Below are positions 1-64,000 of a stretch of DNA of 64,000 nt, piece by piece. How positions within the stretch are numbered: the stretch's first letter is position 1; each line of letters starts with the position of its first letter. Source of the DNA: Mytilus galloprovincialis (Eukaryota > Mollusca > Bivalvia > Mytilida > Mytilidae); the NCBI RefSeq assembly GCF_965363235.1, contig NC_134851.1, forward strand, positions 35,368,321-35,432,320, given 5' to 3'. The notes under the pieces are model-generated. The model saw only the letters and a list, made by a program, of their open reading frames with translations, did no database searches and was not told the origin of the DNA. A program made the position numbers and the translations under genes.

Positions 1-215
1 TTTGCCTTGTATTCCTTTATTTTGTAATTTTAAGAACAGAGCTGATCTCCAGACACTGTCAAAAGCCTTTTTAAAATCTACAAAACACACATATAGTTTC
101 TTTTTACATTTAAACAAATATTTGTTTATTATTGTTTTTAAAATAAAGACATGATCTACAGTTCTGTATTTTTTTCTAAAACCACCTTGATTTGCTATAA
201 TGCTATAATGCTTCT
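1..215 (-). mobile_element. LINE (non-LTR retrotransposon) reverse-transcriptase fragment, cut by the window edge
   Basis: Read on the minus strand, this stretch is open and gives a recognisable non-LTR reverse-transcriptase segment. It contains QGGFRKKYRTVDHVF, then about 25 residues later FVDFKKAFDSVWR, the conserved region around the first catalytic aspartate of the RT palm, followed by a run matching the usual LxxKLxxxGIxGK pattern. This fits the Jockey/CR1-like group of LINEs known in molluscs; the clade cannot be fixed from 70 residues. The frame is intact to the window edge, so more of the enzyme probably lies outside. Its N-terminal side is cut off where the short family C element begins at 216. 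It is a dead or truncated copy as seen here. Confidence 0.85.
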
Positions 216-508
216 CAGGGGCGGATCCAGCCATTTTAAAAGGGGGGTCCCAACCAAGAGCAAAGAGGGGTTCCAGGCCATTCATTAGGAGGCGGTACCC
301 GGTCCTTTTATCCTCCTATGCTATTGACAAGTACCACCTAAATGTAGAAATTTTTATATAAGATATTCATGGAATAAATTGAAAAGTACCACCTAGAAAA
401 GTGGAAAGTACCAGTCAACATGAAAGATAATGAAACCCCTGGGGTTCCAACTATATCTCCCATTCAAATGCATTGCTCGGTAAAAGAAAAGGATTCCAAC
501 CCTCAAAT
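216..508 (+). mobile_element. Family C short inverted-repeat element, split copy
   Basis: The left end reads CAGGGGCGGATCCAG followed by a G-rich run, identical in layout to the intact family C copies at 20663 and 23737. The element resumes after about 435 with the family's middle section (the ATTCAAATGCATTG core and the ATTCCAACCC segment). The intervening 263-434 is foreign or rearranged and contains a short direct duplication around AAGTACCACCTA. The right terminal inverted repeat is missing. No coding capacity. It sits directly against the LINE fragment, so it probably inserted into it. Confidence 0.7.
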
Positions 509-511
509 CTA

Positions 512-565
512 TGGTCAGGTTGTTGTCTCTTTGACACATTCCCTTTTTCCATTCTCAATTTTATC
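512..565 (-). repeat. Family D interspersed repeat, 5' fragment
   Basis: A 54-bp piece matching, in reverse orientation, the start of the family seen in full at 47900 and 60019 (rule: GAATGGAAATGGGGAATGTG, then CAAAGAGACAACAACC). It abuts the decayed end of the family C copy. Confidence 0.75.
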
Positions 566-696
566 ATGTAGTCGTCGTTGTCCCAGGACATTTAGTTTTC
601 GCTTAATAACTTTAGTACAAGTAATAGAAATCTATGAAATTCAAACACAAGGTTTGTGACCAGAGTTTTGTTCAGAGTTTAGGAATTACATGAATT

Positions 697-1480
697 AGGG
701 GCCAATAGGGGCCAATATTAAACTTTGTTTGATTTTATAGAAAATTGAATTTATATTGGAGTTCTTTGATATGCCAAATCTTACTGTGTATTTAGATTCC
801 TAGTTTTTTGGTCCTGTTTAAATTGGTCTACCTTAAGGTCCAAAGGGTCCAAAATTAAACTTATTTTGATTTTAACAATATTTAAATCCTTGGTGTTCAG
901 ATTAATATGCTGAATCTGAATATTTACTTAGATTTTTTTATTATGGGCCCAAATTCAAGTTGATCCAAATCGGGGTCCAAAATTTTACTTTGTTTGATTT
1001 CAACAAAAATTGATTATATGGGGCTCTTTGATATGCTGAATCTAACCATTCATTAAGATTTTTGATATTTTGACCCATTATCAAATTGGTCCACATTGAG
1101 TTCTAAAAGGTCCAAAATTTAACTTTATTTGATTTCACCAAAAAATGAATTATTGGGGTTCTTTGATCATGTTGATATGCTGCATCTAACCATGAATTGA
1201 GATTTTGAATATTGGACCATTTTAGAGGTTAATTGTCAATTTAAAATTTTTAAGTACTTGGACCGCATTCATTCTGTGTCAGAAACCTATGCTGCATCAA
1301 CTATTGAATCACAATCCAAATTTAAAATTCAGAGTTGTATTGAGCTTGAATGTTGTGTCCATACTTGCCCCAACTGTTCTGGGTTCAACCTGTACGTTTG
1401 TATCAAGCTGAGCCATGCATAGCATTTTTATCTGATTTATATATTAATTTGAAATTTTGACAAGTGAGACACATACAGAT
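697..1480 (+). repeat. Bivalve interspersed repeat with four degenerate units of about 133 bp
   Basis: The motif CCAAAATTAAACTT or a near variant recurs at 712, 849, 977 and 1112, giving spacings of 137, 128 and 135 bp. Each unit also carries TTGGTCCA, TTTGATTTCA and a TTCTTTGATATGCTGAATCT run. After the fourth unit, a non-repeated tail (about 1260-1480) includes CCATACTTGCCCCAACTGTTC, split here by normal divergence, and ends near GCATAGCATTTTTA. I recall this repeat and tail as abundant in mussels and other bivalves. No protein is encoded. It may be the internal tandem block of a non-autonomous transposon, but I cannot see defined ends. Confidence 0.75.
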
Positions 1481-3628
1481 TATACTGTTAACAATATTTC
1501 AGAGTTTAACGTAGTCAAGCGAAACAAATTTTAGAAGAATAGTTGAATCATGTCTTTGTTGTCAAATGAAAAATTAGTACGAACACAAAGAAAAAGTATG
1601 GGAATGTTTGTTTTTTAAACTATTGACCAGGGTGAAAGTCTTTGAAAGTCATGGCTGGCAAAAAGTTTGTGAAATGAAATAGCACAAATATTCCATTCTT
1701 TTTAAATATAACTGAATATAAAGAAAAACACAAACTGATGTTTTATAATAGTTTTTACCCTTTTTATGTTTTATAGGACAAGAAATATAGAAAATGATGA
1801 AAAATATAAACAGTTACAATAGAAATGAGCGCAAAACAAGATAAACAGAATACAACAAGGCCTAAATGGTAAGACCACTTCTATATACTGTAAATTCAGA
1901 TTTTTCAGGGAAGGGACAACTTATTGTGATTACAAAAAAAATCTGCATAAAGATCTATATAGTTACATGATATGTTTCTGTTATCAAAATATGATTTCTT
2001 ATTTTTGCGATACTCACCCAGTCACATTATTCGCATTACTAAAAAGTTTCGATAATTTCTGAATTACAGTAATAAAAGAAATTGCCTTTGAATGATGACT
2101 CATATAAAAATAAGAAAATGTGGTATGGTAAATGAGTGACTTATCCACCAGAGTTCAATGAAGCGGATGCAAGAAATTAAAGGCCAATCATGGGCCTGCC
2201 TTCAATAATGAGAAAACACTTCCTTTATAGGTCATCCATTAAAGATCTCAACATATAAAGATTTAAACAATCCAATTTAGTTCAACATGTTCAAAGTCAA
2301 TAACAATTAATAAAAAAAAATCATGCCTAATATAAAATATTGTTTGTTTCTCCAATCCTGACTGACCCTGCAAAAATGGCCCTACTCATAAAATTTTATT
2401 GTCAAAACTAAGCCAAATATTATTTTATTCATTTCTGATTTTCGGGCTTGCCGGATCATCGGATAATATTCAGGCTTTTGGGAAAAATAAAATTATTTAC
2501 CTACCTACCTACCCACACCTGGCTTGTCAGAATAGGGATTAGGGAAACAAACAATATATTAATTTAGGCCTCATGTCTGTGAGCACTCAACCTGACCATA
2601 ATATAGGACAGTGGTTCAAATATTAACACAACATATGAACATTCTATAACAACTATTGCAAGTGGCTCAACTTTAAATATCACTGCAAGGCACTAAACAA
2701 CGAATATTAAATCTTGGACACAAAGCACTGAAATAAGAGAACTCATAAGCATGACAAGTAAGAATATCAAATGAAAGTTTCTCAAAATGTTCATTAAAAC
2801 ATGATAAAATAAGCTTATTTATATTGCTGTTTTTTTCTCCATTTATAACATTTTTTTTTTATTTTGTGTATTAATAGGTCAGATATCTTGGTTTTTATGA
2901 TCATCAACAGGTCCTGCAGGTCTATACTGAAGAGGAAACTTAATTGTTAATACTTTTCTACATAATGTGCTAATTGGATTATTAATGTGAAATGAACTCA
3001 AGTGTGTGTTTTTCTGGAAAAAGAAATAGAAAAAATCCTACAAAATTGCTATAAACAAAATGGAGTACTATCAAAGAACACAATTGTGTAAAATGTAACA
3101 ACCTACATTCATATTAACTGATGGATTATGGAGAAATTAAGAAAAAAAATAGTATCTTTGTCATGTTTGTTGTCGAAATAAACACCTGCTTTATCAATTC
3201 ATGTACATGGCTCCATCATATCAAATATACAAAGAAGATGTTTGAAGAACATACATTGCCAAAATTTATTCAACCAATTGAAGGAAGATGTCTTGTGGAT
3301 TGAATTATTTATGCACTGAACTGTTATGTAGGGGGTCGAATACACAGCAGCTGAAACAGAAGACAAGTTAATTTGACATGAAAAGTGTTTATTTTATTTA
3401 ATATGCAAATATGAGCACAATATTAATAACATCACAAATGGTATGATATTCATAGCATTTTGCTTATTATTGTATTGTCTTAAACATGCTAAACAGTCAG
3501 CCTTTTGTTTTTGTATGTTTAATACTCACCATGAAAATTTGTATTACAGTATTAAAGTTTTAATTATCTTTTGTATCAATAATTCAGTCTAGGAGAAAGT
3601 ATATTAATACTGTTTGTACTGTTATGAA
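1481..3628. other. AT-rich non-coding stretch
   Basis: No gene is visible. Apart from the short inverted-repeat element at 1886-2071, the stretch holds scattered homopolymer A/T runs and a short TACC microsatellite near 2495-2515. The 60-codon frame at 3121-3303 has no recognisable motif and no similarity I know. Confidence 0.6.
1886..2071. mobile_element. Short inverted-repeat element (MITE), TACTGTAAATTC type, diverged
   Basis: The left end TACTGTAAATTCAG is mirrored by CTGAATTACAGTA at the right end, about 186 bp apart. Internal GCGATA and TTCGC words resemble the better preserved relative at 29026-29234, which has the same termini. Length and termini fit a non-autonomous DNA transposon of the TA-target type, but the TSD is not unambiguous in this AT-rich sequence. 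Confidence 0.6.
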
Positions 3629-4063
3629 ATTTCCATAGAGGAAAAACATTTCCTTAAGGGAAATTTGATGTTCAGAAATTTCCCTAGAGGAAATTTGAAG
3701 ATCAATGATTTCCCTAGAGGAAATTTGTTGTCTTGAATTTTCCTCCAAGGAAAAGTGTTTGTCAAAAATTTCCTCACAGGAAAAAGTATTTCCTCCAAGG
3801 AAAATTTGAAGCTATATATACAAATTTCCTCACAGGAAAAAGTATTTCCTCCAAGGAAAATTTGAAGCTGCAAATTTCCTCAAAGGAAAAAGAATTTCCT
3901 CTAAGGAAATAGAATTTCCTCAAAGGAAATAATTATGCAGCAAATTCCCTAAGGGAAATCTTTTTCCCTTGAGGAAAAAAACAATTTCCCTTGAGGAAAA
4001 ATCTTTTTCCTTCAGGGAAATTTGATTTCCCTTGAGGAAAAGTACTTTTCCTCTGAGGAAATT
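3629..4063. repeat. Array of about 18 short palindromes, TTTCC-N5-GGAAA
   Basis: Eighteen self-complementary units of about 15 bp (for example TTTCCCTAGAGGAAA, TTTCCTCCAAGGAAA, TTTCCCTTGAGGAAA) lie at irregular 12-45 bp spacing. Spacers differ, though a block of about 65 bp including AATTTGAAGCT is duplicated around 3780-3870. The centres vary while the arms co-vary to stay complementary, so this is not a simple microsatellite. The 83-codon minus-strand frame across it is a by-product of the repeats. Confidence 0.9.
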
Positions 4064-5349
4064 GTTGAAAAAAGGGGCATAACTTTTTCAACAGTGGTGC
4101 TAGATCCAAAAAATTTTAGGACAAATATCAGGGAACCAATACCAACCAAGTTATCAACTTTGTTTTGACTTAACTCCAAAAATTAAGGTGACAACTTTTG
4201 CACTCAGCGGAATTGCAAACTTGTCCCGGAGACTGTTCTTTACTCAATAGACTTACTGCCTAGGCGTTAGCTTATTGCCTAGGATTTAAGCTTAATGCCT
4301 AATTTCACTTATTGCCGCTAACATATTTATATTATATTTGATTTTTCATTTTTTTTTTCTGTTTTGCTCTACGACTTCTCACTTTCTGCAATCATGTCGG
4401 CAGATGAATATATCCTTCCATTTACATTTTGAACGATCTCATCTTTAACGTTTTAATCAACTACATGTATTTCTGTTCTTTATAAATTGTTGGCCCTAAA
4501 TATTCAGCTTTGAGCGTTCCTGAAGAAGGTAGATCCAGAACAGCGCTTGAGTCGTAAATTTTAACATTTTGTTTTCATTTTTTTATCGATTGCATGACGA
4601 TCATGTGTATTGTCAAGTGAATCATGATTTCAGTTCTAAGTATTGGTACGGTAGGAACACTGAATTTATGATGTCGCAATAAACGTTGTGACGTTGCGCA
4701 CGATATTGGTGTCACTTTGGAAATATGGGTTAGAAGGCGGGTTATTCAAATTCAAGCTCTTATCATAAACAATAAATAGCCATGTTATGCATATCATTCG
4801 AAAGGAAATAAACCATAGAAATCAATAACATAAATGATTTTGTGCTTTGTCTATATTTTAATGAAAAACTTTGCTCATTTCGATGCCTATATATAACGTC
4901 ATTTCAAGGGTGTCCCGCTGTTACAATTTTGTTTAATATGCGTCTTTGAAATCCCAGTGCGGATTCATTAGTTAGTAGAATGATTTAAAATTTCACAACT
5001 ATATTGTACACATTTAACGTTACTCTCTTTAAATAAATGTTTAACTGTAAGTGAAAAAAGATCGTCAGAAGAGTTTAAATAAAAAAGAGAAAAAACGTCC
5101 AAATTACATTTTTTGTAGCTGCTCAACCCGTAAAAAAACTTTCTGTCTTCACTTTCATAAGATATAACGGACGAAAATCGGTTTTGGTAATATTAGAAAA
5201 AAATATACATGTACCGAAGAAGTTATCTGAAGTCATCATTAGGTAACTGCGGTCTTTTTTTAAAAATATCGTCATTTTTCCCGTGTCCAATAAAATGTCC
5301 CTATGGACAAAATAACACGAAGAATAATTCAGAGGCTTTTTATCAAACG
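4064..5349. other. Non-coding flank of the 6-kb inverted-repeat element
   Basis: No gene seen. It holds a family I fragment at 4497-4556 and three loose copies of a TTANTGCCTA word around 4245-4300. A stretch near 4690-4715 reads GCGCACGATATTGGTGTCAC, and recurs in reverse orientation near 37930. The 84-codon frame at 5123-5377 (minus) is not recognisable. Confidence 0.55.
4497..4556 (+). repeat. Family I interspersed repeat fragment
   Basis: The segment with GAGCGTTCCTGAAGAAGGTA and AGAACAGCGCTT matches, in reverse orientation, 40796-40870 (AGCGCTTTTTCTGGATCTAC, then TTCATCAGGAACGTC). I recall variants of this sequence as common in mussel genomes. Confidence 0.6.
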
Positions 5350-5355
5350 AAATTC

Positions 5356-6250
5356 TACGGAAGCCGATAAGGGCCATTCAAAAAAAAAAAAATTATGTCG
5401 TAATTACGACATAGCATGTCGTAATTTCGACATAACATGTCGTTATTACGACATCGCTATGTCGTAATTTCGACATAACATGTCGTTATAACGACATCGC
5501 TATGTCGTTATTTCGACATAACATGTCGTAATAACGACATCACTATGTCGTTTTAACGACATAGCTATGTCGTAATAACGACATCGCTATGTATATAAAA
5601 GAATGTGTATTATGATTGCCAAGACACTAAATGACACAAAAATTAACAACTATATGTTATCATAATGCCCCCAATAGTTAGAAAAGCCCCCGCATAGTCA
5701 GCTATAAAAGAGGGACGAAAGATACCAGAGGGAGAGGCCCCGGAATGCTGTGTGGCATACAGTGTTAACATTAATTAATTATTAGCTCCCTTGGTAAAAC
5801 TCCAAATTTCATATTTAAAGTATTTCATTGTTGATTAATTTACATGATGCTTAATAAGTATATATTTGTTAATTGCATATCTTTTGCTATTTGAATTCAT
5901 TGGTTAAAGATATTTATTCATATTGTAAAGTTTAATATTTGTATCGTTAGTCAACTTCTTTGGTTACCTTCTGTGAGAAACTTATATAATTTATAGATCG
6001 TATTTAAGTCCTTCAAGATACCGACCGTGGAAGTGATGCAGAGTCAGTCAAGGTCTTATAAATCTTCTACTTGTTCGAAAAAAATATGTGTGGAATTATA
6101 TGAGGATTGACATACAGTCCTACCTATAAACAAACTCAAATTACATGCCTTCGTGTTATAAGGGTGAATTGAAATATTGATTGCTCTCTTTCGTGAAATA
6201 TTGATTGCTCTCTTTCGACTTTCAAACGTTGGACACGATGTTGCTACAAG
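5356..6250 (+). repeat. Left arm of the 6-kb inverted-repeat element
   Basis: From outside in: the TACGGAAGC terminus, an A-rich run, nine ATGTCGT/ACGACAT palindromes, a section resembling family A (ATTATGATTGCCAA, then TAGTCAGCTATAAAAG), the GGGACGAAAGATACCAGAGG segment, then AT-rich sequence. The match to the right arm is strong up to about 6005 and weaker but traceable to about 6250 (ATTGATTGCTCTCTTTCG and CACGATGTT on this side). A 24-bp tandem duplication of GAAATATTGATTGCTCTC lies at about 6170-6215 and is absent from the right arm. Confidence 0.85.
5395..5584. repeat. Array of nine palindromes, ATGTCGT-N4-ACGACAT (left arm)
   Basis: Nine 18-bp units such as ATGTCGTAATTACGACAT and ATGTCGTTATAACGACAT sit 2-5 bp apart, almost end to end. 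The central four bases vary among AATT, TATT, TATA and AATA, while the outer heptamers are nearly invariant. Each unit can pair with itself and with any other unit on the same strand. Confidence 0.95.
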
Positions 6251-8269
6251 CTTTAGGATTTAAAACAGAATTTTCGAAATTTCATCCGCAAAACAATATA
6301 AAAATGTTAGAAAACACGAACCAATATTAAAACAAATTCAATATATGTTTCAAATTATGTTTATACAGCTCTTGATCATATATAACTAAGTAATATCTAG
6401 TATATTTGATGATTAGATTAGCAAAGCTATGTGAAAAAAACCGGATGTCCAACGTTACATTTATGAAAAATTGTTTTAAATCTTATGTATAGTGATCCTA
6501 TTTCTTATTCTCTGATCTTCTTGATACTTGGCAGGAACAACGACAGGTGTCGGTTCTTTGTGGCGTTAAAGCCGTTATTTTTGCCAAATTTTATTTGACT
6601 CGGTAGCTTCATATTAAGCGGGAATAAGAAAAATGTCCAACGACGTTTTTCGTTATCTCAACGACTGAAAGTGAATTTTGTAAGTAGCAGAAAATGAATA
6701 AAAAGAGTAAGACAATAATAATATCTAACAAAAGTACAAATATTTGCCTCATTGTTCGTGAGTTCAAATATTGCTGATTCAATAAAATCTTCTCTACACA
6801 GTCATTTTTCAAACGGTAGCCGTTTCGTCCAAGTTGATATTTCATTTTTCAAAGCAGTTAACGCGTATTTTTTATAATTAATCAAAACAAAAGTTAGATA
6901 CACGAAGAGTAAAAAATGCCAAGATTCCTTTCTTATTAACTACATGTTTGGGTCTTAAAGGAATAAAATGCTTCCACACATTACAAAACAGTAGCCAATT
7001 TGTCCAAACGTCGAAAGTTCGAAAGACGCTAATTTCCGTCGTTACATGTGCTAAAGTTTCAATTAAATGATCATGATAATTAAAACAAATCGTGTTATGA
7101 AATTTGGAAAAAACAGGTTGATGATTGCTGCCGGAAAAAAAAGAATAGCGCATGTTGCTATAGACTGCACCCGGGGACATAGGTTAGACACAGGTTAAAT
7201 TTTGTAATTTTTATTAATCGTTTATAGCTTTTAACGATTTATTTAAAAGAATGGTGAAATGGGGGAAAACACTTCGTCCAACTTTTGCAAAGACAAATTT
7301 TAGACACCAAGACAGTCCTCTAAATGTTAAATTCGAATTGAAATTTATATTGTGGAAGTACTCCATAGATCATTTAAAGTCGTCACTTCAGTAAGGTGCA
7401 ATCACCAATATTAAAAGACTTATACCAGTTCACGGAGTGTTTTACTTCGCGATTTGTCCTGCTATTCATGTTATAACTGTCGTGATGAAATTAATTCCTG
7501 TACTAGCGAAACCGGAACTTTTCGTCAATATAAACTTGTGCATGAAATTGAGGTACTAGTAATTGAAAGACAAATCCCAAACAGCGACGAAAACCGTTTC
7601 ATCGAATTTTAAAAACCCGGGATTATTTAAGCCGTTTTCGCGGACGATCCAGGAGTAGATTACTATATTTTAAAATGTATATCAGAAATTAAACACTATA
7701 GATGACTTGCGCGGAAATAATTCTCAAGCCAAGGTTCAAGTAATTGAAGGGGTGTATTTCGACAACTTATGTACCAGGGAAAATACAATTCTATTCAAAT
7801 TTAACCAAGGGTAAAAATGTTCGATTTACTTGCAGAGTGTCAGATATATTTGTATTGGGGTTAAGTTAAATTTTACAATGACAGATAGCTAGATGATATG
7901 CACCTTGAAAGTTAAACATCATATGATAAAAGTTTCGTACATCTAAAAAAAAATATCTTTCTTATGGAAAACTGTACCACATCTTCCTATATCTACTTCC
8001 GTCCCATCTTTCTTTCCCACATTACTTGCGACAGTAATGCATTTTTAGTTGAAATAACTTAAAGGGTAAACATTATTAAATAGATTTCCACAACTTGAGG
8101 TAATTTATGATAAAATGACATCACAAAACGAACAGAACCAGAATCAGAAATTTTAAAAATTTTGTAATATAATAAATAAATCAACCAACATATAAAAAAA
8201 AACAAATAAAACTTGCAAAAATTAATCAAAAACCCTCTTCGACGCGGCTTTTTATGTGTAATGTCGTGT
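6251..8269. other. Interior of the 6-kb inverted-repeat element
   Basis: No transposase signature or long open frame is visible. The minus-strand frames at 6609-6845 and 6878-7180 (78 and 100 codons) and the 130-codon frame at 8059-8451 have no motif I recognise. The last runs from the interior into the right arm, and the matching left-arm sequence is not open, which argues against a real protein. Confidence 0.5.
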
Positions 8270-8640
8270 TTTAGGAACATCGTGCCCATTGTTTGATAGT
8301 AAATACAGAGCAATCGATACGTCCAATCACCCTCATGACAACAAACCATGGAGTTGTGCACTTCTTTAATGAGAGGTGGAAAGCTTTGTTTGCCTTGATA
8401 GGACTTCAGGTCAGTCCTCATAGTCCCCGGTCGGTTACTTATTACGCGCAATCAGGATCTATAAAATATATAAGTTTCTCACAGAAGGTAACCAAAGAAG
8501 GTGACCAAAGATTTTGCGACGATACAAATATTAAACTTTACAATATAAATAAATATCTTTAATCAATGAATTCAAATAGCAAAAGCTATGCAATTAACAG
8601 ATATATACTTATTCAGCTTCATGTAAATTATACTGAAATG
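8270..8640 (-). repeat. Right arm of the 6-kb element, inner piece
   Basis: In reverse complement this matches the left arm: GTTTCTCACAGAAGGTAACC here pairs with GGTTACCTTCTGTGAGAAAC on the left side, followed by matching GAATTCAAATAGCAAAAG and GTAAATTATACTG runs. Similarity fades gradually between about 8400 and 8270. The arm stops abruptly near 8640, at the junction with the 2.3-kb inserted stretch. Confidence 0.8.
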
Positions 8641-9496
8641 CAGTCGACTTTAGCGTTTGATAGTTCATTGATAACATTTTGGCGTATCACAAACAAACAA
8701 CTTGTTACGTCTCATTTCATTGGCCGAAAGATTTAAATACAACAACAATGTAATAAGTGTGCACGTGAATTGACACAGGTGACCGACAGTGGAATTTACT
8801 ATGTTACTACGAACGTAAAAACAATGATTTGTATAGTTTACAAACCTTTGGTCAAAAGAAATAAATAAATGTTTTATTAACTTCAAAAAGTGGGGTCGAA
8901 ATATTATACTGATAGTTATTAACTTCAAATAGTGGGGTCGAAATATTATACTGATAGTTTGTTTTAACATAGATGTAATACCATCTATGGTTTTAAGTAA
9001 TATTCTAAGTTCTTTGCATGCAGCAACTCAATTATCTTGTACCCGGCATGATGAGAAATATAAGGATAAAATAAAATACATGTGCCGCTTTTATACGGAT
9101 GAATATATGAACCACTTTTAATTTCTTTCATACTGACGATAGGTTATAATCCTAACAATGTCGTAGTCACTTATAATAAGTATCTCATAATACTGATCCA
9201 TTACAATCATTAATCAGTGGTTGCACTGACATTCCTCTTTTATTATTTTCATGCACACAGTACAAAAATGTAGCTAAAAGCGTACCATAAACGGAGGAAA
9301 TTGCCCCCCAAAGATAGAAACAAAATAACTTTAATCGTATCATTGGTGCACCTGAATGAATTCAGTGAAGGCATGTTGTTGTAATAAATTGAAATGTTAC
9401 ATCGGCGAAGATTATTTCTTATGCATGTGTGGAACTAAATAATAAATTAATACTTGTGAGAAATCGTAGTTTATAAGGAACAATTCTCTTGTTTGA

Positions 9497-9642
9497 ATTC
9501 GGGGCCTTTTATAGCTGACTATGCGGTATGGGCTTTGCTCATTATTGAAAGCCGTAAGGTGACCTATAGTTGTTAATTTCTGTGTCATTTTGGTCTCTTG
9601 TGGATAGTTGTCTCATTGGCAATCATACCACATCTTCTTTTT
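9497..9642 (-). repeat. Family A interspersed repeat (SINE- or MITE-like)
   Basis: Reverse copy with the diagnostic order GGCCTTTTATAGCTGACTAT, CATTATTGAAAGCCGTAAGG, GTTGTTAATTTCTGTGTCAT, GTTGTCTCATTGGCAATCAT. I remember this family as among the most abundant short repeats in mussel transcripts and genomes. I see no clear RNA polymerase III promoter, so SINE status is not established. Confidence 0.85.
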
Positions 9643-9944
9643 TTAAATATAAATGTACTGTTTTCGATTTTAAATGGATGAACATTTATCTTTCAATTTT
9701 ATACTGTAAGAATAGAGCTGCATAACATTGTTGAACTTTCCGCTAAAGTATATGTGGTATGTATTCGTATTTAAAATAAAATGCAAAACGAAACGTGTAT
9801 GATAAACTGATAAACAAAATATCAAGAAATTAAGGATGACTAAATGCATGCACAAGAAGAAACTCACCTTTCTATCGATACATTTGAATGATTTAATGAA
9901 TAAACACTTTTTTAAAAACTGTTTGTGTCTATTTACATAGATAT

Positions 9945-10135
9945 AGGAGGATGTGGTGTGAATGCCAATGAGACAACTCCCCATCCAAATAACAATTTAT
10001 AAAAGTAAACCATGATAGGTCAATGTACGGCCTTCAACACGGAGCCACTGAACAACAAGCTATAAAGGTCCCCAAAATTACTAGTGTAAAACCATCTAAA
10101 CGGGAAAACCAACGGTCTATAAATATTTACACTAT
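9945..10135 (+). repeat. Family B interspersed repeat (SINE- or MITE-like)
   Basis: Shares its first part with family A (GATGTGGTGTGAATGCCAAT, GAGACAACT) and then diverges: AACAATTTATAAAAGTAAAC, GGCCTTCAACACGGAGCC, ACTAGTGTAAAACCAT, AACCAACGGTCTA. Near-complete head and middle; the distal third is missing. The best comparison copy is at 51581. Confidence 0.85.
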
Positions 10136-10949
10136 ATTATTTACGTTCGTTTTTCAACCGAGAATAGCAAAACCTAATGAAGTATATCGTTGGAGTTTAT
10201 AAACTACATTTAATCATCCCCTGTGCAATGATTGGCCATCTCCGTTTTTTCTTAACAAAGCATAGTTGGTTACATGTTATGAATTTACTTACAATTTCGG
10301 GATTTTTTTTTTCTTCAAGTAAACGGAATCAGAAAAAAATCGCTATCCTATGTCGAATACATAAAACTTGGAAAAGAATATGAAGTGTTTGTAGAAAAGT
10401 ACGGTTTCATTTTTCAAGTACAACGTTAATTCATGGAGTCCATTGAGTAAAAGAAAATCCAGGATAAGCAAGGGGGGAGGAAAAAATGAAAAAATATGTG
10501 AATTGAGTTTTTTTTTTTTATCCTACATTGAACTTTTGATGTCGTCCCTTGATCTAGAGGAGACATTTAAATTGAATATTTAGATGTGAAAACTGTTAAG
10601 ATTTTAAAGTTTAAACTTTACTACCAATTGCAGAAAACTATAAAACCAATGAATTTCACATGCACATTTATAAAAGCTAGAATTGTGATTGGAATCATGT
10701 ATGAGAATATGTCGATGGAAGCTTTAAACGACCTTGACCAGATAACATATCGTGAATATTAATCAGTCCATTCAACGTTATACTATGTGTGTTCTATTTT
10801 CGAAGGTGTGAGGTCGAAGGTTTGAATTGACCAATGGAAACGATCGTTCCTTAGAGAGTTAATCTAATAAAGTTTGTTTGACTGATTACGTCGCACTTCC
10901 TTTCGCTAAGCTAAGCCGCATATGAGTGTATTTAACAATGAAATACATT

Positions 10950-11383
10950 AAATATGAAATTTGGAGTTTTACCAAGGGAGCTAATAATTAATTAATAACA
11001 CTGTCTGCCACACAGCATTTCGGGGCTCTCCCTCTGGTATCTTTCGTCCCTCTTTTATAGCTGATTATGCGGGCTTTTCTAGTTATTGGGGGCATTATGA
11101 TATGACCTATAGTTGTTAATTTCTGTGTCATTTAGTGTCTTGGCAATCATAATACATATTCTTTAATATATATAGTGATGTCGTTATTACGACATAGCTA
11201 TGTCGTTATTACGACATGTTATGTCGAAATTACGACATAGGGATGTCGTTATAACGACATGTTATGTCGAAATTACGACATAGCGATGTCGTTATAACGA
11301 CATGTTATGTCGAAATTACGACATGCTATGTCGTAATTACGACATAATTTATTTTTTTTGAATGGCCCTTATCGGCTTCCGTA
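10950..11383 (-). repeat. Right arm of the 6-kb element, outer piece
   Basis: Mirror of 5356-5815: AAATTTGGAGTTTTACCAAG, CTCTGGTATCTTTCGTCCCT, a family A-like section, the palindrome array at 11178-11345, a T-rich run and the terminal GCTTCCGTA. Immediately outside lies the AAATTC duplicate of the left flank. Confidence 0.9.
11178..11345. repeat. Array of eight palindromes, ATGTCGW-N4-WCGACAT (right arm)
   Basis: Eight 18-bp units with the same outer heptamer as the left-arm array. Most units carry AAATTACGACAT or TTATAACGACAT halves. Unit number and centre order differ from the left arm (eight against nine), so the arrays have changed independently since they were copied. Confidence 0.95.
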
Positions 11384-11389
11384 AAATTC

Positions 11390-12565
11390 TACTTTATCTC
11401 AAATTTATACCACCTGTTAAATGATATGAATGAACAATACATTTAATTTTATTTAAAGTGATATGATATGCACTTTTGTTTGAGTTGCATGTAGAAAATC
11501 ATAAACGATCTAAGATGTCCAATGACATGTCCCCGTAACCGTAATTTGACGTTCGCGTTATAATAACGTTAAACTGTATACGACTTTTCCTTCATATTTG
11601 GCATAACATAATTTCATGAAATGGTCTGATCTATATAAAATAAAGTTCTCGTTTAATATGTATTAAAATTCAGATCTGCATTGTTTCAAGGATATAAGAT
11701 GTCGAAATAGTTTACTCGGATACTTCATAAAGACAAGACCCTAGAGCTATAACAAAGAGAAAACTTACCAATGACAACACCCCCACTTTATAAAAGCAAG
11801 ATACATGTACATTGAAAAAGAAAATTCGATCAAAAGTGAGATCTTTTTTATTATCGTCCTCAGCCAGATAGGATCTGTAATTCCTAGCGTTGCTATTAAA
11901 AGATTCGAAGCTATACACATGAATGAAAAAGTACTCCTTAGTCGTGAAAATTTCAGTAAAACGTTCAATGACATTTTTGGCTCATCGACTCATTTAACAA
12001 AAAGTTTTATCAGAGAAATACTCGTATGTCATAAAAATTTCATTATAGCTAACGGTCATTTTTTTATCTACTGTTAGAAGAACAATCCCTAGTCATGATT
12101 AGCAATATGTGTATGAAAAATAAGGTTATAATAAAATTAAGAATGGAAATGGGGAATGTGTCAAAGAGACAACAACCCGACTTATAATATTACATTTAAA
12201 AGAAGTGTGGCAGAATTAAGTTTATTTTCTCGAATCTCCAACCAAATTGCCTGGTAGATAGGCATGTGTAGCAACTAGCTCCAAGGTATTCATTTACAGA
12301 CACTCAAAACCCATTCGAGAAAACAAATCAACCAATCAAATCTGTTGTGTGCAAATTATATTTTTTTTTGTAAAGTAGATCTTTTGTTATCTTCGCAGAA
12401 CGCCACAAAACATAGCTTGAATATTGATTTTTACATCGCAATGACCGTGAGGGCATTCCGATGTATTGTTGTCATAGAGATTTGACTTTCGTTTTTGACT
12501 GGTAACCGATCGTATAAATACGCCGATATCATGATCATCGATTGTTATAATAATAATAATAATAA
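11390..12565. other. Non-coding stretch between two inverted-repeat structures
   Basis: No gene seen. The frames at 11712-11974 (minus) and 11805-12077 (plus) overlap one another and carry no recognisable motif. It includes a 54-bp family D fragment at 12130 and an (AAT)n run at about 12546-12566 immediately before the next repeat arm. Confidence 0.55.
12130..12183 (+). repeat. Family D interspersed repeat, 5' fragment
   Basis: Begins ATAAAATTAAGAATGGAAAT and ends at GACAACAACCCGACTT. Only the first third of the family is present. Confidence 0.75.
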
Positions 12566-13220
12566 TCACGGCTGGTAATCTACACACGCAGAACATTTGG
12601 TTCTGCAATGAAAACCGTGAGAGGATTTTCCGGTTGTGCTTGAGTGTAGCTGAATTGTCACCGCTTCAAAAGGTATGTATATTTCTAAATCTCAATGTTT
12701 ATATTCAACTGATCAAAATATTGAAAATCATAGAATGCTATGGTGTGGTGAATACTTTAACGAAGAGATACATGTATCATTTACTGTTGTACGTAGAGTT
12801 GAACTCCTACAAAACCAGTTGCCCCACGAGAAATTGCCTAAAAAAGTAACATTTCAATTTTGAAATGGTTCTATTAACAGACCTACAAGTTCAAATTTAG
12901 GTTTTTGTTCGGGCAATGGGTATGAATGTTGTTTTTGGCGGCGTGTTCGCTGTCTGGGTTGATAGACGTCTTGATAATTCCAAAAACTACATTTGTTCAT
13001 TAAGTCATGCGTGAAGGGATCGGTTCTGATTGAGGAAATCGTGATTGCGTGAGGGGAAGTACAAACATTTTTTTTAATCTTTGGCTTTGAGACTTTTGTT
13101 GACTCAATAAATGTGATCAATGCTGATTAAAAGCACAGATTTATCCTTATACTTTAATAGATAAAAACTGATCACTGATTCAATGAAATCAAACTTTTTT
13201 AATTGTTTGTTCAATTTCAG

Positions 13221-13321
13221 AAAATGCCATTGTTCAAAGAGAAAAGGAAAAGAGGACTGAAATTGCCTCTCTACAAAAAGCCATGGAAATACAAGTTATC
13301 CCTGCCCTAGAAGAGAACTAA
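13221..13321 (+). CDS. Candidate 3'-terminal exon of an unidentified coiled-coil-like protein
   Basis: A good splice acceptor (a T-rich tract, then TTCAATTTCAG ending at 13220) is followed by an open segment closed by TAA at 13319-13321. With two bases completing a split codon, it reads about 32 residues: NAIVQREKEKRTEIASLQ, then KAMEIQVIPALEEN. The charged, heptad-compatible composition suggests the end of a coiled coil. It lies in the part of the left repeat copy that the inverted copy lacks, so it may be a captured host exon or the last exon of a gene carried by this repeat. No upstream exon is identified. I do not recognise the protein. Confidence 0.35.
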
Positions 13322-13670
13322 ACCCTCTGGGAGTAATCATGTCGTCAAATATTAGTCACTAGGGTCACCACATATATTTAAGAAAAATATATCGCCGATC
13401 AAAACTTCAACACCTACACATGTATATATATTAGACGTAATCTGTTCACCCAAATCACGAAATTTTCGAAACAAAAATGGCAGATATACAGAATTAACAC
13501 TGGACACTTTTAATTTGCAAAACACTCATTTGCAAATCCGCCGCCGCCTCAAACAAGAGCTACAATATCATGTATACAACCAAAATGTGCGGAATTACAT
13601 GGGATTCAATAATTTCATTGGTTTTATACTGTTACTTTCATATTTATTTTGCAATTTGAATTATAAAAAC

Positions 13671-13875
13671 ATGGGATTTTCAATATCCCATGGGACAGGG
13701 CAAAATCCCATGGGATTTACCATTATCCCATGGGATTTTGGTTAAATCCCATGGGATTTTTTTTGGTCCCATGGGATTATTGTTGTCCCATGGGATATTT
13801 GTTGTCCCATGGGACAAAAAAAATCCCATGGGACCTTAATTATCCCATGGGACAAAATAAAATCCTATGGGATTA
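13671..13875. repeat. Array of about ten TCCCATGGGA palindromes (left copy)
   Basis: Ten units of the self-complementary decamer TCCCATGGGA, usually extended to ATCCCATGGGAT, at spacings of 14-22 bp. Spacers such as CAGGGCAAAA and TTTACCATT are conserved, in mirrored order, in the array at 30103-30326, so the two arrays descend from one. Confidence 0.95.
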
Positions 13876-13882
13876 AAATTAT

Positions 13883-16102
13883 AAATATATATGTATATAT
13901 AAATATAAAGTTATGTGTATGTTACAATGAATGCTGTTTGGTAGTAAAATGTTTTAAATGTATACGAGTTTTTTTTATATTTTTTATATATACATATATA
14001 TAATTTTTTTTAAATTTTGTCACAAACATGTTTTTTATTTGTTTATATGACAATAAAGATTATTCTTATTTTGGAATGTATAATAATAATATTTTACAGT
14101 CAAAGAATAAAGTCCTTTCACTGAAACAAAATGATGAAATTTCTAAATAAATGAAAAAATATTGTTTTGAAATCTTTGTCTTGTTTATTCTATTATGATA
14201 AATAGAACTGAAAAAATATTTCATATTCTGACTGAATAGTTCACTCTTTTCATGAGGTAAGATTTTCTTTGTTATAGGTTCATTGCAATACTTGTATAGG
14301 CAAACGATTTGAATTATAATATATAACTTTGTGGTGTACATAATAGTATGCTTATATTTGCAAATTTATAATATAAACACTTTTTGTTAAAGTTTTTGCT
14401 TTCTTTATTCACAACTTGCTATGTACAATTATTCAGTCCACTATATAAGAGTGAAGTCAATAAATAATTTCATTCACTAGAATATTCCTGCAATTCTTAG
14501 ACAAAACATTTTTTCAATCTGTTCTTCAAAGATCTTCCTCTGTACATCTTTATTGAATCGAGAGATTCAAATGAGAAGACAAAGCAAGTTTATTTGGACA
14601 ACAACATTCTAATATCTTGTTCATTCGTTCCATCTTTCAATTGATAATTACATTGTTGTATTTATATGATCAAGTTCTTGTGCATCAATGATCGTGATGA
14701 TATGATTCCTTTTTGTTTATAGTCATCATGTTGAAATTTCCTCTTTCAAATAAATGTAGGAAAAAACATGTTCCATTTCAAATTAATAAAAAAAGTCGCA
14801 CTATGGAGAAAAATATCAGCTTTAAGTTTTCCGTTCAGTATTGATCTGTGAATGATGACCATGAAAATCCAGATTTCTGACCTACAAATACACAAACTCA
14901 AAAATATCAGTGAAGAGATCAATAAAATGGCTATTTTATCATGTTTATGATTAATATGATAAACTTTCATTTAAATATTCAAGTACTAAATTACAGAAAT
15001 CGCTTAAATTTTATAATAGTTTAGTTAAAGTACAGCTTATTTAAAATTATAATAAAAAATATAGGCCACCGTTGAGTTAAATAAGATATTACATTTTTAA
15101 TGCCAAAAAATGGCATTTTTGCACCAAAGGGAGATAATTTGGAGCTTTTTCAATGATATATGCATTTTAAAAGTCATCTGGGGCCAAACCAAATTGATTG
15201 TTTTGAATGATTTGGTGTACCATATGATAAAGATATAAATAAATTGAGTTATGAAAAAAAAATATTAAAACATTTTTCTGAAATTGTTATACCCTAGAGC
15301 CTCCTTAAATGTCATTTGATCTCTATTGGAGAAATGTCTCATTGGAAATCAGACTGCTAAGTGTTTCTTATTTTTATATCAACCCAGCCATATTATACCT
15401 GTCTAATATCAGGAGCTTGTACATAGTTCAGTGGTTGATGTTGGTTCATACCCGTCATTTTTATTTTTCATAATTTTTTGTTTTTATAAATTAGTCTGGT
15501 ATATTTGATGTTTGAATTGATGCTCTGTTTCAAATTTGGTTAGTGTTGACTTTTATAGATTACTATAACATGTATAGGGTATGGGTTTTCTCATTACTTA
15601 CAGGTCATCAATGGCCTCTAATAAGTAATTACAATGCTTACATCCACTAAATTGAACTCTGATGGATAGTTTTCTCTTTAATCATACCACATCTTATTTT
15701 AATAAATATTTAATTATCATTCAAGGACAAATTTTTTTATAACAGTGGACTTACCATTTAGGCTTTGTTGACCTCTGTAAATCTTATTTTGTTGATAATT
15801 TCTTCTGTTTATAGTTTCCCCTTTATCTTTCATGTTCTTGCCCTACACATAAAAGGGTAAACATCATTCAATGACAAAAATAACTACTACATGTATTACA
15901 TAATTAGTAGGCAACTGAAAATTTTGTCTTATTTGTATATAACATCAACTTGCTCATCATTCTTGCTGTTCAATATCATGAATATTATCATTATTCTATG
16001 AATATGAGGTCACAGTAAAATTAACCTTGGCAGGCAGACATATTTTTTTATTTGATACCTTGTAGTCATTCCATACAACAAGTAGACATATGCTTAAAAA
16101 TC
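13883..16102. other. AT-rich non-coding stretch
   Basis: No gene seen. The frames at 13809-14003, 14066-14341 and 14746-14970 are low-complexity or unrecognisable. It holds a strongly diverged family A copy at 15575-15695 and a shorter family A-like piece near 15320-15350. Confidence 0.55.
15575..15695 (-). repeat. Family A interspersed repeat, old diverged copy
   Basis: GGGTATGGGTTTTCTCATTA, TGGATAGTTTTCTCTTTAAT and CATACCACATCTTATTTT preserve the family order in reverse, with an internal insertion around the GTTGTTAATTTC section. Confidence 0.5.
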
Positions 16103-17720
16103 TAAGGCCAAAATTAAAAATATGTTTGTTTCCCCTCCCCCACACGGGTCAAAAATAAGCGCCCGGGTCAAAAAATTATTTTCCACAAAAAAATCGAAAT
16201 CATTTTTTTCCTGAAAATAATTTGTTTCCATTTTTGGAAAGTGCTTGAAAGCAGAAGGATTGATAATCTAAATAAATACACTCAAATTGAGCACAAACAA
16301 CTGATAAGTGGCCTGGACTGGACAAGTCAAACCATTCATGTGACCATGCTATGACAATCACATCCAGTTAAAAAAAACTAGAGGCTCTCAAGAGCCTGTG
16401 TCGCTCACCTGTTAATGTGTTTACTGATGTCGGCCATCTTCGTTGGTAGGCGGGGTCATTAGACACTTTTTTTTTAAATAGATACCCTAGTATTATGATT
16501 GTGGCCAAGTTTGGTTAAATTTGGCCAAGTAGTTTTAGAAATGATTTTTATACAAGTTACAAAAATGACGAAAAGTTGTTCAATATTGACTATAAAGGGC
16601 AATAACTCCTTAAGGGGTCCTCTAACAATTTTGATCATGCTGACTTATTTGTAGATCTTACTTTGCTGAACATTATTGCTGTCTACAGTTTATCTCTATC
16701 TATAATAGTATTCAAGATAATAACCAAAAACTGCAAAATTACTTTAAAATCACCAATTTTAGGGCAGCAACCCAACAACAGGTTGTCCAATTCAACTGAA
16801 AATTTGTGAGGGGATATATCTTATTCTGATGGACATTTAAATCTTGAAAGATTTGCCCTTAATGTCTTAGTTTCAAAGATATAAAGCAAAACCTGCATTT
16901 TACCACTATGTTCTAATTTTAGCCATGTCGGCCATTTTGTTTGGTAGGCTGGGTCAGCGGACACATTTTTTAAACTACAAACCACAATGATAATTGTGGC
17001 CAAGTTTGGTTAAATTTGGCAAAGTAGTTTCAGAGAAGAAGATTTTTAAAAAAGTTACAAAAAATGATGAAAAGTTGTTAAAAATTGACTATAAAGGGCA
17101 ATAACTCCTTAAGGGGTCGACTGACAATTTTGGTCATGTTGACTTATTTGTAGGTCTTACTTTGCTGAACATTATTGCTTTTACAGTTTATCTCTATCTA
17201 TAATAGTATTCAAGATAATAACCAAAAACTGCAAAATTTTCTTAAAATAACCATTTCACAGGCAGCAACCCATCAACAGGTTGTCCGATTCGTCTGAAAA
17301 TTTCAGGGCAGATAGATCTTGACCTGATCAACAATTTTACCCCTGTCAGATTTGCTCTAAATGCTTTGGTTTTTGAGTTATAAGCCAAAAACTGCATTTC
17401 ACCCCTATGTTCTATTTTTAGCCATGGCGGCCATCTTGGTTGGTTTGACAGGTCACGCCACACATTTTTTAAACTAGATACCCCAAGGATGATTGTGGCC
17501 AAGTTTGGTAGAATTTGGCCAAGTAGTTTCAGAGGAGAAGATTTTTGTAAAAGTTTACGGACGACGGACGCAGGACGACAGACGACGAACGCCAAGTGAT
17601 GAGAAAAGCTCACTTGACCTTTCAGGTCAGGTGAGCTAAAAAAAACCTGCCTTCCTGGTCTGTTTACAAAGGGTAGACCCGGGGGAGGGGAAACAGACAT
17701 TCTTTTAAATGTGGCCTGAT
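16103..17720. repeat. Inverted pair flanking the 500-bp-unit repeat
   Basis: AGGCCAAAATTAAAAATATG, then TTTCCCCTCCCCCACACGGG (16103-16150), is mirrored by GACCCGGGGGAGGGGAAACA and the downstream AAATGTGGCCT (17678-17720). The pair encloses the repeat at 16379-17637. It may mark the ends of an older element that received the 500-bp-unit repeat, or two inverse copies of one repeat. Confidence 0.55.
16379..17637. mobile_element. Bivalve interspersed element with tandem units of about 497 bp
   Basis: Begins with a short hairpin (GAGGCTCTCAAGAGCCTG) and TCGCTCACCT, and ends with AGCTCACTTGACCTTTCAGG and AGGTGAGCT, so CTCACCT is inverted at the termini. Inside, GATTGTGGCCAAGTTTGGT recurs at about 16499, 16994 and 17493, giving two full units and a partial third. 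The run TAAAAAAAAC lies just outside both ends and may be the TSD or simply A-rich target preference. I recall this repeat as widespread in oysters and mussels. The 164-codon minus frame at 17242-17736 is only the repeat read backwards. Confidence 0.8.
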
Positions 17721-18060
17721 AAAATGACAAAACCAAGAAAACTTATCATTGACCAAAGAACAATAAAATGCGGTCATGGTTTATATATGAATCTGCCATT
17801 CAGACATGCACACCTTACAATTGTTTCATATCTACCAAATATAATCTACCTGTAACTTTAAACATATGATAAACTGACAAAACAATGCAGTGTTTCATTG
17901 ACCAATGAACCATGCATGAAAATGTGGTCAAGTTCATATAAAATATGACAGACAGCTAAGTGCATCTTACAATTATTTCATTCACTAAACAAAGGGGCCT
18001 TATTGCTTACAATATCCGGAAAATAGACCAAACCACAAAAACTAAATATTTTCAAAGTTC
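17721..18060 (+). repeat. Two diverged units of a 148-bp tandem repeat
   Basis: CATTGACCAAAGAAC (about 17748) and CATTGACCAATGAAC (17896) start units 148 bp apart. Each continues with AAAATGNGGTCA, a CAGACA word, CTTACAATT and TTTCAT. The family resembles a common mussel tandem repeat containing GTCAAGGTCA; these units are degenerate. Confidence 0.6.
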
Positions 18061-18282
18061 CTTATACCCTGCCAATTTGTTATGGTTGTGCCTGTTCCAA
18101 GTCAGGATCCGATAATTCAGTGATTGTCGTTTGTTTATGTGTAACATATCTGTTTTTCAATTTTTTTGTACATAAATTAAAGCACAATACATTTGTACAT
18201 GAAACACAAAGCTCATCACTGAGATAGTAGTCTCAGATAGAGGGAGGCGGGGTCAACCAAACTCCCCTATTCAATCTGAATG

Positions 18283-18953
18283 CAGGACAGAAAGTCACAG
18301 TCAAAAAGTCACACACTGTCACAGGACAAAAAGTCACAATTTAGTTTTGAGATTATTTTTCTTTGAACAAGAAAACACTCTTTTTGTATTTTTCTTGAAG
18401 TTTTATACATGAACATGATGTAGCAACTTTTAAATTAAAATTTATTAAAAACAAATAAATCAGTGCATTAGGTTTGCGCACATTACCATTACATTTGCAC
18501 ACAAAAATCATTACGTTTGTGTGCAGCTTTTGATTACATTTGCACGCATTTTTTAACATGTAAATATAAAAAAAAAGATATAGTATGATTGCCTTTTACA
18601 GCTGACTATGCGGTATGTGCTTTACCTCGGGCTTTGCTCATTGTTGAAGGCTGTTTGGTGACCTAGGGTTGTTAATGTCTGTGTCATTTTGCTCTCTTGT
18701 GGACAGTTGTCTCATTGGCAATCATACCACATCTTCTTTTTTATATTATGAACAATTTCCTAAAATTAAAAATGAATATATGTAATAAAAAGAAGATATT
18801 TCAAAATCTTTTTTCATTTATATTCAATCAATTGTCAACAAATTGTTTGTGACTTTTTGTCCTATCAACTTTGTTACTTTATGCCTGAGTTTGACATGTG
18901 TTTGACTTTTTGTCCTGTGACTTTTTGTCGGAATGTCCTGTGACTTTCTGTTC
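18283..18953. mobile_element. Foldback element with GGACAAAAAGTCAC arms
   Basis: The left arm holds AGGACAGAAAGTCACAG, then CACAGGACAAAAAGTCACA. The right arm holds the mirror words GTGACTTTTTGTCCT, TTGACTTTTTGTCCTGTGAC and CCTGTGACTTTCTGTTC. The arms themselves consist of repeated GACAAAAAGTCA words, which are near-palindromic. A family A copy (18589-18742) lies between the arms. No protein; the 68-codon frame is incidental. Confidence 0.7.
18589..18742 (-). repeat. Family A interspersed repeat
   Basis: TTTTACAGCTGACTATGCGG, TTGCTCATTGTTGAAGGCTG, GTTGTTAATGTCTGTGTCAT and GTTGTCTCATTGGCAATCAT in reverse order. It contains an internal repeat of GCTTTACCTCGGGCTTTGCT. It lies inside the foldback element above. 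Confidence 0.85.
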
Positions 18954-20504
18954 GTTTACCTTCCATCTAAATCAGTGAACTGAATAATTGTTTTTTGCAG
19001 AAGTCCGGGGAGTGTTAAAAAATCACATGTGCAAGTTGAGAGTCAACACTTACACAGGGACTACTACACAATACTTTTTCAGAATGTCAGCAAAAAAGAA
19101 TCACTGATGACAGGGGAGTGTAACCGATGAATTGATCCTGAATCAGATAAGATTTTACCGGTACGTCTAAACACCGCTCAGGAGGACCTCCTGGGTGCAC
19201 ACATGCAGGACATACAAAGTGCACTCATGGCAGACCCTATGTAGTCGCCGTCGTATCTGCACACATGATGGATGTATATATTCGTTATAGATCGTCATAC
19301 ACTTCTCATTTTAGAGTTAAATTTGCAAGCAACCTCTTAAGATTTTAAAATAATAATGCTACTAAAAATATATTATTTCCCCCAATTTTCGCAATTTTTT
19401 CGCAATATAAAATATTTAGGCGACTGTGCTTTTAGTGAATATAAACGATTACGAGGCCTCACGAATAAATATAAATATGAAATATACTGGAACATCGATT
19501 AGCATAGATCGAGCAGCAGAGTAAACTTCCACATAAATCTCGAAGTTATTTACGCCGGATAATATAGACTGTGCTCCTGAATAAAGTTGTCAAATACATT
19601 AATTTGTGTTTTTTACTTCTACAAGAAATTTGATTCAAATGCTAATTACGCACCATTTGCTGAGCAGAGAATCATTCTAAGCCAGGAACCGTCTATACTA
19701 ACTGATAACAGTAAGAATAGAAAGTCTCTGTAAAAAGGCAGTCAATCCTAACAGAACTGTATTAACTTAATGATACATGTACATCAAGTTCCAGCACCTC
19801 ACCAAGCACCCTTGCCTTGCATACTGAGATGGCAAACTGGTGTGTGTCAGTATTTTAATATAAAACTGCGTAGGTTCATATCGTTTGATTCAACGTTTGT
19901 TTGGTTATTTTTTAAGGATCGTTGTAAAATTATATCTAAATCTTTGTTAAAATACGATTTTAAATTGTTCAATTCTTTCTTTTTCATAATTTTGTCAAAG
20001 TCTACTTTTTAAAGTTTTAAATTTTACAGAAAAAATGAATATTCCATTTTGATTTGAAGAAAATCTTTTTGAACTGTCATGACATGGTGTTGCAAAGCTG
20101 ATTACAGGTAACTATAACATACAGTAATTTTCCATTTCGACAGTGCGTGTATTCTCGGGTGTGTATAACGTATAGTTTTCTAGAGAACATCCTGTCTACG
20201 TGTAATACAGATTGATGACATTATGCAACATTTCTTTGGTTAAATGTGATAAGGTATCTGTGTCCATTCCCTATTTCAACACCACTAATTTTTCGAAGAA
20301 AACAAATCGAAAAAAAATTTATATGAAATTAAGAAGAAAAGTAGCAAATATAAACTTCAGTAATTGCGCATTGAGTAAACATAATTCCAATATTGCATGA
20401 ACAAATCCGTGAGAAAACGTATATATACATGTATGAATAAAGATGTGTTTTAAAAGACCTATTGGCATTATTTCACACTAGGACCTAAGATAACTAGAAC
20501 TAAG
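18954..20504. other. Non-coding stretch with a solo transposon arm
   Basis: Besides the arm at 19159-19330, nothing is recognisable. The 80-codon frame at 19770-20012 and the 62-codon frame at 20212-20400 lack motifs and have the AT-driven composition of their surroundings. Confidence 0.5.
19159..19330 (+). repeat. Terminal-arm copy of the GGTACGTCTAAAC element family
   Basis: CGGTACGTCTAAACACCGCT, GGACCTCCTGGGTGCAC, ACATACAAAGTGCACTC and TTTTAGAGTTAAATTTG match the left arm of the complete element at 22256-24035. No inverted partner is found nearby, so this is a solo arm or a truncated element. Confidence 0.75.
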
Positions 20505-20615
20505 CAATGGTTGATCCAGAAATTTTCATAAGTGTGGACTCATTGACTGCCTTAGAGTGTTCACGTCCAGTCATGCTTCCGTGATTCCCTATATAATCTA
20601 CCATTTGTTTCCAAA
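20505..20615 (+). mobile_element. Family E short inverted-repeat element, truncated
   Basis: CAATGGTTGATCCAGAAATT, TTTCATAAGTGTGGACTCAT, CCAGTCATGCTTCCGTGATT and CCCTATATAAT follow the order of the well-preserved family E copy at 42380-42503 (inverse). The left TIR is present and degraded; the right TIR is lost. Confidence 0.65.
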
Positions 20616-20662
20616 GATTTAGGAGGGGGCTGGTACACACATATATATATAAATATACCTCT

Positions 20663-20817
20663 GCGGCGGAGCCAGCCATTTGAAAAGGAGGGGGGTCTCA
20701 ACCCAGGACAAAAGGGGGAGGGGTGGTTCCAACCATATGTCCCCATTCAAATGCATTGATCGTTCAAAAAAAGGGGAGGTTCCAACCCCCGAAACCCTCC
20801 CCCTGGATCCGCCACTG
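20663..20817 (+). mobile_element. Family C short inverted-repeat element, complete
   Basis: About 155 bp between CTGCGGCGGAGCCAG and CTGGATCCGCCACTG, which are mirror images with three mismatches. The interior is the family's G-rich left part, the ATTCAAATGCATTGATCG core and a C-rich right part. ATACCT precedes the left end and follows the right end, consistent with a 5-6 bp TSD. No coding capacity: a MITE. Confidence 0.8.
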
Positions 20818-20874
20818 ATACCTAGTATGCATATAATTAAGAACAGCTTTGAATATATGCATATAAAATAATGG

Positions 20875-20937
20875 TACGTTTAAAAACCGTTCAGGATCTC
20901 CTGGTTGCACACAGGACATTAAGTAACTTAGGACATA
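20875..20937 (+). repeat. Short arm fragment of the GGTACGTCTAAAC family
   Basis: GGTACGTTTAAAAACCGTTC, GGATCTCCTGGTTGCAC and ACAGGACATTAAG match the first 60 bp of the arm at 22256, in the same orientation. The rest is not recognisable. Confidence 0.55.
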
Positions 20938-22255
20938 TATATATAATAGGAAAGGTTCAGGGTAAACATTCGATAACTAACATATTTTATAATTTTGTTA
21001 TTTTTGTTTTGATAAAATCAGAGACATATAATACATGTATTGAGACATATATATATATGTGTGTGTCTCTGAAAAAATCAAACCATCTTTAAAGAAGTTA
21101 TTTCAGTTTGAATCGACTGTCTTTTGCATTAGAATTCCTAAACGTTAATGTTATTTACAAATGCCAAAACCTGCAAGAAAGAAACATTTATATTCGGTGA
21201 TTTTTACACTAAACGTTTTCGTAATTTGTTTTAAAAAATATTAAAAAGTACATGTACATCGTTTTTTCAAGATTTGTATAGTAACTGGTTTAATTAAGTC
21301 CCCTTGATGAAATTTAAATTGCGAGACGCTAATTAATAAACTATGATCTATCTATCGGCATGCGTCGTTATTTGGGATACGTCACGGATGACCGATGATC
21401 ATATTCAATACGATATACCAATCATCATTTGAATTTGGTCAATTGATCTTTAATAATTAGTACTAATTGGTGATGGCAGAGAATAAGTCGCTGGTGATGG
21501 TTAAAAATACATAGAAGTAAACTTTGCAAAAAAAAAGGTTTCCTCGGAAAAAATTATGAAAATATATGAATATGTTAAATATTTTTTTTTTCCGAAATAA
21601 TAACTAAAGACGTTTAGAAATAACAAATTTTCACAGCTGGGAAATTTTCAATTCAAGTTATTTCATTTTGAAAACGTTGAGAAATATAGATCTTATTATA
21701 TGTTAAATGTGGGCCGCTTGGAGATCAACTTGTGAAACCCTGCATAATTAGGGTTTGTCTACTTTCGTCTTTTTCAATTGCCAAACATTCTATAATCAAG
21801 GATTTGTACAAGGCCTTGTTATAATGAATATTATCGCCAATATCACCATAATTAAATAAAGAACAGATACAATATTCGCCTAAAGAGTTTGCCATCTAAC
21901 AATTCAAAATGAAATGTTGAGTCGAAACTGAGGTACCAAATCTATAAAAAGAATCACTATTTTAGTCGAAATTAAACTGTATATATTCTTTTTTTCAAAA
22001 CTCCTGAAATAATTTAACATTATCTATGTAGAGAGCTTACATATGCAAATCTGTTTAGAAGTATGTGAGCGTAAATAAAATTTGTTTATTACCCCCCCCC
22101 CTTTTTCCTTCTATAAAATTTAATTGTAAACGATTTTCGTTCTTAATTTGTGTTTGCTCATTAACTGGGGTTCATGCTGTCAAAAAAACAAAAATGTCTC
22201 CTTGTGTAAAAGTTATTGATAAAAAAAAAAAAAATTGAAGCTTCCAGAAGAATAA
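20938..22255. other. AT-rich non-coding stretch
   Basis: No gene and no repeat family recognised. It contains homopolymer runs (A, T and a C-run near 22092-22104) and an AT/GT microsatellite near 21045-21066. Confidence 0.5.
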
Positions 22256-23102
22256 CGGTACGTCTAAACACCGCTTGAAGGACCTCCTGATTGCACTCAT
22301 GACATACGAAGTGCACTCAGGACCCTTTATAGTCATCGCACACAGGATGGATGCATATATTCTTTATACGCTTCTTATTTTAGAGTTAAATTTGGTAGAA
22401 TTTGAAATCGAACTTAGATAGATATGTTACATTTGTAATTCTTAGAAAATAATAAGGGCACGTGTCACTGATTACACAACTACTGAGCCATGAATTATCC
22501 AATCAACAAAATTAATTGGATTATCTTTATTGTTGTTTTATACATTGTGTTGTTAGTACAGTGTGACCATGCGGGAAGTAATATTGTGACGTCTAGAATG
22601 AATATTACGATGTTTTAAGATTTTCGTCTTTTATTAAGATTTCGTTCCATAAATTTTTAAGTTTTATTATCATGTCCTGGACCAGTAATTAATTCTTTGC
22701 ACGAGTTTGAAAAGGGAAATAAATGTTCATACTTTAAAAGAATTTATATTAATTAAAATTTTGAATATGGAATCCGTTCTAAACGGTAAAAGCCGTACTT
22801 TTCAAACAATCAAACTCATATACATGTAGTTAGATGTTATTTCTCATTTTTATCGAACTTGTCCAGGAATTTTATTTTTGAGTTATACGAATATTTTAAG
22901 AAATCCGTTTTTATTAAGTTTTTTTTCTCTAATTAAAGTCGTTTTGTCCAGTTTCACAAGCCTGAAACGAATTTCAATGCGAAAATAAATTCTGAAAATG
23001 AACTTGTCTGCGTTTTCGTCTCCGTTTTTTAAAAATTATGATATTTTGGGTATAATTATTTCTAAAAAAATATGTAAGTTAGATTGTAGTAGCGAGAAAT
23101 TA

Positions 23103-23181
23103 TAAAAAAGAAGATGTGGTATGATTGCTAATGAGACAACTATCCACAAAAGACCAAAATGACACAAACATTAACAAAGAA
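23103..23181 (+). repeat. Family A interspersed repeat, 5' fragment
   Basis: AGAAGATGTGGTATGATTGC, AATGAGACAACTATCCAC and CATTAACAAAGA: the first 79 bp of the family, then loss of similarity. It lies inside the MULE-like element. Confidence 0.8.
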
Positions 23182-23736
23182 AGACTATTTCGAAGACAGT
23201 TTATTGACACGAAATCTGTTCAAACCACGACTAAGTCTTCGTGCACAGATTTCCGTTAAGGTTAAACTGAATATTGTACATAATTGTCTTCTCTTGTATA
23301 ATGGTTTGTTGAGAATAAAGATATACAAATGTAATAAAATTTGATATTCAGTCAACATTGTGTTTGTTTAAAAACTTGATTTAGATAGAGAGAGAGAAAA
23401 GAATCACACTGAAAAACAAAAATCGAACTTGTTACAGAAAAAAAACTATAAAATAATTTTCTTTATTCGTGAACTGCAAAACACAACAAATTAATTTACC
23501 CGTCATCATGAAATATAAACTGAAAAAGCACATCGAATGAGATATATATTTTATTTTTTCTATATGCAAATTCATGTTAAAGGTAAAACTGAACTAAACA
23601 ATACAATTCCTAAAAAACAATAAAGATAATCCAATCAATTTTGTTGATTGGATAATTCATGGCTCAGTAGTTGTGTAATCAGTGACACGTGCCCTCATTA
23701 TTTTATAAGAATTAACATATCTATCTAAGTTCGATT

Positions 23737-23895
23737 CAGGCGCGGATCCAGAGGGGGGAGGGGGTTCCGGGGGGGTTGGAACCCCCCCTTTTTTTGGCCA
23801 ATCAATGCATTTGAATGGGGACATGTAGTTGAACCCCCCTTTTTTTGCCCTGGGTTAGGACCCCCCCTTTTTAAAATGGCTGGATCCGCCCCTGT
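23737..23895 (-). mobile_element. Family C short inverted-repeat element inserted into a transposon arm
   Basis: TIRs CAGGCGCGGATCCAG and CTGGATCCGCCCCTG enclose the family C body in reverse. The uninterrupted target can be read from the other arm of the host element near 22405-22415 (in inverse, TTCGATTTCAA). Here the GATT of that target appears on both sides of the insertion, with one further flanking base diverged, giving a TSD of 4-5 bp. The insertion is therefore younger than the duplication of the arms. Confidence 0.85.
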
Positions 23896-24044
23896 GATTT
23901 CAACTTCTACCAAAATTTAACTCTAAAATAAGAAGCGTATAAAGAATATAAACATCCATCATGTGTGCAGATATGATTACGGTAATGGGTCCTGAGTGCA
24001 CTTTGTATGTCCTGAGCGGTTGTTTAGACGTACCCGAAGAATAA

Positions 24045-25483
24045 ATCATTTCCTGAACCTAAAATACATTTATCTGTAATTAAAGAAAATTCGCCTAAAA
24101 CATTCTCTCATATAAAAATTCGCCTAAAACATTCTCTCATATATTTAAACAATTAATTGTAAAATAATTAATTCAACGTCGGACTTTCTGTCTGTTTACT
24201 AATACTTTTCTTGTTCAGTTTAGTTTATACCCATAATAGATGAACGGAAATAAGTACTTATTTTAGGAAAATTTACAACTAGATGAACGGAATTAAGTAC
24301 TTTTTAGGAAAATTTACAACTCAAATTTTCAAAAACAAAATTCTACACTTTTTACCTGGATGTTTTTCTCTGTCTCGAAGCCGCAACCTTTGACCCCGTA
24401 TCAAACGTAGCGACCAACACTTCACATGACGTATTCTCGATGTTGAGGCATTGACAATATACAATCACATTTATCAATATACAGCAAGTAAGTAATTTGG
24501 TGTTGAATGCCAGTAGATCAGAATTTGTTAATTGAACTTTACCTGTTTAAGGGGCACTAGCTGCCAAATTCATGTTCTTCATCGATTTTAATAAAATTCA
24601 CATTAAACGTGTATATAGTGTTGAATTGTTTATTAAAATGTTGCGCACAATCTTGGCTGATATGCATAAAACCATTTATATTTCATGACACTGCATGAAA
24701 AAGAAATTGACTTATCGTATAATACCAGAACCAGAGACATATATATTGTATCTAATATCTCTGCCAGAACTAAAAATTAAACTACAGTAAGTCCACATAC
24801 ACATAAGAGGGTATGGATGTGAATTAACAGAATAGAGAACAAAGGACAAAGAAAAAAAAAGGAATAAAGAATAGTGAAAGAAAGAGAATAATGGAAAAAA
24901 GTGTAAGTTATTAAAAATATAACTAAAAAAAGAAGACAGAAAAAAAGACACCCCTCCGAGACGAGCCTTACATGCACTGTTATTACCCAAGGTTAATTTT
25001 ACGGCGGCTCATTTTATTTTGGCTTAGAAATAAACATAATTGACAAGTTTCCTTCCCCTGCATTCTCGATCCCACATGTAAATAGCACGGTGATTTTCAA
25101 AAAGACATTGATACATCATTACAACACACACTTGCCGTCAGTATTTGAATACATTGATTAAGAAGGTATAGAAGATTAATGCACGCACACTATTATCCAC
25201 CACTGGCCTAAATAGTTAGTCCGCAAACAACGAGGGTAATAAAAACCCAGCACTTTGAACACAGCCACCGGTGTGAATCTGAAAGCTTCCCACTATCCAT
25301 TTCTACCCATAGAAAACTTTTGCCTTTCATTTATCAAAAATGAAATATGTTGATATTAATGGTATATAAGAATTATTGGGGAATTCAAACCATTCCTATT
25401 GTAAGTGATAAAACTAAATTTATATCAGGGTGATTGAAATGAGGAAAAAAAGGGGGGATCAGGAGTTCAGGGCCCCCTGTTTG
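24045..25483. other. Non-coding stretch with two local tandem duplications
   Basis: No gene seen. TTCGCCTAAAACATTCTCTC is duplicated at 24090-24143 (period about 29 bp), and GATGAACGGAANTAAGTACT with AGGAAAATTTACAACT at 24239-24321 (period about 43 bp). The overlapping minus frames at 24712-24990 are phenylalanine- and serine-rich, driven by purine runs, and not credible proteins. Confidence 0.55.
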
Positions 25484-25592
25484 GGAAAAGAATTGGTTGA
25501 TTATATATGGAATCACTGAGTCATGGCAGGAGCAGGCCCCTCTTAGGCAGTCGGTGGACCCCACTTATGAAAAATTCTGGATCCACCACTGT
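25484..25592 (-). mobile_element. Family E short inverted-repeat element
   Basis: Reverse copy: AATTGGTTGATTATATATGG, AATCACTGAGTCATGGCAGG, CCCCTCTTAGGCAGTCGGTG, CCACTTATGAAAAATTCTGG, ATCCACCACTG. The right-hand TIR is clear; the left one is blurred into a G/C-rich run. Confidence 0.7.
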
Positions 25593-25739
25593 GGTCAGGG
25601 TGGTCTTCAGTTGTATTATCTTTTTAAACAAAAATTACACCTGTATAGTGTATATTCTTTAGTGTAAATCAAGGGAAAATACTGTGAACTATCTGTGCAT
25701 TGGGGCTTATTAAAAGGTATTTCGGGGGGGAAGAAAGAA

Positions 25740-26300
25740 GGGAGGGTGAGTCCATGGGAGGTAATCCCCACCCCTTTCAATTTGAGAATATGCTATTATC
25801 TTGTAAACGGTCCAGATCCCCATCCCTAAACCATATATATTCTTGAATGGGACGATAAAACAAATCAAATGAAATTAAAAGGAGGTCTTTGGGGGTTTCA
25901 CCACTCTGTTCAATTTGAGAATGTGCTATTATCTTGTGAACGATCCAGATCCCCACCCCTAAACCATATATATTCTTGTCGGGGACAATAAAATTAATAA
26001 TGAAATAAAATAAAAGTGAAGTCCCACCCCCTCTAGTTTGAAAACTTGTAAACGGTCAAGATCCCCACCCCTAAACCATATTTATATATTCTTGTATAGA
26101 ACAATAAAACAAATAAAAGGAAATATAGGGAGAGTCCATGGGGTTCACCCCCACCCCCACATGTTTGAGAAACTTTTAAATGGTTGAGATCCCCTGTCAT
26201 CCAGTGGTTAGGTGAAAAAATTTCAGGATCCCTGATCCCCACCGTCAAACCATATATATTCTTGTATGAGACAATAAAACAAATCAAATGAATATAGGAT
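25740..26300 (-). repeat. Minisatellite of four irregular units, 112-174 bp
   Basis: CCATATATATTCTTG (or CCATATTTATATATTCTTG) recurs at about 25831, 25964, 26076 and 26250. Each copy is preceded by GATCCCCACCCCTAAA and followed by GGGACAATAAAACAAATCAA. Units also share GGAGAGTCCATGGGGTTCAC. Length differences come from internal indels. Confidence 0.8.
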
Positions 26301-26302
26301 CA

Positions 26303-26358
26303 TCCCCTTTGTCTTGGGTTGGGAACCCCCTTTTTTAAAATGGCTGAATCCGCCCCGG
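26303..26358 (-). repeat. Family C element, terminal fragment
   Basis: CTTTGTCTTGGGTTGGGAAC, CCCCTTTTTTAAAATGGCTG and AATCCGCCCCGG match the reverse of the family C left third. It abuts the minisatellite. Confidence 0.7.
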
Positions 26359-26496
26359 CATACCATCTAGCTAGCTATAAAGGCTTTAAAAATATGAAAT
26401 CAAACAAGGAAATTAACAGTGTAGGCAACTGTTTTGAATTTAAAAAAAAGTCTTTTACATATATAACAATGTTAAATTTTTTGTGCATTTATTTTT

Positions 26497-27268
26497 ATAC
26501 CCCCGCTTTAAAAAAGGGGGGGTATACTGTTTTACCTCTGTCTGTCAGTCCGTCCGTCAGTCCGTCCGTCCATCAGTCCGTCAGTCCGTCAGTCCGTCAG
26601 TCAGTCCGTCCCATGAAACTTTCGTCACATTTTTCTCAGGAACTACACATCCATTTATTTTTATACCCCCGCTTTAAAAAAGGGGGGTATACTGTTTTAC
26701 CTCTGTCTGTCAGTCCGTCCGTCAGTCCGTCAGTCAGTCCGTCCCATGAAACTTTCGTCACATTTTTCTCAGGAACTACACATCCACCCTTTCTGTAATT
26801 TGGTATCAACATTTATATATGTCAGCCATACCGTGTGATGCGTTTTCAGATTCATCACTTGTCAACTTCCTGTTTACCGAACACTTGTCTGATTTTACAC
26901 ATGATAGCCAAGTTGAAAATTTTTGTCACATTTTTCTCAGGAACTACAATACAAGGATTTCTGAAATTTGGTTTCAGGATTTATATAAGTCAGCTATACC
27001 GTGTGATGCGTTTTCAGATTCATCGCTCGACAACTTCCTGTTTACCGAACACTTGTATGATTTTACACATGATAGCCAAGTTGAAAATTTTCGTCACATT
27101 TTTCTGAGGAACTACAATACAAGGATTTCTGAAATTTGGTTTCAGGATTTTTATAAGTCAGCTATACCGTGTGATGCATTTTCAGATTCATCACTCGACA
27201 ACTTCCTGTTTACTGAACACTTGCATATTTTTACACTATTAATATTATCCACTTGCGGCGGGGGTATC
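26497..27268 (+). mobile_element. Bivalve element with ATACCCCCGC termini, duplicated head and three 168-bp units
   Basis: The element starts ATACCCCCGCTTTAAAAAAG and ends GCGGCGGGGGTAT, so ATACCCCCGC is inverted at the ends. The head (ATACCCCCGC, TACTGTTTTACCTCTGTCTG, then a GTCCGTCA microsatellite, then CATTTTTCTCAGGAACTACA) occurs twice, at 26497 and about 26666. Three units of exactly 168 bp follow (CCGTGTGATGCGTTTTCAGA at 26831 and 26999; CCGTGTGATGCATTTTCAGA at 27167). Because 168 is a multiple of three, a 154-codon frame stays open across them with a 56-residue repeat, but I regard that as a by-product. I recall this repeat as common in bivalves. Confidence 0.8.
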
Positions 27269-27375
27269 ATCAGTGAGCAGTAGCTCGCAGTTTCACTTGT
27301 TGCTTATCGTATTTTCAATAATGGACAAAATTGCATGATTGAATATTGTAATTTAAGAAAAATCAGCATACATGA

Positions 27376-27507
27376 TATAAAATGGGAAGTGGAAACTGGG
27401 AATTTGACAAAGAGACAACAACCCAATCAAAGAGCAGACAACGGCCGAAGGTCACCTATGGGTCTTCAATGCAGTGAGAAAAATTCGGCACTGGTCTTCA
27501 GCTCATA
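27376..27507 (+). repeat. Family D interspersed repeat
   Basis: ATAAAATGGGAAGTGGAAAC, GACAAAGAGACAACAACCCA, GAAGGTCACCTATGGGTCTT and CAATGCAGTGAGAAAAATTC follow the family order. Its 3' third is short compared with the 60019 copy. Confidence 0.8.
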
Positions 27508-29025
27508 AATATGTATCAGAAATGAAAACGAGATACAGCTTTCAGTTGTATTAATAAAAACCTCACAATAAGTTCTGAATATCAGAATATACAGTATTGC
27601 AAGATTCTCTCAAAATGTACACATAGAGCTGAAAAACTGTCAGTGACTGTAAAATTAATCATGCTAACATTAAAGTCCATGGAGTCCATCTTAATATGCA
27701 TACTCTCGTACAAAGGAATATAAGTATGCAATAGACATCAAGTTTTCAAAAATAAGAGTATCTATGCCATTAATTTACGACAAGATCTTAATCAAGTAAT
27801 AATTTCGGTTTGTTTAAATATTTTGGAGGTTAGTATGACCTCCTCTTTGGTGATGATGTTTTCCTTTTAAAGTTGGGAAAATTGTTTGTACATGTACCAA
27901 CAAAAATAAAAACACAAAGTCAATCTAGAATTATGTTTTTATCATTTTTTTATGTTTAGGTTGTCAGCAAGATGAAAAGGACAAGTATGCAGTTCAAAAT
28001 TCAAAATGTGGATAAGTTGAGGTTCTAGGTCTTACCTTTGCAGATTTTCATATTTTGCATGAATGAAATCAAAGGTTATATGATGGACAGCAGAGAAAGA
28101 AAAAAACAACTTTTCAATTATCCTGCTCCTGGATAAATGTAAAACATCTTGTTTTTCGGTAAGTTTTATGCTCTGTTTTGATAGTGTTAGTGCATTCATC
28201 TTTCCAGTCTTTCCTCTAAATTGTAAGTTTTTGGTGAGTGTTCACCATGAATTTCAGTAAGTAACTTGTGGATTTACATGTATATACTCAAAATTTAGTA
28301 CTAATATTAATGGGATTTTAGCATGACATCCTGCCAAATGCTTGTTAATCATGTTTATGTTCCAGAACAAACAAGTATTTGGACTGTACGCTTGCCCAAT
28401 TTTAAGAAGTTGGTCAAGTTTATTACAAACAAATGTACAGTACAGATCAACATAACTGAAATCTTTAATAGATTAATACAAAAAGTTTAATTGCAGTTAA
28501 AATAAAAACACAGGTTTGGTCGAGCTGGTACCAGACAGTACAAATATACTTAAATGGTCTGACTGTACACATATGGTGGGACTGTAAGTTCTGGACCGTA
28601 AAAGTAACATCCGAATACTGATATGGTCTGGAACATTTATACATGTCTTAAAATTAATATCAAACACATTGGTGTTTGATAGAACTATAATGTTTTGGGA
28701 TATCAAAATCAAAAATATCCCATTTTTACTTTTAATAAAGAAGAAGATTATTGATGTATGTTTAAATGTATATTAAAATGAAACAGCAAGCCAACAACAC
28801 AAAAAATAAGGATAAAACATACATATTTTTTTGTATCAATGTTATAATTTCCAATATGTTCAAGGTATTTTTTCATTGAAATAAAACACAAATTGAAATC
28901 TGTCTGAACTTCAAAAGCTTAAAGAAATATTGTTTCTGTTGTCTGCATTTTGTATAATATATTGCAAATTCTTGTGAATAATGGAATGTTATTATAGTTG
29001 TCTAAAGTTTTAACATTGATCTTTA

Positions 29026-29234
29026 TACTGTAAATTCATAAATTATTGCGTGCATTTATTATTGCGATTCTGTCATTTTAGACTTAAATGCGATTTTAAA
29101 TTTTACGGTTTTGAGAAGAATCCTGTTTAATCCATATAAAATATTTCATAATGCGAGTTTAAATTATTGCGTTTACAACTCCGTTGCATTTTTCGCAATA
29201 AAAAAAAACTCGCATTAATTCCGAATTTACAGTA
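29026..29234. mobile_element. MITE of about 209 bp, TACTGTAAATTC termini
   Basis: TACTGTAAATTC at the left is mirrored by GAATTTACAGTA at the right, and AATTATTGCG by CGCATTAATT just inside. TTGCG/CGCAA words recur through the interior, giving a hairpin-forming body. TA flanks both ends, consistent with a TA-duplicating superfamily such as Tc1/mariner, though the context is AT-rich. The copy at 1886 is an older relative. Confidence 0.8.
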
Positions 29235-29319
29235 TATATATATATTATGTATATAACTTGGGAAAATACCCAAATGTTATAAAGAAGAATAAATTAATTG
29301 ATTGTTATATGGTATTAGA

Positions 29320-29440
29320 ATAGGAAGATGTGGTATATTGCTAATTTGACAACCCTCCATCAGAGACCAAAGGATGTAGGCCGTTAGCAACTGATGACAC
29401 TGGACAACCTTTAACAATCAGTAAAATCCATATCGCATAG
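29320..29440 (+). repeat. Family A interspersed repeat, old diverged copy
   Basis: TAGGAAGATGTGGTATATTG, CTAATTTGACAACCCTCCAT, CAGAGACCAAA and a later CCATATCGCATAG keep the family's order, with several internal changes. Confidence 0.6.
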
Positions 29441-30102
29441 CTATTTTTATTGAAAATCATATTATTGCTACATGTATGAAAACAATTTTGTATAATCCAT
29501 TACTTTAGATTTTATTGGTTCTTTTTCAGAAGGATTGAAATTCACCACCTAGAATAAATGGAGAAAACATAAAAACAAGACCAGAATAAATTCAAAGACA
29601 AAAGTTGGATCAGTTATTATTTTCATCACTCAGTCAATGATTTGAAGTTCTTTTAAATTCAAAAAAATATTGAAACCACAATAATGTCAAAGTTCTGTGC
29701 TGAATGTCCAAAAAGTGGACTATACCATCAAACAATGCTGGATGATAAGAAACTATTAATGTTTTGTGTTGAGGGATATTGTGAAAAAAATAGATTTACT
29801 TAAATAGCTACTAGTATGTTAAGCCTAACAATAGAGTTTTTATTGATTTCAAATGGCAAATAATTGTGTTTCAAGAAAGTATTCTATAATTCATGAATAA
29901 ACATATATTGATACTTACATTATCTGCTTTGTTGTTTAAAAGTTTAGTTTTGAATAGTTAAAGAACAATATGCTAAATTAACATTTCCCAAGAAAAAAAG
30001 ATATTCAATTAAAAAGATTCATCTTATAATAATTTACTACCAAATAGAAAACATTGTAACATACACATTACTGTTTATTTATATCTATATATTTACAATT
30101 AG

Positions 30103-30326
30103 AATCCCATAGGATTTTAATTTGTCCCATGGGATATTAAAAATCCCATGGGATAATAAAAATCCCATGGGATTTTTTTTGTCCCATGGGACAACAAATA
30201 TCCCATGGGACTACAATAATCCCATGGGACAAAAAAAAATCCCATGGGATTTAACCAAAATCCCATGGGATAATGGTAAATCCCATGGGATTTTGCCCTG
30301 TCCCATGGGATATTGAAAATCCCATG
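30103..30326. repeat. Array of about eleven TCCCATGGGA palindromes (right copy)
   Basis: Eleven units of TCCCATGGGA or a one-base variant, spaced 14-22 bp. The spacer order CAAAATCCC, GGTAAATCCC, TTTTGCCCTG mirrors the left array. The 64-codon plus frame is a repeat by-product (IPWD and NPMG words). Confidence 0.95.
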
Positions 30327-30470
30327 TTTTTATAATTCAAATTGCAAAATAAATATGAAAGTAACTGTAGAAAACTAATGAAATTATTGAATCCCATGTA
30401 ATTCTGCACATTTTGGTTATATACATGATATTGTAGCTCTTGTTTGAGGCGGCGGCGGATTTGCAAATGA

Positions 30471-30749
30471 GTGTTTTGCAAATTAAAAGTGTCCAGTGTT
30501 AATTTATTATTCACGAACATCGATGAAAGCCAAGATAATCTCGAGGAAGACCATAAGGAAGAGCATGTATTAGACAACAAAGAATACATAGAAGAAGACC
30601 ACGTAGTAGACCACGAGAAAGACCACATGGAAGACCTTGAGGAAGAATATAAAGCTTTTCAAAGTGCTTTAGATAAACTCTCAGACGTAGGGAAAAGGGA
30701 AAGATTTTTGATTTGTTTCATTAGTACAGAGTGGACGTTTTCCTTTTAA
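30471..30749 (+). CDS. Open frame with acidic N-terminal part; broken remnant of an uncharacterised repeat-borne gene
   Basis: After a short lead, the frame shows a strongly acidic, low-complexity run (DESQDNLEEDHKEEHV, then EEDHVVDHEKDHMEDLEEE) and the segment FQSALDKLSDVGKRERFL. Codon composition is unlike the AT-rich surroundings. Coding-like character continues a little further downstream, including a RRMRYSPTSLQYFW run, so the annotated frame is not the whole of the original product; the gene looks broken. I have a vague memory of similar proteins in repeat-rich parts of mollusc and cnidarian genomes, but I cannot name the family or a function. It lies in the unshared centre of the right repeat copy, on the strand opposite to that copy's orientation. 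Confidence 0.4.
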   Translation: MFCKLKVSSVNLLFTNIDESQDNLEEDHKEEHVLDNKEYIEEDHVVDHEKDHMEDLEEEYKAFQSALDKLSDVGKRERFLICFISTEWTFSF

Positions 30750-31540
30750 ACAACATTGCATTCGACCTGTTTTTGGACATTGTTGAGTAGTTTGAAAAGG
30801 ACGAATCCAGACGAATGAGATACTCACCAACATCTCTGCAGTATTTTTGGTTATCGTTGACAACATTTTTTCTTTTTATTCTTCGTGAAACATATTATTA
30901 AACCTAGGTTCCCACAATTTATTTCATAATTCGACCTCATAAATTTTTCTAGGCACACATAATAATGAACAATATAGCCTTATTTAGGTAAGTTTCAGCG
31001 ACTCAAAGGTTGAATATAAAGATATGATTTGTACTTCCTCTCACCATTCTCACACATTCACGATGTCCTCAATCAGAAGCGATCCCCTCACGCATGACTT
31101 AATGAAAAAAATGTAGTTTTTGAAATTATTAAGACGTCTATCAACACCGGACAGCGTACACGCCGCCAAAAACAACATTCATACCCATTGCCCTAAAAAA
31201 ACTAAATTTGAACTTGTAGGTCTGTAAATAAAACCATTTCAAAATTGAAATGTCACTTTTTTAGGCAATTTCTCGTGGGGCAACTGATTTTGTAGGAGTT
31301 CAACTCTAAGTATAACAGTAAATGATACATGTATCTCTTCGTTAAAGTATTCACCACACCATAGCATTCTATGATTTTCAATATTTTGATCAGCTGAATA
31401 AGAAAATTAAGATTTAGAAATGTACATACATTTTGAAGCGGTGACAATTACTACACTCAACCACAACCGGAAAATCCTCTCACGGTTTTCATTGCAGAAC
31501 CGAATGTTCTGCGTGTGTAGATTACCAGCCGTGATGATGA

Positions 31541-31985
31541 TAATAATAACAATATCTTTATTTAAAGAAAGTAACTCATTTGGATTAAACTAATTTTCAA
31601 TAACTAAGGCTCTCTACATACAATGTTAACAATATGAATAAAACACAATTAATCTACTATTACACACATGTAAACAATAGATGTATATAAAGTAATACAA
31701 CAACAACAACGTTAACAAAAACACCTATGGTATACATTGTGGTTTTAAAATAAAATGATTTGTAAGAGTTTTTTGAATGCAGATATACTTTTTGATTTTT
31801 TAATTTCACTGGACAGTGAATTCCACACTTTTGGACCACTAAAAGAAAAACTTGATTTGTATAATTATGTATTTGTTATAATTCATTTCTTCTATGAATA
31901 CTCATAAGAACAGAAATTATTAATACGAAAATATTTTGTCGTAAGAAGTATGTACATGCATTGTAATCTTTGCACACGTAGAGAA
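31541..31985 (-). mobile_element. LINE 3' end: C-terminus of the RT protein, 3' UTR and (ATT)n tail
   Basis: On the minus strand, about 31880-31753 reads FSFSGPKVWNSLSSEIK, then a KSISAFKKLL run and a TAA stop, the classic C-terminal signature of Jockey/CR1-like LINE proteins. The frame is interrupted just upstream, where an RVQRL-like segment near 31985 hints at more of the protein. A 3' UTR of about 200 bp follows, ending AAATAAAGATATTGTTATTA with a short (ATT)n tail near 31545, the usual tail of such elements. It is a 5'-truncated, decayed copy. It could belong to the same LINE family as the fragment at 1-215, which covers a different region of the protein. Confidence 0.75.
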
Positions 31986-33078
31986 AAATTGTGTTAACGC
32001 ATGCGGAAGAATATCACAAGAAAGTTTTGTGGGGATATATGAATGTCTACTAAAATACAATCTATTGGAAAATTCGAATTGTGATAGAAGAGTGTCCACT
32101 ATGCACGTGTACTCCACTTTTATTAGAAAAGTAGAATATAATGATATACAATACAGTCAGTAAATTATACAAACATGTAACTGCTATATACAAATATTAA
32201 TATAATATATAACAACATACCAGAGTATACTGATTTGTATCACCACAATATAATTGATATTAAAGCAGTGAGGTTGAATTCCTTGTCATTTATTTATCAT
32301 TCACGTACGAACTTGTCTCAGAAAAAAATATATCTCTGTACATAAACCTCAGTTTCAGGCATAGAAATGTGATTTTGTTTTCTGAGACAAGTGCTTGTGC
32401 CCACCCACAAGAACTTGCGGATTACCGATGTTCAGTATTTCATTACTTTGATTATACTTGTAAAACAATGTAAAAACGAAACCAAAAAGATTGAAACTGA
32501 AAACATTAAAATAATCAGTTTGGAAACGGTTTTATAAAAAAGTCAAAGAAGATATAGTGTAAACCGATACTCTGTTATATGTTGAAAATAGAAGCTCTGA
32601 ACCAAAAATAATCAACAGTATAAAAAGTCCAAGGGATGATTCCAGGTGTTTTCAAATGGGTCCCTTGAACATCAAATTGGGAATTTTTTATGGATAAAAT
32701 CTAAGACAAAATCATATCATTTTCCTGTAAAACGGAAAATATATATTAAGTTTAACCTCTACACTGATTTAAGAAGTTGTAACATTTTGAATAATTATGG
32801 ATGGGCTACTGATTATGATATATATGATTCTGATCTCATAGATATGATCACCAGATTACTTGAAAGTTATTGGATTGAGACAAGGGAAGTTGTATTCATA
32901 CATGAATACCATTACACATGATGCACTAGTCCAAATAATTATGATGTCTTGAAATGCTATTACATTTTTTTTTCTTTGACGCCTTACTTCGAACTAACCT
33001 AGGCATATTACATATACATAAACGTATATACCAGCTAACATAAATCTATGGCAAACCGTTTTACTATTTAATCAAATG
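31986..33078. other. Non-coding stretch with one unassigned open frame
   Basis: No repeat family recognised. The frame at 32646-32921 is listed separately. Confidence 0.45.
32646..32921 (+). CDS. Unassigned 91-codon open frame
   Basis: The product would be about 91 residues with balanced composition (NILNNYGWATDYDIYDSDL, then ITRLLESYWIETREVVF), unlike the lysine/phenylalanine-rich frames typical of this AT-rich DNA. That is the only reason to list it. There is no signal peptide, membrane segment or motif I recognise, no clear splice signals, and no neighbouring gene to give context. It could be an exon of an unseen gene, a decayed transposon piece or chance. Confidence 0.2.
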   Translation: MFSNGSLEHQIGNFLWIKSKTKSYHFPVKRKIYIKFNLYTDLRSCNILNNYGWATDYDIYDSDLIDMITRLLESYWIETREVVFIHEYHYT

Positions 33079-33856
33079 TCAAGATAGCTCATGTAATATG
33101 TAAGATATCTCAATTAATATATAAGATATCTTCTATAGTTTCATTTACATAAGATGTCTTATATATTATATGATATATCTTATATATTATATAAAATATC
33201 TCATAAGTTTATTAGAGATCTAATAAAGTATATGAGATATCTTATAAATATCTTTTATAATTTACAAGATATCTTTTATAATTTACAAGATATCTTTTAT
33301 AATTTACAAGATAAAGAAAATTATATAAGATATCTTATAAACTATATATTTTATAATATATCTTATATACTTGATAAGATATCTCCTAAAGTTATTAAGA
33401 TATCTTATCAAGTTTATAAGATAGTTTATAAGATATCTTATATAGATTATAAGATAGCTTTTAAGATATCTTTAAGATATCTTATATAGTTTATGGGATA
33501 TCTTATAAAGAAAATTATATAAGATATCTTATAAACTATATATTTTATAAAATATCTCCTAAAATTATTAAGATATCTTATGAATATCTTTCATATAAGA
33601 TATCTTATACACAATACATAGTTTATAAAATATCTGATATAGTTAATAAGATATCTCATATAGTTTATAAGATATCTTATATAATCTATAAGATATGTTA
33701 TATAAATTATTAGATATCGCTTATATTTTATGAAATTCTTTTAAAAATTGTAAATTTCATAAACTTTATAAGATATCTTATATAATCTGTAAGATATTTC
33801 ATATAATATCTTATAGACTATACAAGATATCTTATAAAGTGTATAAGATATCTTGA
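33079..33856. repeat. Field of AAGATATCTT palindromes, about 780 bp
   Basis: The decamer AAGATATCTT, usually extended to TATAAGATATCTTATA, recurs dozens of times with AT-only spacers of 5-25 bp. Two blocks (around 33305-33360 and 33505-33560, ending ATATATTTTATAA) are near-identical, showing segmental duplication inside the array. The 111-codon plus frame (DIFYNLQ repeats) is a by-product. The array stops sharply at a non-repetitive GC-containing sequence near 33860. Confidence 0.95.
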
Positions 33857-35182
33857 AATTAAATTAAATAGCAAAATGGCTTGCCATATAAACCAATGAA
33901 AAAAAATCATCCATTTGGTATTTTTTCAACAGGTCATCTTTATAAGTTTACCTTGATTAAAATGGATTTCAAATTGGTCCATTGTCGTATTCAGAAAGAC
34001 AATTACAAAAGTTTATATGCTTAATAGATAAGATATTTAAAGCAATTGACCAGTGAACTTATTAAAATTATTTGGAAAAATTGTAGATTTCATAAATAAA
34101 TAAAAGAATATTTGAAATTAACTTAAAACGATTTATGCATGCGCCGGAAAGTAATTCTCAAAAAGGTGATGGTATTCTAAACAAGAAGAAAGGATCATTT
34201 TAATAACTTTTGAAACAGTTCCATATTAAATGGTGACATATCGTATTTCATGAATGGTCTAATCATCAACATTATTTTTCAAAAACGCTCAAACTTTTGT
34301 CTTTTGAAGAAATAGAGCAAAATATAAAATAATTTATTTTCATCAAATTATATAACCATGCAGCTCTTCTGGGCGATCTGCTTTTGCGAGATCGGCGCCC
34401 ATTAAAATGGATTCATCAATATTATATCAAAATTTGAATTTGCTCTTAGCCGAGGTCTGCTTTCACACCAATTTTGACAAACATGTTTTTGATCAACCTG
34501 CTAGGCGATCTACTTTACGAGATCAAATAATCCCATAACATTTTAATTAATTGAATCCGGCTTCTAAAATTGTTTACCACATGTTAACATAATCATAGAT
34601 ATCTATGACATAATCAAATCGTCCACTAAAGTCAAAATATAAGACACTTCATAAACATCTATACTTTGCCTATATTTTTCAAACTATAACGAATAAAGTT
34701 CTAAACTTTTCCGGAAATACCAATTCTTATTTTATTTTCATGAATTGGGAATTTATATTCATAAATATTTTTTGGGGGCCGCTGGACGATTTTAGGGCCG
34801 CCAAGCGGCCCTAAACTATATAGTAGAATCATCCCTGCAGTCCATAGTTGTTCGCTTGAGAAAACATTGATCCACGTGAACATGCACATATAGCAATTAC
34901 TTAAAAATACACATCTAGTAAAATAAAAATAGTTGTATTATTCAAAATCGGATTTCGACCTGCTGGTAGTCTGCGAGGTAAGTATTGGTCCGTGTAAGAG
35001 TTTTCCATACTTTTGCAAATTCTATAATTTCAAACATTATAAAAAGTATTGATCGCCGACCATTTTTTGAAGCTTAAGTTTGTGAAAAAAAATACCAGCT
35101 GAAAGAATAGCTCATAAAATATGTTTCCGAAAGCAAAAACAAAATAATACAGAATCACCGTTCTCATTTTCATAATAAAGTA
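33857..35182. other. Non-coding stretch
   Basis: No gene seen. GGCGATCTGCTTTTGCGAGATCG (34374-34396; shown here in parts as GGCGATCTGC and TTGCGAGATC) is a short hairpin that recurs in degraded form near 34504-34525. Another hairpin, GGGCCGCCAAGCGGCCC, lies at about 34794-34810. Neither resembles a terminator or known RNA. Confidence 0.45.
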
Positions 35183-35385
35183 AGAAGATGCGGTCGTAAT
35201 GATTGCCAACGAGACAATTGAAACTTCCATCAAATTAATAATATCTATAGGTCACTCTATATTGCAATCATCAATGAGCAAAACCCTTACCTTATAGTCA
35301 GCTATAAAAGGCCCCGAAATGACAAATGTAAAACAAATGAGAAAACTAACGGCCTGATTTATGTACAATATGTGTAAATTCCTAC
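35183..35385 (+). repeat. Family A interspersed repeat
   Basis: AGAAGATGCGGTCGTAATGA, TTGCCAACGAGACAATTG, CTATAGGTCACTCTA, ATAGTCAGCTATAAAAGGCC, CCGAAATGACAAATGTAAAA and ACTAACGGCCTGATTTATGT: an almost full-length copy including the 3' part absent from most others here. Confidence 0.85.
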
Positions 35386-35445
35386 ACAACATTATTTTTC
35401 TTAACTTTATTTGCCTGGTAAAACAATCCTGATATAAAAATTGTA

Positions 35446-36880
35446 AGGCCACACCAATTTGATCCCTTGTTCGACGGACCCGCCCGCACTTATTTTTTTC
35501 AAAACAGAATTTTTTTATTTTTTTTATATTCCCGCTTCCCGCATCCGGAATTGTAATTATGTCCATTTCCCGCACCGTTTTTTTTTTTTTTTTTGTAAAT
35601 ATTGTAAAAAGATATCAACATTTGTTAAATCACAGTCTAACCTGTATATAACGATTTTAAACATAAAAGCACCGCACCGCACTGTGTAAATATCTGTGAG
35701 AATATTTGTTTCAGCATGAAACCTGGAGTGCTCCGATAAAAAGTTATAACAGCGGGTATTTCCGTGAAGAACAAAAAAATTGGTTTCTTTCCCCCTTACT
35801 TATATTCCCTATCAAAAAATGTTCGTTGTTAGAATAAAGTACAAAGAACTTCTGAAGGATTTGCCTTTAACTGCAATTATATTGTATGCTGGCGAAACAA
35901 AACTACCCATAGCCGCTGCATGTTTATGTACCTGTCCTGGTTGATTCAGGAGCATGTCGTTCAGCAGAGATCGTTTGTTGATGTTGTTCATTGGTATTTT
36001 CCCGTTTGGATATATAAATTAGATCGTTGGTTTTCCTGTTCGAACTGTGAACGCTAATAATTCTGGGGTCCTTTATAGCTTGCTGTTTGGTCTGTATCAA
36101 AGCCCTGTGTAAAAGGCCGTACTTTGACCTGTGTTTGTTATCAGGTTGAGAACAACCCTCCCTCAGACAAGGGGTCATTTTACTGATGTAGAAAAGAAAA
36201 TAGAAATACCAAGGATTTGTATAGTTCTTCTATACAAAACCTTTGAACACTTAGAATTTTGTACTCAAAAAGAGGAGAGTTACATCATATTTTAAAATTT
36301 TTTTTCTAAAAGAGGGGTCCACTTATTTTGAATAATATTAAACTGTTAAAGTAAATGTGTTAACATGGTTAAAGTCCAGGAATATTACTAAATTCTTGGA
36401 CATGTTTTGACCATTTAATACCAGAAAGATATATAATAGTTCTATGAGAAAATATGAGCCCTTTTGTACAAACAAATATATTATAACTTATATTGATCCC
36501 TCATAAAACATGTAAAAGGGATATTTATAATATTAAGGGTTTGCCCCCAAACTGATTATGATTTGGATGGAGAATTGTCTCATTGTCAGTCACACATACA
36601 TAGACCAGATTTAATTATTTCTTGGTGAACAGGGAAAAAAAACTTCAGAAATTAAAGAAATGTCAAAGTACAAGTGATAATTCAAGTTTTAATATTGTCA
36701 AAACCTATTATTTTATGTTTACAAAAAAAAAAAATTATAATCGCTCGCCTTTACTTTTCAAGCTTCGCCTCAAAAATTTGCAAATTAAATATTTTTTTAT
36801 TAAAATTTTCAAATCGCTCGCTCGCCCCAAATTTTGGAGTCCAAAAATCCGTAGAACAAGAAATTAAATTGGTGTGGCCT
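35446..36880. mobile_element. Inverted-repeat element with AGGCCACACCAATTT termini
   Basis: AGGCCACACCAATTTGATCC with CTTGTTCGACGGA at the left is mirrored by TCCGTAGAACAAGAAATTAA with ATTGGTGTGGCCT at the right, about 35 bp of TIR. The interior has CCCGC-rich and CGCTCGC-rich segments near the two ends, poly(T) tracts and a family B copy (35925-36180, reverse) that inserted later. No transposase frame. A TA adjoins the left end and nearly adjoins the right; the TSD is not certain. Confidence 0.7.
35925..36180 (-). repeat. Family B interspersed repeat, near full length
   Basis: Reverse copy with the family's distal part (ACCTGTCCTGGTTGATTCAG, GAGCATGTCGTTCAG), then GATCGTTGGTTTTCCTGTT, TTATAGCTTGCTGTTTGG and AAAGGCCGTACTTTGACCTG. 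Its head end is diverged. The 84-codon frame across it is incidental. Confidence 0.75.
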
Positions 36881-38325
36881 AATCAATGAAAACATTTTCT
36901 TTTCAAATAAATAATTTAGACCCCGACCAACTTTAATCATTGAACGTTGTCAACGGCAGCATAAGAGCACTTATTTCTTTTTCAAACTTGATGAGCAATA
37001 CACTACCTACATCTTCACATAATCAAAGACAAATCAAGAAGCATTTGAATATTAACGTAAATTGAGGTAGCGAAATTACCAAATTACAACTAACAAATAT
37101 AAACGTGTAACTGGGGAAAAGAGACAGAAAGAAGAAACGAAATATTTACAATTGTACTTGCAAAGATAGGAGACGTCTTCTCACAGAGAGAACATTGCTT
37201 AATTTTAAGAAATAGAAGAAACTGGTAATACACAAATAGTCAAAAAAAGAGAAGAAAATAAGACATCGAGGGTTATTAGCAAAGACAGCCAATGTGATAT
37301 ATGTTGTAAGCACGCTCGTCCTTACAGTAAAGAGGTTAGCCTCAGATTTGTTCTGCATTTGTTTCACTCATAGTATCAAAATAAGTTTTAAAGTTTTAAA
37401 TCATTTTGAAGATAAAACAGGCAAAAAAAAAAAAAAATATACAAAACAGACTTTTTTCGTTCATTTTTTTTTACATAATTAAGCAGTTAGTTTTCTCGTC
37501 TGAATTGTTTTACATTGTCAATTCGGGCCTTTTATAGTAGACTAAGGGGTATGGGCTTTGTTCATTGTTGAAGGCCGTACAGTGACCTATAGTTGTTAAT
37601 TTCTGTGTCATTTTGGTCTCTTGTGGAGAGTTGTCTCATTGGCAATCATATATCTTTTTTATATATTGTAATGAAATCATTTAACAAGACATCAAATTGT
37701 TATTTTGTGTTATTGTTGCAGAAAATTCTTCGCAAAAATAAATAATTGTTCATGTATTTAAAATTTTGTTTTAATTCAATGGAATTTTGCATTTGCACCG
37801 GCTTGAAAAAAATAAAACTATAGAAAGAAGCAACTTCGAAAATCTCTGTACTTTAAGTGTTTGAAACTTTCCGTGAAACAACGTCAAAATCGTCGTTTTA
37901 TTAGGAACGTCGTCTAACGTTGAGTGACACCAATATCGTGCGTAACGTCTCTGCTAGTCTTGAACGTGGGAGGTTTTTGATATCTTTTTTTACGCTGAAA
38001 TTAAGAGTGGGATCAAATATTAGCTAGGATACGGTTATAAGGTATCTACATTAACTCATTATAGATAGATAACAGGATGTAAATTTTGTATTTGAGCCAG
38101 ACGCGCGTTTTTTTCTTCAAAAGACTTATGTAATAGTTGCCGCTGTACATTAAGCGCCAATCTATCCATTTGTAGGTGTCGGCATTTTTAAAAATATTTT
38201 CAAAAGTTTAAATCAGCGTGGTAATCTTTTTGGGAATCTGATATATAAATATTGTCACTAAGGTGGCACTTTTTTTTTTAACTTCCACGAGGGGCTTCAA
38301 TAATGGTACATTAAACAATCTTATC
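36881..38325. other. Non-coding stretch with one family A copy
   Basis: No gene seen. Family A lies at 37508-37660. A family J fragment in reverse lies near 38092-38125 (CCAGACGCGCGT, then CAAAAGACTTATG). The word GTGACACCAATATCGTGCG at 37930-37950 mirrors sequence near 4690. Confidence 0.5.
37508..37660 (-). repeat. Family A interspersed repeat
   Basis: ATTCGGGCCTTTTATAGTAG, GGTATGGGCTTTGTTCATTG, GTTGAAGGCCGTACAGTGAC, TTGTTAATTTCTGTGTCATT and TTGTCTCATTGGCAATCATA in reverse order; well preserved. Confidence 0.9.
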
Positions 38326-39428
38326 TACGGAAGCGTATTAGCGCCACACATTTTTTTTTTTTTTTTTTTTTTTTTTTCGCAAACATTTGTTTTATCTTAT
38401 TTCTTATTTTAGATTCAAAGGAAACAGTAGTTATTAATGGAGGAGGCTGTATATAGTAAAATTTATCACATTTGTAGTCATTGCATAGTAAAATGCTTGA
38501 ATGATTATATCATATCATTGACTAATAATGAGCAGAATAATATAAGAAGATGTGGTATGAGTGCCAATAAGAAAACTCTCCATCTAAGTTACTATTCGTA
38601 AAAGTAAACCATCATAGGCCAAAGAACGGTCTTCAACACGGAGCATTGGCTCACACTGAACAACAAACTATAAAGGCCCCCCAAAACGATATCCATGTTA
38701 CTATTAGTATATATATTACAAAGAAAATTCAGTAAATTGAGGTTAATATACCTAAGAAAAAAAATCAACCCTGCTAATATAGCTATAACCGAATATAAAT
38801 ATACTTCCAAAGTAAGCTCTCGTTTGAGAACTGTGTAAAGTAGTTTAGATTCAAACAAGCTACCCTTTGACAATAAATGGATAGAATGAAGATGTTTTAT
38901 TAATAAAATTATGTTCTCTCTATTCAAATTGCTACCCAAGCATCTTAAAAATACTTCATTATATTGAAATGAAAATTCAATGACTTTCTATCAAAGAATC
39001 TTGATCATATTCTGAGATTTAAAAAAAAATGTTTCCTTATTAATAATTCATTTTAAAGCAGAAAGATCATTTTGTCTATTTGACTTGGAGGTTTCACAAT
39101 TGTATGACATTATTTTTGAACTTTCAATTTAAATATGACTTTATACTAAACTATATCTATTTTCTTGTTAAATTATATACTTTTCTGATGCACAAATCAG
39201 TCTTAATTTATGTATAATTGCACTTCAAGTATTCCATTATTCCTATGCATATTTATTATAATGATTTGGCCTTGTATGTATGTTTCTTTTTTTATCTACT
39301 AGTAAATCACATCCGAAATGAATGACAAACGGACATCGCAAAGGTTTGCGTTTAACGCAAACATAGGAAGAAAAATAAAAAAAAAAAAAAAAAAAAAAAA
39401 AAATGTGTGGCGCTAATACGCTTCCGTA
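38326..39428. mobile_element. 1.1-kb inverted-repeat element, TACGGAAGC termini, 6-bp TSD
   Basis: TACGGAAGCGTATTAGCGCC and ACACA followed by a long T-run at the left are matched exactly, in mirror image, at the right (A-run, TGTGTGGCGCTAATACG, CTTCCGTA). The hexamer CTTATC lies directly outside both ends (38320-38325 and 39429-39434), a perfect TSD. The first nine bases, TACGGAAGC, and the TSD length are those of the 6-kb element at 5356-11383, so I place both in one superfamily. The interior has a family B copy (38543-38690) and no transposase; the 115-codon minus frame at 38592-38939 overlaps that repeat and is not credible. Confidence 0.9.
38543..38690 (+). repeat. Family B interspersed repeat inside the 1.1-kb element
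   Basis: AGAAGATGTGGTATGAGTGC, AAAGTAAACCATCATAGGCC, GTCTTCAACACGGAGCATTG, GCTCACACTGAACAACAAAC and TATAAAGGCCCCCCAAAA; the distal part is absent. Confidence 0.85.
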
Positions 39429-39434
39429 CTTATC

Positions 39435-42379
39435 CCCAATTTGATGAGAAAAATATTTTGCATGTGCAAGCAGAGGACAACAAATTTTATTTTGAATCCA
39501 GATTTTTCCCATGCCTTATAGTGTTAAATTTTGAACTCAATCGTTTGATTAATAGCGATGAAAAACTGAATAAAATTATAAGCGCTTAGTGCGAAATTCT
39601 TTTTTTTTTTTTTTTTACTTCGACATAACAAGCATATCCCCATTTTTGAAGTTGCTCCCTTAGACAACATTCCGAATGATGCTTGTAAAAGGTATATGCA
39701 TTTATCATATAGTTACGTAGCTCCATTAGGGGCCCTAAATCAACCACTGTTTATGAATAGCAAATGCAAGGAAAAGGGATTTTTTTTTTGTATTAAGGAA
39801 TATCATTGTTCCGTATTTTTGTTATTTGTGCATTTTTACGTTATCGTACGGCAATCAACTTTGAGCAAAGTAAAAGAACACAAGTACGTCCAGTCAGAAT
39901 GGGGCGTGTAAAAAGAGTGCCACGCTGTCAGCTGCATAATGGATTTTTTTCATTTTGGGCCATTAGCCAATGTTGCTCTCGAAAAACCTGTACAATGTAA
40001 AACGTGGAATTTTAAGTAAACCTATGGAACGCTAAAAACTGGATATTTAAAAGTCAAGTAAATACAAGAACCAAAATAATTGAAGCGGTGTTTGGCCAAA
40101 GTAAAGTTAAACATATCAAAATCCATCTATAAGGGCTACTTTTCCTGAGGGAGTTGAATCCTAAGTTTCTTTGTAATTTGTATGTAAACAACCTATTTTA
40201 AATTATCGATTTTTGGTTGCCAGTGACAAATATTTCACGAAAGTTCAGGAACAAATTAGCAATAAATACAACAGAGAGGGATCGTGCTTATTAATCATAT
40301 GATGAAGACATTATCTTTCGATTAGTTTAATTGATGTCTGCGAGCTGAAATATGTCAGTAACTGTTAGCTTTATATAAAGTACATAAAATATAGTTCTTT
40401 GTAATTTATTATCATTGTCTTTTTGATTAGTTTCTTCTGTTTCCTATTCTGACATAGGACTTGGATTTCTTTTAAAGTGCGCTTTACTGTGCGTATTGCT
40501 GTGTGTTTGTTTATTCTGCAATGGTTAGAGTTAGAGGGGCAAGGTTGTAACCTAAACAAACATGTTTAAGTTTTGTAGGATATTAATTTGAGGTCATTGT
40601 TATATTTCGGAGTTTAATAGGACGTTTATTATTGCTGAACCAGTATTTGTCTAGGTACCAGCTGTAGCAGGTCTAACACAACGTTTCGATTGCAACATCA
40701 TAAATTTAGTATTCCTTCCGTATCATTACTTGGAACAGAAATCAATCATAAAAGGCAATGTAATTGATGAAAAAGAAAACAAAACGTTCAAAGTTGCATG
40801 CGACTGAAGCGCTTTTTCTGGATCTACCTTCATCAGGAACGTCAAAAAGGCGAATAAAACTATTGGGCCTACTGAGAGTTGCTTCTAAATGTTTGGCACT
40901 GGGGACACCAAATAGCTCTGAATTATTTATCTCAAACTCTCACCTTATATTACAGATTTAAATCAGCTTATTTGATGCCAGTTTAAATAGGTTTGAATAT
41001 TCTTTTATAGATAGATGCACAACCTAAAAATTTCTGGACACTGTTATCCCATGTGATGGCTAATATGTTTTATGAAAAAAAGACTTCTTCTTTTAACTAT
41101 TTATTTTGTAAAAAATGATTTGATATATTTCGAGCTAATTATTCCTAACTAAGAACGATTATAATCAGAGCCGTGTTTACAGGTACCCCTCTTTTCGCCC
41201 CTTTTCTAGTTTTTTTTTTTTTTTATATTTAATCAAAAATTTAAAAAATCCAACTCTCAAAAAGTGAAATTATCAAAATTGCACGTAAGGTTTAATAATT
41301 ATGTTTAAAGTTTGATCAAATTTGTAAACTATCAAATTTAAAAACGGTATTTAAAATTGTAATATTTTAAGCATTTGGTTAAAATTTCAAAATTTCAAAA
41401 CTTTTACACATTTTTGGATTTTGATATTTTTAAACTTTGATCAAATTTCAAAAATGTAAAAATGTAAAATTTCAATTTTTTTTAAAACTTTGAATTGGTA
41501 AGTGTTACACTGACCATTATATTTCAGCAAATAAAAGAGATAAATGCATTTTTCGATTTCAAGTTCAAGTTCAGCAAAACAAAGTTGCAAACTCTAAGGT
41601 TTACTTAATTCTTACAAAATCTTCAAAAAAATATTTATTTCAGAATTCTATTTGTACAAGAAATTTTTTAATGGACTATAATGACTTTTAATGGCGCAAT
41701 TTTTTTTTTTAATTTTTTTTTTTTTTTTTTACAAATTTTATATTGTTTGACTTTAATAGTAACAGCTAGAACGTACCTCACTAAACCCATACTTCATGTA
41801 TGTAATCATTGTGATAATGACGTTTGACCTTTCCAATCATTTATTTGTCCTGCATCAAAGGGAAATAATCCACTCGGTAATTCATTGTCATGACTTAAAG
41901 GATCAGCAGTATGATCGGGTTTGAAGGGGATTTAAAGGTAAAGCAAGGGTCGTTGATGAAATCTGAGACATTCCAAAATGTTGTTTATACGTTTGATTTT
42001 TCTCAAGTCCTATCGAAAGGATAAGAAACATTCCAATTGATTGTTCAAGTTTTGCTAATTCTCTAAAGTCTCTTTCATAGGATATCTGAAACCTTGGAAA
42101 TCTCCTTGAAATTGGATTCTCATTTGAAGGTTAGGGTTGCATACTCGACGTATGGTGTGTTAACAAAACAATTATATGTTTTTCTACAAGGAAGTTCTGA
42201 GGTTAAACAAAACAAATGTATTAAATGCGTGGGTGGATGAAAAACAGTTCGACATGATTCATTTAATTGGATATTTAGTTGATCCCCCTTAATTGTATAT
42301 TCACATCTTCTTTCGTGTGTTTTGTGTCTCTTTTCTTGTTTGTCTTGGAACTATAATACTAAAAGTATAACATAGTTAG
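39435..42379. other. Non-coding stretch with low-complexity AT segments
   Basis: No gene seen. It contains a family G piece at 39904-39955 (GTGTAAAAAGAGTGCCACGC with CAGCTGCATAAT), a family I piece at 40796-40870, and a low-complexity zone at about 41215-41480 rich in the words TTTGATCAAATTT and AAATTTCAAAATTT. T-runs flank this zone. The 65-codon frame at 40764-40961 is the family I repeat read through. Confidence 0.5.
40796..40870 (-). repeat. Family I interspersed repeat fragment
   Basis: GAAGCGCTTTTTCTGGATCT, ACCTTCATCAGGAACGTC and AGGCGAATAAAACTATTGGG; inverse of the copy at 4497. Confidence 0.6.
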
Positions 42380-42503
42380 CATAGGCGGATTTAGAAAAAA
42401 ATTGGTTGCTTATATAGGGAATCATTGAAGCGTGACTTGAGCGGGCCCCCTCTTAGGTCAGTCAGTGGGCCCCCACTTATGAAAATTTCTGGATCCGCCA
42501 TTG
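42380..42503 (-). mobile_element. Family E short inverted-repeat element, complete, 5-bp TSD
   Basis: 124 bp between CATAGGCGGATTTAG and CTGGATCCGCCATTG, imperfect mirror images. The pentamer GTTAG lies directly outside both ends (42375-42379 and 42504-42508). Interior words: TTGGTTGCTTATATAGGGAA, TCATTGAAGCGTGACTTGAG, CCCCCTCTTAGGTCAGTCAG, CCCCACTTATGAAAATTTCT. Its termini resemble those of family C, and both seem to make short TSDs. Non-coding MITE. Confidence 0.9.
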
Positions 42504-43008
42504 GTTAGTAAAATATTCCAAGGTTTGTCCGTCTTATTACAAAAAAAAAACATTCTGATGATGCAATGTATACATTTAGATCTACTATAACACGTCTTCC
42601 GATAGTTTCACATGTGTGCTAGCATGATATTATTTTGACACTGATGTTTGCGACATTTTTATTCAACTAAATAATTTCTCATTTTCTTTTTTTTTTTATA
42701 TAAAAGATGTAAAATGCATTTCCTTTTTAGGGTTAAGATAAAATTAAGAATATGTTGCATGCTGTCCGATAAGAAACCCCCCATTACAGACGGTGAACAA
42801 CTACCAAATTTATACAGGCTGCTGTCCAGGTCAGACACATACAGAATGTAGCGAGGTCAATAAAAATAAGAAGATATGGTACGAGTGACAATGAAATAAT
42901 TAACTATCAATATAAGTCAAACTGTTTAAAGAAACCATTATAGAAAATATGGCCTTCAACACAAAGCCTGTGATCGTACAGATCAGCAAATTATAAAGGG
43001 TCCTAATA

Positions 43009-44438
43009 GACCTTTTCAACATCTCTCGACACCTACAGTTGAGAACGACTACGACAGGTAAAATGTGAAGGGTCGTCTCAAAAATAAAAAAATAAATGAG
43101 ATCATTATTGATTTTATTGCTTTCAATCATTGACAATGATAAAACTTTCATACAGAGTCCAAATGACATGTTTTTTTTTAATTTGTTATAAAGAAAATGA
43201 TAGACTTTAAGTCACATTTCATCTTTTAGACATTTATCTTCTAGCTGTCCTGGTTGAATTTGGAAAACGAAAAGAACAAATCATGTTCTATTGTAGTTGA
43301 TATTTTAAAATTAAACAATGATTATGTTGGTTTACAAGGGCGGCACATGTCTGTTAGTTTTGGCCTTGGATGCCTCCATAATGTACTCAATACTTTGTAT
43401 CATTTCAATTCACCAATTTGGTGTTCCAGTTGAATTCTGTATTCACCCATCGCTTAAATGTTGTAGCATTGAAACGAGGGGTCAATTATATTTCTTTTTC
43501 AAAATTCATCAAGGAAAAACTTTACCTCGAACAAGATATCTTGAAGCGGAGAAGACCGTCGTTGATAATAATAATAATAAAAAAAAACGTGATCTTTTCC
43601 TTCGACCTAAAACATCAATATGTAATTATATAAAAATTGAAAATGTACATCGACTGAGGTGAAGATCGGGGTAAAAATACATAGTTGGTCGTGTTTACAA
43701 GTGTGATACGGACGGACCAGTATTCTTTTTCATTTTTGAAAAACATCATAAAAGCTTTTACACCAACAAATTAAATCGTTATTGGCATGCGGCAAATATT
43801 TGGCGAAAGACTCACATCATCACAAAAGTGAATAGAAAATGGGTTAGGATTCTGAATGATTGGAATATTTGTTTAATCAATTCAACATGAAATGTCGTGC
43901 AAATACATACGAAATAAGAATATTATATGACAGAGACATATGTATGGTAGACGTTTCCCCTTTCGGGGAAATCCAGAAATCGAGAAAGGGAAATCAAGAA
44001 ATTGAGAAATCGGGAAATCGAGAAATAGAGAAAGCAAAAACGCAAAATCGAGAATTCATTTCGCGTTTTAGCGTTTTCGTGTTTCCTCTTTCGTGTTTTG
44101 GCGTTTTTGCTTTCTTGATTTCTCGATTTCCCGATTTCCCGATTTTCTCAATTTCTTGATTTCTCGAATTCCCAATTTCGCGTTTGCAAAATGAACGGAG
44201 AATTCACGAAAACGCGAAAAGGCGAAATAAATGGCCGCATCCGGCCACCATACATATATTTATTTATTTATTTGGTTGATATATATTCTTAAACTATATA
44301 GTCAAAACAGTATAAAACCGCCAATCCAATATGTTACGTGATGATAATCATGATGATTTTTGTCTTTGAGACGACCCATCCATTTTACCTGTAAACTGTA
44401 GGTGTCATTAGTCGGTGTCGAGAGATGTTGAAAAGGTT
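43009..44438. mobile_element. 1.43-kb inverted-repeat element inserted in family B, 5-bp TSD
   Basis: Left arm GACCTTTTCAACATCTCTCG, ACACC, then GACAGGTAAAATG and GGGTCGTCTCAAA; right arm is its mirror (TTTGAGACGACCC, CATTTTACCTGTAAAC, CGAGAGATGTTGAAAAGGTT). TAATA is duplicated on both sides (43004-43008 and 44439-44443). The arms are about 110 bp and carry small indels. The interior has two overlapping frames (114 and 71 codons, 43318-43662) without any motif I recognise, plus a nested hairpin element (43940-44260). Probably non-autonomous. Confidence 0.85.
43940..44260. repeat. Long hairpin built from GAAATCGAGAAATC words, nested
   Basis: Purine-rich words GAAATCGAGAAA, GAAATCAAGAAA and GAAATCGGGAAA fill 43970-44035; their complements (TTTCTCGATTTC, TTTCCCGATTTCCC, TTTCTTGATTTC) fill 44115-44185. 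Between them, CGCGTTTTAGCGTTTTCGTG and similar words form inner pairs. ATATGTATGGTAG at the left and CCACCATACATAT at the right are mirror ends, suggesting a nested element of about 320 bp. The 99-codon frame through it (EIEKSGNREIEKA) is a by-product. Confidence 0.8.
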
Positions 44439-44879
44439 TAATATGACTAAGTGTAAAACAATTCAAACAGGAAAACCAACGGTCTAATCTATTTAAAAAA
44501 CATTAAACGAGAATATTTATCTAACTACTTATCAATATCCTTAGCGGAAAAAGTACAAACATGTAGTATACCATTTCTGGTTTTTAGGCACACCAACACT
44601 CCTTCTAACATGGTACTGTACAGTGGGATTTCCAGTGACACTAGAACAATAGAAAAGTCACTCTTCTTATGAAAGAGATAGAAAAGGTCTAAGAACAGGA
44701 GAGACATTTTACGCATAAAACCCGATATGCATAGGGATGAATATCTCTCAAAACACAAAACCATTATATAACTTTTATACAACCACTATAAATAAAGTAT
44801 ATGTTAAAGCTAAATGTGTTAATATATGATTTTTAAATTGCCAAACATGCTGTTAATTGAACAACCTATTGTTCAACAT

Positions 44880-44960
44880 AGGGGTGTGTAAAAAACTGCC
44901 ACATTTGACTGCATATTTTTCTTTTTTTTTGAAAAAAATATATATCAAACCTTAATAATG
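44880..44960 (+). repeat. Family G direct repeat, first copy
   Basis: TGTGTAAAAAACTGCCACAT, TTGACTGCATATTTTT, a T-run, then AAAAAAATATATATCAA. The same order occurs at 46688-46755 and, more diverged, at 39904-39955. The repeat holds a T-run followed by an A-run that could pair. Confidence 0.65.
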
Positions 44961-45225
44961 TAGCTTTCTGGGTGTCCAATTTTTAACGTGTTCCGAAATG
45001 TAGTTTCGTCACAAGAATTTTTCAAAGTTGTGTCATTTTGTCTATATGAATGTCGGTAAATTCGTATGATCGAGCACACCGACAAGTATATCGTTGGGAC
45101 AACTCGATATAATGTAATCAATATACGTGAAAGATTACCTAATGTGAAGTTTATCAAAATCATCATAACATAATTGATGAACACATTATGTTTGAACAAC
45201 ATGAGTCTTACAATATAAGATTTAA

Positions 45226-45358
45226 AGGTGCATATCATTTACATTCAACGTTTTTATTGGATTTTTTTTACTACAATGTAACCTCGAGGTTCAACGTTGA
45301 TAGTAAAAAAAAATCCCAGAAATTTTTTGAATGATATTGTAAATGATATGAACCTTCG
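45226..45358. mobile_element. Foldback MITE of about 133 bp
   Basis: AAAGGTGCATATCATTTACA at the left mirrors TGTAAATGATATGAACCTT at the right. Nested inside, GGATTTTTTTTACTA mirrors TAGTAAAAAAAAATCC, around a centre containing ACCTCGAGGT. The whole folds back on itself with small bulges. Confidence 0.75.
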
Positions 45359-46075
45359 AATTCTTATAACATCGGAATAGAAAATATTTGATCCGAATTA
45401 ACCATGCACGTGTGCTACAGAAGATTATGAACTTTTATGATGTACAGGGGGTAAGGGTTTTTCTTAAACAATATTATGATCCCAAATTTGATGAATTTTG
45501 TTGGCAATACTTTAATATACACACTACATACAGCAAAGTATATATTAAATCTCAATGTATTATAATTAGGAAAAATGTTTGACTCGGTAAAAAAAATCTT
45601 CCCCCTCCCCCCGTATTGCATGTAATGGTTTAAACCTAAAGGATTCGCACTAACTGCCTAAAAGGGGTCCGCTCCAGTCTTGAATCAGTGATTTTGTTTA
45701 TCATAAACAAAATATTGTCTCACACTGAAAGGGTCAGCCGGGCAACATGCACAGCCCGGATTGTCAAAACAACTAAGATTTACAAAAACGATTACAAACA
45801 AAAACCATCAGTTGGACAATCTTACCGGAATCTGATTATCTCTACTGATAAATAATGCAACACTAATGACACATTTAAGTTTTGGAATGATTTTATTCAC
45901 AAAGAATGTTTCTCATTGGTATACATTTCTATGCTCTTGTCTTTTCAGAGTTTATATTGGAAATTAAAAATTGCTGCATGAAAGACACTAGCTCCACATT
46001 CCTATGCATATGATTTTATATGTACGAGAATCATTCCATAAAATATCCGTTTGATATCCTTTCAATGCATGACAC

Positions 46076-46419
46076 TGTCTAGTGGTTTTTCTGCCACAAT
46101 TACAAGGAAAACCTGGCTAAACTTGTGCAAAATCAAACACTTGAATCTTACATCGCTATTGATGTTAAGCAATTATTTAAAGGGCCATCCGGAACTGTTG
46201 GGTTTTATGACAGTCTTCCTTCCATACACACCATCGCTGCAAAATAATTTGAACATTCAATTAGATGATTATAATATTATTTGGCAATCCAAAGAGAACC
46301 TGAAAACATCAGACCACAATAAACAGAGACCCCAACAAAAGCCAATTTTACTTTACAATGAAATTGAAAAAGTAGTTAGTTACATGTCAAATCATCTTTT
46401 GGCTGTCGACAAAAAATAA
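46076..46419 (+). pseudogene. Broken exon-like fragment with a paired-amphipathic-helix (PAH)-like core
   Basis: A 122-codon frame (46051-46419) contains LKGHPELLGFMTVFLP, which resembles the conserved core of PAH domains (LLKxHPxLLxxFxxFLP) found in SIN3 and in GON4L/YARP-type nuclear proteins. The sequence just upstream looks more PAH-like in the next frame (ENLAKLVQNQTLESYIAIDV, then KQLFKG), so a one-base frameshift near 46183-46188 appears to split the domain. A possible splice acceptor (AATTACAAG) precedes GAAAACCTGGC at about 46108. The C-terminal half (DDYNIIWQSKENLK and IEKVVSYMSNHLL) is not recognisable. Interpreted as a decayed host exon or retrocopy; the family assignment is a motif-level inference. 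Confidence 0.35.
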
Positions 46420-47899
46420 ATAAAATCTAAATTTCGTAGCATTTTACCACCCCCCCCCCCTTTTTTTAACTGAATTTGTTCAAGGTATGGTGGTATTACC
46501 CCTTTTCAGATTTCAGTATGTCATGTTGTATATCTTTTATAAATTAGATGAATTTCTAGCAAGTTTCTACGATATTCTTTATCATTTGACAAAATACTAT
46601 GCATCTGAATTAAATTGTTTACTTTTTGAAAAAGCGCGCCTTCTTTTACTTTAATTTACTTCCCTTTATTTCACATAGCAACAAATATTAAAAACTGCCA
46701 CATTTGACTGCATATCAATTTTTTTTCCCAAAAAAAATATATGTCAAGCAGCATAATTAACTTTACAAATTGGGAGAAAATCAAGATGTTCCGACTATAG
46801 GTTAGTATTAAAAAAAAAATAATGAAAGGTTGGCATGATTCCAGGTTTGAACCCTGACGACACTTAAAATCGAAAATTCACTTATTTACCTATCATATGA
46901 AGATACGATGATGTGATAAACTTAACAATTAATAATTTACCTGGTGCATTATCATATTCATATTACGTTGACACGTCTCAGTTCGTCTGTGTTAGCTCAT
47001 TTCAAGCTCGTAAACAATGTACACCACTTTCCGCTGTTCTTTACCGATTACCTCTAGTCAGAAGAGCCCACTGTTTACAGGGGCGATAATATTTTGTCAC
47101 CGGTTCACGCACGTACAACATAAAAACAAATTATAAAAGTAGGTAGAAATTTTAAAGTATGTTGGCTTTCAATTTTTTTACGTCAATGTCAACAGGACGG
47201 TTGTAAATATCAAATCTTAGTATTTCAAACAATATTTTCTAGTAATAATGCATTGCCCTCGTTTCAAAGCTTTGTCACTAAATGCATTTTACAGTATTTT
47301 GTTTTCGTATTGTTGTGAGATCATAAAGCACAAGCTAAATAATTCAAAATAGTTTCAGTAGCTCAGTGCGTTTAAAAGTCAAGAATACAAAACTTGACTT
47401 AATACCAAGCATCCATTTGTTATTGCTGTTTCGAAAAGCATTTTCAACAGTGGGGCGTTATTTTGTATAGATTTGTGATCTTGAATTTAAACATACACAT
47501 GTTTCACATATTTTCATATATGTCTTTTTGTTGATACTATCTGAAAATCAAAGGCCTGCGCTATGAAAATATAATACACCAACATCAAATATGAAAACAC
47601 CAACCAGAGGAACCAACTGGATTAGAGACTCATGACTCGGGTCAGCACATTAAGAAATTGAATGGGAATTAAATACTTTTAATCATGCGATTCTCTTTTA
47701 ACCAGAGCAAGTAGTATTTATAATAGTCAAAATATGAAAATAATGTAAAAAAAAATAGTCGCAAGTTGGTTGTTCGTTATAGAATATATGTTCCTGAGGA
47801 GATGACGATGAACATTTTTTAATTGTCGTAATCAAAATGCCGTCCTTTTTTCCTCAAACATGACCTATCAAATTAAATGTACAATTTGGAAATTAGTAT
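46420..47899. other. Non-coding stretch
   Basis: No gene seen. The second full family G copy lies at 46688-46755 (AAAAACTGCCACATTTGACT, GCATATCAATTTTTTTT, AAAAATATATGTCAA). A C-run lies at 46450-46461. Nothing else is recognisable. Confidence 0.5.
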
Positions 47900-48076
47900 G
47901 GCGTTCATTATCACTGGACTAGTATATATTTGTTTAGGGGCCAGCTGAAGGACGCCTCCGGGTGCGGGAATTTCTCGCTACATTGAAGACCTGTTGGTGA
48001 CCCTCTGCTGTTGTTTTTTATTTGGGCGGGTTGTTGTCTCTTTGACACATTCCCCATTTCCATTCTCAATTTTATC
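47900..48076 (-). repeat. Family D interspersed repeat, full length
   Basis: Reverse copy from GCGTTCATTATCACTGGACT through GCCAGCTGAAGGACGCCTCC, GGGTGCGGGAATTTCTCGCT, ACATTGAAGACCTGTTGGTG and GTTGTTGTCTCTTTGACACA to CCATTCTCAATTTTATC. It matches the plus-strand copy at 60019 over its whole length. Several short frames on both strands are incidental. Confidence 0.9.
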
Positions 48077-48286
48077 ACGTGATTTGTACTTGTATGAGCA
48101 ACGCAACGGATGCCACATGCGAGACACGATCGGTTTACTTTTCGGAGCACCTGCGATCACTCACCGTTTTTGTGGGGTACGTTTTGTTTAGTGTTTATAA
48201 AATGTAGTTTTCTATGAAGTTTTTTGTGTTATGATTTGGTTTTCTTTGATGTTTGTTTTTTTAATTTGCCATAGCTTTGTCATATA

Positions 48287-48485
48287 AAAAAGAACATGTG
48301 GTATGCTTGCCAATGAGACAACTGTCCACAAGAGACCAAAATGACACAGACATTAACAACTATAGGTCACCGTACGGCCTTCAACAATGAGCAAATCCCA
48401 TACCGCATAGTCAGCTATAAAAGGCCCTGATAAGACAATGTAAAACAATTCAAACAGGAAAACTAACGGCCTTATTTATATATAA
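48287..48485 (+). repeat. Family A interspersed repeat, best full-length copy
   Basis: AGAACATGTGGTATGCTTGC, CAATGAGACAACTGTCCACA, AGAGACCAAAATGACACAGA, CATTAACAACTATAGGTCAC, CGTACGGCCTTCAACAATGA, CATACCGCATAGTCAGCTAT, AAAAGGCCCTGATAAGACAA and AACTAACGGCCTTATTTATA. This copy can serve as the reference for the others in the window. Confidence 0.9.
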
Positions 48486-49169
48486 AACAAAAATGAACAA
48501 AAAATCAGTTTGTTTATGAATTTTTAGTCTGAATATTCCTCTGGTATCTTTTGTCTTCAATGTATACCTAAACACTGAATATTCTAGGCACATTTTACGT
48601 TAATGAAACTCGTTCAAATTCGTTAACTTCCGTCAAATTACGAATCAATATTCACAACCTTGTTTCAATGATAACGTGACTTGGCAGATCATAAGGTACA
48701 CGTGACATTGACCTGATATGGGGAATCAGAGTAAAACCATAATGACGTGACCTTGACATCGGTTAGCTTACCCCCCAGTGGAGGACTCATTACCTAATTA
48801 TCAAATGTCAAGAGCATGTTAAAACTACTTCAGTCTGGCAATTTACTAGGATTCCGTAATATAATTGCGGTCATACATACTTGACTTAAGTACAAAATAG
48901 TATTGATGGAAAAATGTGTGTTGCAGATAATAAAACAAATAGTGCAGGCCGCCATTTATAAGCGTATCACAAATTTTTCAGATTGTTTCCCGAAAGAAAT
49001 ATTTTAACATTATAGAGTCTAATGATATACTATACTGATTTTCATACACTTTAACAAAATCAAATTCAAATTCATCAAATGTAAATGTTTACTCAGCGGT
49101 TAATATATATATACATATTCAGGAAAGGCAATTAATATATTTACGTGTTTAACAATAACTGTAAAACAA
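48486..49169. other. Non-coding stretch
   Basis: No gene or repeat family recognised. The words CGTGACTTG, ACGTGACATTGACCTG and GACGTGACCTTGACATC near 48675-48765 recur loosely but form no clear unit. Confidence 0.45.
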
Positions 49170-50243
49170 TGTTGTAACAACGTAGTAGTCTGACACTGGA
49201 TCAACGTTGTAACAACATTGAATTCTGATGTTGTAACAACGTTGAAGTCTGACATTGGATCAACATTGTAACATCGTTGAAGTTTGACACGAAATAAACT
49301 TTGAAACAACGTTGAAGTTAGACGTTATAACAACGTTGAAGTCTGACACGAAATAAACGTTGTAACAAGGTTGAAGTCAGACGTTGTAACAACGTTGAAG
49401 TCTGACACTAAATAAACGTTGTAACAAGGTTGAAGTCTGATGTTGTAACAACGTTGAAGTTTGACACTAAATAAACGTTGTAACAAGGTTGAAGTCTGAT
49501 GTTGTAACAACGTTGAAGTTTGACACTAAATAAACGTTGTAACAAGGTTGAAGTCAGACGTTGTAACAACGTTGAAGTCTGACACTAAACAAACGTTGTA
49601 ACAAGGTTGAAGTCTGATGTTGTAACAACGTTGAAGTCTGACACTAAATAAACGTTGTAACAAGGTTGAAGTCTGATGTTGTAACAACGTTGAAGTTTGA
49701 CATTGGAACAACGTTGTAACAAGGTCGAAGTCTGACGTTGTAACAAAGTTGTAACAATGTTGAAGTCTGACGTTGGATCAACCTTGTAACATGGTTGACC
49801 TCTGATGTGGTAACAATGTTGAAGTGTGACATTGGATCAACAATGTAACAACGCTGAAGCCTGACACGAAATAAACGTTGTAACAACGTTGAAGTCTGAC
49901 ACTAACTAAACGTTGTAACAAGGTTGAAGTCTGACGTTGTATTAACGTTGAAGTCAGACACTAACTAAATGTTGTAACAAGGTTGAAGTCAGACTTGTAA
50001 CAACGTTGAAGTCTGACACGAAATAATCGTTGTAACAAGGTTGAAATCAGACGTTATAACAACGTTGAAGTCTGAAACGAACTAAACGTTGTAACAAGGT
50101 TGAAGTCAGACGTTATAACAACGTTGAAGTCTGACACGAAATAAACGTTGAAAAAAAGGTTGAAGTCAGACGTTGTAACAACGTTGAAGTCTGACATGAA
50201 ATAAACGTTGTTACAAAGTTGAAGTCTGACATTGTAAAAACGT
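49170..50243. repeat. 59-bp satellite of about 18 units containing CGTTGTAACAACG palindromes
   Basis: AATAAACGTTGTAACAAGGT or a close variant lies at about 49411, 49470, 49529, 49588 and 49647, an exact 59-bp period. Each unit is bipartite: ACGTTGTAACAAGGTTGAAG then TCTGATGTTGTAACAACGTT then GAAGTCTGACACTAAATA. The half-unit TTGTAACAACGTTGAAGTC suggests that the 59-bp unit arose by doubling of a shorter one. The core GTTGTAACAAC is a perfect odd-length palindrome around one base. Units near both edges are more diverged. Minus-strand frames of 60-80 codons (SDFNVVTT words) are by-products. Confidence 0.95.
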
Positions 50244-51580
50244 TATTCTTTATGAGTGGTCAATTTCCATCCAGATTCCTATATATGTATTAACGTTCAC
50301 GTACATTTTAAACACACGCAGGGCTATTTCGTGCGGAGTTGATGACAACAGGAATGAGTTTCTATGAAGGTAATTAAGTAATTGATAGATCATACTGTTT
50401 TTTACGATGTATCATCCTTCGTCACTGACGGCGGACAACGAGAGAGCACTACACAAGTCTATTAATTCATAAAAGATTAATATTTAGACTTTTTGCACAA
50501 CAATAAATTTAATTCGTGTTTATTAGGTTGCAATGGATTTATGTTTTACTATAAAAAAAATTCCCTTTCACTCCTGTAGACTCTTTTGCAAAACCTTTAT
50601 ATCAGGGCTAGGTTCATTTCCTCCCTTTAATATTCGCCACTGAACGTCTAAACAAACAAGGTACAGTCAATCAAACGCACAGCAAGGTAATGTTAATATT
50701 GAACTCTCTAAACTTTTGCAGAATATTTGCAACGTATTCCCGGTTTTAAGTAAAATAAAATTTACAATAAAATTATTTACTTTGTTTTGGAGATTATTTT
50801 CCGTCTTTGCCGCCATTTGTTAAGACAGTTAATTATCGTTTTTCCCTAAAAGTACTATAACAAAAACAATAAACGAGACAGTGAGAAGAAAAACTCGATA
50901 GATATCAGTGCAATCCTATAGTGTTTGTCTTAAGACACAGATAGATGATTTTTTGATGTAATCTGTCTTTTCATCAAAGCTTAATGCCTTTACTTTTCAG
51001 ATGATTAAAAGAAAGATTACGAGCAAGAAAATTGATCGAAGCTCCGTGTTGGTCTTTTCGGAATGTAAACAAAAACATAGTAGTTTTACGCATGAAAAAA
51101 AAAATATTGTGTAAGCGTCAAGCTGTACAGCAAACCATCAATGCAAGTTAACCGTTAAATACTGGCATATATGTGTGTTACAGTGTTCCAACAGGTCTTC
51201 ATTAATGAAATTACATGTATATATGGTAACAATCTGATGCGCAATATTGTTATTCCCATTCACAGTAAGGCTGGTATTTTCAACTTAGTCATTTTGTTTG
51301 AAATACAAATCATGTGCCCATGCTTTCATGCTTTGCCTTATACGAGTATCTGACAACCTTTCGTTTAATGTTCTGTTCTAATTGTTAAATACATTTCAAA
51401 TTTGAAAGTGTTTCTAATTATGAGAAAACCAGAGAATCCCGAAAGGTAAAAACAGATAGTTGAACGGAACGCTGCATTGTATCAGATCACTGTTGACCCA
51501 TGTTTTAGTGATTCCCTAAATAATGTTTCCTTCAACAGAATACTGATATCAATAGAAACTGATTAATATATAGATATAGA
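50244..51580. other. Non-coding stretch
   Basis: No gene or repeat family recognised. The 60-codon frame at 51171-51353 has no known motif. Confidence 0.45.
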
Positions 51581-51775
51581 ACGATGTGGTGTGAGTGCCA
51601 ATGAGACAACTCTCCATCCAAATAACAATTTATAAAAGTAAACCATTATAGGTCAATGTACGGCCTTCAACACGGAGCCTTGGCTCACACCGAACAACAA
51701 GCTATAAAGGGCCCCAAAATAACTAGTGTAAAACCATTCAAACGGGACAACCAACGGTCTAATCTATTTAAAAAA
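51581..51775 (+). repeat. Family B interspersed repeat, best copy of head and middle
   Basis: GATGTGGTGTGAGTGCCAAT, GAGACAACTCTCCATCCAAA, TAACAATTTATAAAAGTAAA, CCATTATAGGTCAATGTACG, GCCTTCAACACGGAGCCTTG, GCTCACACCGAACAACAAGC, TATAAAGGGCCCCAAAATAA and AACCAACGGTCTAATCTATT. Useful as the local reference. Confidence 0.9.
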
Positions 51776-52118
51776 AATCTTGTACGGAAAAACTTTTTAC
51801 AGCGAGTCAGATATACGGAACAATTGTATGTTCAACGAGACAAATGAGCCAAAATGTACGTTTAAAACAAGACAGACAATAATGCACTGGATATATAAGG
51901 AAAGTTGCATGATTAAAATCATAGATGCTTCAAAAACTACCTGTAACGCTAGACATGTGCATGGACATCCTGGTTGTTCAACGAGTGAGGTATATGGAAA
52001 AAAATTGAACCAATAGTAATATATTCGGAAGGAAAACTGTTTGTGCAGCGAGTCAGATATACGAAACAACTTCATGTTAAATGAATGCATGGGAAACCAA
52101 CATGAACAAATTTACAGA

Positions 52119-52319
52119 TATTGTAAACCAACTTATTTTCGCGGATACTTTATTTCGCATTTAGCCCTTTCTGGTCCATTTCGCAGCGATTAAATTTCAC
52201 GATTTTTAAATTCAATCGATGTAATAAGAAAACAAAGCATCTTAGTTTAAAATGTTCACGACGATTTATCTTTGCGTTAATTTTCTTCTCGCAAAAGTTG
52301 CGAAAAATAATTTGTATAC
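52119..52319. mobile_element. MITE of about 200 bp with TATTTTCGCG-type ends
   Basis: TATTGTAAACCAACTTATTT with TCGCGG at the left is roughly mirrored by GTTGCGAAAAATAATTTGTA at the right. Inner words TTTCGCAGCGATTAAATTTC and TTCTCGCAAAAG add to the mirror. I recall this sequence (TTTATTTCGCATTTAGCCCT) as a recurrent mussel repeat. Confidence 0.6.
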
Positions 52320-52562
52320 ATATATACGGAAAAACTGCATGAACAACGAGACAAATGTATTTGAAAACTGCATTTTCTTTATGACACACATGTCCGGAAT
52401 ACTGCTAACAGAATATATAACAAAACACTTCTTGTACAACAAAACACATATACCAACGATACAAGTATACAAGATAATTGCTCGTACACCGATAGTTGCA
52501 TGGGAAAACTGATTGTACATCGATAGACATGTAACAAACACCTACGTGTAAAAGAAAACTGC

Positions 52563-52970
52563 TTAAGGATGTACTTAGGTGAGGTTAGGTAAAAATTAAG
52601 AAATTAAGAAATTAAAATTGATACTATAAGCCTGTAGAGCATCAATTAAGGATAAAGATAACCTAAAAATATTGATAGGTCATGGACCTCCTTTTCGAGA
52701 TATTTGAGATTTAAAATATGGCGGGAAAAGGCTGACTCAGACTTTTACCTTATATTTGCATTGGTATTATTTGGGTCTCAGAACAAATGAAAGAAAATCA
52801 AGAATCTTCTAAAATTTTGATAAATTACCTTTCATGAGCTATTAAGTCTTATATGAAAAAATAAATGGGTATTATGGGGCAAAATATTTTACATTGTATT
52901 CTATGGAAAAACACCAAGGAGTCCGAACATTTGACACAAATTCCAAAACCTCACATAAGTACATCCTTAA
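52563..52970. mobile_element. MITE of 408 bp with TTAA ends (piggyBac- or Kolobok-type target)
   Basis: TTAAGGATGTACTTAGGTGA with GGTT at the left is mirrored by AACCTCACATAAGTACATCC with TTAA at the right: 20 bp of TIR with one mismatch. A TTAA duplicated at both ends is the hallmark of piggyBac and Kolobok insertions. No coding frame of note, so it would need a transposase supplied from elsewhere. Confidence 0.85.
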
Positions 52971-53205
52971 AAGGCGATAGTAATTATGGGAAATCAGCAG
53001 GTACAGCGAAAAACATGTATAGAAAAACTGCTTGTGCAACAACACATGTGTACAAGTACACTGTTCGATCGTACAACGACCAGTGACAGATGTACGGGAC
53101 AACTGCTGATACAGTGGTAGACAAGTGCCAAAAAAAAAACAACACTTGAACAACAACACATGGGTACAAGAAAACTGTTTAAAAACAATAGTAATTACAG
53201 GAATC

Positions 53206-55358
53206 TTGGTCATATATTGATGTATTTATTCTTCATTGGTGCTTGCAATCGTCGTTGGCTTTTCCCATTAGTTAAAACGGAAGTCACAATGATAATGATA
53301 AAGGTTTGATACTATAAGTCAATACATTAATTCTGTTTATGGGTATTGTAACACAAAACACATCGTCTTTCAAAAATCTAATCGACTTAATCAGAATAAA
53401 TATCTTTAAAATAGCAGACAGCTTGAGAAATGCTAAAATTTGACTTCAAATCTAAACGTTTAGGTTTTATTTTCGACACCAAATTATAAATCGTTCAAGA
53501 GTACAGAACACTTGAATGTTAGTTTAATTAATTTTGGTGGTGTTTTTAAATTTTGTTCTGTGATTTGGCGTTTAATTTTGATTAATGGGAATTTAACAAC
53601 CATAGGGATGATTTTCGTAGAGGATTAATGCATTTTCCAAACAGTAAAATAGCCTTTTTATTATATCGAGAAAACATGAACATTGAAGAGAACCGCTTGA
53701 ATGATATGAATTTATTTATTTGGTTCATTCAATAGAATTACAAATCAACATTGATTTCAGTAAAGATGTACAACTCATGTCATAATGGGTTTATTGTTTT
53801 TTTCTAAATTTACAGTTACATAAATAAGTTTTGTACGGGTACAACCAAACTTCAAAACCAAATCTGTACATTTAAGAAATAATTGATACAAGCTATATTT
53901 TATTGTAGTTTTAACATGGGTAGGCATTATATTAGTGATTATTTTTGCACGAGCGATATTGATAGCATGCATCAATTATTTCGATTCTGATAAGGTCAAT
54001 TAAGGTCATTTCTATGATCGATGTATTTATCTGTTTAGGTGTAGAGCATTTTAGCAGGTTAATCCATGGACCGCCTTGGTTTTTGTTTGTTTACAAGAAA
54101 ACGACTGGCAATGTGGATTTTTCAGAGGGAGGGGTTTTGAACAGCCATCATGAGCTTTGTCGTATCTAGGTCAAATATGTCAATCGCGAATTGGTACACA
54201 CTATTAAATATTGTAAACATAACAAATGTATAAGGTGTTAAAAATGCATGTTAATTTGATAAAAAAATTCCCACCAACACTAACACGTAGCGTCTTTTGG
54301 GTATGCAGGGTATAAACATGTACATGTATATTCAGTTTCCATTCAGTATAGCAATGCAAATTTCATCGACAGAAATTAACACTGTGAAATGTTGAAGACT
54401 TCTAAACAAGTAGATTTCGTACCTACATAAATTTCAAAATCAGTCAAACGAACAATTACAATTTGAGTATACCGATGTTCTGTAAAACATACTGTATATG
54501 TTGACTTTTAGGTGTCGTGTGGGTTGGTGTTTTTGTGTGTGCGTGTGTGTGTGTGTCCTTTTATTTTTTATTAACACATATTGTTGACTAGCATTACGAT
54601 GGGGAACTTTAAAAAGTTTTGCTCCCTTAAGTAGATAATAAACAGGTTATTTCTTGAATTAAAAATGAGACGACAAACCCATAAGCAATCAGTATATCAA
54701 CATGTTTGTCTCTTGTGTAAATGTTTCTGTGTTGATTTTGCAGCATCAGTGATATTAGGTTAATATAAACGTCTATATTTTTCTCTTTCATTTCATTTTT
54801 GTTCTCCATTTTGTATTTTTTGCCCAACATGTATTCTCTTTTCTGTAAATTCTATCCATCAATTCCAATTTAACAGTTAAAAACTTGATTAAAATCTCCG
54901 CGATGCCTTTTAAAGCAGGTTTGATTAAAATATTTGATATAAAATCTAGAGGGACAGAAATGAGCATTCTAAAATTTCATTGACTTTTCTAATAGCTTTA
55001 TTTGCATAATATACGGGACAATATACGTTAATAATTAACTAAGCATTCAAATGCTGCATCATTTTATTACTATAGTATCGCTTTTGTATCATAATATTAA
55101 CCGTTGAAATTACTATTTGTTGCAATTTCTTAGTAAATTAAATGTTATTGTCTATCATTCTTTTCCTCTCTACTTTGTTAATTAGTGTAGAATAGCTTTT
55201 GAAACATTTGAAGTTATTTAATTTATAGCACGTGCTAATAAGCGACTATAGTATTATATTAGTACACTTTCATGTCACTAGTTCTTCTAAAATGAGGGAG
55301 TCTAACCGAGGATCGCTGTCATTTTAAGTTTTAGTAAACTATATTATTTTTTTAAATA
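53206..55358. other. Non-coding stretch
   Basis: No gene or repeat family recognised. A GT-rich microsatellite lies at about 54533-54557. The frames at 53775-53975 and 54627-54830 (minus) carry no known motif. Confidence 0.5.
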
Positions 55359-55626
55359 TTGATTGATTGATTGATTGATTGTTGTGACATGTAAATGCTA
55401 GTTTCAGCACTATTGTGCTATTCGGTCAATTTTTTATTGATGGGGAAAGTCGGAGTTCACGGAGAGAACTGACGACCTCGGTAGGGAAACTAACAACTTA
55501 GTCAATAAAGATAGGAGTCGAGTGCAGCTTCCAAGTGCGGGATTCCAACTACTCACAACCTCAGTGTTGACAGGCTAGTGAAATAATTGCTTTTTTACTT
55601 AGACCACTCGGCCACTGAGGGACTCC
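55359..55626 (-). mobile_element. tRNA-derived SINE (bivalve V-SINE/RUDI-like), about 268 bp with (CAAT)n tail
   Basis: Read on the minus strand, it opens with a tRNA-like head: GAGTCCCTCAGTGGCCGAGT, then GGTCTAAGT. This contains an excellent RNA polymerase III A box (TGGCCGAGTGG) typical of tRNA-Leu/Ser. A weaker B box, AGTTGGAATCCCGC, lies about 75 bp downstream. A central domain follows with GAGTTCTCTCCGTGAACTCC-like order (in inverse GGAGTTCACGGAGAGAACTG), then CACAATAGTGCTGAAACTAG. It ends in CAATCAATCAATCAATCAAT. Head, conserved core and CAAT tail match what I remember of mollusc V-SINE-type elements such as RUDI. The extra bases between the boxes and the decayed B box make a functional tRNA unlikely. 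Confidence 0.8.
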
Positions 55627-57249
55627 AAAAGTAATGTATAGATACACTTTAAGCTTTGAAACATATGGAAATTTTATATTCAATTTCAGTCGTTGTAATA
55701 TGTGAATTGACGGTTGCAGAAATATTTTTTTTTATTATAAAATTATCATCATTCGATTTTAACTTCTAAACCAAACAATAGAGTGAGTTTAACATTTATA
55801 ACTTAGTGTCTTGATGAGGTGCGACGACATACAAAATAAAGAAATATGAACCAAAAAATGAGGAAAAATGTCATAAATGAAGAAAAATAGGCATAGTTTA
55901 AGAGTTCGGAAATTCTTGGACCTCGTATACGTATTTGATATATCAAGAAGAATGATTCCAAACGTTAATAGTGTATAATCTGTATAAAACAAATCAAATT
56001 ATAGTTTCAAAATAAATGCAAGAAAAACAACATTGTATCCTGGAAACGATTAAGACGGCTAAAATACATCAGTATGTTCGTATTTTTGTTTCGGTTTAGA
56101 TTTTTTTTATCACCAAAACAGTTTTTTCGAAGACACACACATTATAAGAGAAAATCTCTTTCTGGACTCAGAAGTGTTTAAATTTCCGACGAGAAAATTC
56201 AGTTCATATTTCCGAGACATTCTGTTATCGACCACAAACCCTACACATATCCGTTTAAAATGTCTTTTATTGAACAGCAAATACAGAATAGTCTGTCTTT
56301 AAAGATCAAAATGAAAAGAACAAATTTCAACTTTGACAACTTAATGATTTAGTAGTACTCAGAAAAAAAATACTGAAGAAACACTCCTTAAAGAAACACC
56401 TGACAAATACTTATGTAAATAATTATAAAATTCTCAATCATTTTATATCGGAACATTCTGACACAAGTTTAATTGAATCTGTAATCACTTGTACAATTTT
56501 CAATATTTGTTTTCTTAGCAATGACATTCAGCGATGAAAAAAGATTGACAAATTTAAATTGTGAGTACGAAACTACGGTTTAATTTTCACTGCTTGATGT
56601 AATATTAACCATAATAATCGTTAATCGTGACAGTACAGATTAGAAAATCTGGGTCTATTCGTTACTTCCAATTTTAGATTTAAGCATCATTACAAAATTT
56701 TAACCTCGTTCTCGTTTATCAAGTACGAGTAAACGTAGTGCTGGTGCATATCTTGTAACGTTTATCAATTAATCAATTTGATTGGTGAAGGTGCTCCGGT
56801 ATCGGCAAGATTCATATGATACATTCTGTCTGCAAATAATCAGTTCATGAAATATTTATAATTACGCTGTAATAGCTAAGGTTGCATCTCTCAGACAAAG
56901 TTAACCTTACAAGTTCTGTATTCATGTTTAGGTTCCCTTAGTTTTGTACTCTCTAGGAGAGAGCCGGATTATATAAAAAAAGAAAAACTAGTTAATTTTT
57001 AAAAAAAGGCGGACGCATGAGCACCTACTTGTGGGTATTTCACTAGAACGTATTGTTCTGATAAAAGTAGTAGACTTTTGTGTTTGTTTGATTTTCGTTA
57101 TCACTTTAGATATCAAATCTTAAAGATGTACTCAAAAGCATAGAAAAGAAAATTAAGACAATACTAACACAATTTACTCATCTTTCAAATACAAGGAGTT
57201 TGATTCCTGGTCATAATTCAGAACGATCGGAACTTGTTCAACACACATT
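55627..57249. other. AT-rich non-coding stretch
   Basis: No gene or repeat family recognised. The 67-codon frame at 55789-55992 (minus) has no known motif. Confidence 0.45.
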
Positions 57250-57480
57250 TTGTTCTTAAAATGAAGTCAGGAGTATGGCAGTTGTTATCAAAAGTTTGTT
57301 CCTATGTATGTTGCATTGGCGTTTGTTTTTGTTGCACCTCTTTGTTTCTGTTATTCCGTTGTTTCTTGTTATAGTTGTTGTGTTTTATTATTCGGTTATT
57401 TTTTGTTAATCCGGATTTGTTTATCTCAATTGATTTATGACTTTTGAAAGCGGTTCTACTGTTGCTTTTGTTTACAGTTT
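57250..57480 (+). repeat. Family H interspersed repeat, first copy
   Basis: TGAAGTCAGGAGTATGGCAG, TTGTTATCAAAAGTTTGTTC, CTATGTATGTTGCATTGGCG, TTCTGTTATTCCGTTGTTTC, TCTCAATTGATTTATGACTT and GGTTCTACTGTTGCTTTTGT. I recall this order, usually ending near CAGCGGTATACTACTGTTGC, as very common in mussels. A related but distinct copy lies at 58761-59215. Confidence 0.75.
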
Positions 57481-57845
57481 TCTGAACGTTATTGTTTTGA
57501 ATATTTTAAACAATATTCCCACTTTAAAAAGAAATCATTACTTACCACAAAATTTGATATTTATAATAATCTGCAATGGGTATTTAAATTGAAATTAAAA
57601 CGTTAATATTTTATCGCAACTGCTTTAAAATACAATGACAATTTTATTAATTTAAGTCATATCGAATTCACATTGGGCGAGTGTTTATTACCCGGAAAAG
57701 AGAAACTAATTTTTTAACGTGAAATCAAGGTCTGTACTTTCAGAACAAAGGAATAAAATTGCTTTCTTTTCATTTGATGCTTTGTAATTAGATAAGGTAA
57801 TAGGGTTTAAATTAAATGTATCGAGTCGAAACACGTGACACGATT

Positions 57846-57945
57846 TTACAAAACACTCATTTGCAAATCCGTCACCACTATTTCTTAAAGATACGATGTC
57901 ATGTAAATAGCCAAAATGTACAAAAAAAACCATGGGATTCATGAA
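57846..57945 (+). repeat. Third, decayed piece of the 12566/30062 repeat
   Basis: AAAACACTCATTTGCAAATC, ATGTCATGTAAATAGCCAAA and ACCATGGGATTCATGAAAT match the block just outside the palindrome array in the other two copies. The array itself is absent except for one CCATGGG word. Confidence 0.7.
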
Positions 57946-58760
57946 ATAGCAAGTTGTAAAGCTCTATATATAGCTAACCAATAAAGTTTATAAACAATGC
58001 TAAATATAAATTATACGAGAGATCTGTATATAACTGGCAGTATGGATTACATTTGATTAATAAGAACAATGAGTTTTAAGGAAAACAGGAAAAGTATCAT
58101 TTTCTTTAAGTTTAGAACTTTCTAGTATCCAATTAAAACTTTTCAACTGATTTTGTATGACAAAATCTCTGTATTATGTTATTTATATCTGGTTTAAATG
58201 CCACAATCTGACTTTTTCGCTGATAAATCATGTGGATTAAACCTGGTTTTATAGCTAGCTAAACCGCTCACTTATATGACAGTCGCATAAAATTTCTATA
58301 TATTGACAATGGTGAGTGAACAAACCAATCAGGCATAAAAGGTAAATAAGTCAAAATAGGGGTACAACAATCACCAAGGTGATACTATCTTTTAATCACT
58401 ATAAAAACAAACAGATATGTAAATAATCTTTGGCACAATAACGCAAACACAAACAAAGTACAATTGATTGTGATTCAAGATAATATTTTTCATTTCAGCT
58501 AAGTTTAAAATATACTATCTTTTAATGTATTACATAAGTGATCGGTATACGACAGTTAAAGAGAGTATTTGCCATTTGATATAATGCTAAGTAACTGTTC
58601 ATCACACAAATTCGATTCTTTCGTGATACGAAATAAATGTCTGAAACTCCAACCCTCCTCAGGTTTAAATGGTCATTCCTTATCGAAGGACTTAAAGCAA
58701 CGTTCTATTGTATAAAGCTGTTGTCGTACATAGTTGTTCCGGTCACATCAAACAGAACAT
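57946..58760. other. AT-rich non-coding stretch
   Basis: No gene or repeat family recognised. The frame at 58637-58852 runs into the family H repeat and is not considered a gene. Confidence 0.45.
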
Positions 58761-59215
58761 CTTCTATATTGTGTGTGTATGCTTTCGCTAATGTGCTTTG
58801 TCTATATGCCTTTTGTTTTTCCATGTTACATATTTGTTTGTTTATAAAGTGATTATGAATATTTGTTCTGTTCACACTTTGTTGTCATGAGAATGGAGGT
58901 ATATGCGACTGTCATACATGCCAGAGGATTAGCTAGCTATAAAACCAAGTTCAATCCAGCATTTTCAACCTTAGAAAAATGCCTGAACCAAGTCAGGATT
59001 ATGAGAATTGTTGTCGATTTTATCCATGTTTGGGCTTTTGGTTTTGCCATTTGCCATTTTCCGTTTAGAATTCTTGAAGATCGTTTTTTTACTGTTGTGT
59101 CGTTGTTCTCCTCTTATATTTAATGCGTTTGCCTCAGTTTTAGTTTGTTACGCCGATTTTTTTGTCTATGGATTTATGAGTTTGAACAGCGGTATACTAC
59201 TGTTGCCTTTTTTTT
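58761..59215 (+). repeat. Family H interspersed repeat, longer copy
   Basis: GTGTATGCTTTCGCTAATGT, TTATAAAGTGATTATGAATA, TTGTTGTCATGAGAATGGAG, GTATATGCGACTGTCATACA, TTAGCTAGCTATAAAACCAA, ATGCCTGAACCAAGTCAGGA, TTCCGTTTAGAATTCTTGAA and GAACAGCGGTATACTACTGT. The ending is that of the common mussel family. Overlapping frames of 71-112 codons are hydrophobic and change frame between copies, so I do not call a protein. It could be the 3' tail of a retroelement whose coding part is absent. Confidence 0.7.
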
Positions 59216-60018
59216 CATTTGTTATTTTAACTTCTACCATGCAATAATACAAATGCATGTATTGGATATAGCTTATACTTATGCTGATTCTCGTCCTTTC
59301 CACATACGGGTATCCGAGAAACCCGTTTTTTTCCTATGTCTGTTTGAGCCAAATATATTCAATGTTTATAACAAACATAACACTGTAAAATCTCAAAGCA
59401 TCAATTTTGTTTTGTCCCTATGTACAACAGTATTCAACATGATTTATTTTCTAGACAATATAATAAAGTGTATTAAATTATAGTTATTGTTTAATTTTAG
59501 TATAATTAAAATGACAACATAACAACTAGTTTATTTTCAAACTGGGACTCGTTATTAATACAATGAAAGTAAACAGTAAACTTCCAGTAAAAACCACAAT
59601 TCAACCAATCAGGAACTAACATATAACCCAGAGCCAGGCTTTTGATTTATCAGTTTTTGTCAGAAGCATTTTAATATGCATTACATTTGCGTAAATTAAG
59701 AGCACTTTAATTCCATTTTCAAATTTGAATTAAGCTATATCGTTAAATTGAGTGATCAGTAACGCCAGGTGCATTGAGCGATGAGTTTTGAATTAATATT
59801 TTATAAATTAAATCGACTAAAAAATATAAAATTAAAGATAACTAATTTCAATCAATGATAATATACATTGCAAGTATCAGAGGGATAGTTAGGGGAGACT
59901 ATTAAATTTTCATGATTAAAGGGTAATGACAGGTGGGTTTTAACGATTAATATACTGGCTTGGCAAGAACTGAAAACAATTTTGAAAAGACGGGACTACA
60001 ATGAGTATTCTGTAATAC
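59216..60018. other. AT-rich non-coding stretch
   Basis: Nothing recognisable. Confidence 0.45.
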
Positions 60019-60190
60019 AATAAAATTGAGAATGGAAATGGTGAATGTGTCAAAGAGGCAACAACCCGACCATAGAACAGCAGAAGGTCACCAATAGGTC
60101 TTCAATGCAGCGAGAAATTCCCGCGCCAAGAGGCGTCCATCAGCTGACCCCTACACAAATATATATACTAGTTCAGTGGTAATGAACGCG
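60019..60190 (+). repeat. Family D interspersed repeat, full length
   Basis: ATAAAATTGAGAATGGAAAT, GTGTCAAAGAGGCAACAACC, AGAAGGTCACCAATAGGTCT, TCAATGCAGCGAGAAATTCC, AGGCGTCCATCAGCTGACCC and ATATATACTAGTTCAGTGGT. It matches 47900-48076 in reverse. Confidence 0.9.
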
Positions 60191-60290
60191 TTTTGCAATA
60201 CAAGGGGGTGGGGGAATTTATCAACCAATAAGCATGCATAACAAAATGAAAAATCACTACGACAGCAACCAACACGACAACTCAATATAA

Positions 60291-60392
60291 AAAAGAAGAT
60301 GTGGTATGATTGCCAATGAGACAACTATCCACAAAAGACCAAAATGACAAAGACATTAACAACTATAGGTCACCGTACGGCCTTCAATAACA
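60291..60392 (+). repeat. Family A interspersed repeat, 5' half
   Basis: AAGAAGATGTGGTATGATTG, CCAATGAGACAACTATCCAC, AAAGACCAAAATGACAAAGA and CACCGTACGGCCTTCAATAA. Ends abruptly in the middle of the family; low divergence. Confidence 0.9.
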
Positions 60393-60734
60393 CGTTACTG
60401 TCTTCAGTTGGACGCATTGAGAATGGGGTTGGGGTTTTCAACATATTTAAGAGCCCCCATACTCTAATCTAGGACAGTGGTGTAGAAGCTCAACATGATT
60501 TTTTAAAAGAACAACTTTTAAACATCATTTGGGATGTTTTGACTCATTTTATAAGAACGAAAATAAAAAGAAGCACATTTAAAAAAAAGACAATAGCAAC
60601 GATATAAATACCTAAATTGTTGTTGTTATGGGTATAACTTTCTTAATTTAAAAAAAAACATTTTAACAGAGTTTTTGCATTCTTATCCATTTAATCTGTG
60701 CCGATACACCTTCTACACCTTCTATTACTAAAAT

Positions 60735-61205
60735 ATACGTATGCGTCTTTTGTAGACGAAACGCGCGTCTGGCATCAATACAAAATTCAATCCTGGTATC
60801 TATGATGAGTGTATTTACAACCACTGGGTCGTTTCCACTGAGTTTTAAATCCCCGAGGGTATCACCAGCTCAGTAGTCCGCACTTCTGTGCTGTCATAAA
60901 TAATCATTGATATGGTCATACTTATAAATGAACTGATTACAAAACCTTGGAATTTTAAATATTAAGGCTTTTTTACCCCAGGAATAGATTACCTTTGATG
61001 TATTTGGCAATACCTTTGATGTATTTGGCAAAACGTTTATTACTTTTGGTCCTAAATGCTCTTCAACTTCGTACCTTTATTGACCTTTTAAACTGTTTTG
61101 GATTCGAGCGTCACTGGTGGGTCTTTTTTTAGACATAACGCGCGTCTGGCGTAAATATAGAATTTAATCCTGCCAGTGGTATCTATGATGATTTTGTTTA
61201 TGCAC
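60735..61205 (+). repeat. Family J: bivalve repeat, one complete period of about 375 bp
   Basis: TTTTGTAGACGAAACGCGCG with TCTGGCATCAATA (60748) recurs as TTTTTTAGACATAACGCGCG with TCTGGCGTAAATA (61123), 375 bp apart. Between them, in order: TATCTATGATGAGT, ACAACCACTGGGTCG, CCCCGAGGGTATCACCAGC, CCCCAGGAATAGATTACCTT, TCCTAAATGCTCTTCAAC and CGAGCGTCACTGGTGGGTC. A 22-bp tandem duplication (ACCTTTGATGTATTTGGCAA) lies at 60992-61036. I recall this as one of the most widespread repeats in mussels, scallops and oysters. Confidence 0.8.
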
Positions 61206-61286
61206 AATTCATCATAGTGATTGGTGTGTTCTAATGAAGATGGTATAGCGCACACATATTTCCTGTCCCTGGACCAAATATAGAAA

Positions 61287-61562
61287 TAAAAACATGTGGA
61301 ATGATTGCTAATGAGACAACTCTCCATCTTAGTCACAATGTATAAAAACTTAACAATAATGTTTTAAAGTACGACATTTAACACGGAGCTTTGAATCACA
61401 TCGAGCAGAAACATATAAAGAGTCTCAAAATGACTAGTGTAAAGCAATCAAACAGGAAAATCAACGGTGTAATCTATAAAAAACAAGAAATGAGAAACAC
61501 TTATAAACCGCATCAACATACAACAATCACTGAACAACAGTTCCTGATTAAAGACAGATGCA
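61287..61562 (+). repeat. Family B interspersed repeat, near full length, diverged
   Basis: AACATGTGGAATGATTGCTA, ATGAGACAACTCTCCATCTT, CATTTAACACGGAGCTTTGA, TGACTAGTGTAAAGCAATCA, AACGGTGTAATCTATAAAAA, ACAATCACTGAACAACAGTT and CCTGATTAAAGACAGATGCA. It retains the distal third missing from most other copies. Confidence 0.8.
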
Positions 61563-62084
61563 ATCAAATGCAATGGGTTTAAACATTTATTATTTGCCAA
61601 CCTTCACCCTAACATAAAATAGAAGTGTAAAACATCAAATGAATATAGATGCAATATTCGTTAATCAGCATGTAACAGTCATAAATCAATGCACAATATT
61701 ATAGTACATAAATGTTTAAAGAAAATCTGTTAATGTGATGCTGAAATTCGATACTTTTGTCATTTGATTTTTAGCAGATGTTGTTGTTTTTACACAAATT
61801 AAGTCTTTCATGAAAGTTCTAACAATTCTGATGTTCGCATTTTTTTATGATTTCAAAATTTCGTTTCCAGTTTCAAGAATAACTTGCAAGTTTAAGAACA
61901 AGGTACATACATGTAACGGCGTCTATTTTCGAAATTCTGTATATTATATTCAGAGCTATATATTGTTATAAATCTTTTACATGTAGCATAATACAGGCAG
62001 ATATCTCAATAGATTGATTAATTCAAAACACAAACATACAAAAATAGTACGGAAAGATAAATAGTTCATGTTCAAAAGTGGCCG

Positions 62085-62432
62085 TACATTGACCTATAAT
62101 GGTTTACTTTTTTCAAATTGTTATTTGGATGGAGAGTTGTCTCAATGGCGCTCACACCACATCTTCCTACATCTATTGGATGGAGAGTTGTCTCAATGGC
62201 GCTCACACCATATCTTCCTATATCTATTGGATGGAGAGTTGTCTCATTGGCGCTCACACCACATCTTCCTATATCTATTGGATGGAGAGTTGTCTCAATG
62301 GCGCTCACACCACATCTTCCTATATCTATTTGGATGGAGAGTTGTCTTATTGGCGCTCACACCACATCTTCCTATATCTAATGGATGGAGAGTTGTCTCA
62401 ATGGCGCTCACACCACATCTTCTATACGGTTT
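62085..62432 (-). repeat. 51-bp minisatellite of six units grown from the head of a family B copy
   Basis: 62064-62150 is the reverse of a normal family B start (GGCCGTACATTGACCTATAA, TGGTTTACTTTTTTCAAATT, GTTATTTGGATGGAGAGTTG, TCTCAATGGCGCTCACACCA, CATCTTCCTA). The last 51 bp then repeats: GGATGGAGAGTTGTCTCA starts at 62127, 62178, 62229, 62280, 62332 and 62383. The junction word CTATATCTATTGGATGG fuses the element's outer flank to its internal sequence. The period is 17 codons, which explains open frames on three frames (LDGELSQWRSHHIFLYL); these are not proteins. Confidence 0.95.
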
Positions 62433-64000
62433 TCTTATATCTATTATGTCATCTAGGATGATCAGCACGGTGATTTTTCTTGTACTTTGCAATGATCCAA
62501 TTTACCCAATATTTTCCATATCTTAAAATTTACGAAGTTCCCATTTTTGAATATATACATAACTGGTTAAAAATATCACAAGACTTTAAGACTTATAACA
62601 ATCTACAATCTTTAATAAGTATTTGTTTGAAGCAAAAACAGCATAAATAAAAGATAGTGTTTAACTAAAAAGTAAAATAACTATCGACAAGTGACCATAT
62701 TTGGATGATGATGAAAACAACGAGAGGTCATTGCACGACCTTCAACAATGATTAAAACCTATACTGTTCAGTCAGCTTTGAAAGGCCGCCCCATGATAAA
62801 TTGTGCAGCAATTAATAAAAAAGCAGTGACCGGATTTATTTTTAAAGCATTTAACAATGTTTAAGAGAAAACAAATATGGCTAATATCCGGGACACATAT
62901 ACATTGTAGTTGCTGTTGATATCGTCTTAAATCCTTTTGATAATATCATTGGAAAATTGATAACGTCATAATTGCAAAATTTAGTTGTTTTGTTAAGCGA
63001 TTATTTTTTTCAAATGTTACAATGTCGATGCCTTTATTCATCAATGATTCGTTAAAATAAATACCAGCACGTTTGCCCTGAAACATTTCAATGACGTCAG
63101 GATATTGTACACAATGAAATTAAAATAGTAGAAAAATAAACGTCACTGATAGATATTGAATATCATCATTTTAGGAAATTTCACATATTATTTTTAAAAT
63201 TAATTTATAACTTATCAATTGGTCCTGGTTTATTTAAAGATCAGCACTCGTTAGGTTTTTCTATATTTACACATATATGAACGCAGTTTATATGACAAAA
63301 GAAACGTGCAAACAATGACACGTGTAAAAAAAAAGACAAACTATTTTTCTATATCTATTTAGAAACAACAAGATGAGAACCTCATTGTTTACCAAGGTTC
63401 ATCCTTTTCAGTAGGTGTTACGTTAGAAGTTGTACCTTTCTCAATCTTAACACACCTCCGTCTCTAAATGCTTGTTTTAACAATGCATGACACATGAACA
63501 AACACCAACAATGTAAATCAATCTATATACCCTTTGTAAACTCATATTATCTTAGTATGAAAAAGTTAAAAGGGACACAAAAAGTCGATACTCGAGTCAA
63601 TAAAAAAAACCACAAAAGAAGAAACAAATAGATTTAAAATAATGGTATTTAGAGACATACTATTGTATCACGAAAACTTTTCCAAATTTTTAATTGAATC
63701 CCAAAAAAATGTAACCTTTTGTCAGTGTTATGTAAAAGTGTCAATGGTAACCTTTGACCTTTTCATTCTGTGCCGTACTATCTCAACTTAATACAACACT
63801 CCCAAGTATGTTGATTGCAGCTGATGTTTTGTTGATTTACCCTCACTAACCTAACAAAGAGATTGCTCATCACATTACCGTAGACATCAAAGAAATACAC
63901 ACAATAACGAATTAGTTGATCGATTATAGAAGAAAGGAATAATTTGATCTCCAATAAAAATATGGAGAGCTTTATTTTTTTTTTATTAATTAAAATTCGA
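62433..64000. other. AT-rich non-coding stretch to the window end
   Basis: No gene seen. An old family A copy lies at about 62700-62850 (GAGGTCATTGCACGACCTTC, AACAATGATTAAAACCTATA, CAGTCAGCTTTGAAAGGCC, CAGTGACCGGATTTATTT). The rest is unrecognised. Confidence 0.5.

Follow-up and report, generated by a model that had tools for sequence, protein, structure and literature searches.

The window, by which we mean the whole 64-kb stretch of Mytilus galloprovincialis DNA analyzed here, contains five classes of short palindrome arrays. Three of them (those of families A, B and C) are subterminal, lying in the inverted repeats of transposons that are flanked by target-site duplications (TSDs, judged by eye). 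The initial annotation had reported these five arrays, all of which were confirmed in place, and had linked them to transposon ends, a link that holds for at least three classes; its count of two classes inside inverted-repeat arms is raised to three of the five, the partner end of the TTTCC array lying outside the window.

The palindrome arrays are real. A motif-blind scan (5-bp arm containing G or C, gap of 0-6, same arm at least four times per 300 bp) returned nine rows at seven places in the 64 kb, which are the same arrays, and no other location. When the sequence was shuffled 30 times with dinucleotides preserved, no row appeared at any of three thresholds, the lowest being three copies. 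A cruder scan with all palindromes pooled showed little, two 250-bp segments exceeding the mean + 4 SD. No Rfam match at gathering score and no tRNA were detected in the window, and no phage relatives were found for positions 12500-20000.

Transposons at the locus and their arrays

At the left of the window, a family C element (AAC..GTT ends, 4-bp TSD) is represented by its right-hand portion (203..4237, forward strand), and its left end precedes the window. Its array of 17 TTTCC-N5-GGAAA palindromes occupies 3630..4061, with the nearest unit 176 bp from the element end; unit centres are mainly 19-22 or 30 bp apart, although intervals of 36 and 48 bp also occur. Family C elements elsewhere measure ~15-25 kb, and their 4-bp TSD is exact in 12 of 14 end pairs and matches at three of four bases in the remaining two; bases 276-440 of the window copy are missing from both copies compared (L071 and L072). 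The sharp one-sided end had suggested a Helentron, a candidate that the discovery of TSDs and of partner ends in inverted orientation led us to reject. Helitrons and Helentrons have neither TSDs nor long inverted repeats. The portion of PMC4067079 drawn on here supports part of that description, and family C has inverted end pairs ~15-25 kb apart with TSDs.

A family A element of 6028 bp (TACGGAAGCC..GGCTTCCGTA) spans 5356..11383 with the TSD AAATTC at both sides. Its left array (5395..5584) holds nine ATGTCG-N6-CGACAT units spaced 21-22 bp apart, the first of them 39 bp from the end, and its right array (11178..11345) holds eight, the last 38 bp from the end. The termini TACGG..CCGTA are those of the window copy and two others, the 6-bp TSD is exact in each of the three copies for which the two ends were read (AAATTC, CATGTT and GTTGTC), and positions 8631-10929 are missing from two other copies compared. 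Judged by its ends, family A fits IS3EU, which is described in the consulted passages of PMC10045372 as having TA..TA ends and a TSD of usually 6 bp, as in family A; palindrome arrays, however, are not mentioned for IS3EU in those passages. The longest ORF piece of the window copy is 130 aa, and of two family A pieces searched for an IS3EU-type DDE transposase, one gave no match and the other sub-threshold matches only.

The family B element (13496..30500; 17,005 bp; AACACTGGACAC..GTGTCCAGTGTT; AAC ends, TSD AATT) carries ten TCCCATGGGA-type palindromes, one every 19-21 bp, in its left array (13686..13872), which begins 190 bp from the end, and 11 in its right array (30105..30310), which stops 190 bp from the other end. 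A second family B end pair has the TSD ATAT. The insertion splits a host element, E, into a left half (12567..13495, forward strand, with a CACGGCTGG end) and a right half (30501..31533, forward strand), the first four bases of which are the TSD of B, and the insertion site is uninterrupted in 15 of 19 other E copies fetched. Element E, whose 5-bp TSD is exact in 12 of the 17 copies with both ends read, transposes without a palindrome array: none occurs within E itself at 19 loci, and the single row obtained there (L015) belongs to B.

The remaining two classes are arranged differently. Element D (32631..34837, forward strand, ~2.2 kb; CAGGGATGATTCC../..GAATCATCCCTG in other copies, the left end in the window being slightly altered) contains a one-sided AAGATATCTT-type array at 33102..33854, ~470-1220 bp from its left end, with adjacent units often 21 bp apart; two of its three rows are no more palindromic than composition gives (p = 0.57 and 0.27, TRF unit shuffled). 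hAT elements have CAG..CTG-like ends and TSDs of usually 8 bp, or 5-8 bp in some; D has CAGGG..CCCTG ends and a 5-bp TSD that is exact in eight of the 11 copies with both ends visible. The class 5 array (49165..50246) is a 59-bp minisatellite with 24/35/59-bp steps, a unit containing CAACGTTGTAACAACGTTG and 11 exact copies of GTTGTAACAAC at 49171-50182; it was placed in no element in the window, and short arrays related to it sit at the edge of another element, common to loci L093-L095. Both arrays are probably secondary minisatellites grown out of transposon sequence. The annotation had been rightly cautious in treating a mechanism common to all classes as inference, since class 5 and the D array, with its one-sided placement, are unlike the arrays of A, B and C.

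Units, spacers and the relationship of families B, F and C

Spacers had been described in the annotation as varying while the arms stay complementary, and this contrast is clean in family B only, where units are 0.98 identical and the true spacers match at 0.34-0.42, against 0.33-0.37 from composition. Every 19-21 bp slot of the B arrays contains a palindrome, so these units were not hand-picked. The contrast is moderate in C (spacer identity 0.37 versus 0.31 from composition, with units selected by their arms). Family A spacers, just 3-4 bases long, are non-random (0.35-0.66 versus 0.30-0.32) and are too short and too alike for the contrast to show. Spacers are kept more in D (0.54-0.58 versus 0.39) and in class 5 (0.58-0.84 versus 0.33).

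A pattern search yielded a further family, F, with C-like ends and the palindrome of B; the 4-bp TSD ATTA was read for one end pair. The array lies 190 bp from the element end in B, 177 bp in F and 176 bp in C. Over 45 bp of ungapped end sequence, B and F share 27 identities, B and C 21, and F and C 32, levels reached by 0, 14 and 0 of 10,000 shuffles, respectively, and TTTGC and GCAAA are common to all three families at positions 19 and 37. The likeness of the ends and the array offsets indicate that B and C, alike in their AAC ends, their 4-bp TSDs and their size (~15-26 kb), are related. A 10-bp palindrome is common to B and F, whose spacers match at 0.32 against the 0.35 that composition predicts, while within F recent unit copies retain their spacers (0.48-0.49 versus 0.33). 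As read from these sequences, the palindrome is what persisted between B and F, and the AAC group seems to have the half-site TCC/GGA, the two halves being separated by 4 bp in B and F and by 5 bp in C. The description of the palindromes as unrelated is accordingly doubtful for TCCCATGGGA and TTTCC-N5-GGAAA, whose families have related ends, and the statement that the arrays share self-complementarity and not sequence is partly wrong, given the palindrome common to B and F and the similar half-sites of B and C.

Three pattern searches gave counts of 3291, 1954+1966 and 1796, as opposed to 0 for reversed controls. Of the clusters at the head of each list, all of them on contig C1, 6 of 7, 12 of 16 and 4 of 7 had a partner one element length away, partners being called by distance and the inverted order read in the letters for one of the searches only.

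Candidate role of the palindromes and rival explanations

We consider it fairly probable that the arrays of A, B and C are fixed end parts of DNA transposons in which the palindromes are bound, in helical phase, by dimers of a transposase or an accessory protein. The arrays keep a constant distance from the two ends and travel with elements whose insertion duplicates 6 bp (A) or 4 bp (B, C and F), and the copies of A, B and C are without genes as far as read. Each palindrome would present a two-fold-symmetric binding site, and successive sites would be about two helical turns apart, in some cases three, figures that are not independent because some units are duplicated in blocks. Several dimers of the transposase or accessory protein could then load onto one face of each end, serving to mark, pair or silence it, and the palindromes may differ by family because site and protein diverge together. 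Among 20 C copies, 6 of 170 arm columns are variable compared with 36 of 431 in the rest (p = 0.049; arms versus spacers alone, p = 0.23), and variants common to at least three copies number 0 in the arms versus 10 (p = 0.07), which weakly supports the site reading. Homogenization between units could also keep the palindromes alike, and three observations speak against binding sites: the D array is one-sided, class 5 is located away from any element end in the window, and element E transposes with no such array. No transposase, binding protein or autonomous copy was found: none of ten ORF pieces, covering only parts of the elements, reached the Pfam cut-off, and the best match was a reverse-transcriptase fragment at window positions 1-315, just under the cut-off.

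The annotation had also offered a mechanism by which hairpins arise and multiply through copying. If short palindromes prompt slippage or template switching, the arrays would expand on their own, as passengers of the transposons, and some observations agree with this: C arrays differ in length by 20 bp, approximately one unit, between copies, copying of unit plus spacer is evident in A and partly in C and F, D and class 5 resemble ordinary minisatellites and show some such copying as well, and more palindromic arrays are present in the flanking DNA. Hairpin copying should, however, duplicate the spacers together with the units and yield palindromic units in tandem arrays at large, and is therefore unsupported as a general cause: B spacers stand at the composition level, B and F share the palindrome but not the spacers, and in 107,413 bases of flanking DNA the palindromic unit is significant in only 3 of 16 tandem-array rows (13 were not). 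In the window, the unit is significantly palindromic in 7 of 10 rows, but the window was chosen for its arrays. The agreement of end offsets among B, F and C also argues against self-driven growth, which we regard as improbable.

Less probable again is that host regulatory proteins, and not the element's own transposition proteins, bind the palindromes, which would then act as enhancers, silencers or insulators to the benefit of the element. Palindromes suit dimeric host factors, and a position at both ends and sharing of sites without spacers would look identical; yet the palindrome differs by family, and even related families space their half-sites differently, which co-evolution with the element's own protein explains more easily. 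Long inverted repeats with internal repeats are also what foldback-type ends would present, the arrays being kept by recombination between copies with no binding role, but this leaves the shared palindrome with unshared spacers unexplained and is very improbable.

Comparison with known systems and significance

Polinton/Maverick elements have a 6-bp TSD and encode DNA polymerase B, an integrase, an ATPase and a capsid; the 4-bp TSD rules them out for the 17-kb element, B, C and F all have 4-bp duplications (those of C exact in the 12 end pairs given above), and no match to such genes was found among the ten ORF pieces searched. piggyBac and Kolobok target TTAA, but the 12 exact C duplications comprise several sequences, none of them TTAA, and both were rejected for B, C and F. 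No palindrome arrays like these are described for KolobokP and coral CMITEs in the source portions consulted.

A close parallel is found in plant CACTA elements (En/Spm, Tgmt*), for which the sections of PMC2613891 drawn on describe numerous copies of short motifs crowded into the terminal few hundred bp, motifs that differ between families and are recognized by TNPA in Spm/En, and, in the 20.5-kb Tgmt*, subterminal repeats that can form 2 palindromes at the left and 12 at the right. B, C and F likewise have subterminal motif arrays, but CACTA elements have CACTA ends and a three-base duplication, as opposed to AAC ends and 4 bp in B, C and F and TA..TA ends and 6 bp in A, and in the window, unlike in CACTA, each unit is a tight palindrome in a regular array inside an inverted repeat. 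No TNPD- or TNPA-type protein was detected among the ORF pieces searched, which cover part of B and C. In the hAT element Hermes, subterminal sites are bound by transposase BED domains, one pair forming a quasi-palindrome with cooperative binding, but the sites are short and mostly non-palindromic in arrangement, without a regular palindrome array in the excerpted account (PMC10368747). Transposase dimers of IS1535 (IS607 family) bind helically phased subterminal motifs cooperatively and form a filament, but this is a bacterial serine recombinase element without terminal inverted repeats or TSD (PMC6188088, in part). Galileo resembles the window elements in its long, internally repetitive inverted repeats, although palindromic units are not mentioned for Galileo and Tetris foldback elements in the extracts consulted.

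A tentative, and in our view rather doubtful, proposal is that B, C and F constitute an undescribed superfamily of giant (~15-26 kb) AAC..GTT elements with 4-bp TSDs, whose ends would be recognized not through the terminal sequence alone but through palindromic operators arrayed in helical phase, with specificity shifting via the half-site gap; the like architecture of A would then be separate in origin.

The familiar examples of subterminal binding-site arrays are those of plant CACTA elements and of hAT elements. The arrays described here consist of tight palindromes, are regular enough to be visible by eye and recur at constant offsets in more than one transposon family of a single genome; no published description of such regular arrays at the ends of several animal transposons was found in the source portions covered by a search thin on subscription papers and Repbase. 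B, F and C form a natural series in which the surroundings changed and the site was kept, and which lets one ask how a transposon alters its recognition site yet retains its partner protein. One bivalve study, according to the portion of PMC10294476 consulted, removed tandem repeats from its repeat libraries. Giant gene-less elements may vanish when this is done, and the combination of a palindrome array and paired ends provides a search key for them.

Repetition of single palindromes in the window and in the flanks of fetched loci

Arrays of short palindromes had been marked at several positions by the initial annotation of this 64-kb window (~68% A+T, with no ORF of at least 200 aa; genome of 1.385 Gb in 331 contigs), and their presence at these places was confirmed. 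A motif-blind scan of the window returned nine rows, every one of them an array already annotated, and the same scan on 30 shuffles returned none. Because a cruder scan that pooled all palindromes gave a weak signal in the window, the array signal is one palindrome repeated rather than palindrome density. As a control, we used 107,413 bases flanking 64 loci fetched from the same genome, with the four window copies excluded. These flanks contained 16 tandem-array rows (several being copies of one another), 3 of which had a significantly palindromic unit; in the window, itself chosen because of its arrays, 7 of 10 rows did. At window 62125-62426, a minisatellite with a 51-bp unit and about six copies was open in several frames and not palindromic; a 35-bp tandem array at L055:3419-3604 had a palindromic unit.

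Elements associated with the arrays

The ATGTCGT-palindrome element, family A, occupied 5356-11383, with ends TACGGAAGCC..GGCTTCCGTA, AAATTC on both sides and arrays beginning 38-39 bp inside each end. Two further copies with both ends read had duplications of CATGTT and GTTGTC and lacked the 2.3-kb window segment 8631-10929; a repeat within this segment (9499-9643) had inverted matches at 23099, 48286 and 60289. The genome search for A, in which 40 of 770 candidate places were scored, gave at least 85 matches, and 12 of 16 whole ATGTCGT clusters had a partner at element length (first places listed, all on contig C1, paired by distance). By its ends and duplications, A resembles IS3EU, for which PMC10045372 gives TA..TA ends and 6-bp duplications.

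Element B (13496-30500) split a host element, E (end CACGGCTGG), at a site that was uninterrupted in 15 of 19 other fetched E copies, the remaining four being without that region. The uninterrupted sites showed that insertion of B generated the 4-bp duplication AATT; a second pair of B ends, 26 kb apart, had ATAT. The reverse nesting was also observed, such that B lies in E at window 12567-31533 and the E copy in L015 lies within an inverted repeat belonging to a different B copy. E has ends of the CAC type, and its 5-bp duplications were exact in 12 of the 17 copies for which both ends could be read (window 12567 and 31533; L010-L028), features reminiscent of Transib or RAG-like elements. No array belonged to E across 19 E loci, the lone row (L015) being that of B. 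Of 448 candidate B ends, only the best 40 were scored; these were 99-100% identical over 178-180 bp, so that at least these 40 have spread recently.

In family C, the TTTCC array began 176 bp from the sharp end at 4237, which was common to all 20 fetched C loci, the window's own included. With the terminal 145 bp as query, inverted partner ends were found ~15-25 kb apart; 4-bp duplications were exact in 12 of 14 fetched pairs and matched at 3 of 4 bases in the other two. By the TTTCC pattern, 4 of 7 whole clusters had a partner at element length (first places listed, all on contig C1, paired by distance). Among the 20 copies, 6 of 170 arm columns were variable versus 36 of 431 in the centre, spacer and terminal parts (p 0.049), the comparison of arms with spacers alone gave p 0.23, and variants shared between copies numbered 0 in arms versus 10 elsewhere (p 0.07); these values are no more than suggestive of selection on the arms. 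A reverse-transcriptase fragment at window 1-315 (minus strand), which may lie inside the C element, scored just below the Pfam cut-off for RVT_1.

Element D (2.2 kb; copies start CAGGG and finish CCCTG) carried a one-sided array, in which palindromicity beyond composition was absent from two of three TRF rows. Exact 5-bp duplications, read by eye, were visible in 8 of 11 copies with both ends visible, including the near-identical segments L058 and L062; the other three matched at four of five bases, at six bases and not at all, respectively. Thirteen of 20 fetched D loci (L049-L068) lay on contig C11, with near-identical segments L056/L057 and L058/L062. The fifth array class was a 59-bp minisatellite with no full match other than itself in a genome search skipping very common words; its short relatives start at an edge, CCCAGC[GA]GGCA, common to L093-L095. 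A sixth class, TAGAACTG..CAGTTCTA, was absent from the window and occurred in flanking DNA at three of the fetched loci (L002:2451-2697, L040:1105-1284 and L065:3554-3649), with 1532 candidate places in the genome; a sharp TACAGTGG edge lies ~50 bp from its start. Its carrier is possibly a Tc1/mariner-like element.

Family F and its relation to B and C

A pattern search for two adjacent TCCCATGGGA sites returned 3291 places versus 0 for the reversed control. Six of the seven whole clusters at the head of the listing, which all lay on contig C1, had a partner 16-20 kb away, with the spacer order inverted. One cluster pair kept the palindrome with different spacers and defined family F (end AACACTGTGCGGGACAAATTTGCC, duplication ATTA, palindrome TTCCCATGGGAA, inverted repeat ~290 bp as far as read). 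Over the first 45 bases, F and C matched at 32 positions, F and B at 27, and B and C at 21, values reached by 0, 0 and 14 of 10,000 shuffles, respectively. The arrays started 190 (B), 177 (F) and 176 bp (C) from the end. B and F share the palindrome, and the spacer match between them was 0.32 versus 0.35 expected; this combination of a shared palindrome and offset with spacers at expectation indicates that related families retained the same palindrome in the same place while spacers changed. Since the ends are related and TTCC/GGAA is shared, the C palindrome may go back to the TCC/GGA half-site seen in B and F, the gap being 5 instead of 4.

Spacing and putative function

Within B, palindromes were 0.98 alike and spacers 0.34-0.42 alike versus 0.33-0.37 from composition; C spacers reached 0.37 versus 0.31. 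Spacers within F were 0.48-0.49 alike versus 0.33, and several units were recent copies. For A, the contrast between palindromes and spacers carries no weight, its spacers being 3-4 bases long and following a two-unit rhythm. Centre spacing was 21-22 bp in A, 19-21 bp in B, mostly 19-22 or 30 bp in C (exceptions 36 and 48) and mostly 21 bp in F (exceptions 53, 29 and 19). These spacings in A, B, C and F correspond to two or three helical turns; no p value is attached, because block duplication of units makes the values dependent. The element parts read revealed no coding capacity and none of 10 ORF pieces searched reached the Pfam cut-off, so that the copies are probably non-autonomous.

The data thus show where the arrays lie, that the elements carrying them have moved, and that B and F share a palindrome. 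The palindromes would be putative symmetric binding sites for a dimer. Such dimers may be loaded in phase, for which the phased dimer loading of IS1535 (PMC6188088) offers a parallel, and the motifs would be family-specific, as are those of CACTA elements (PMC2613891).
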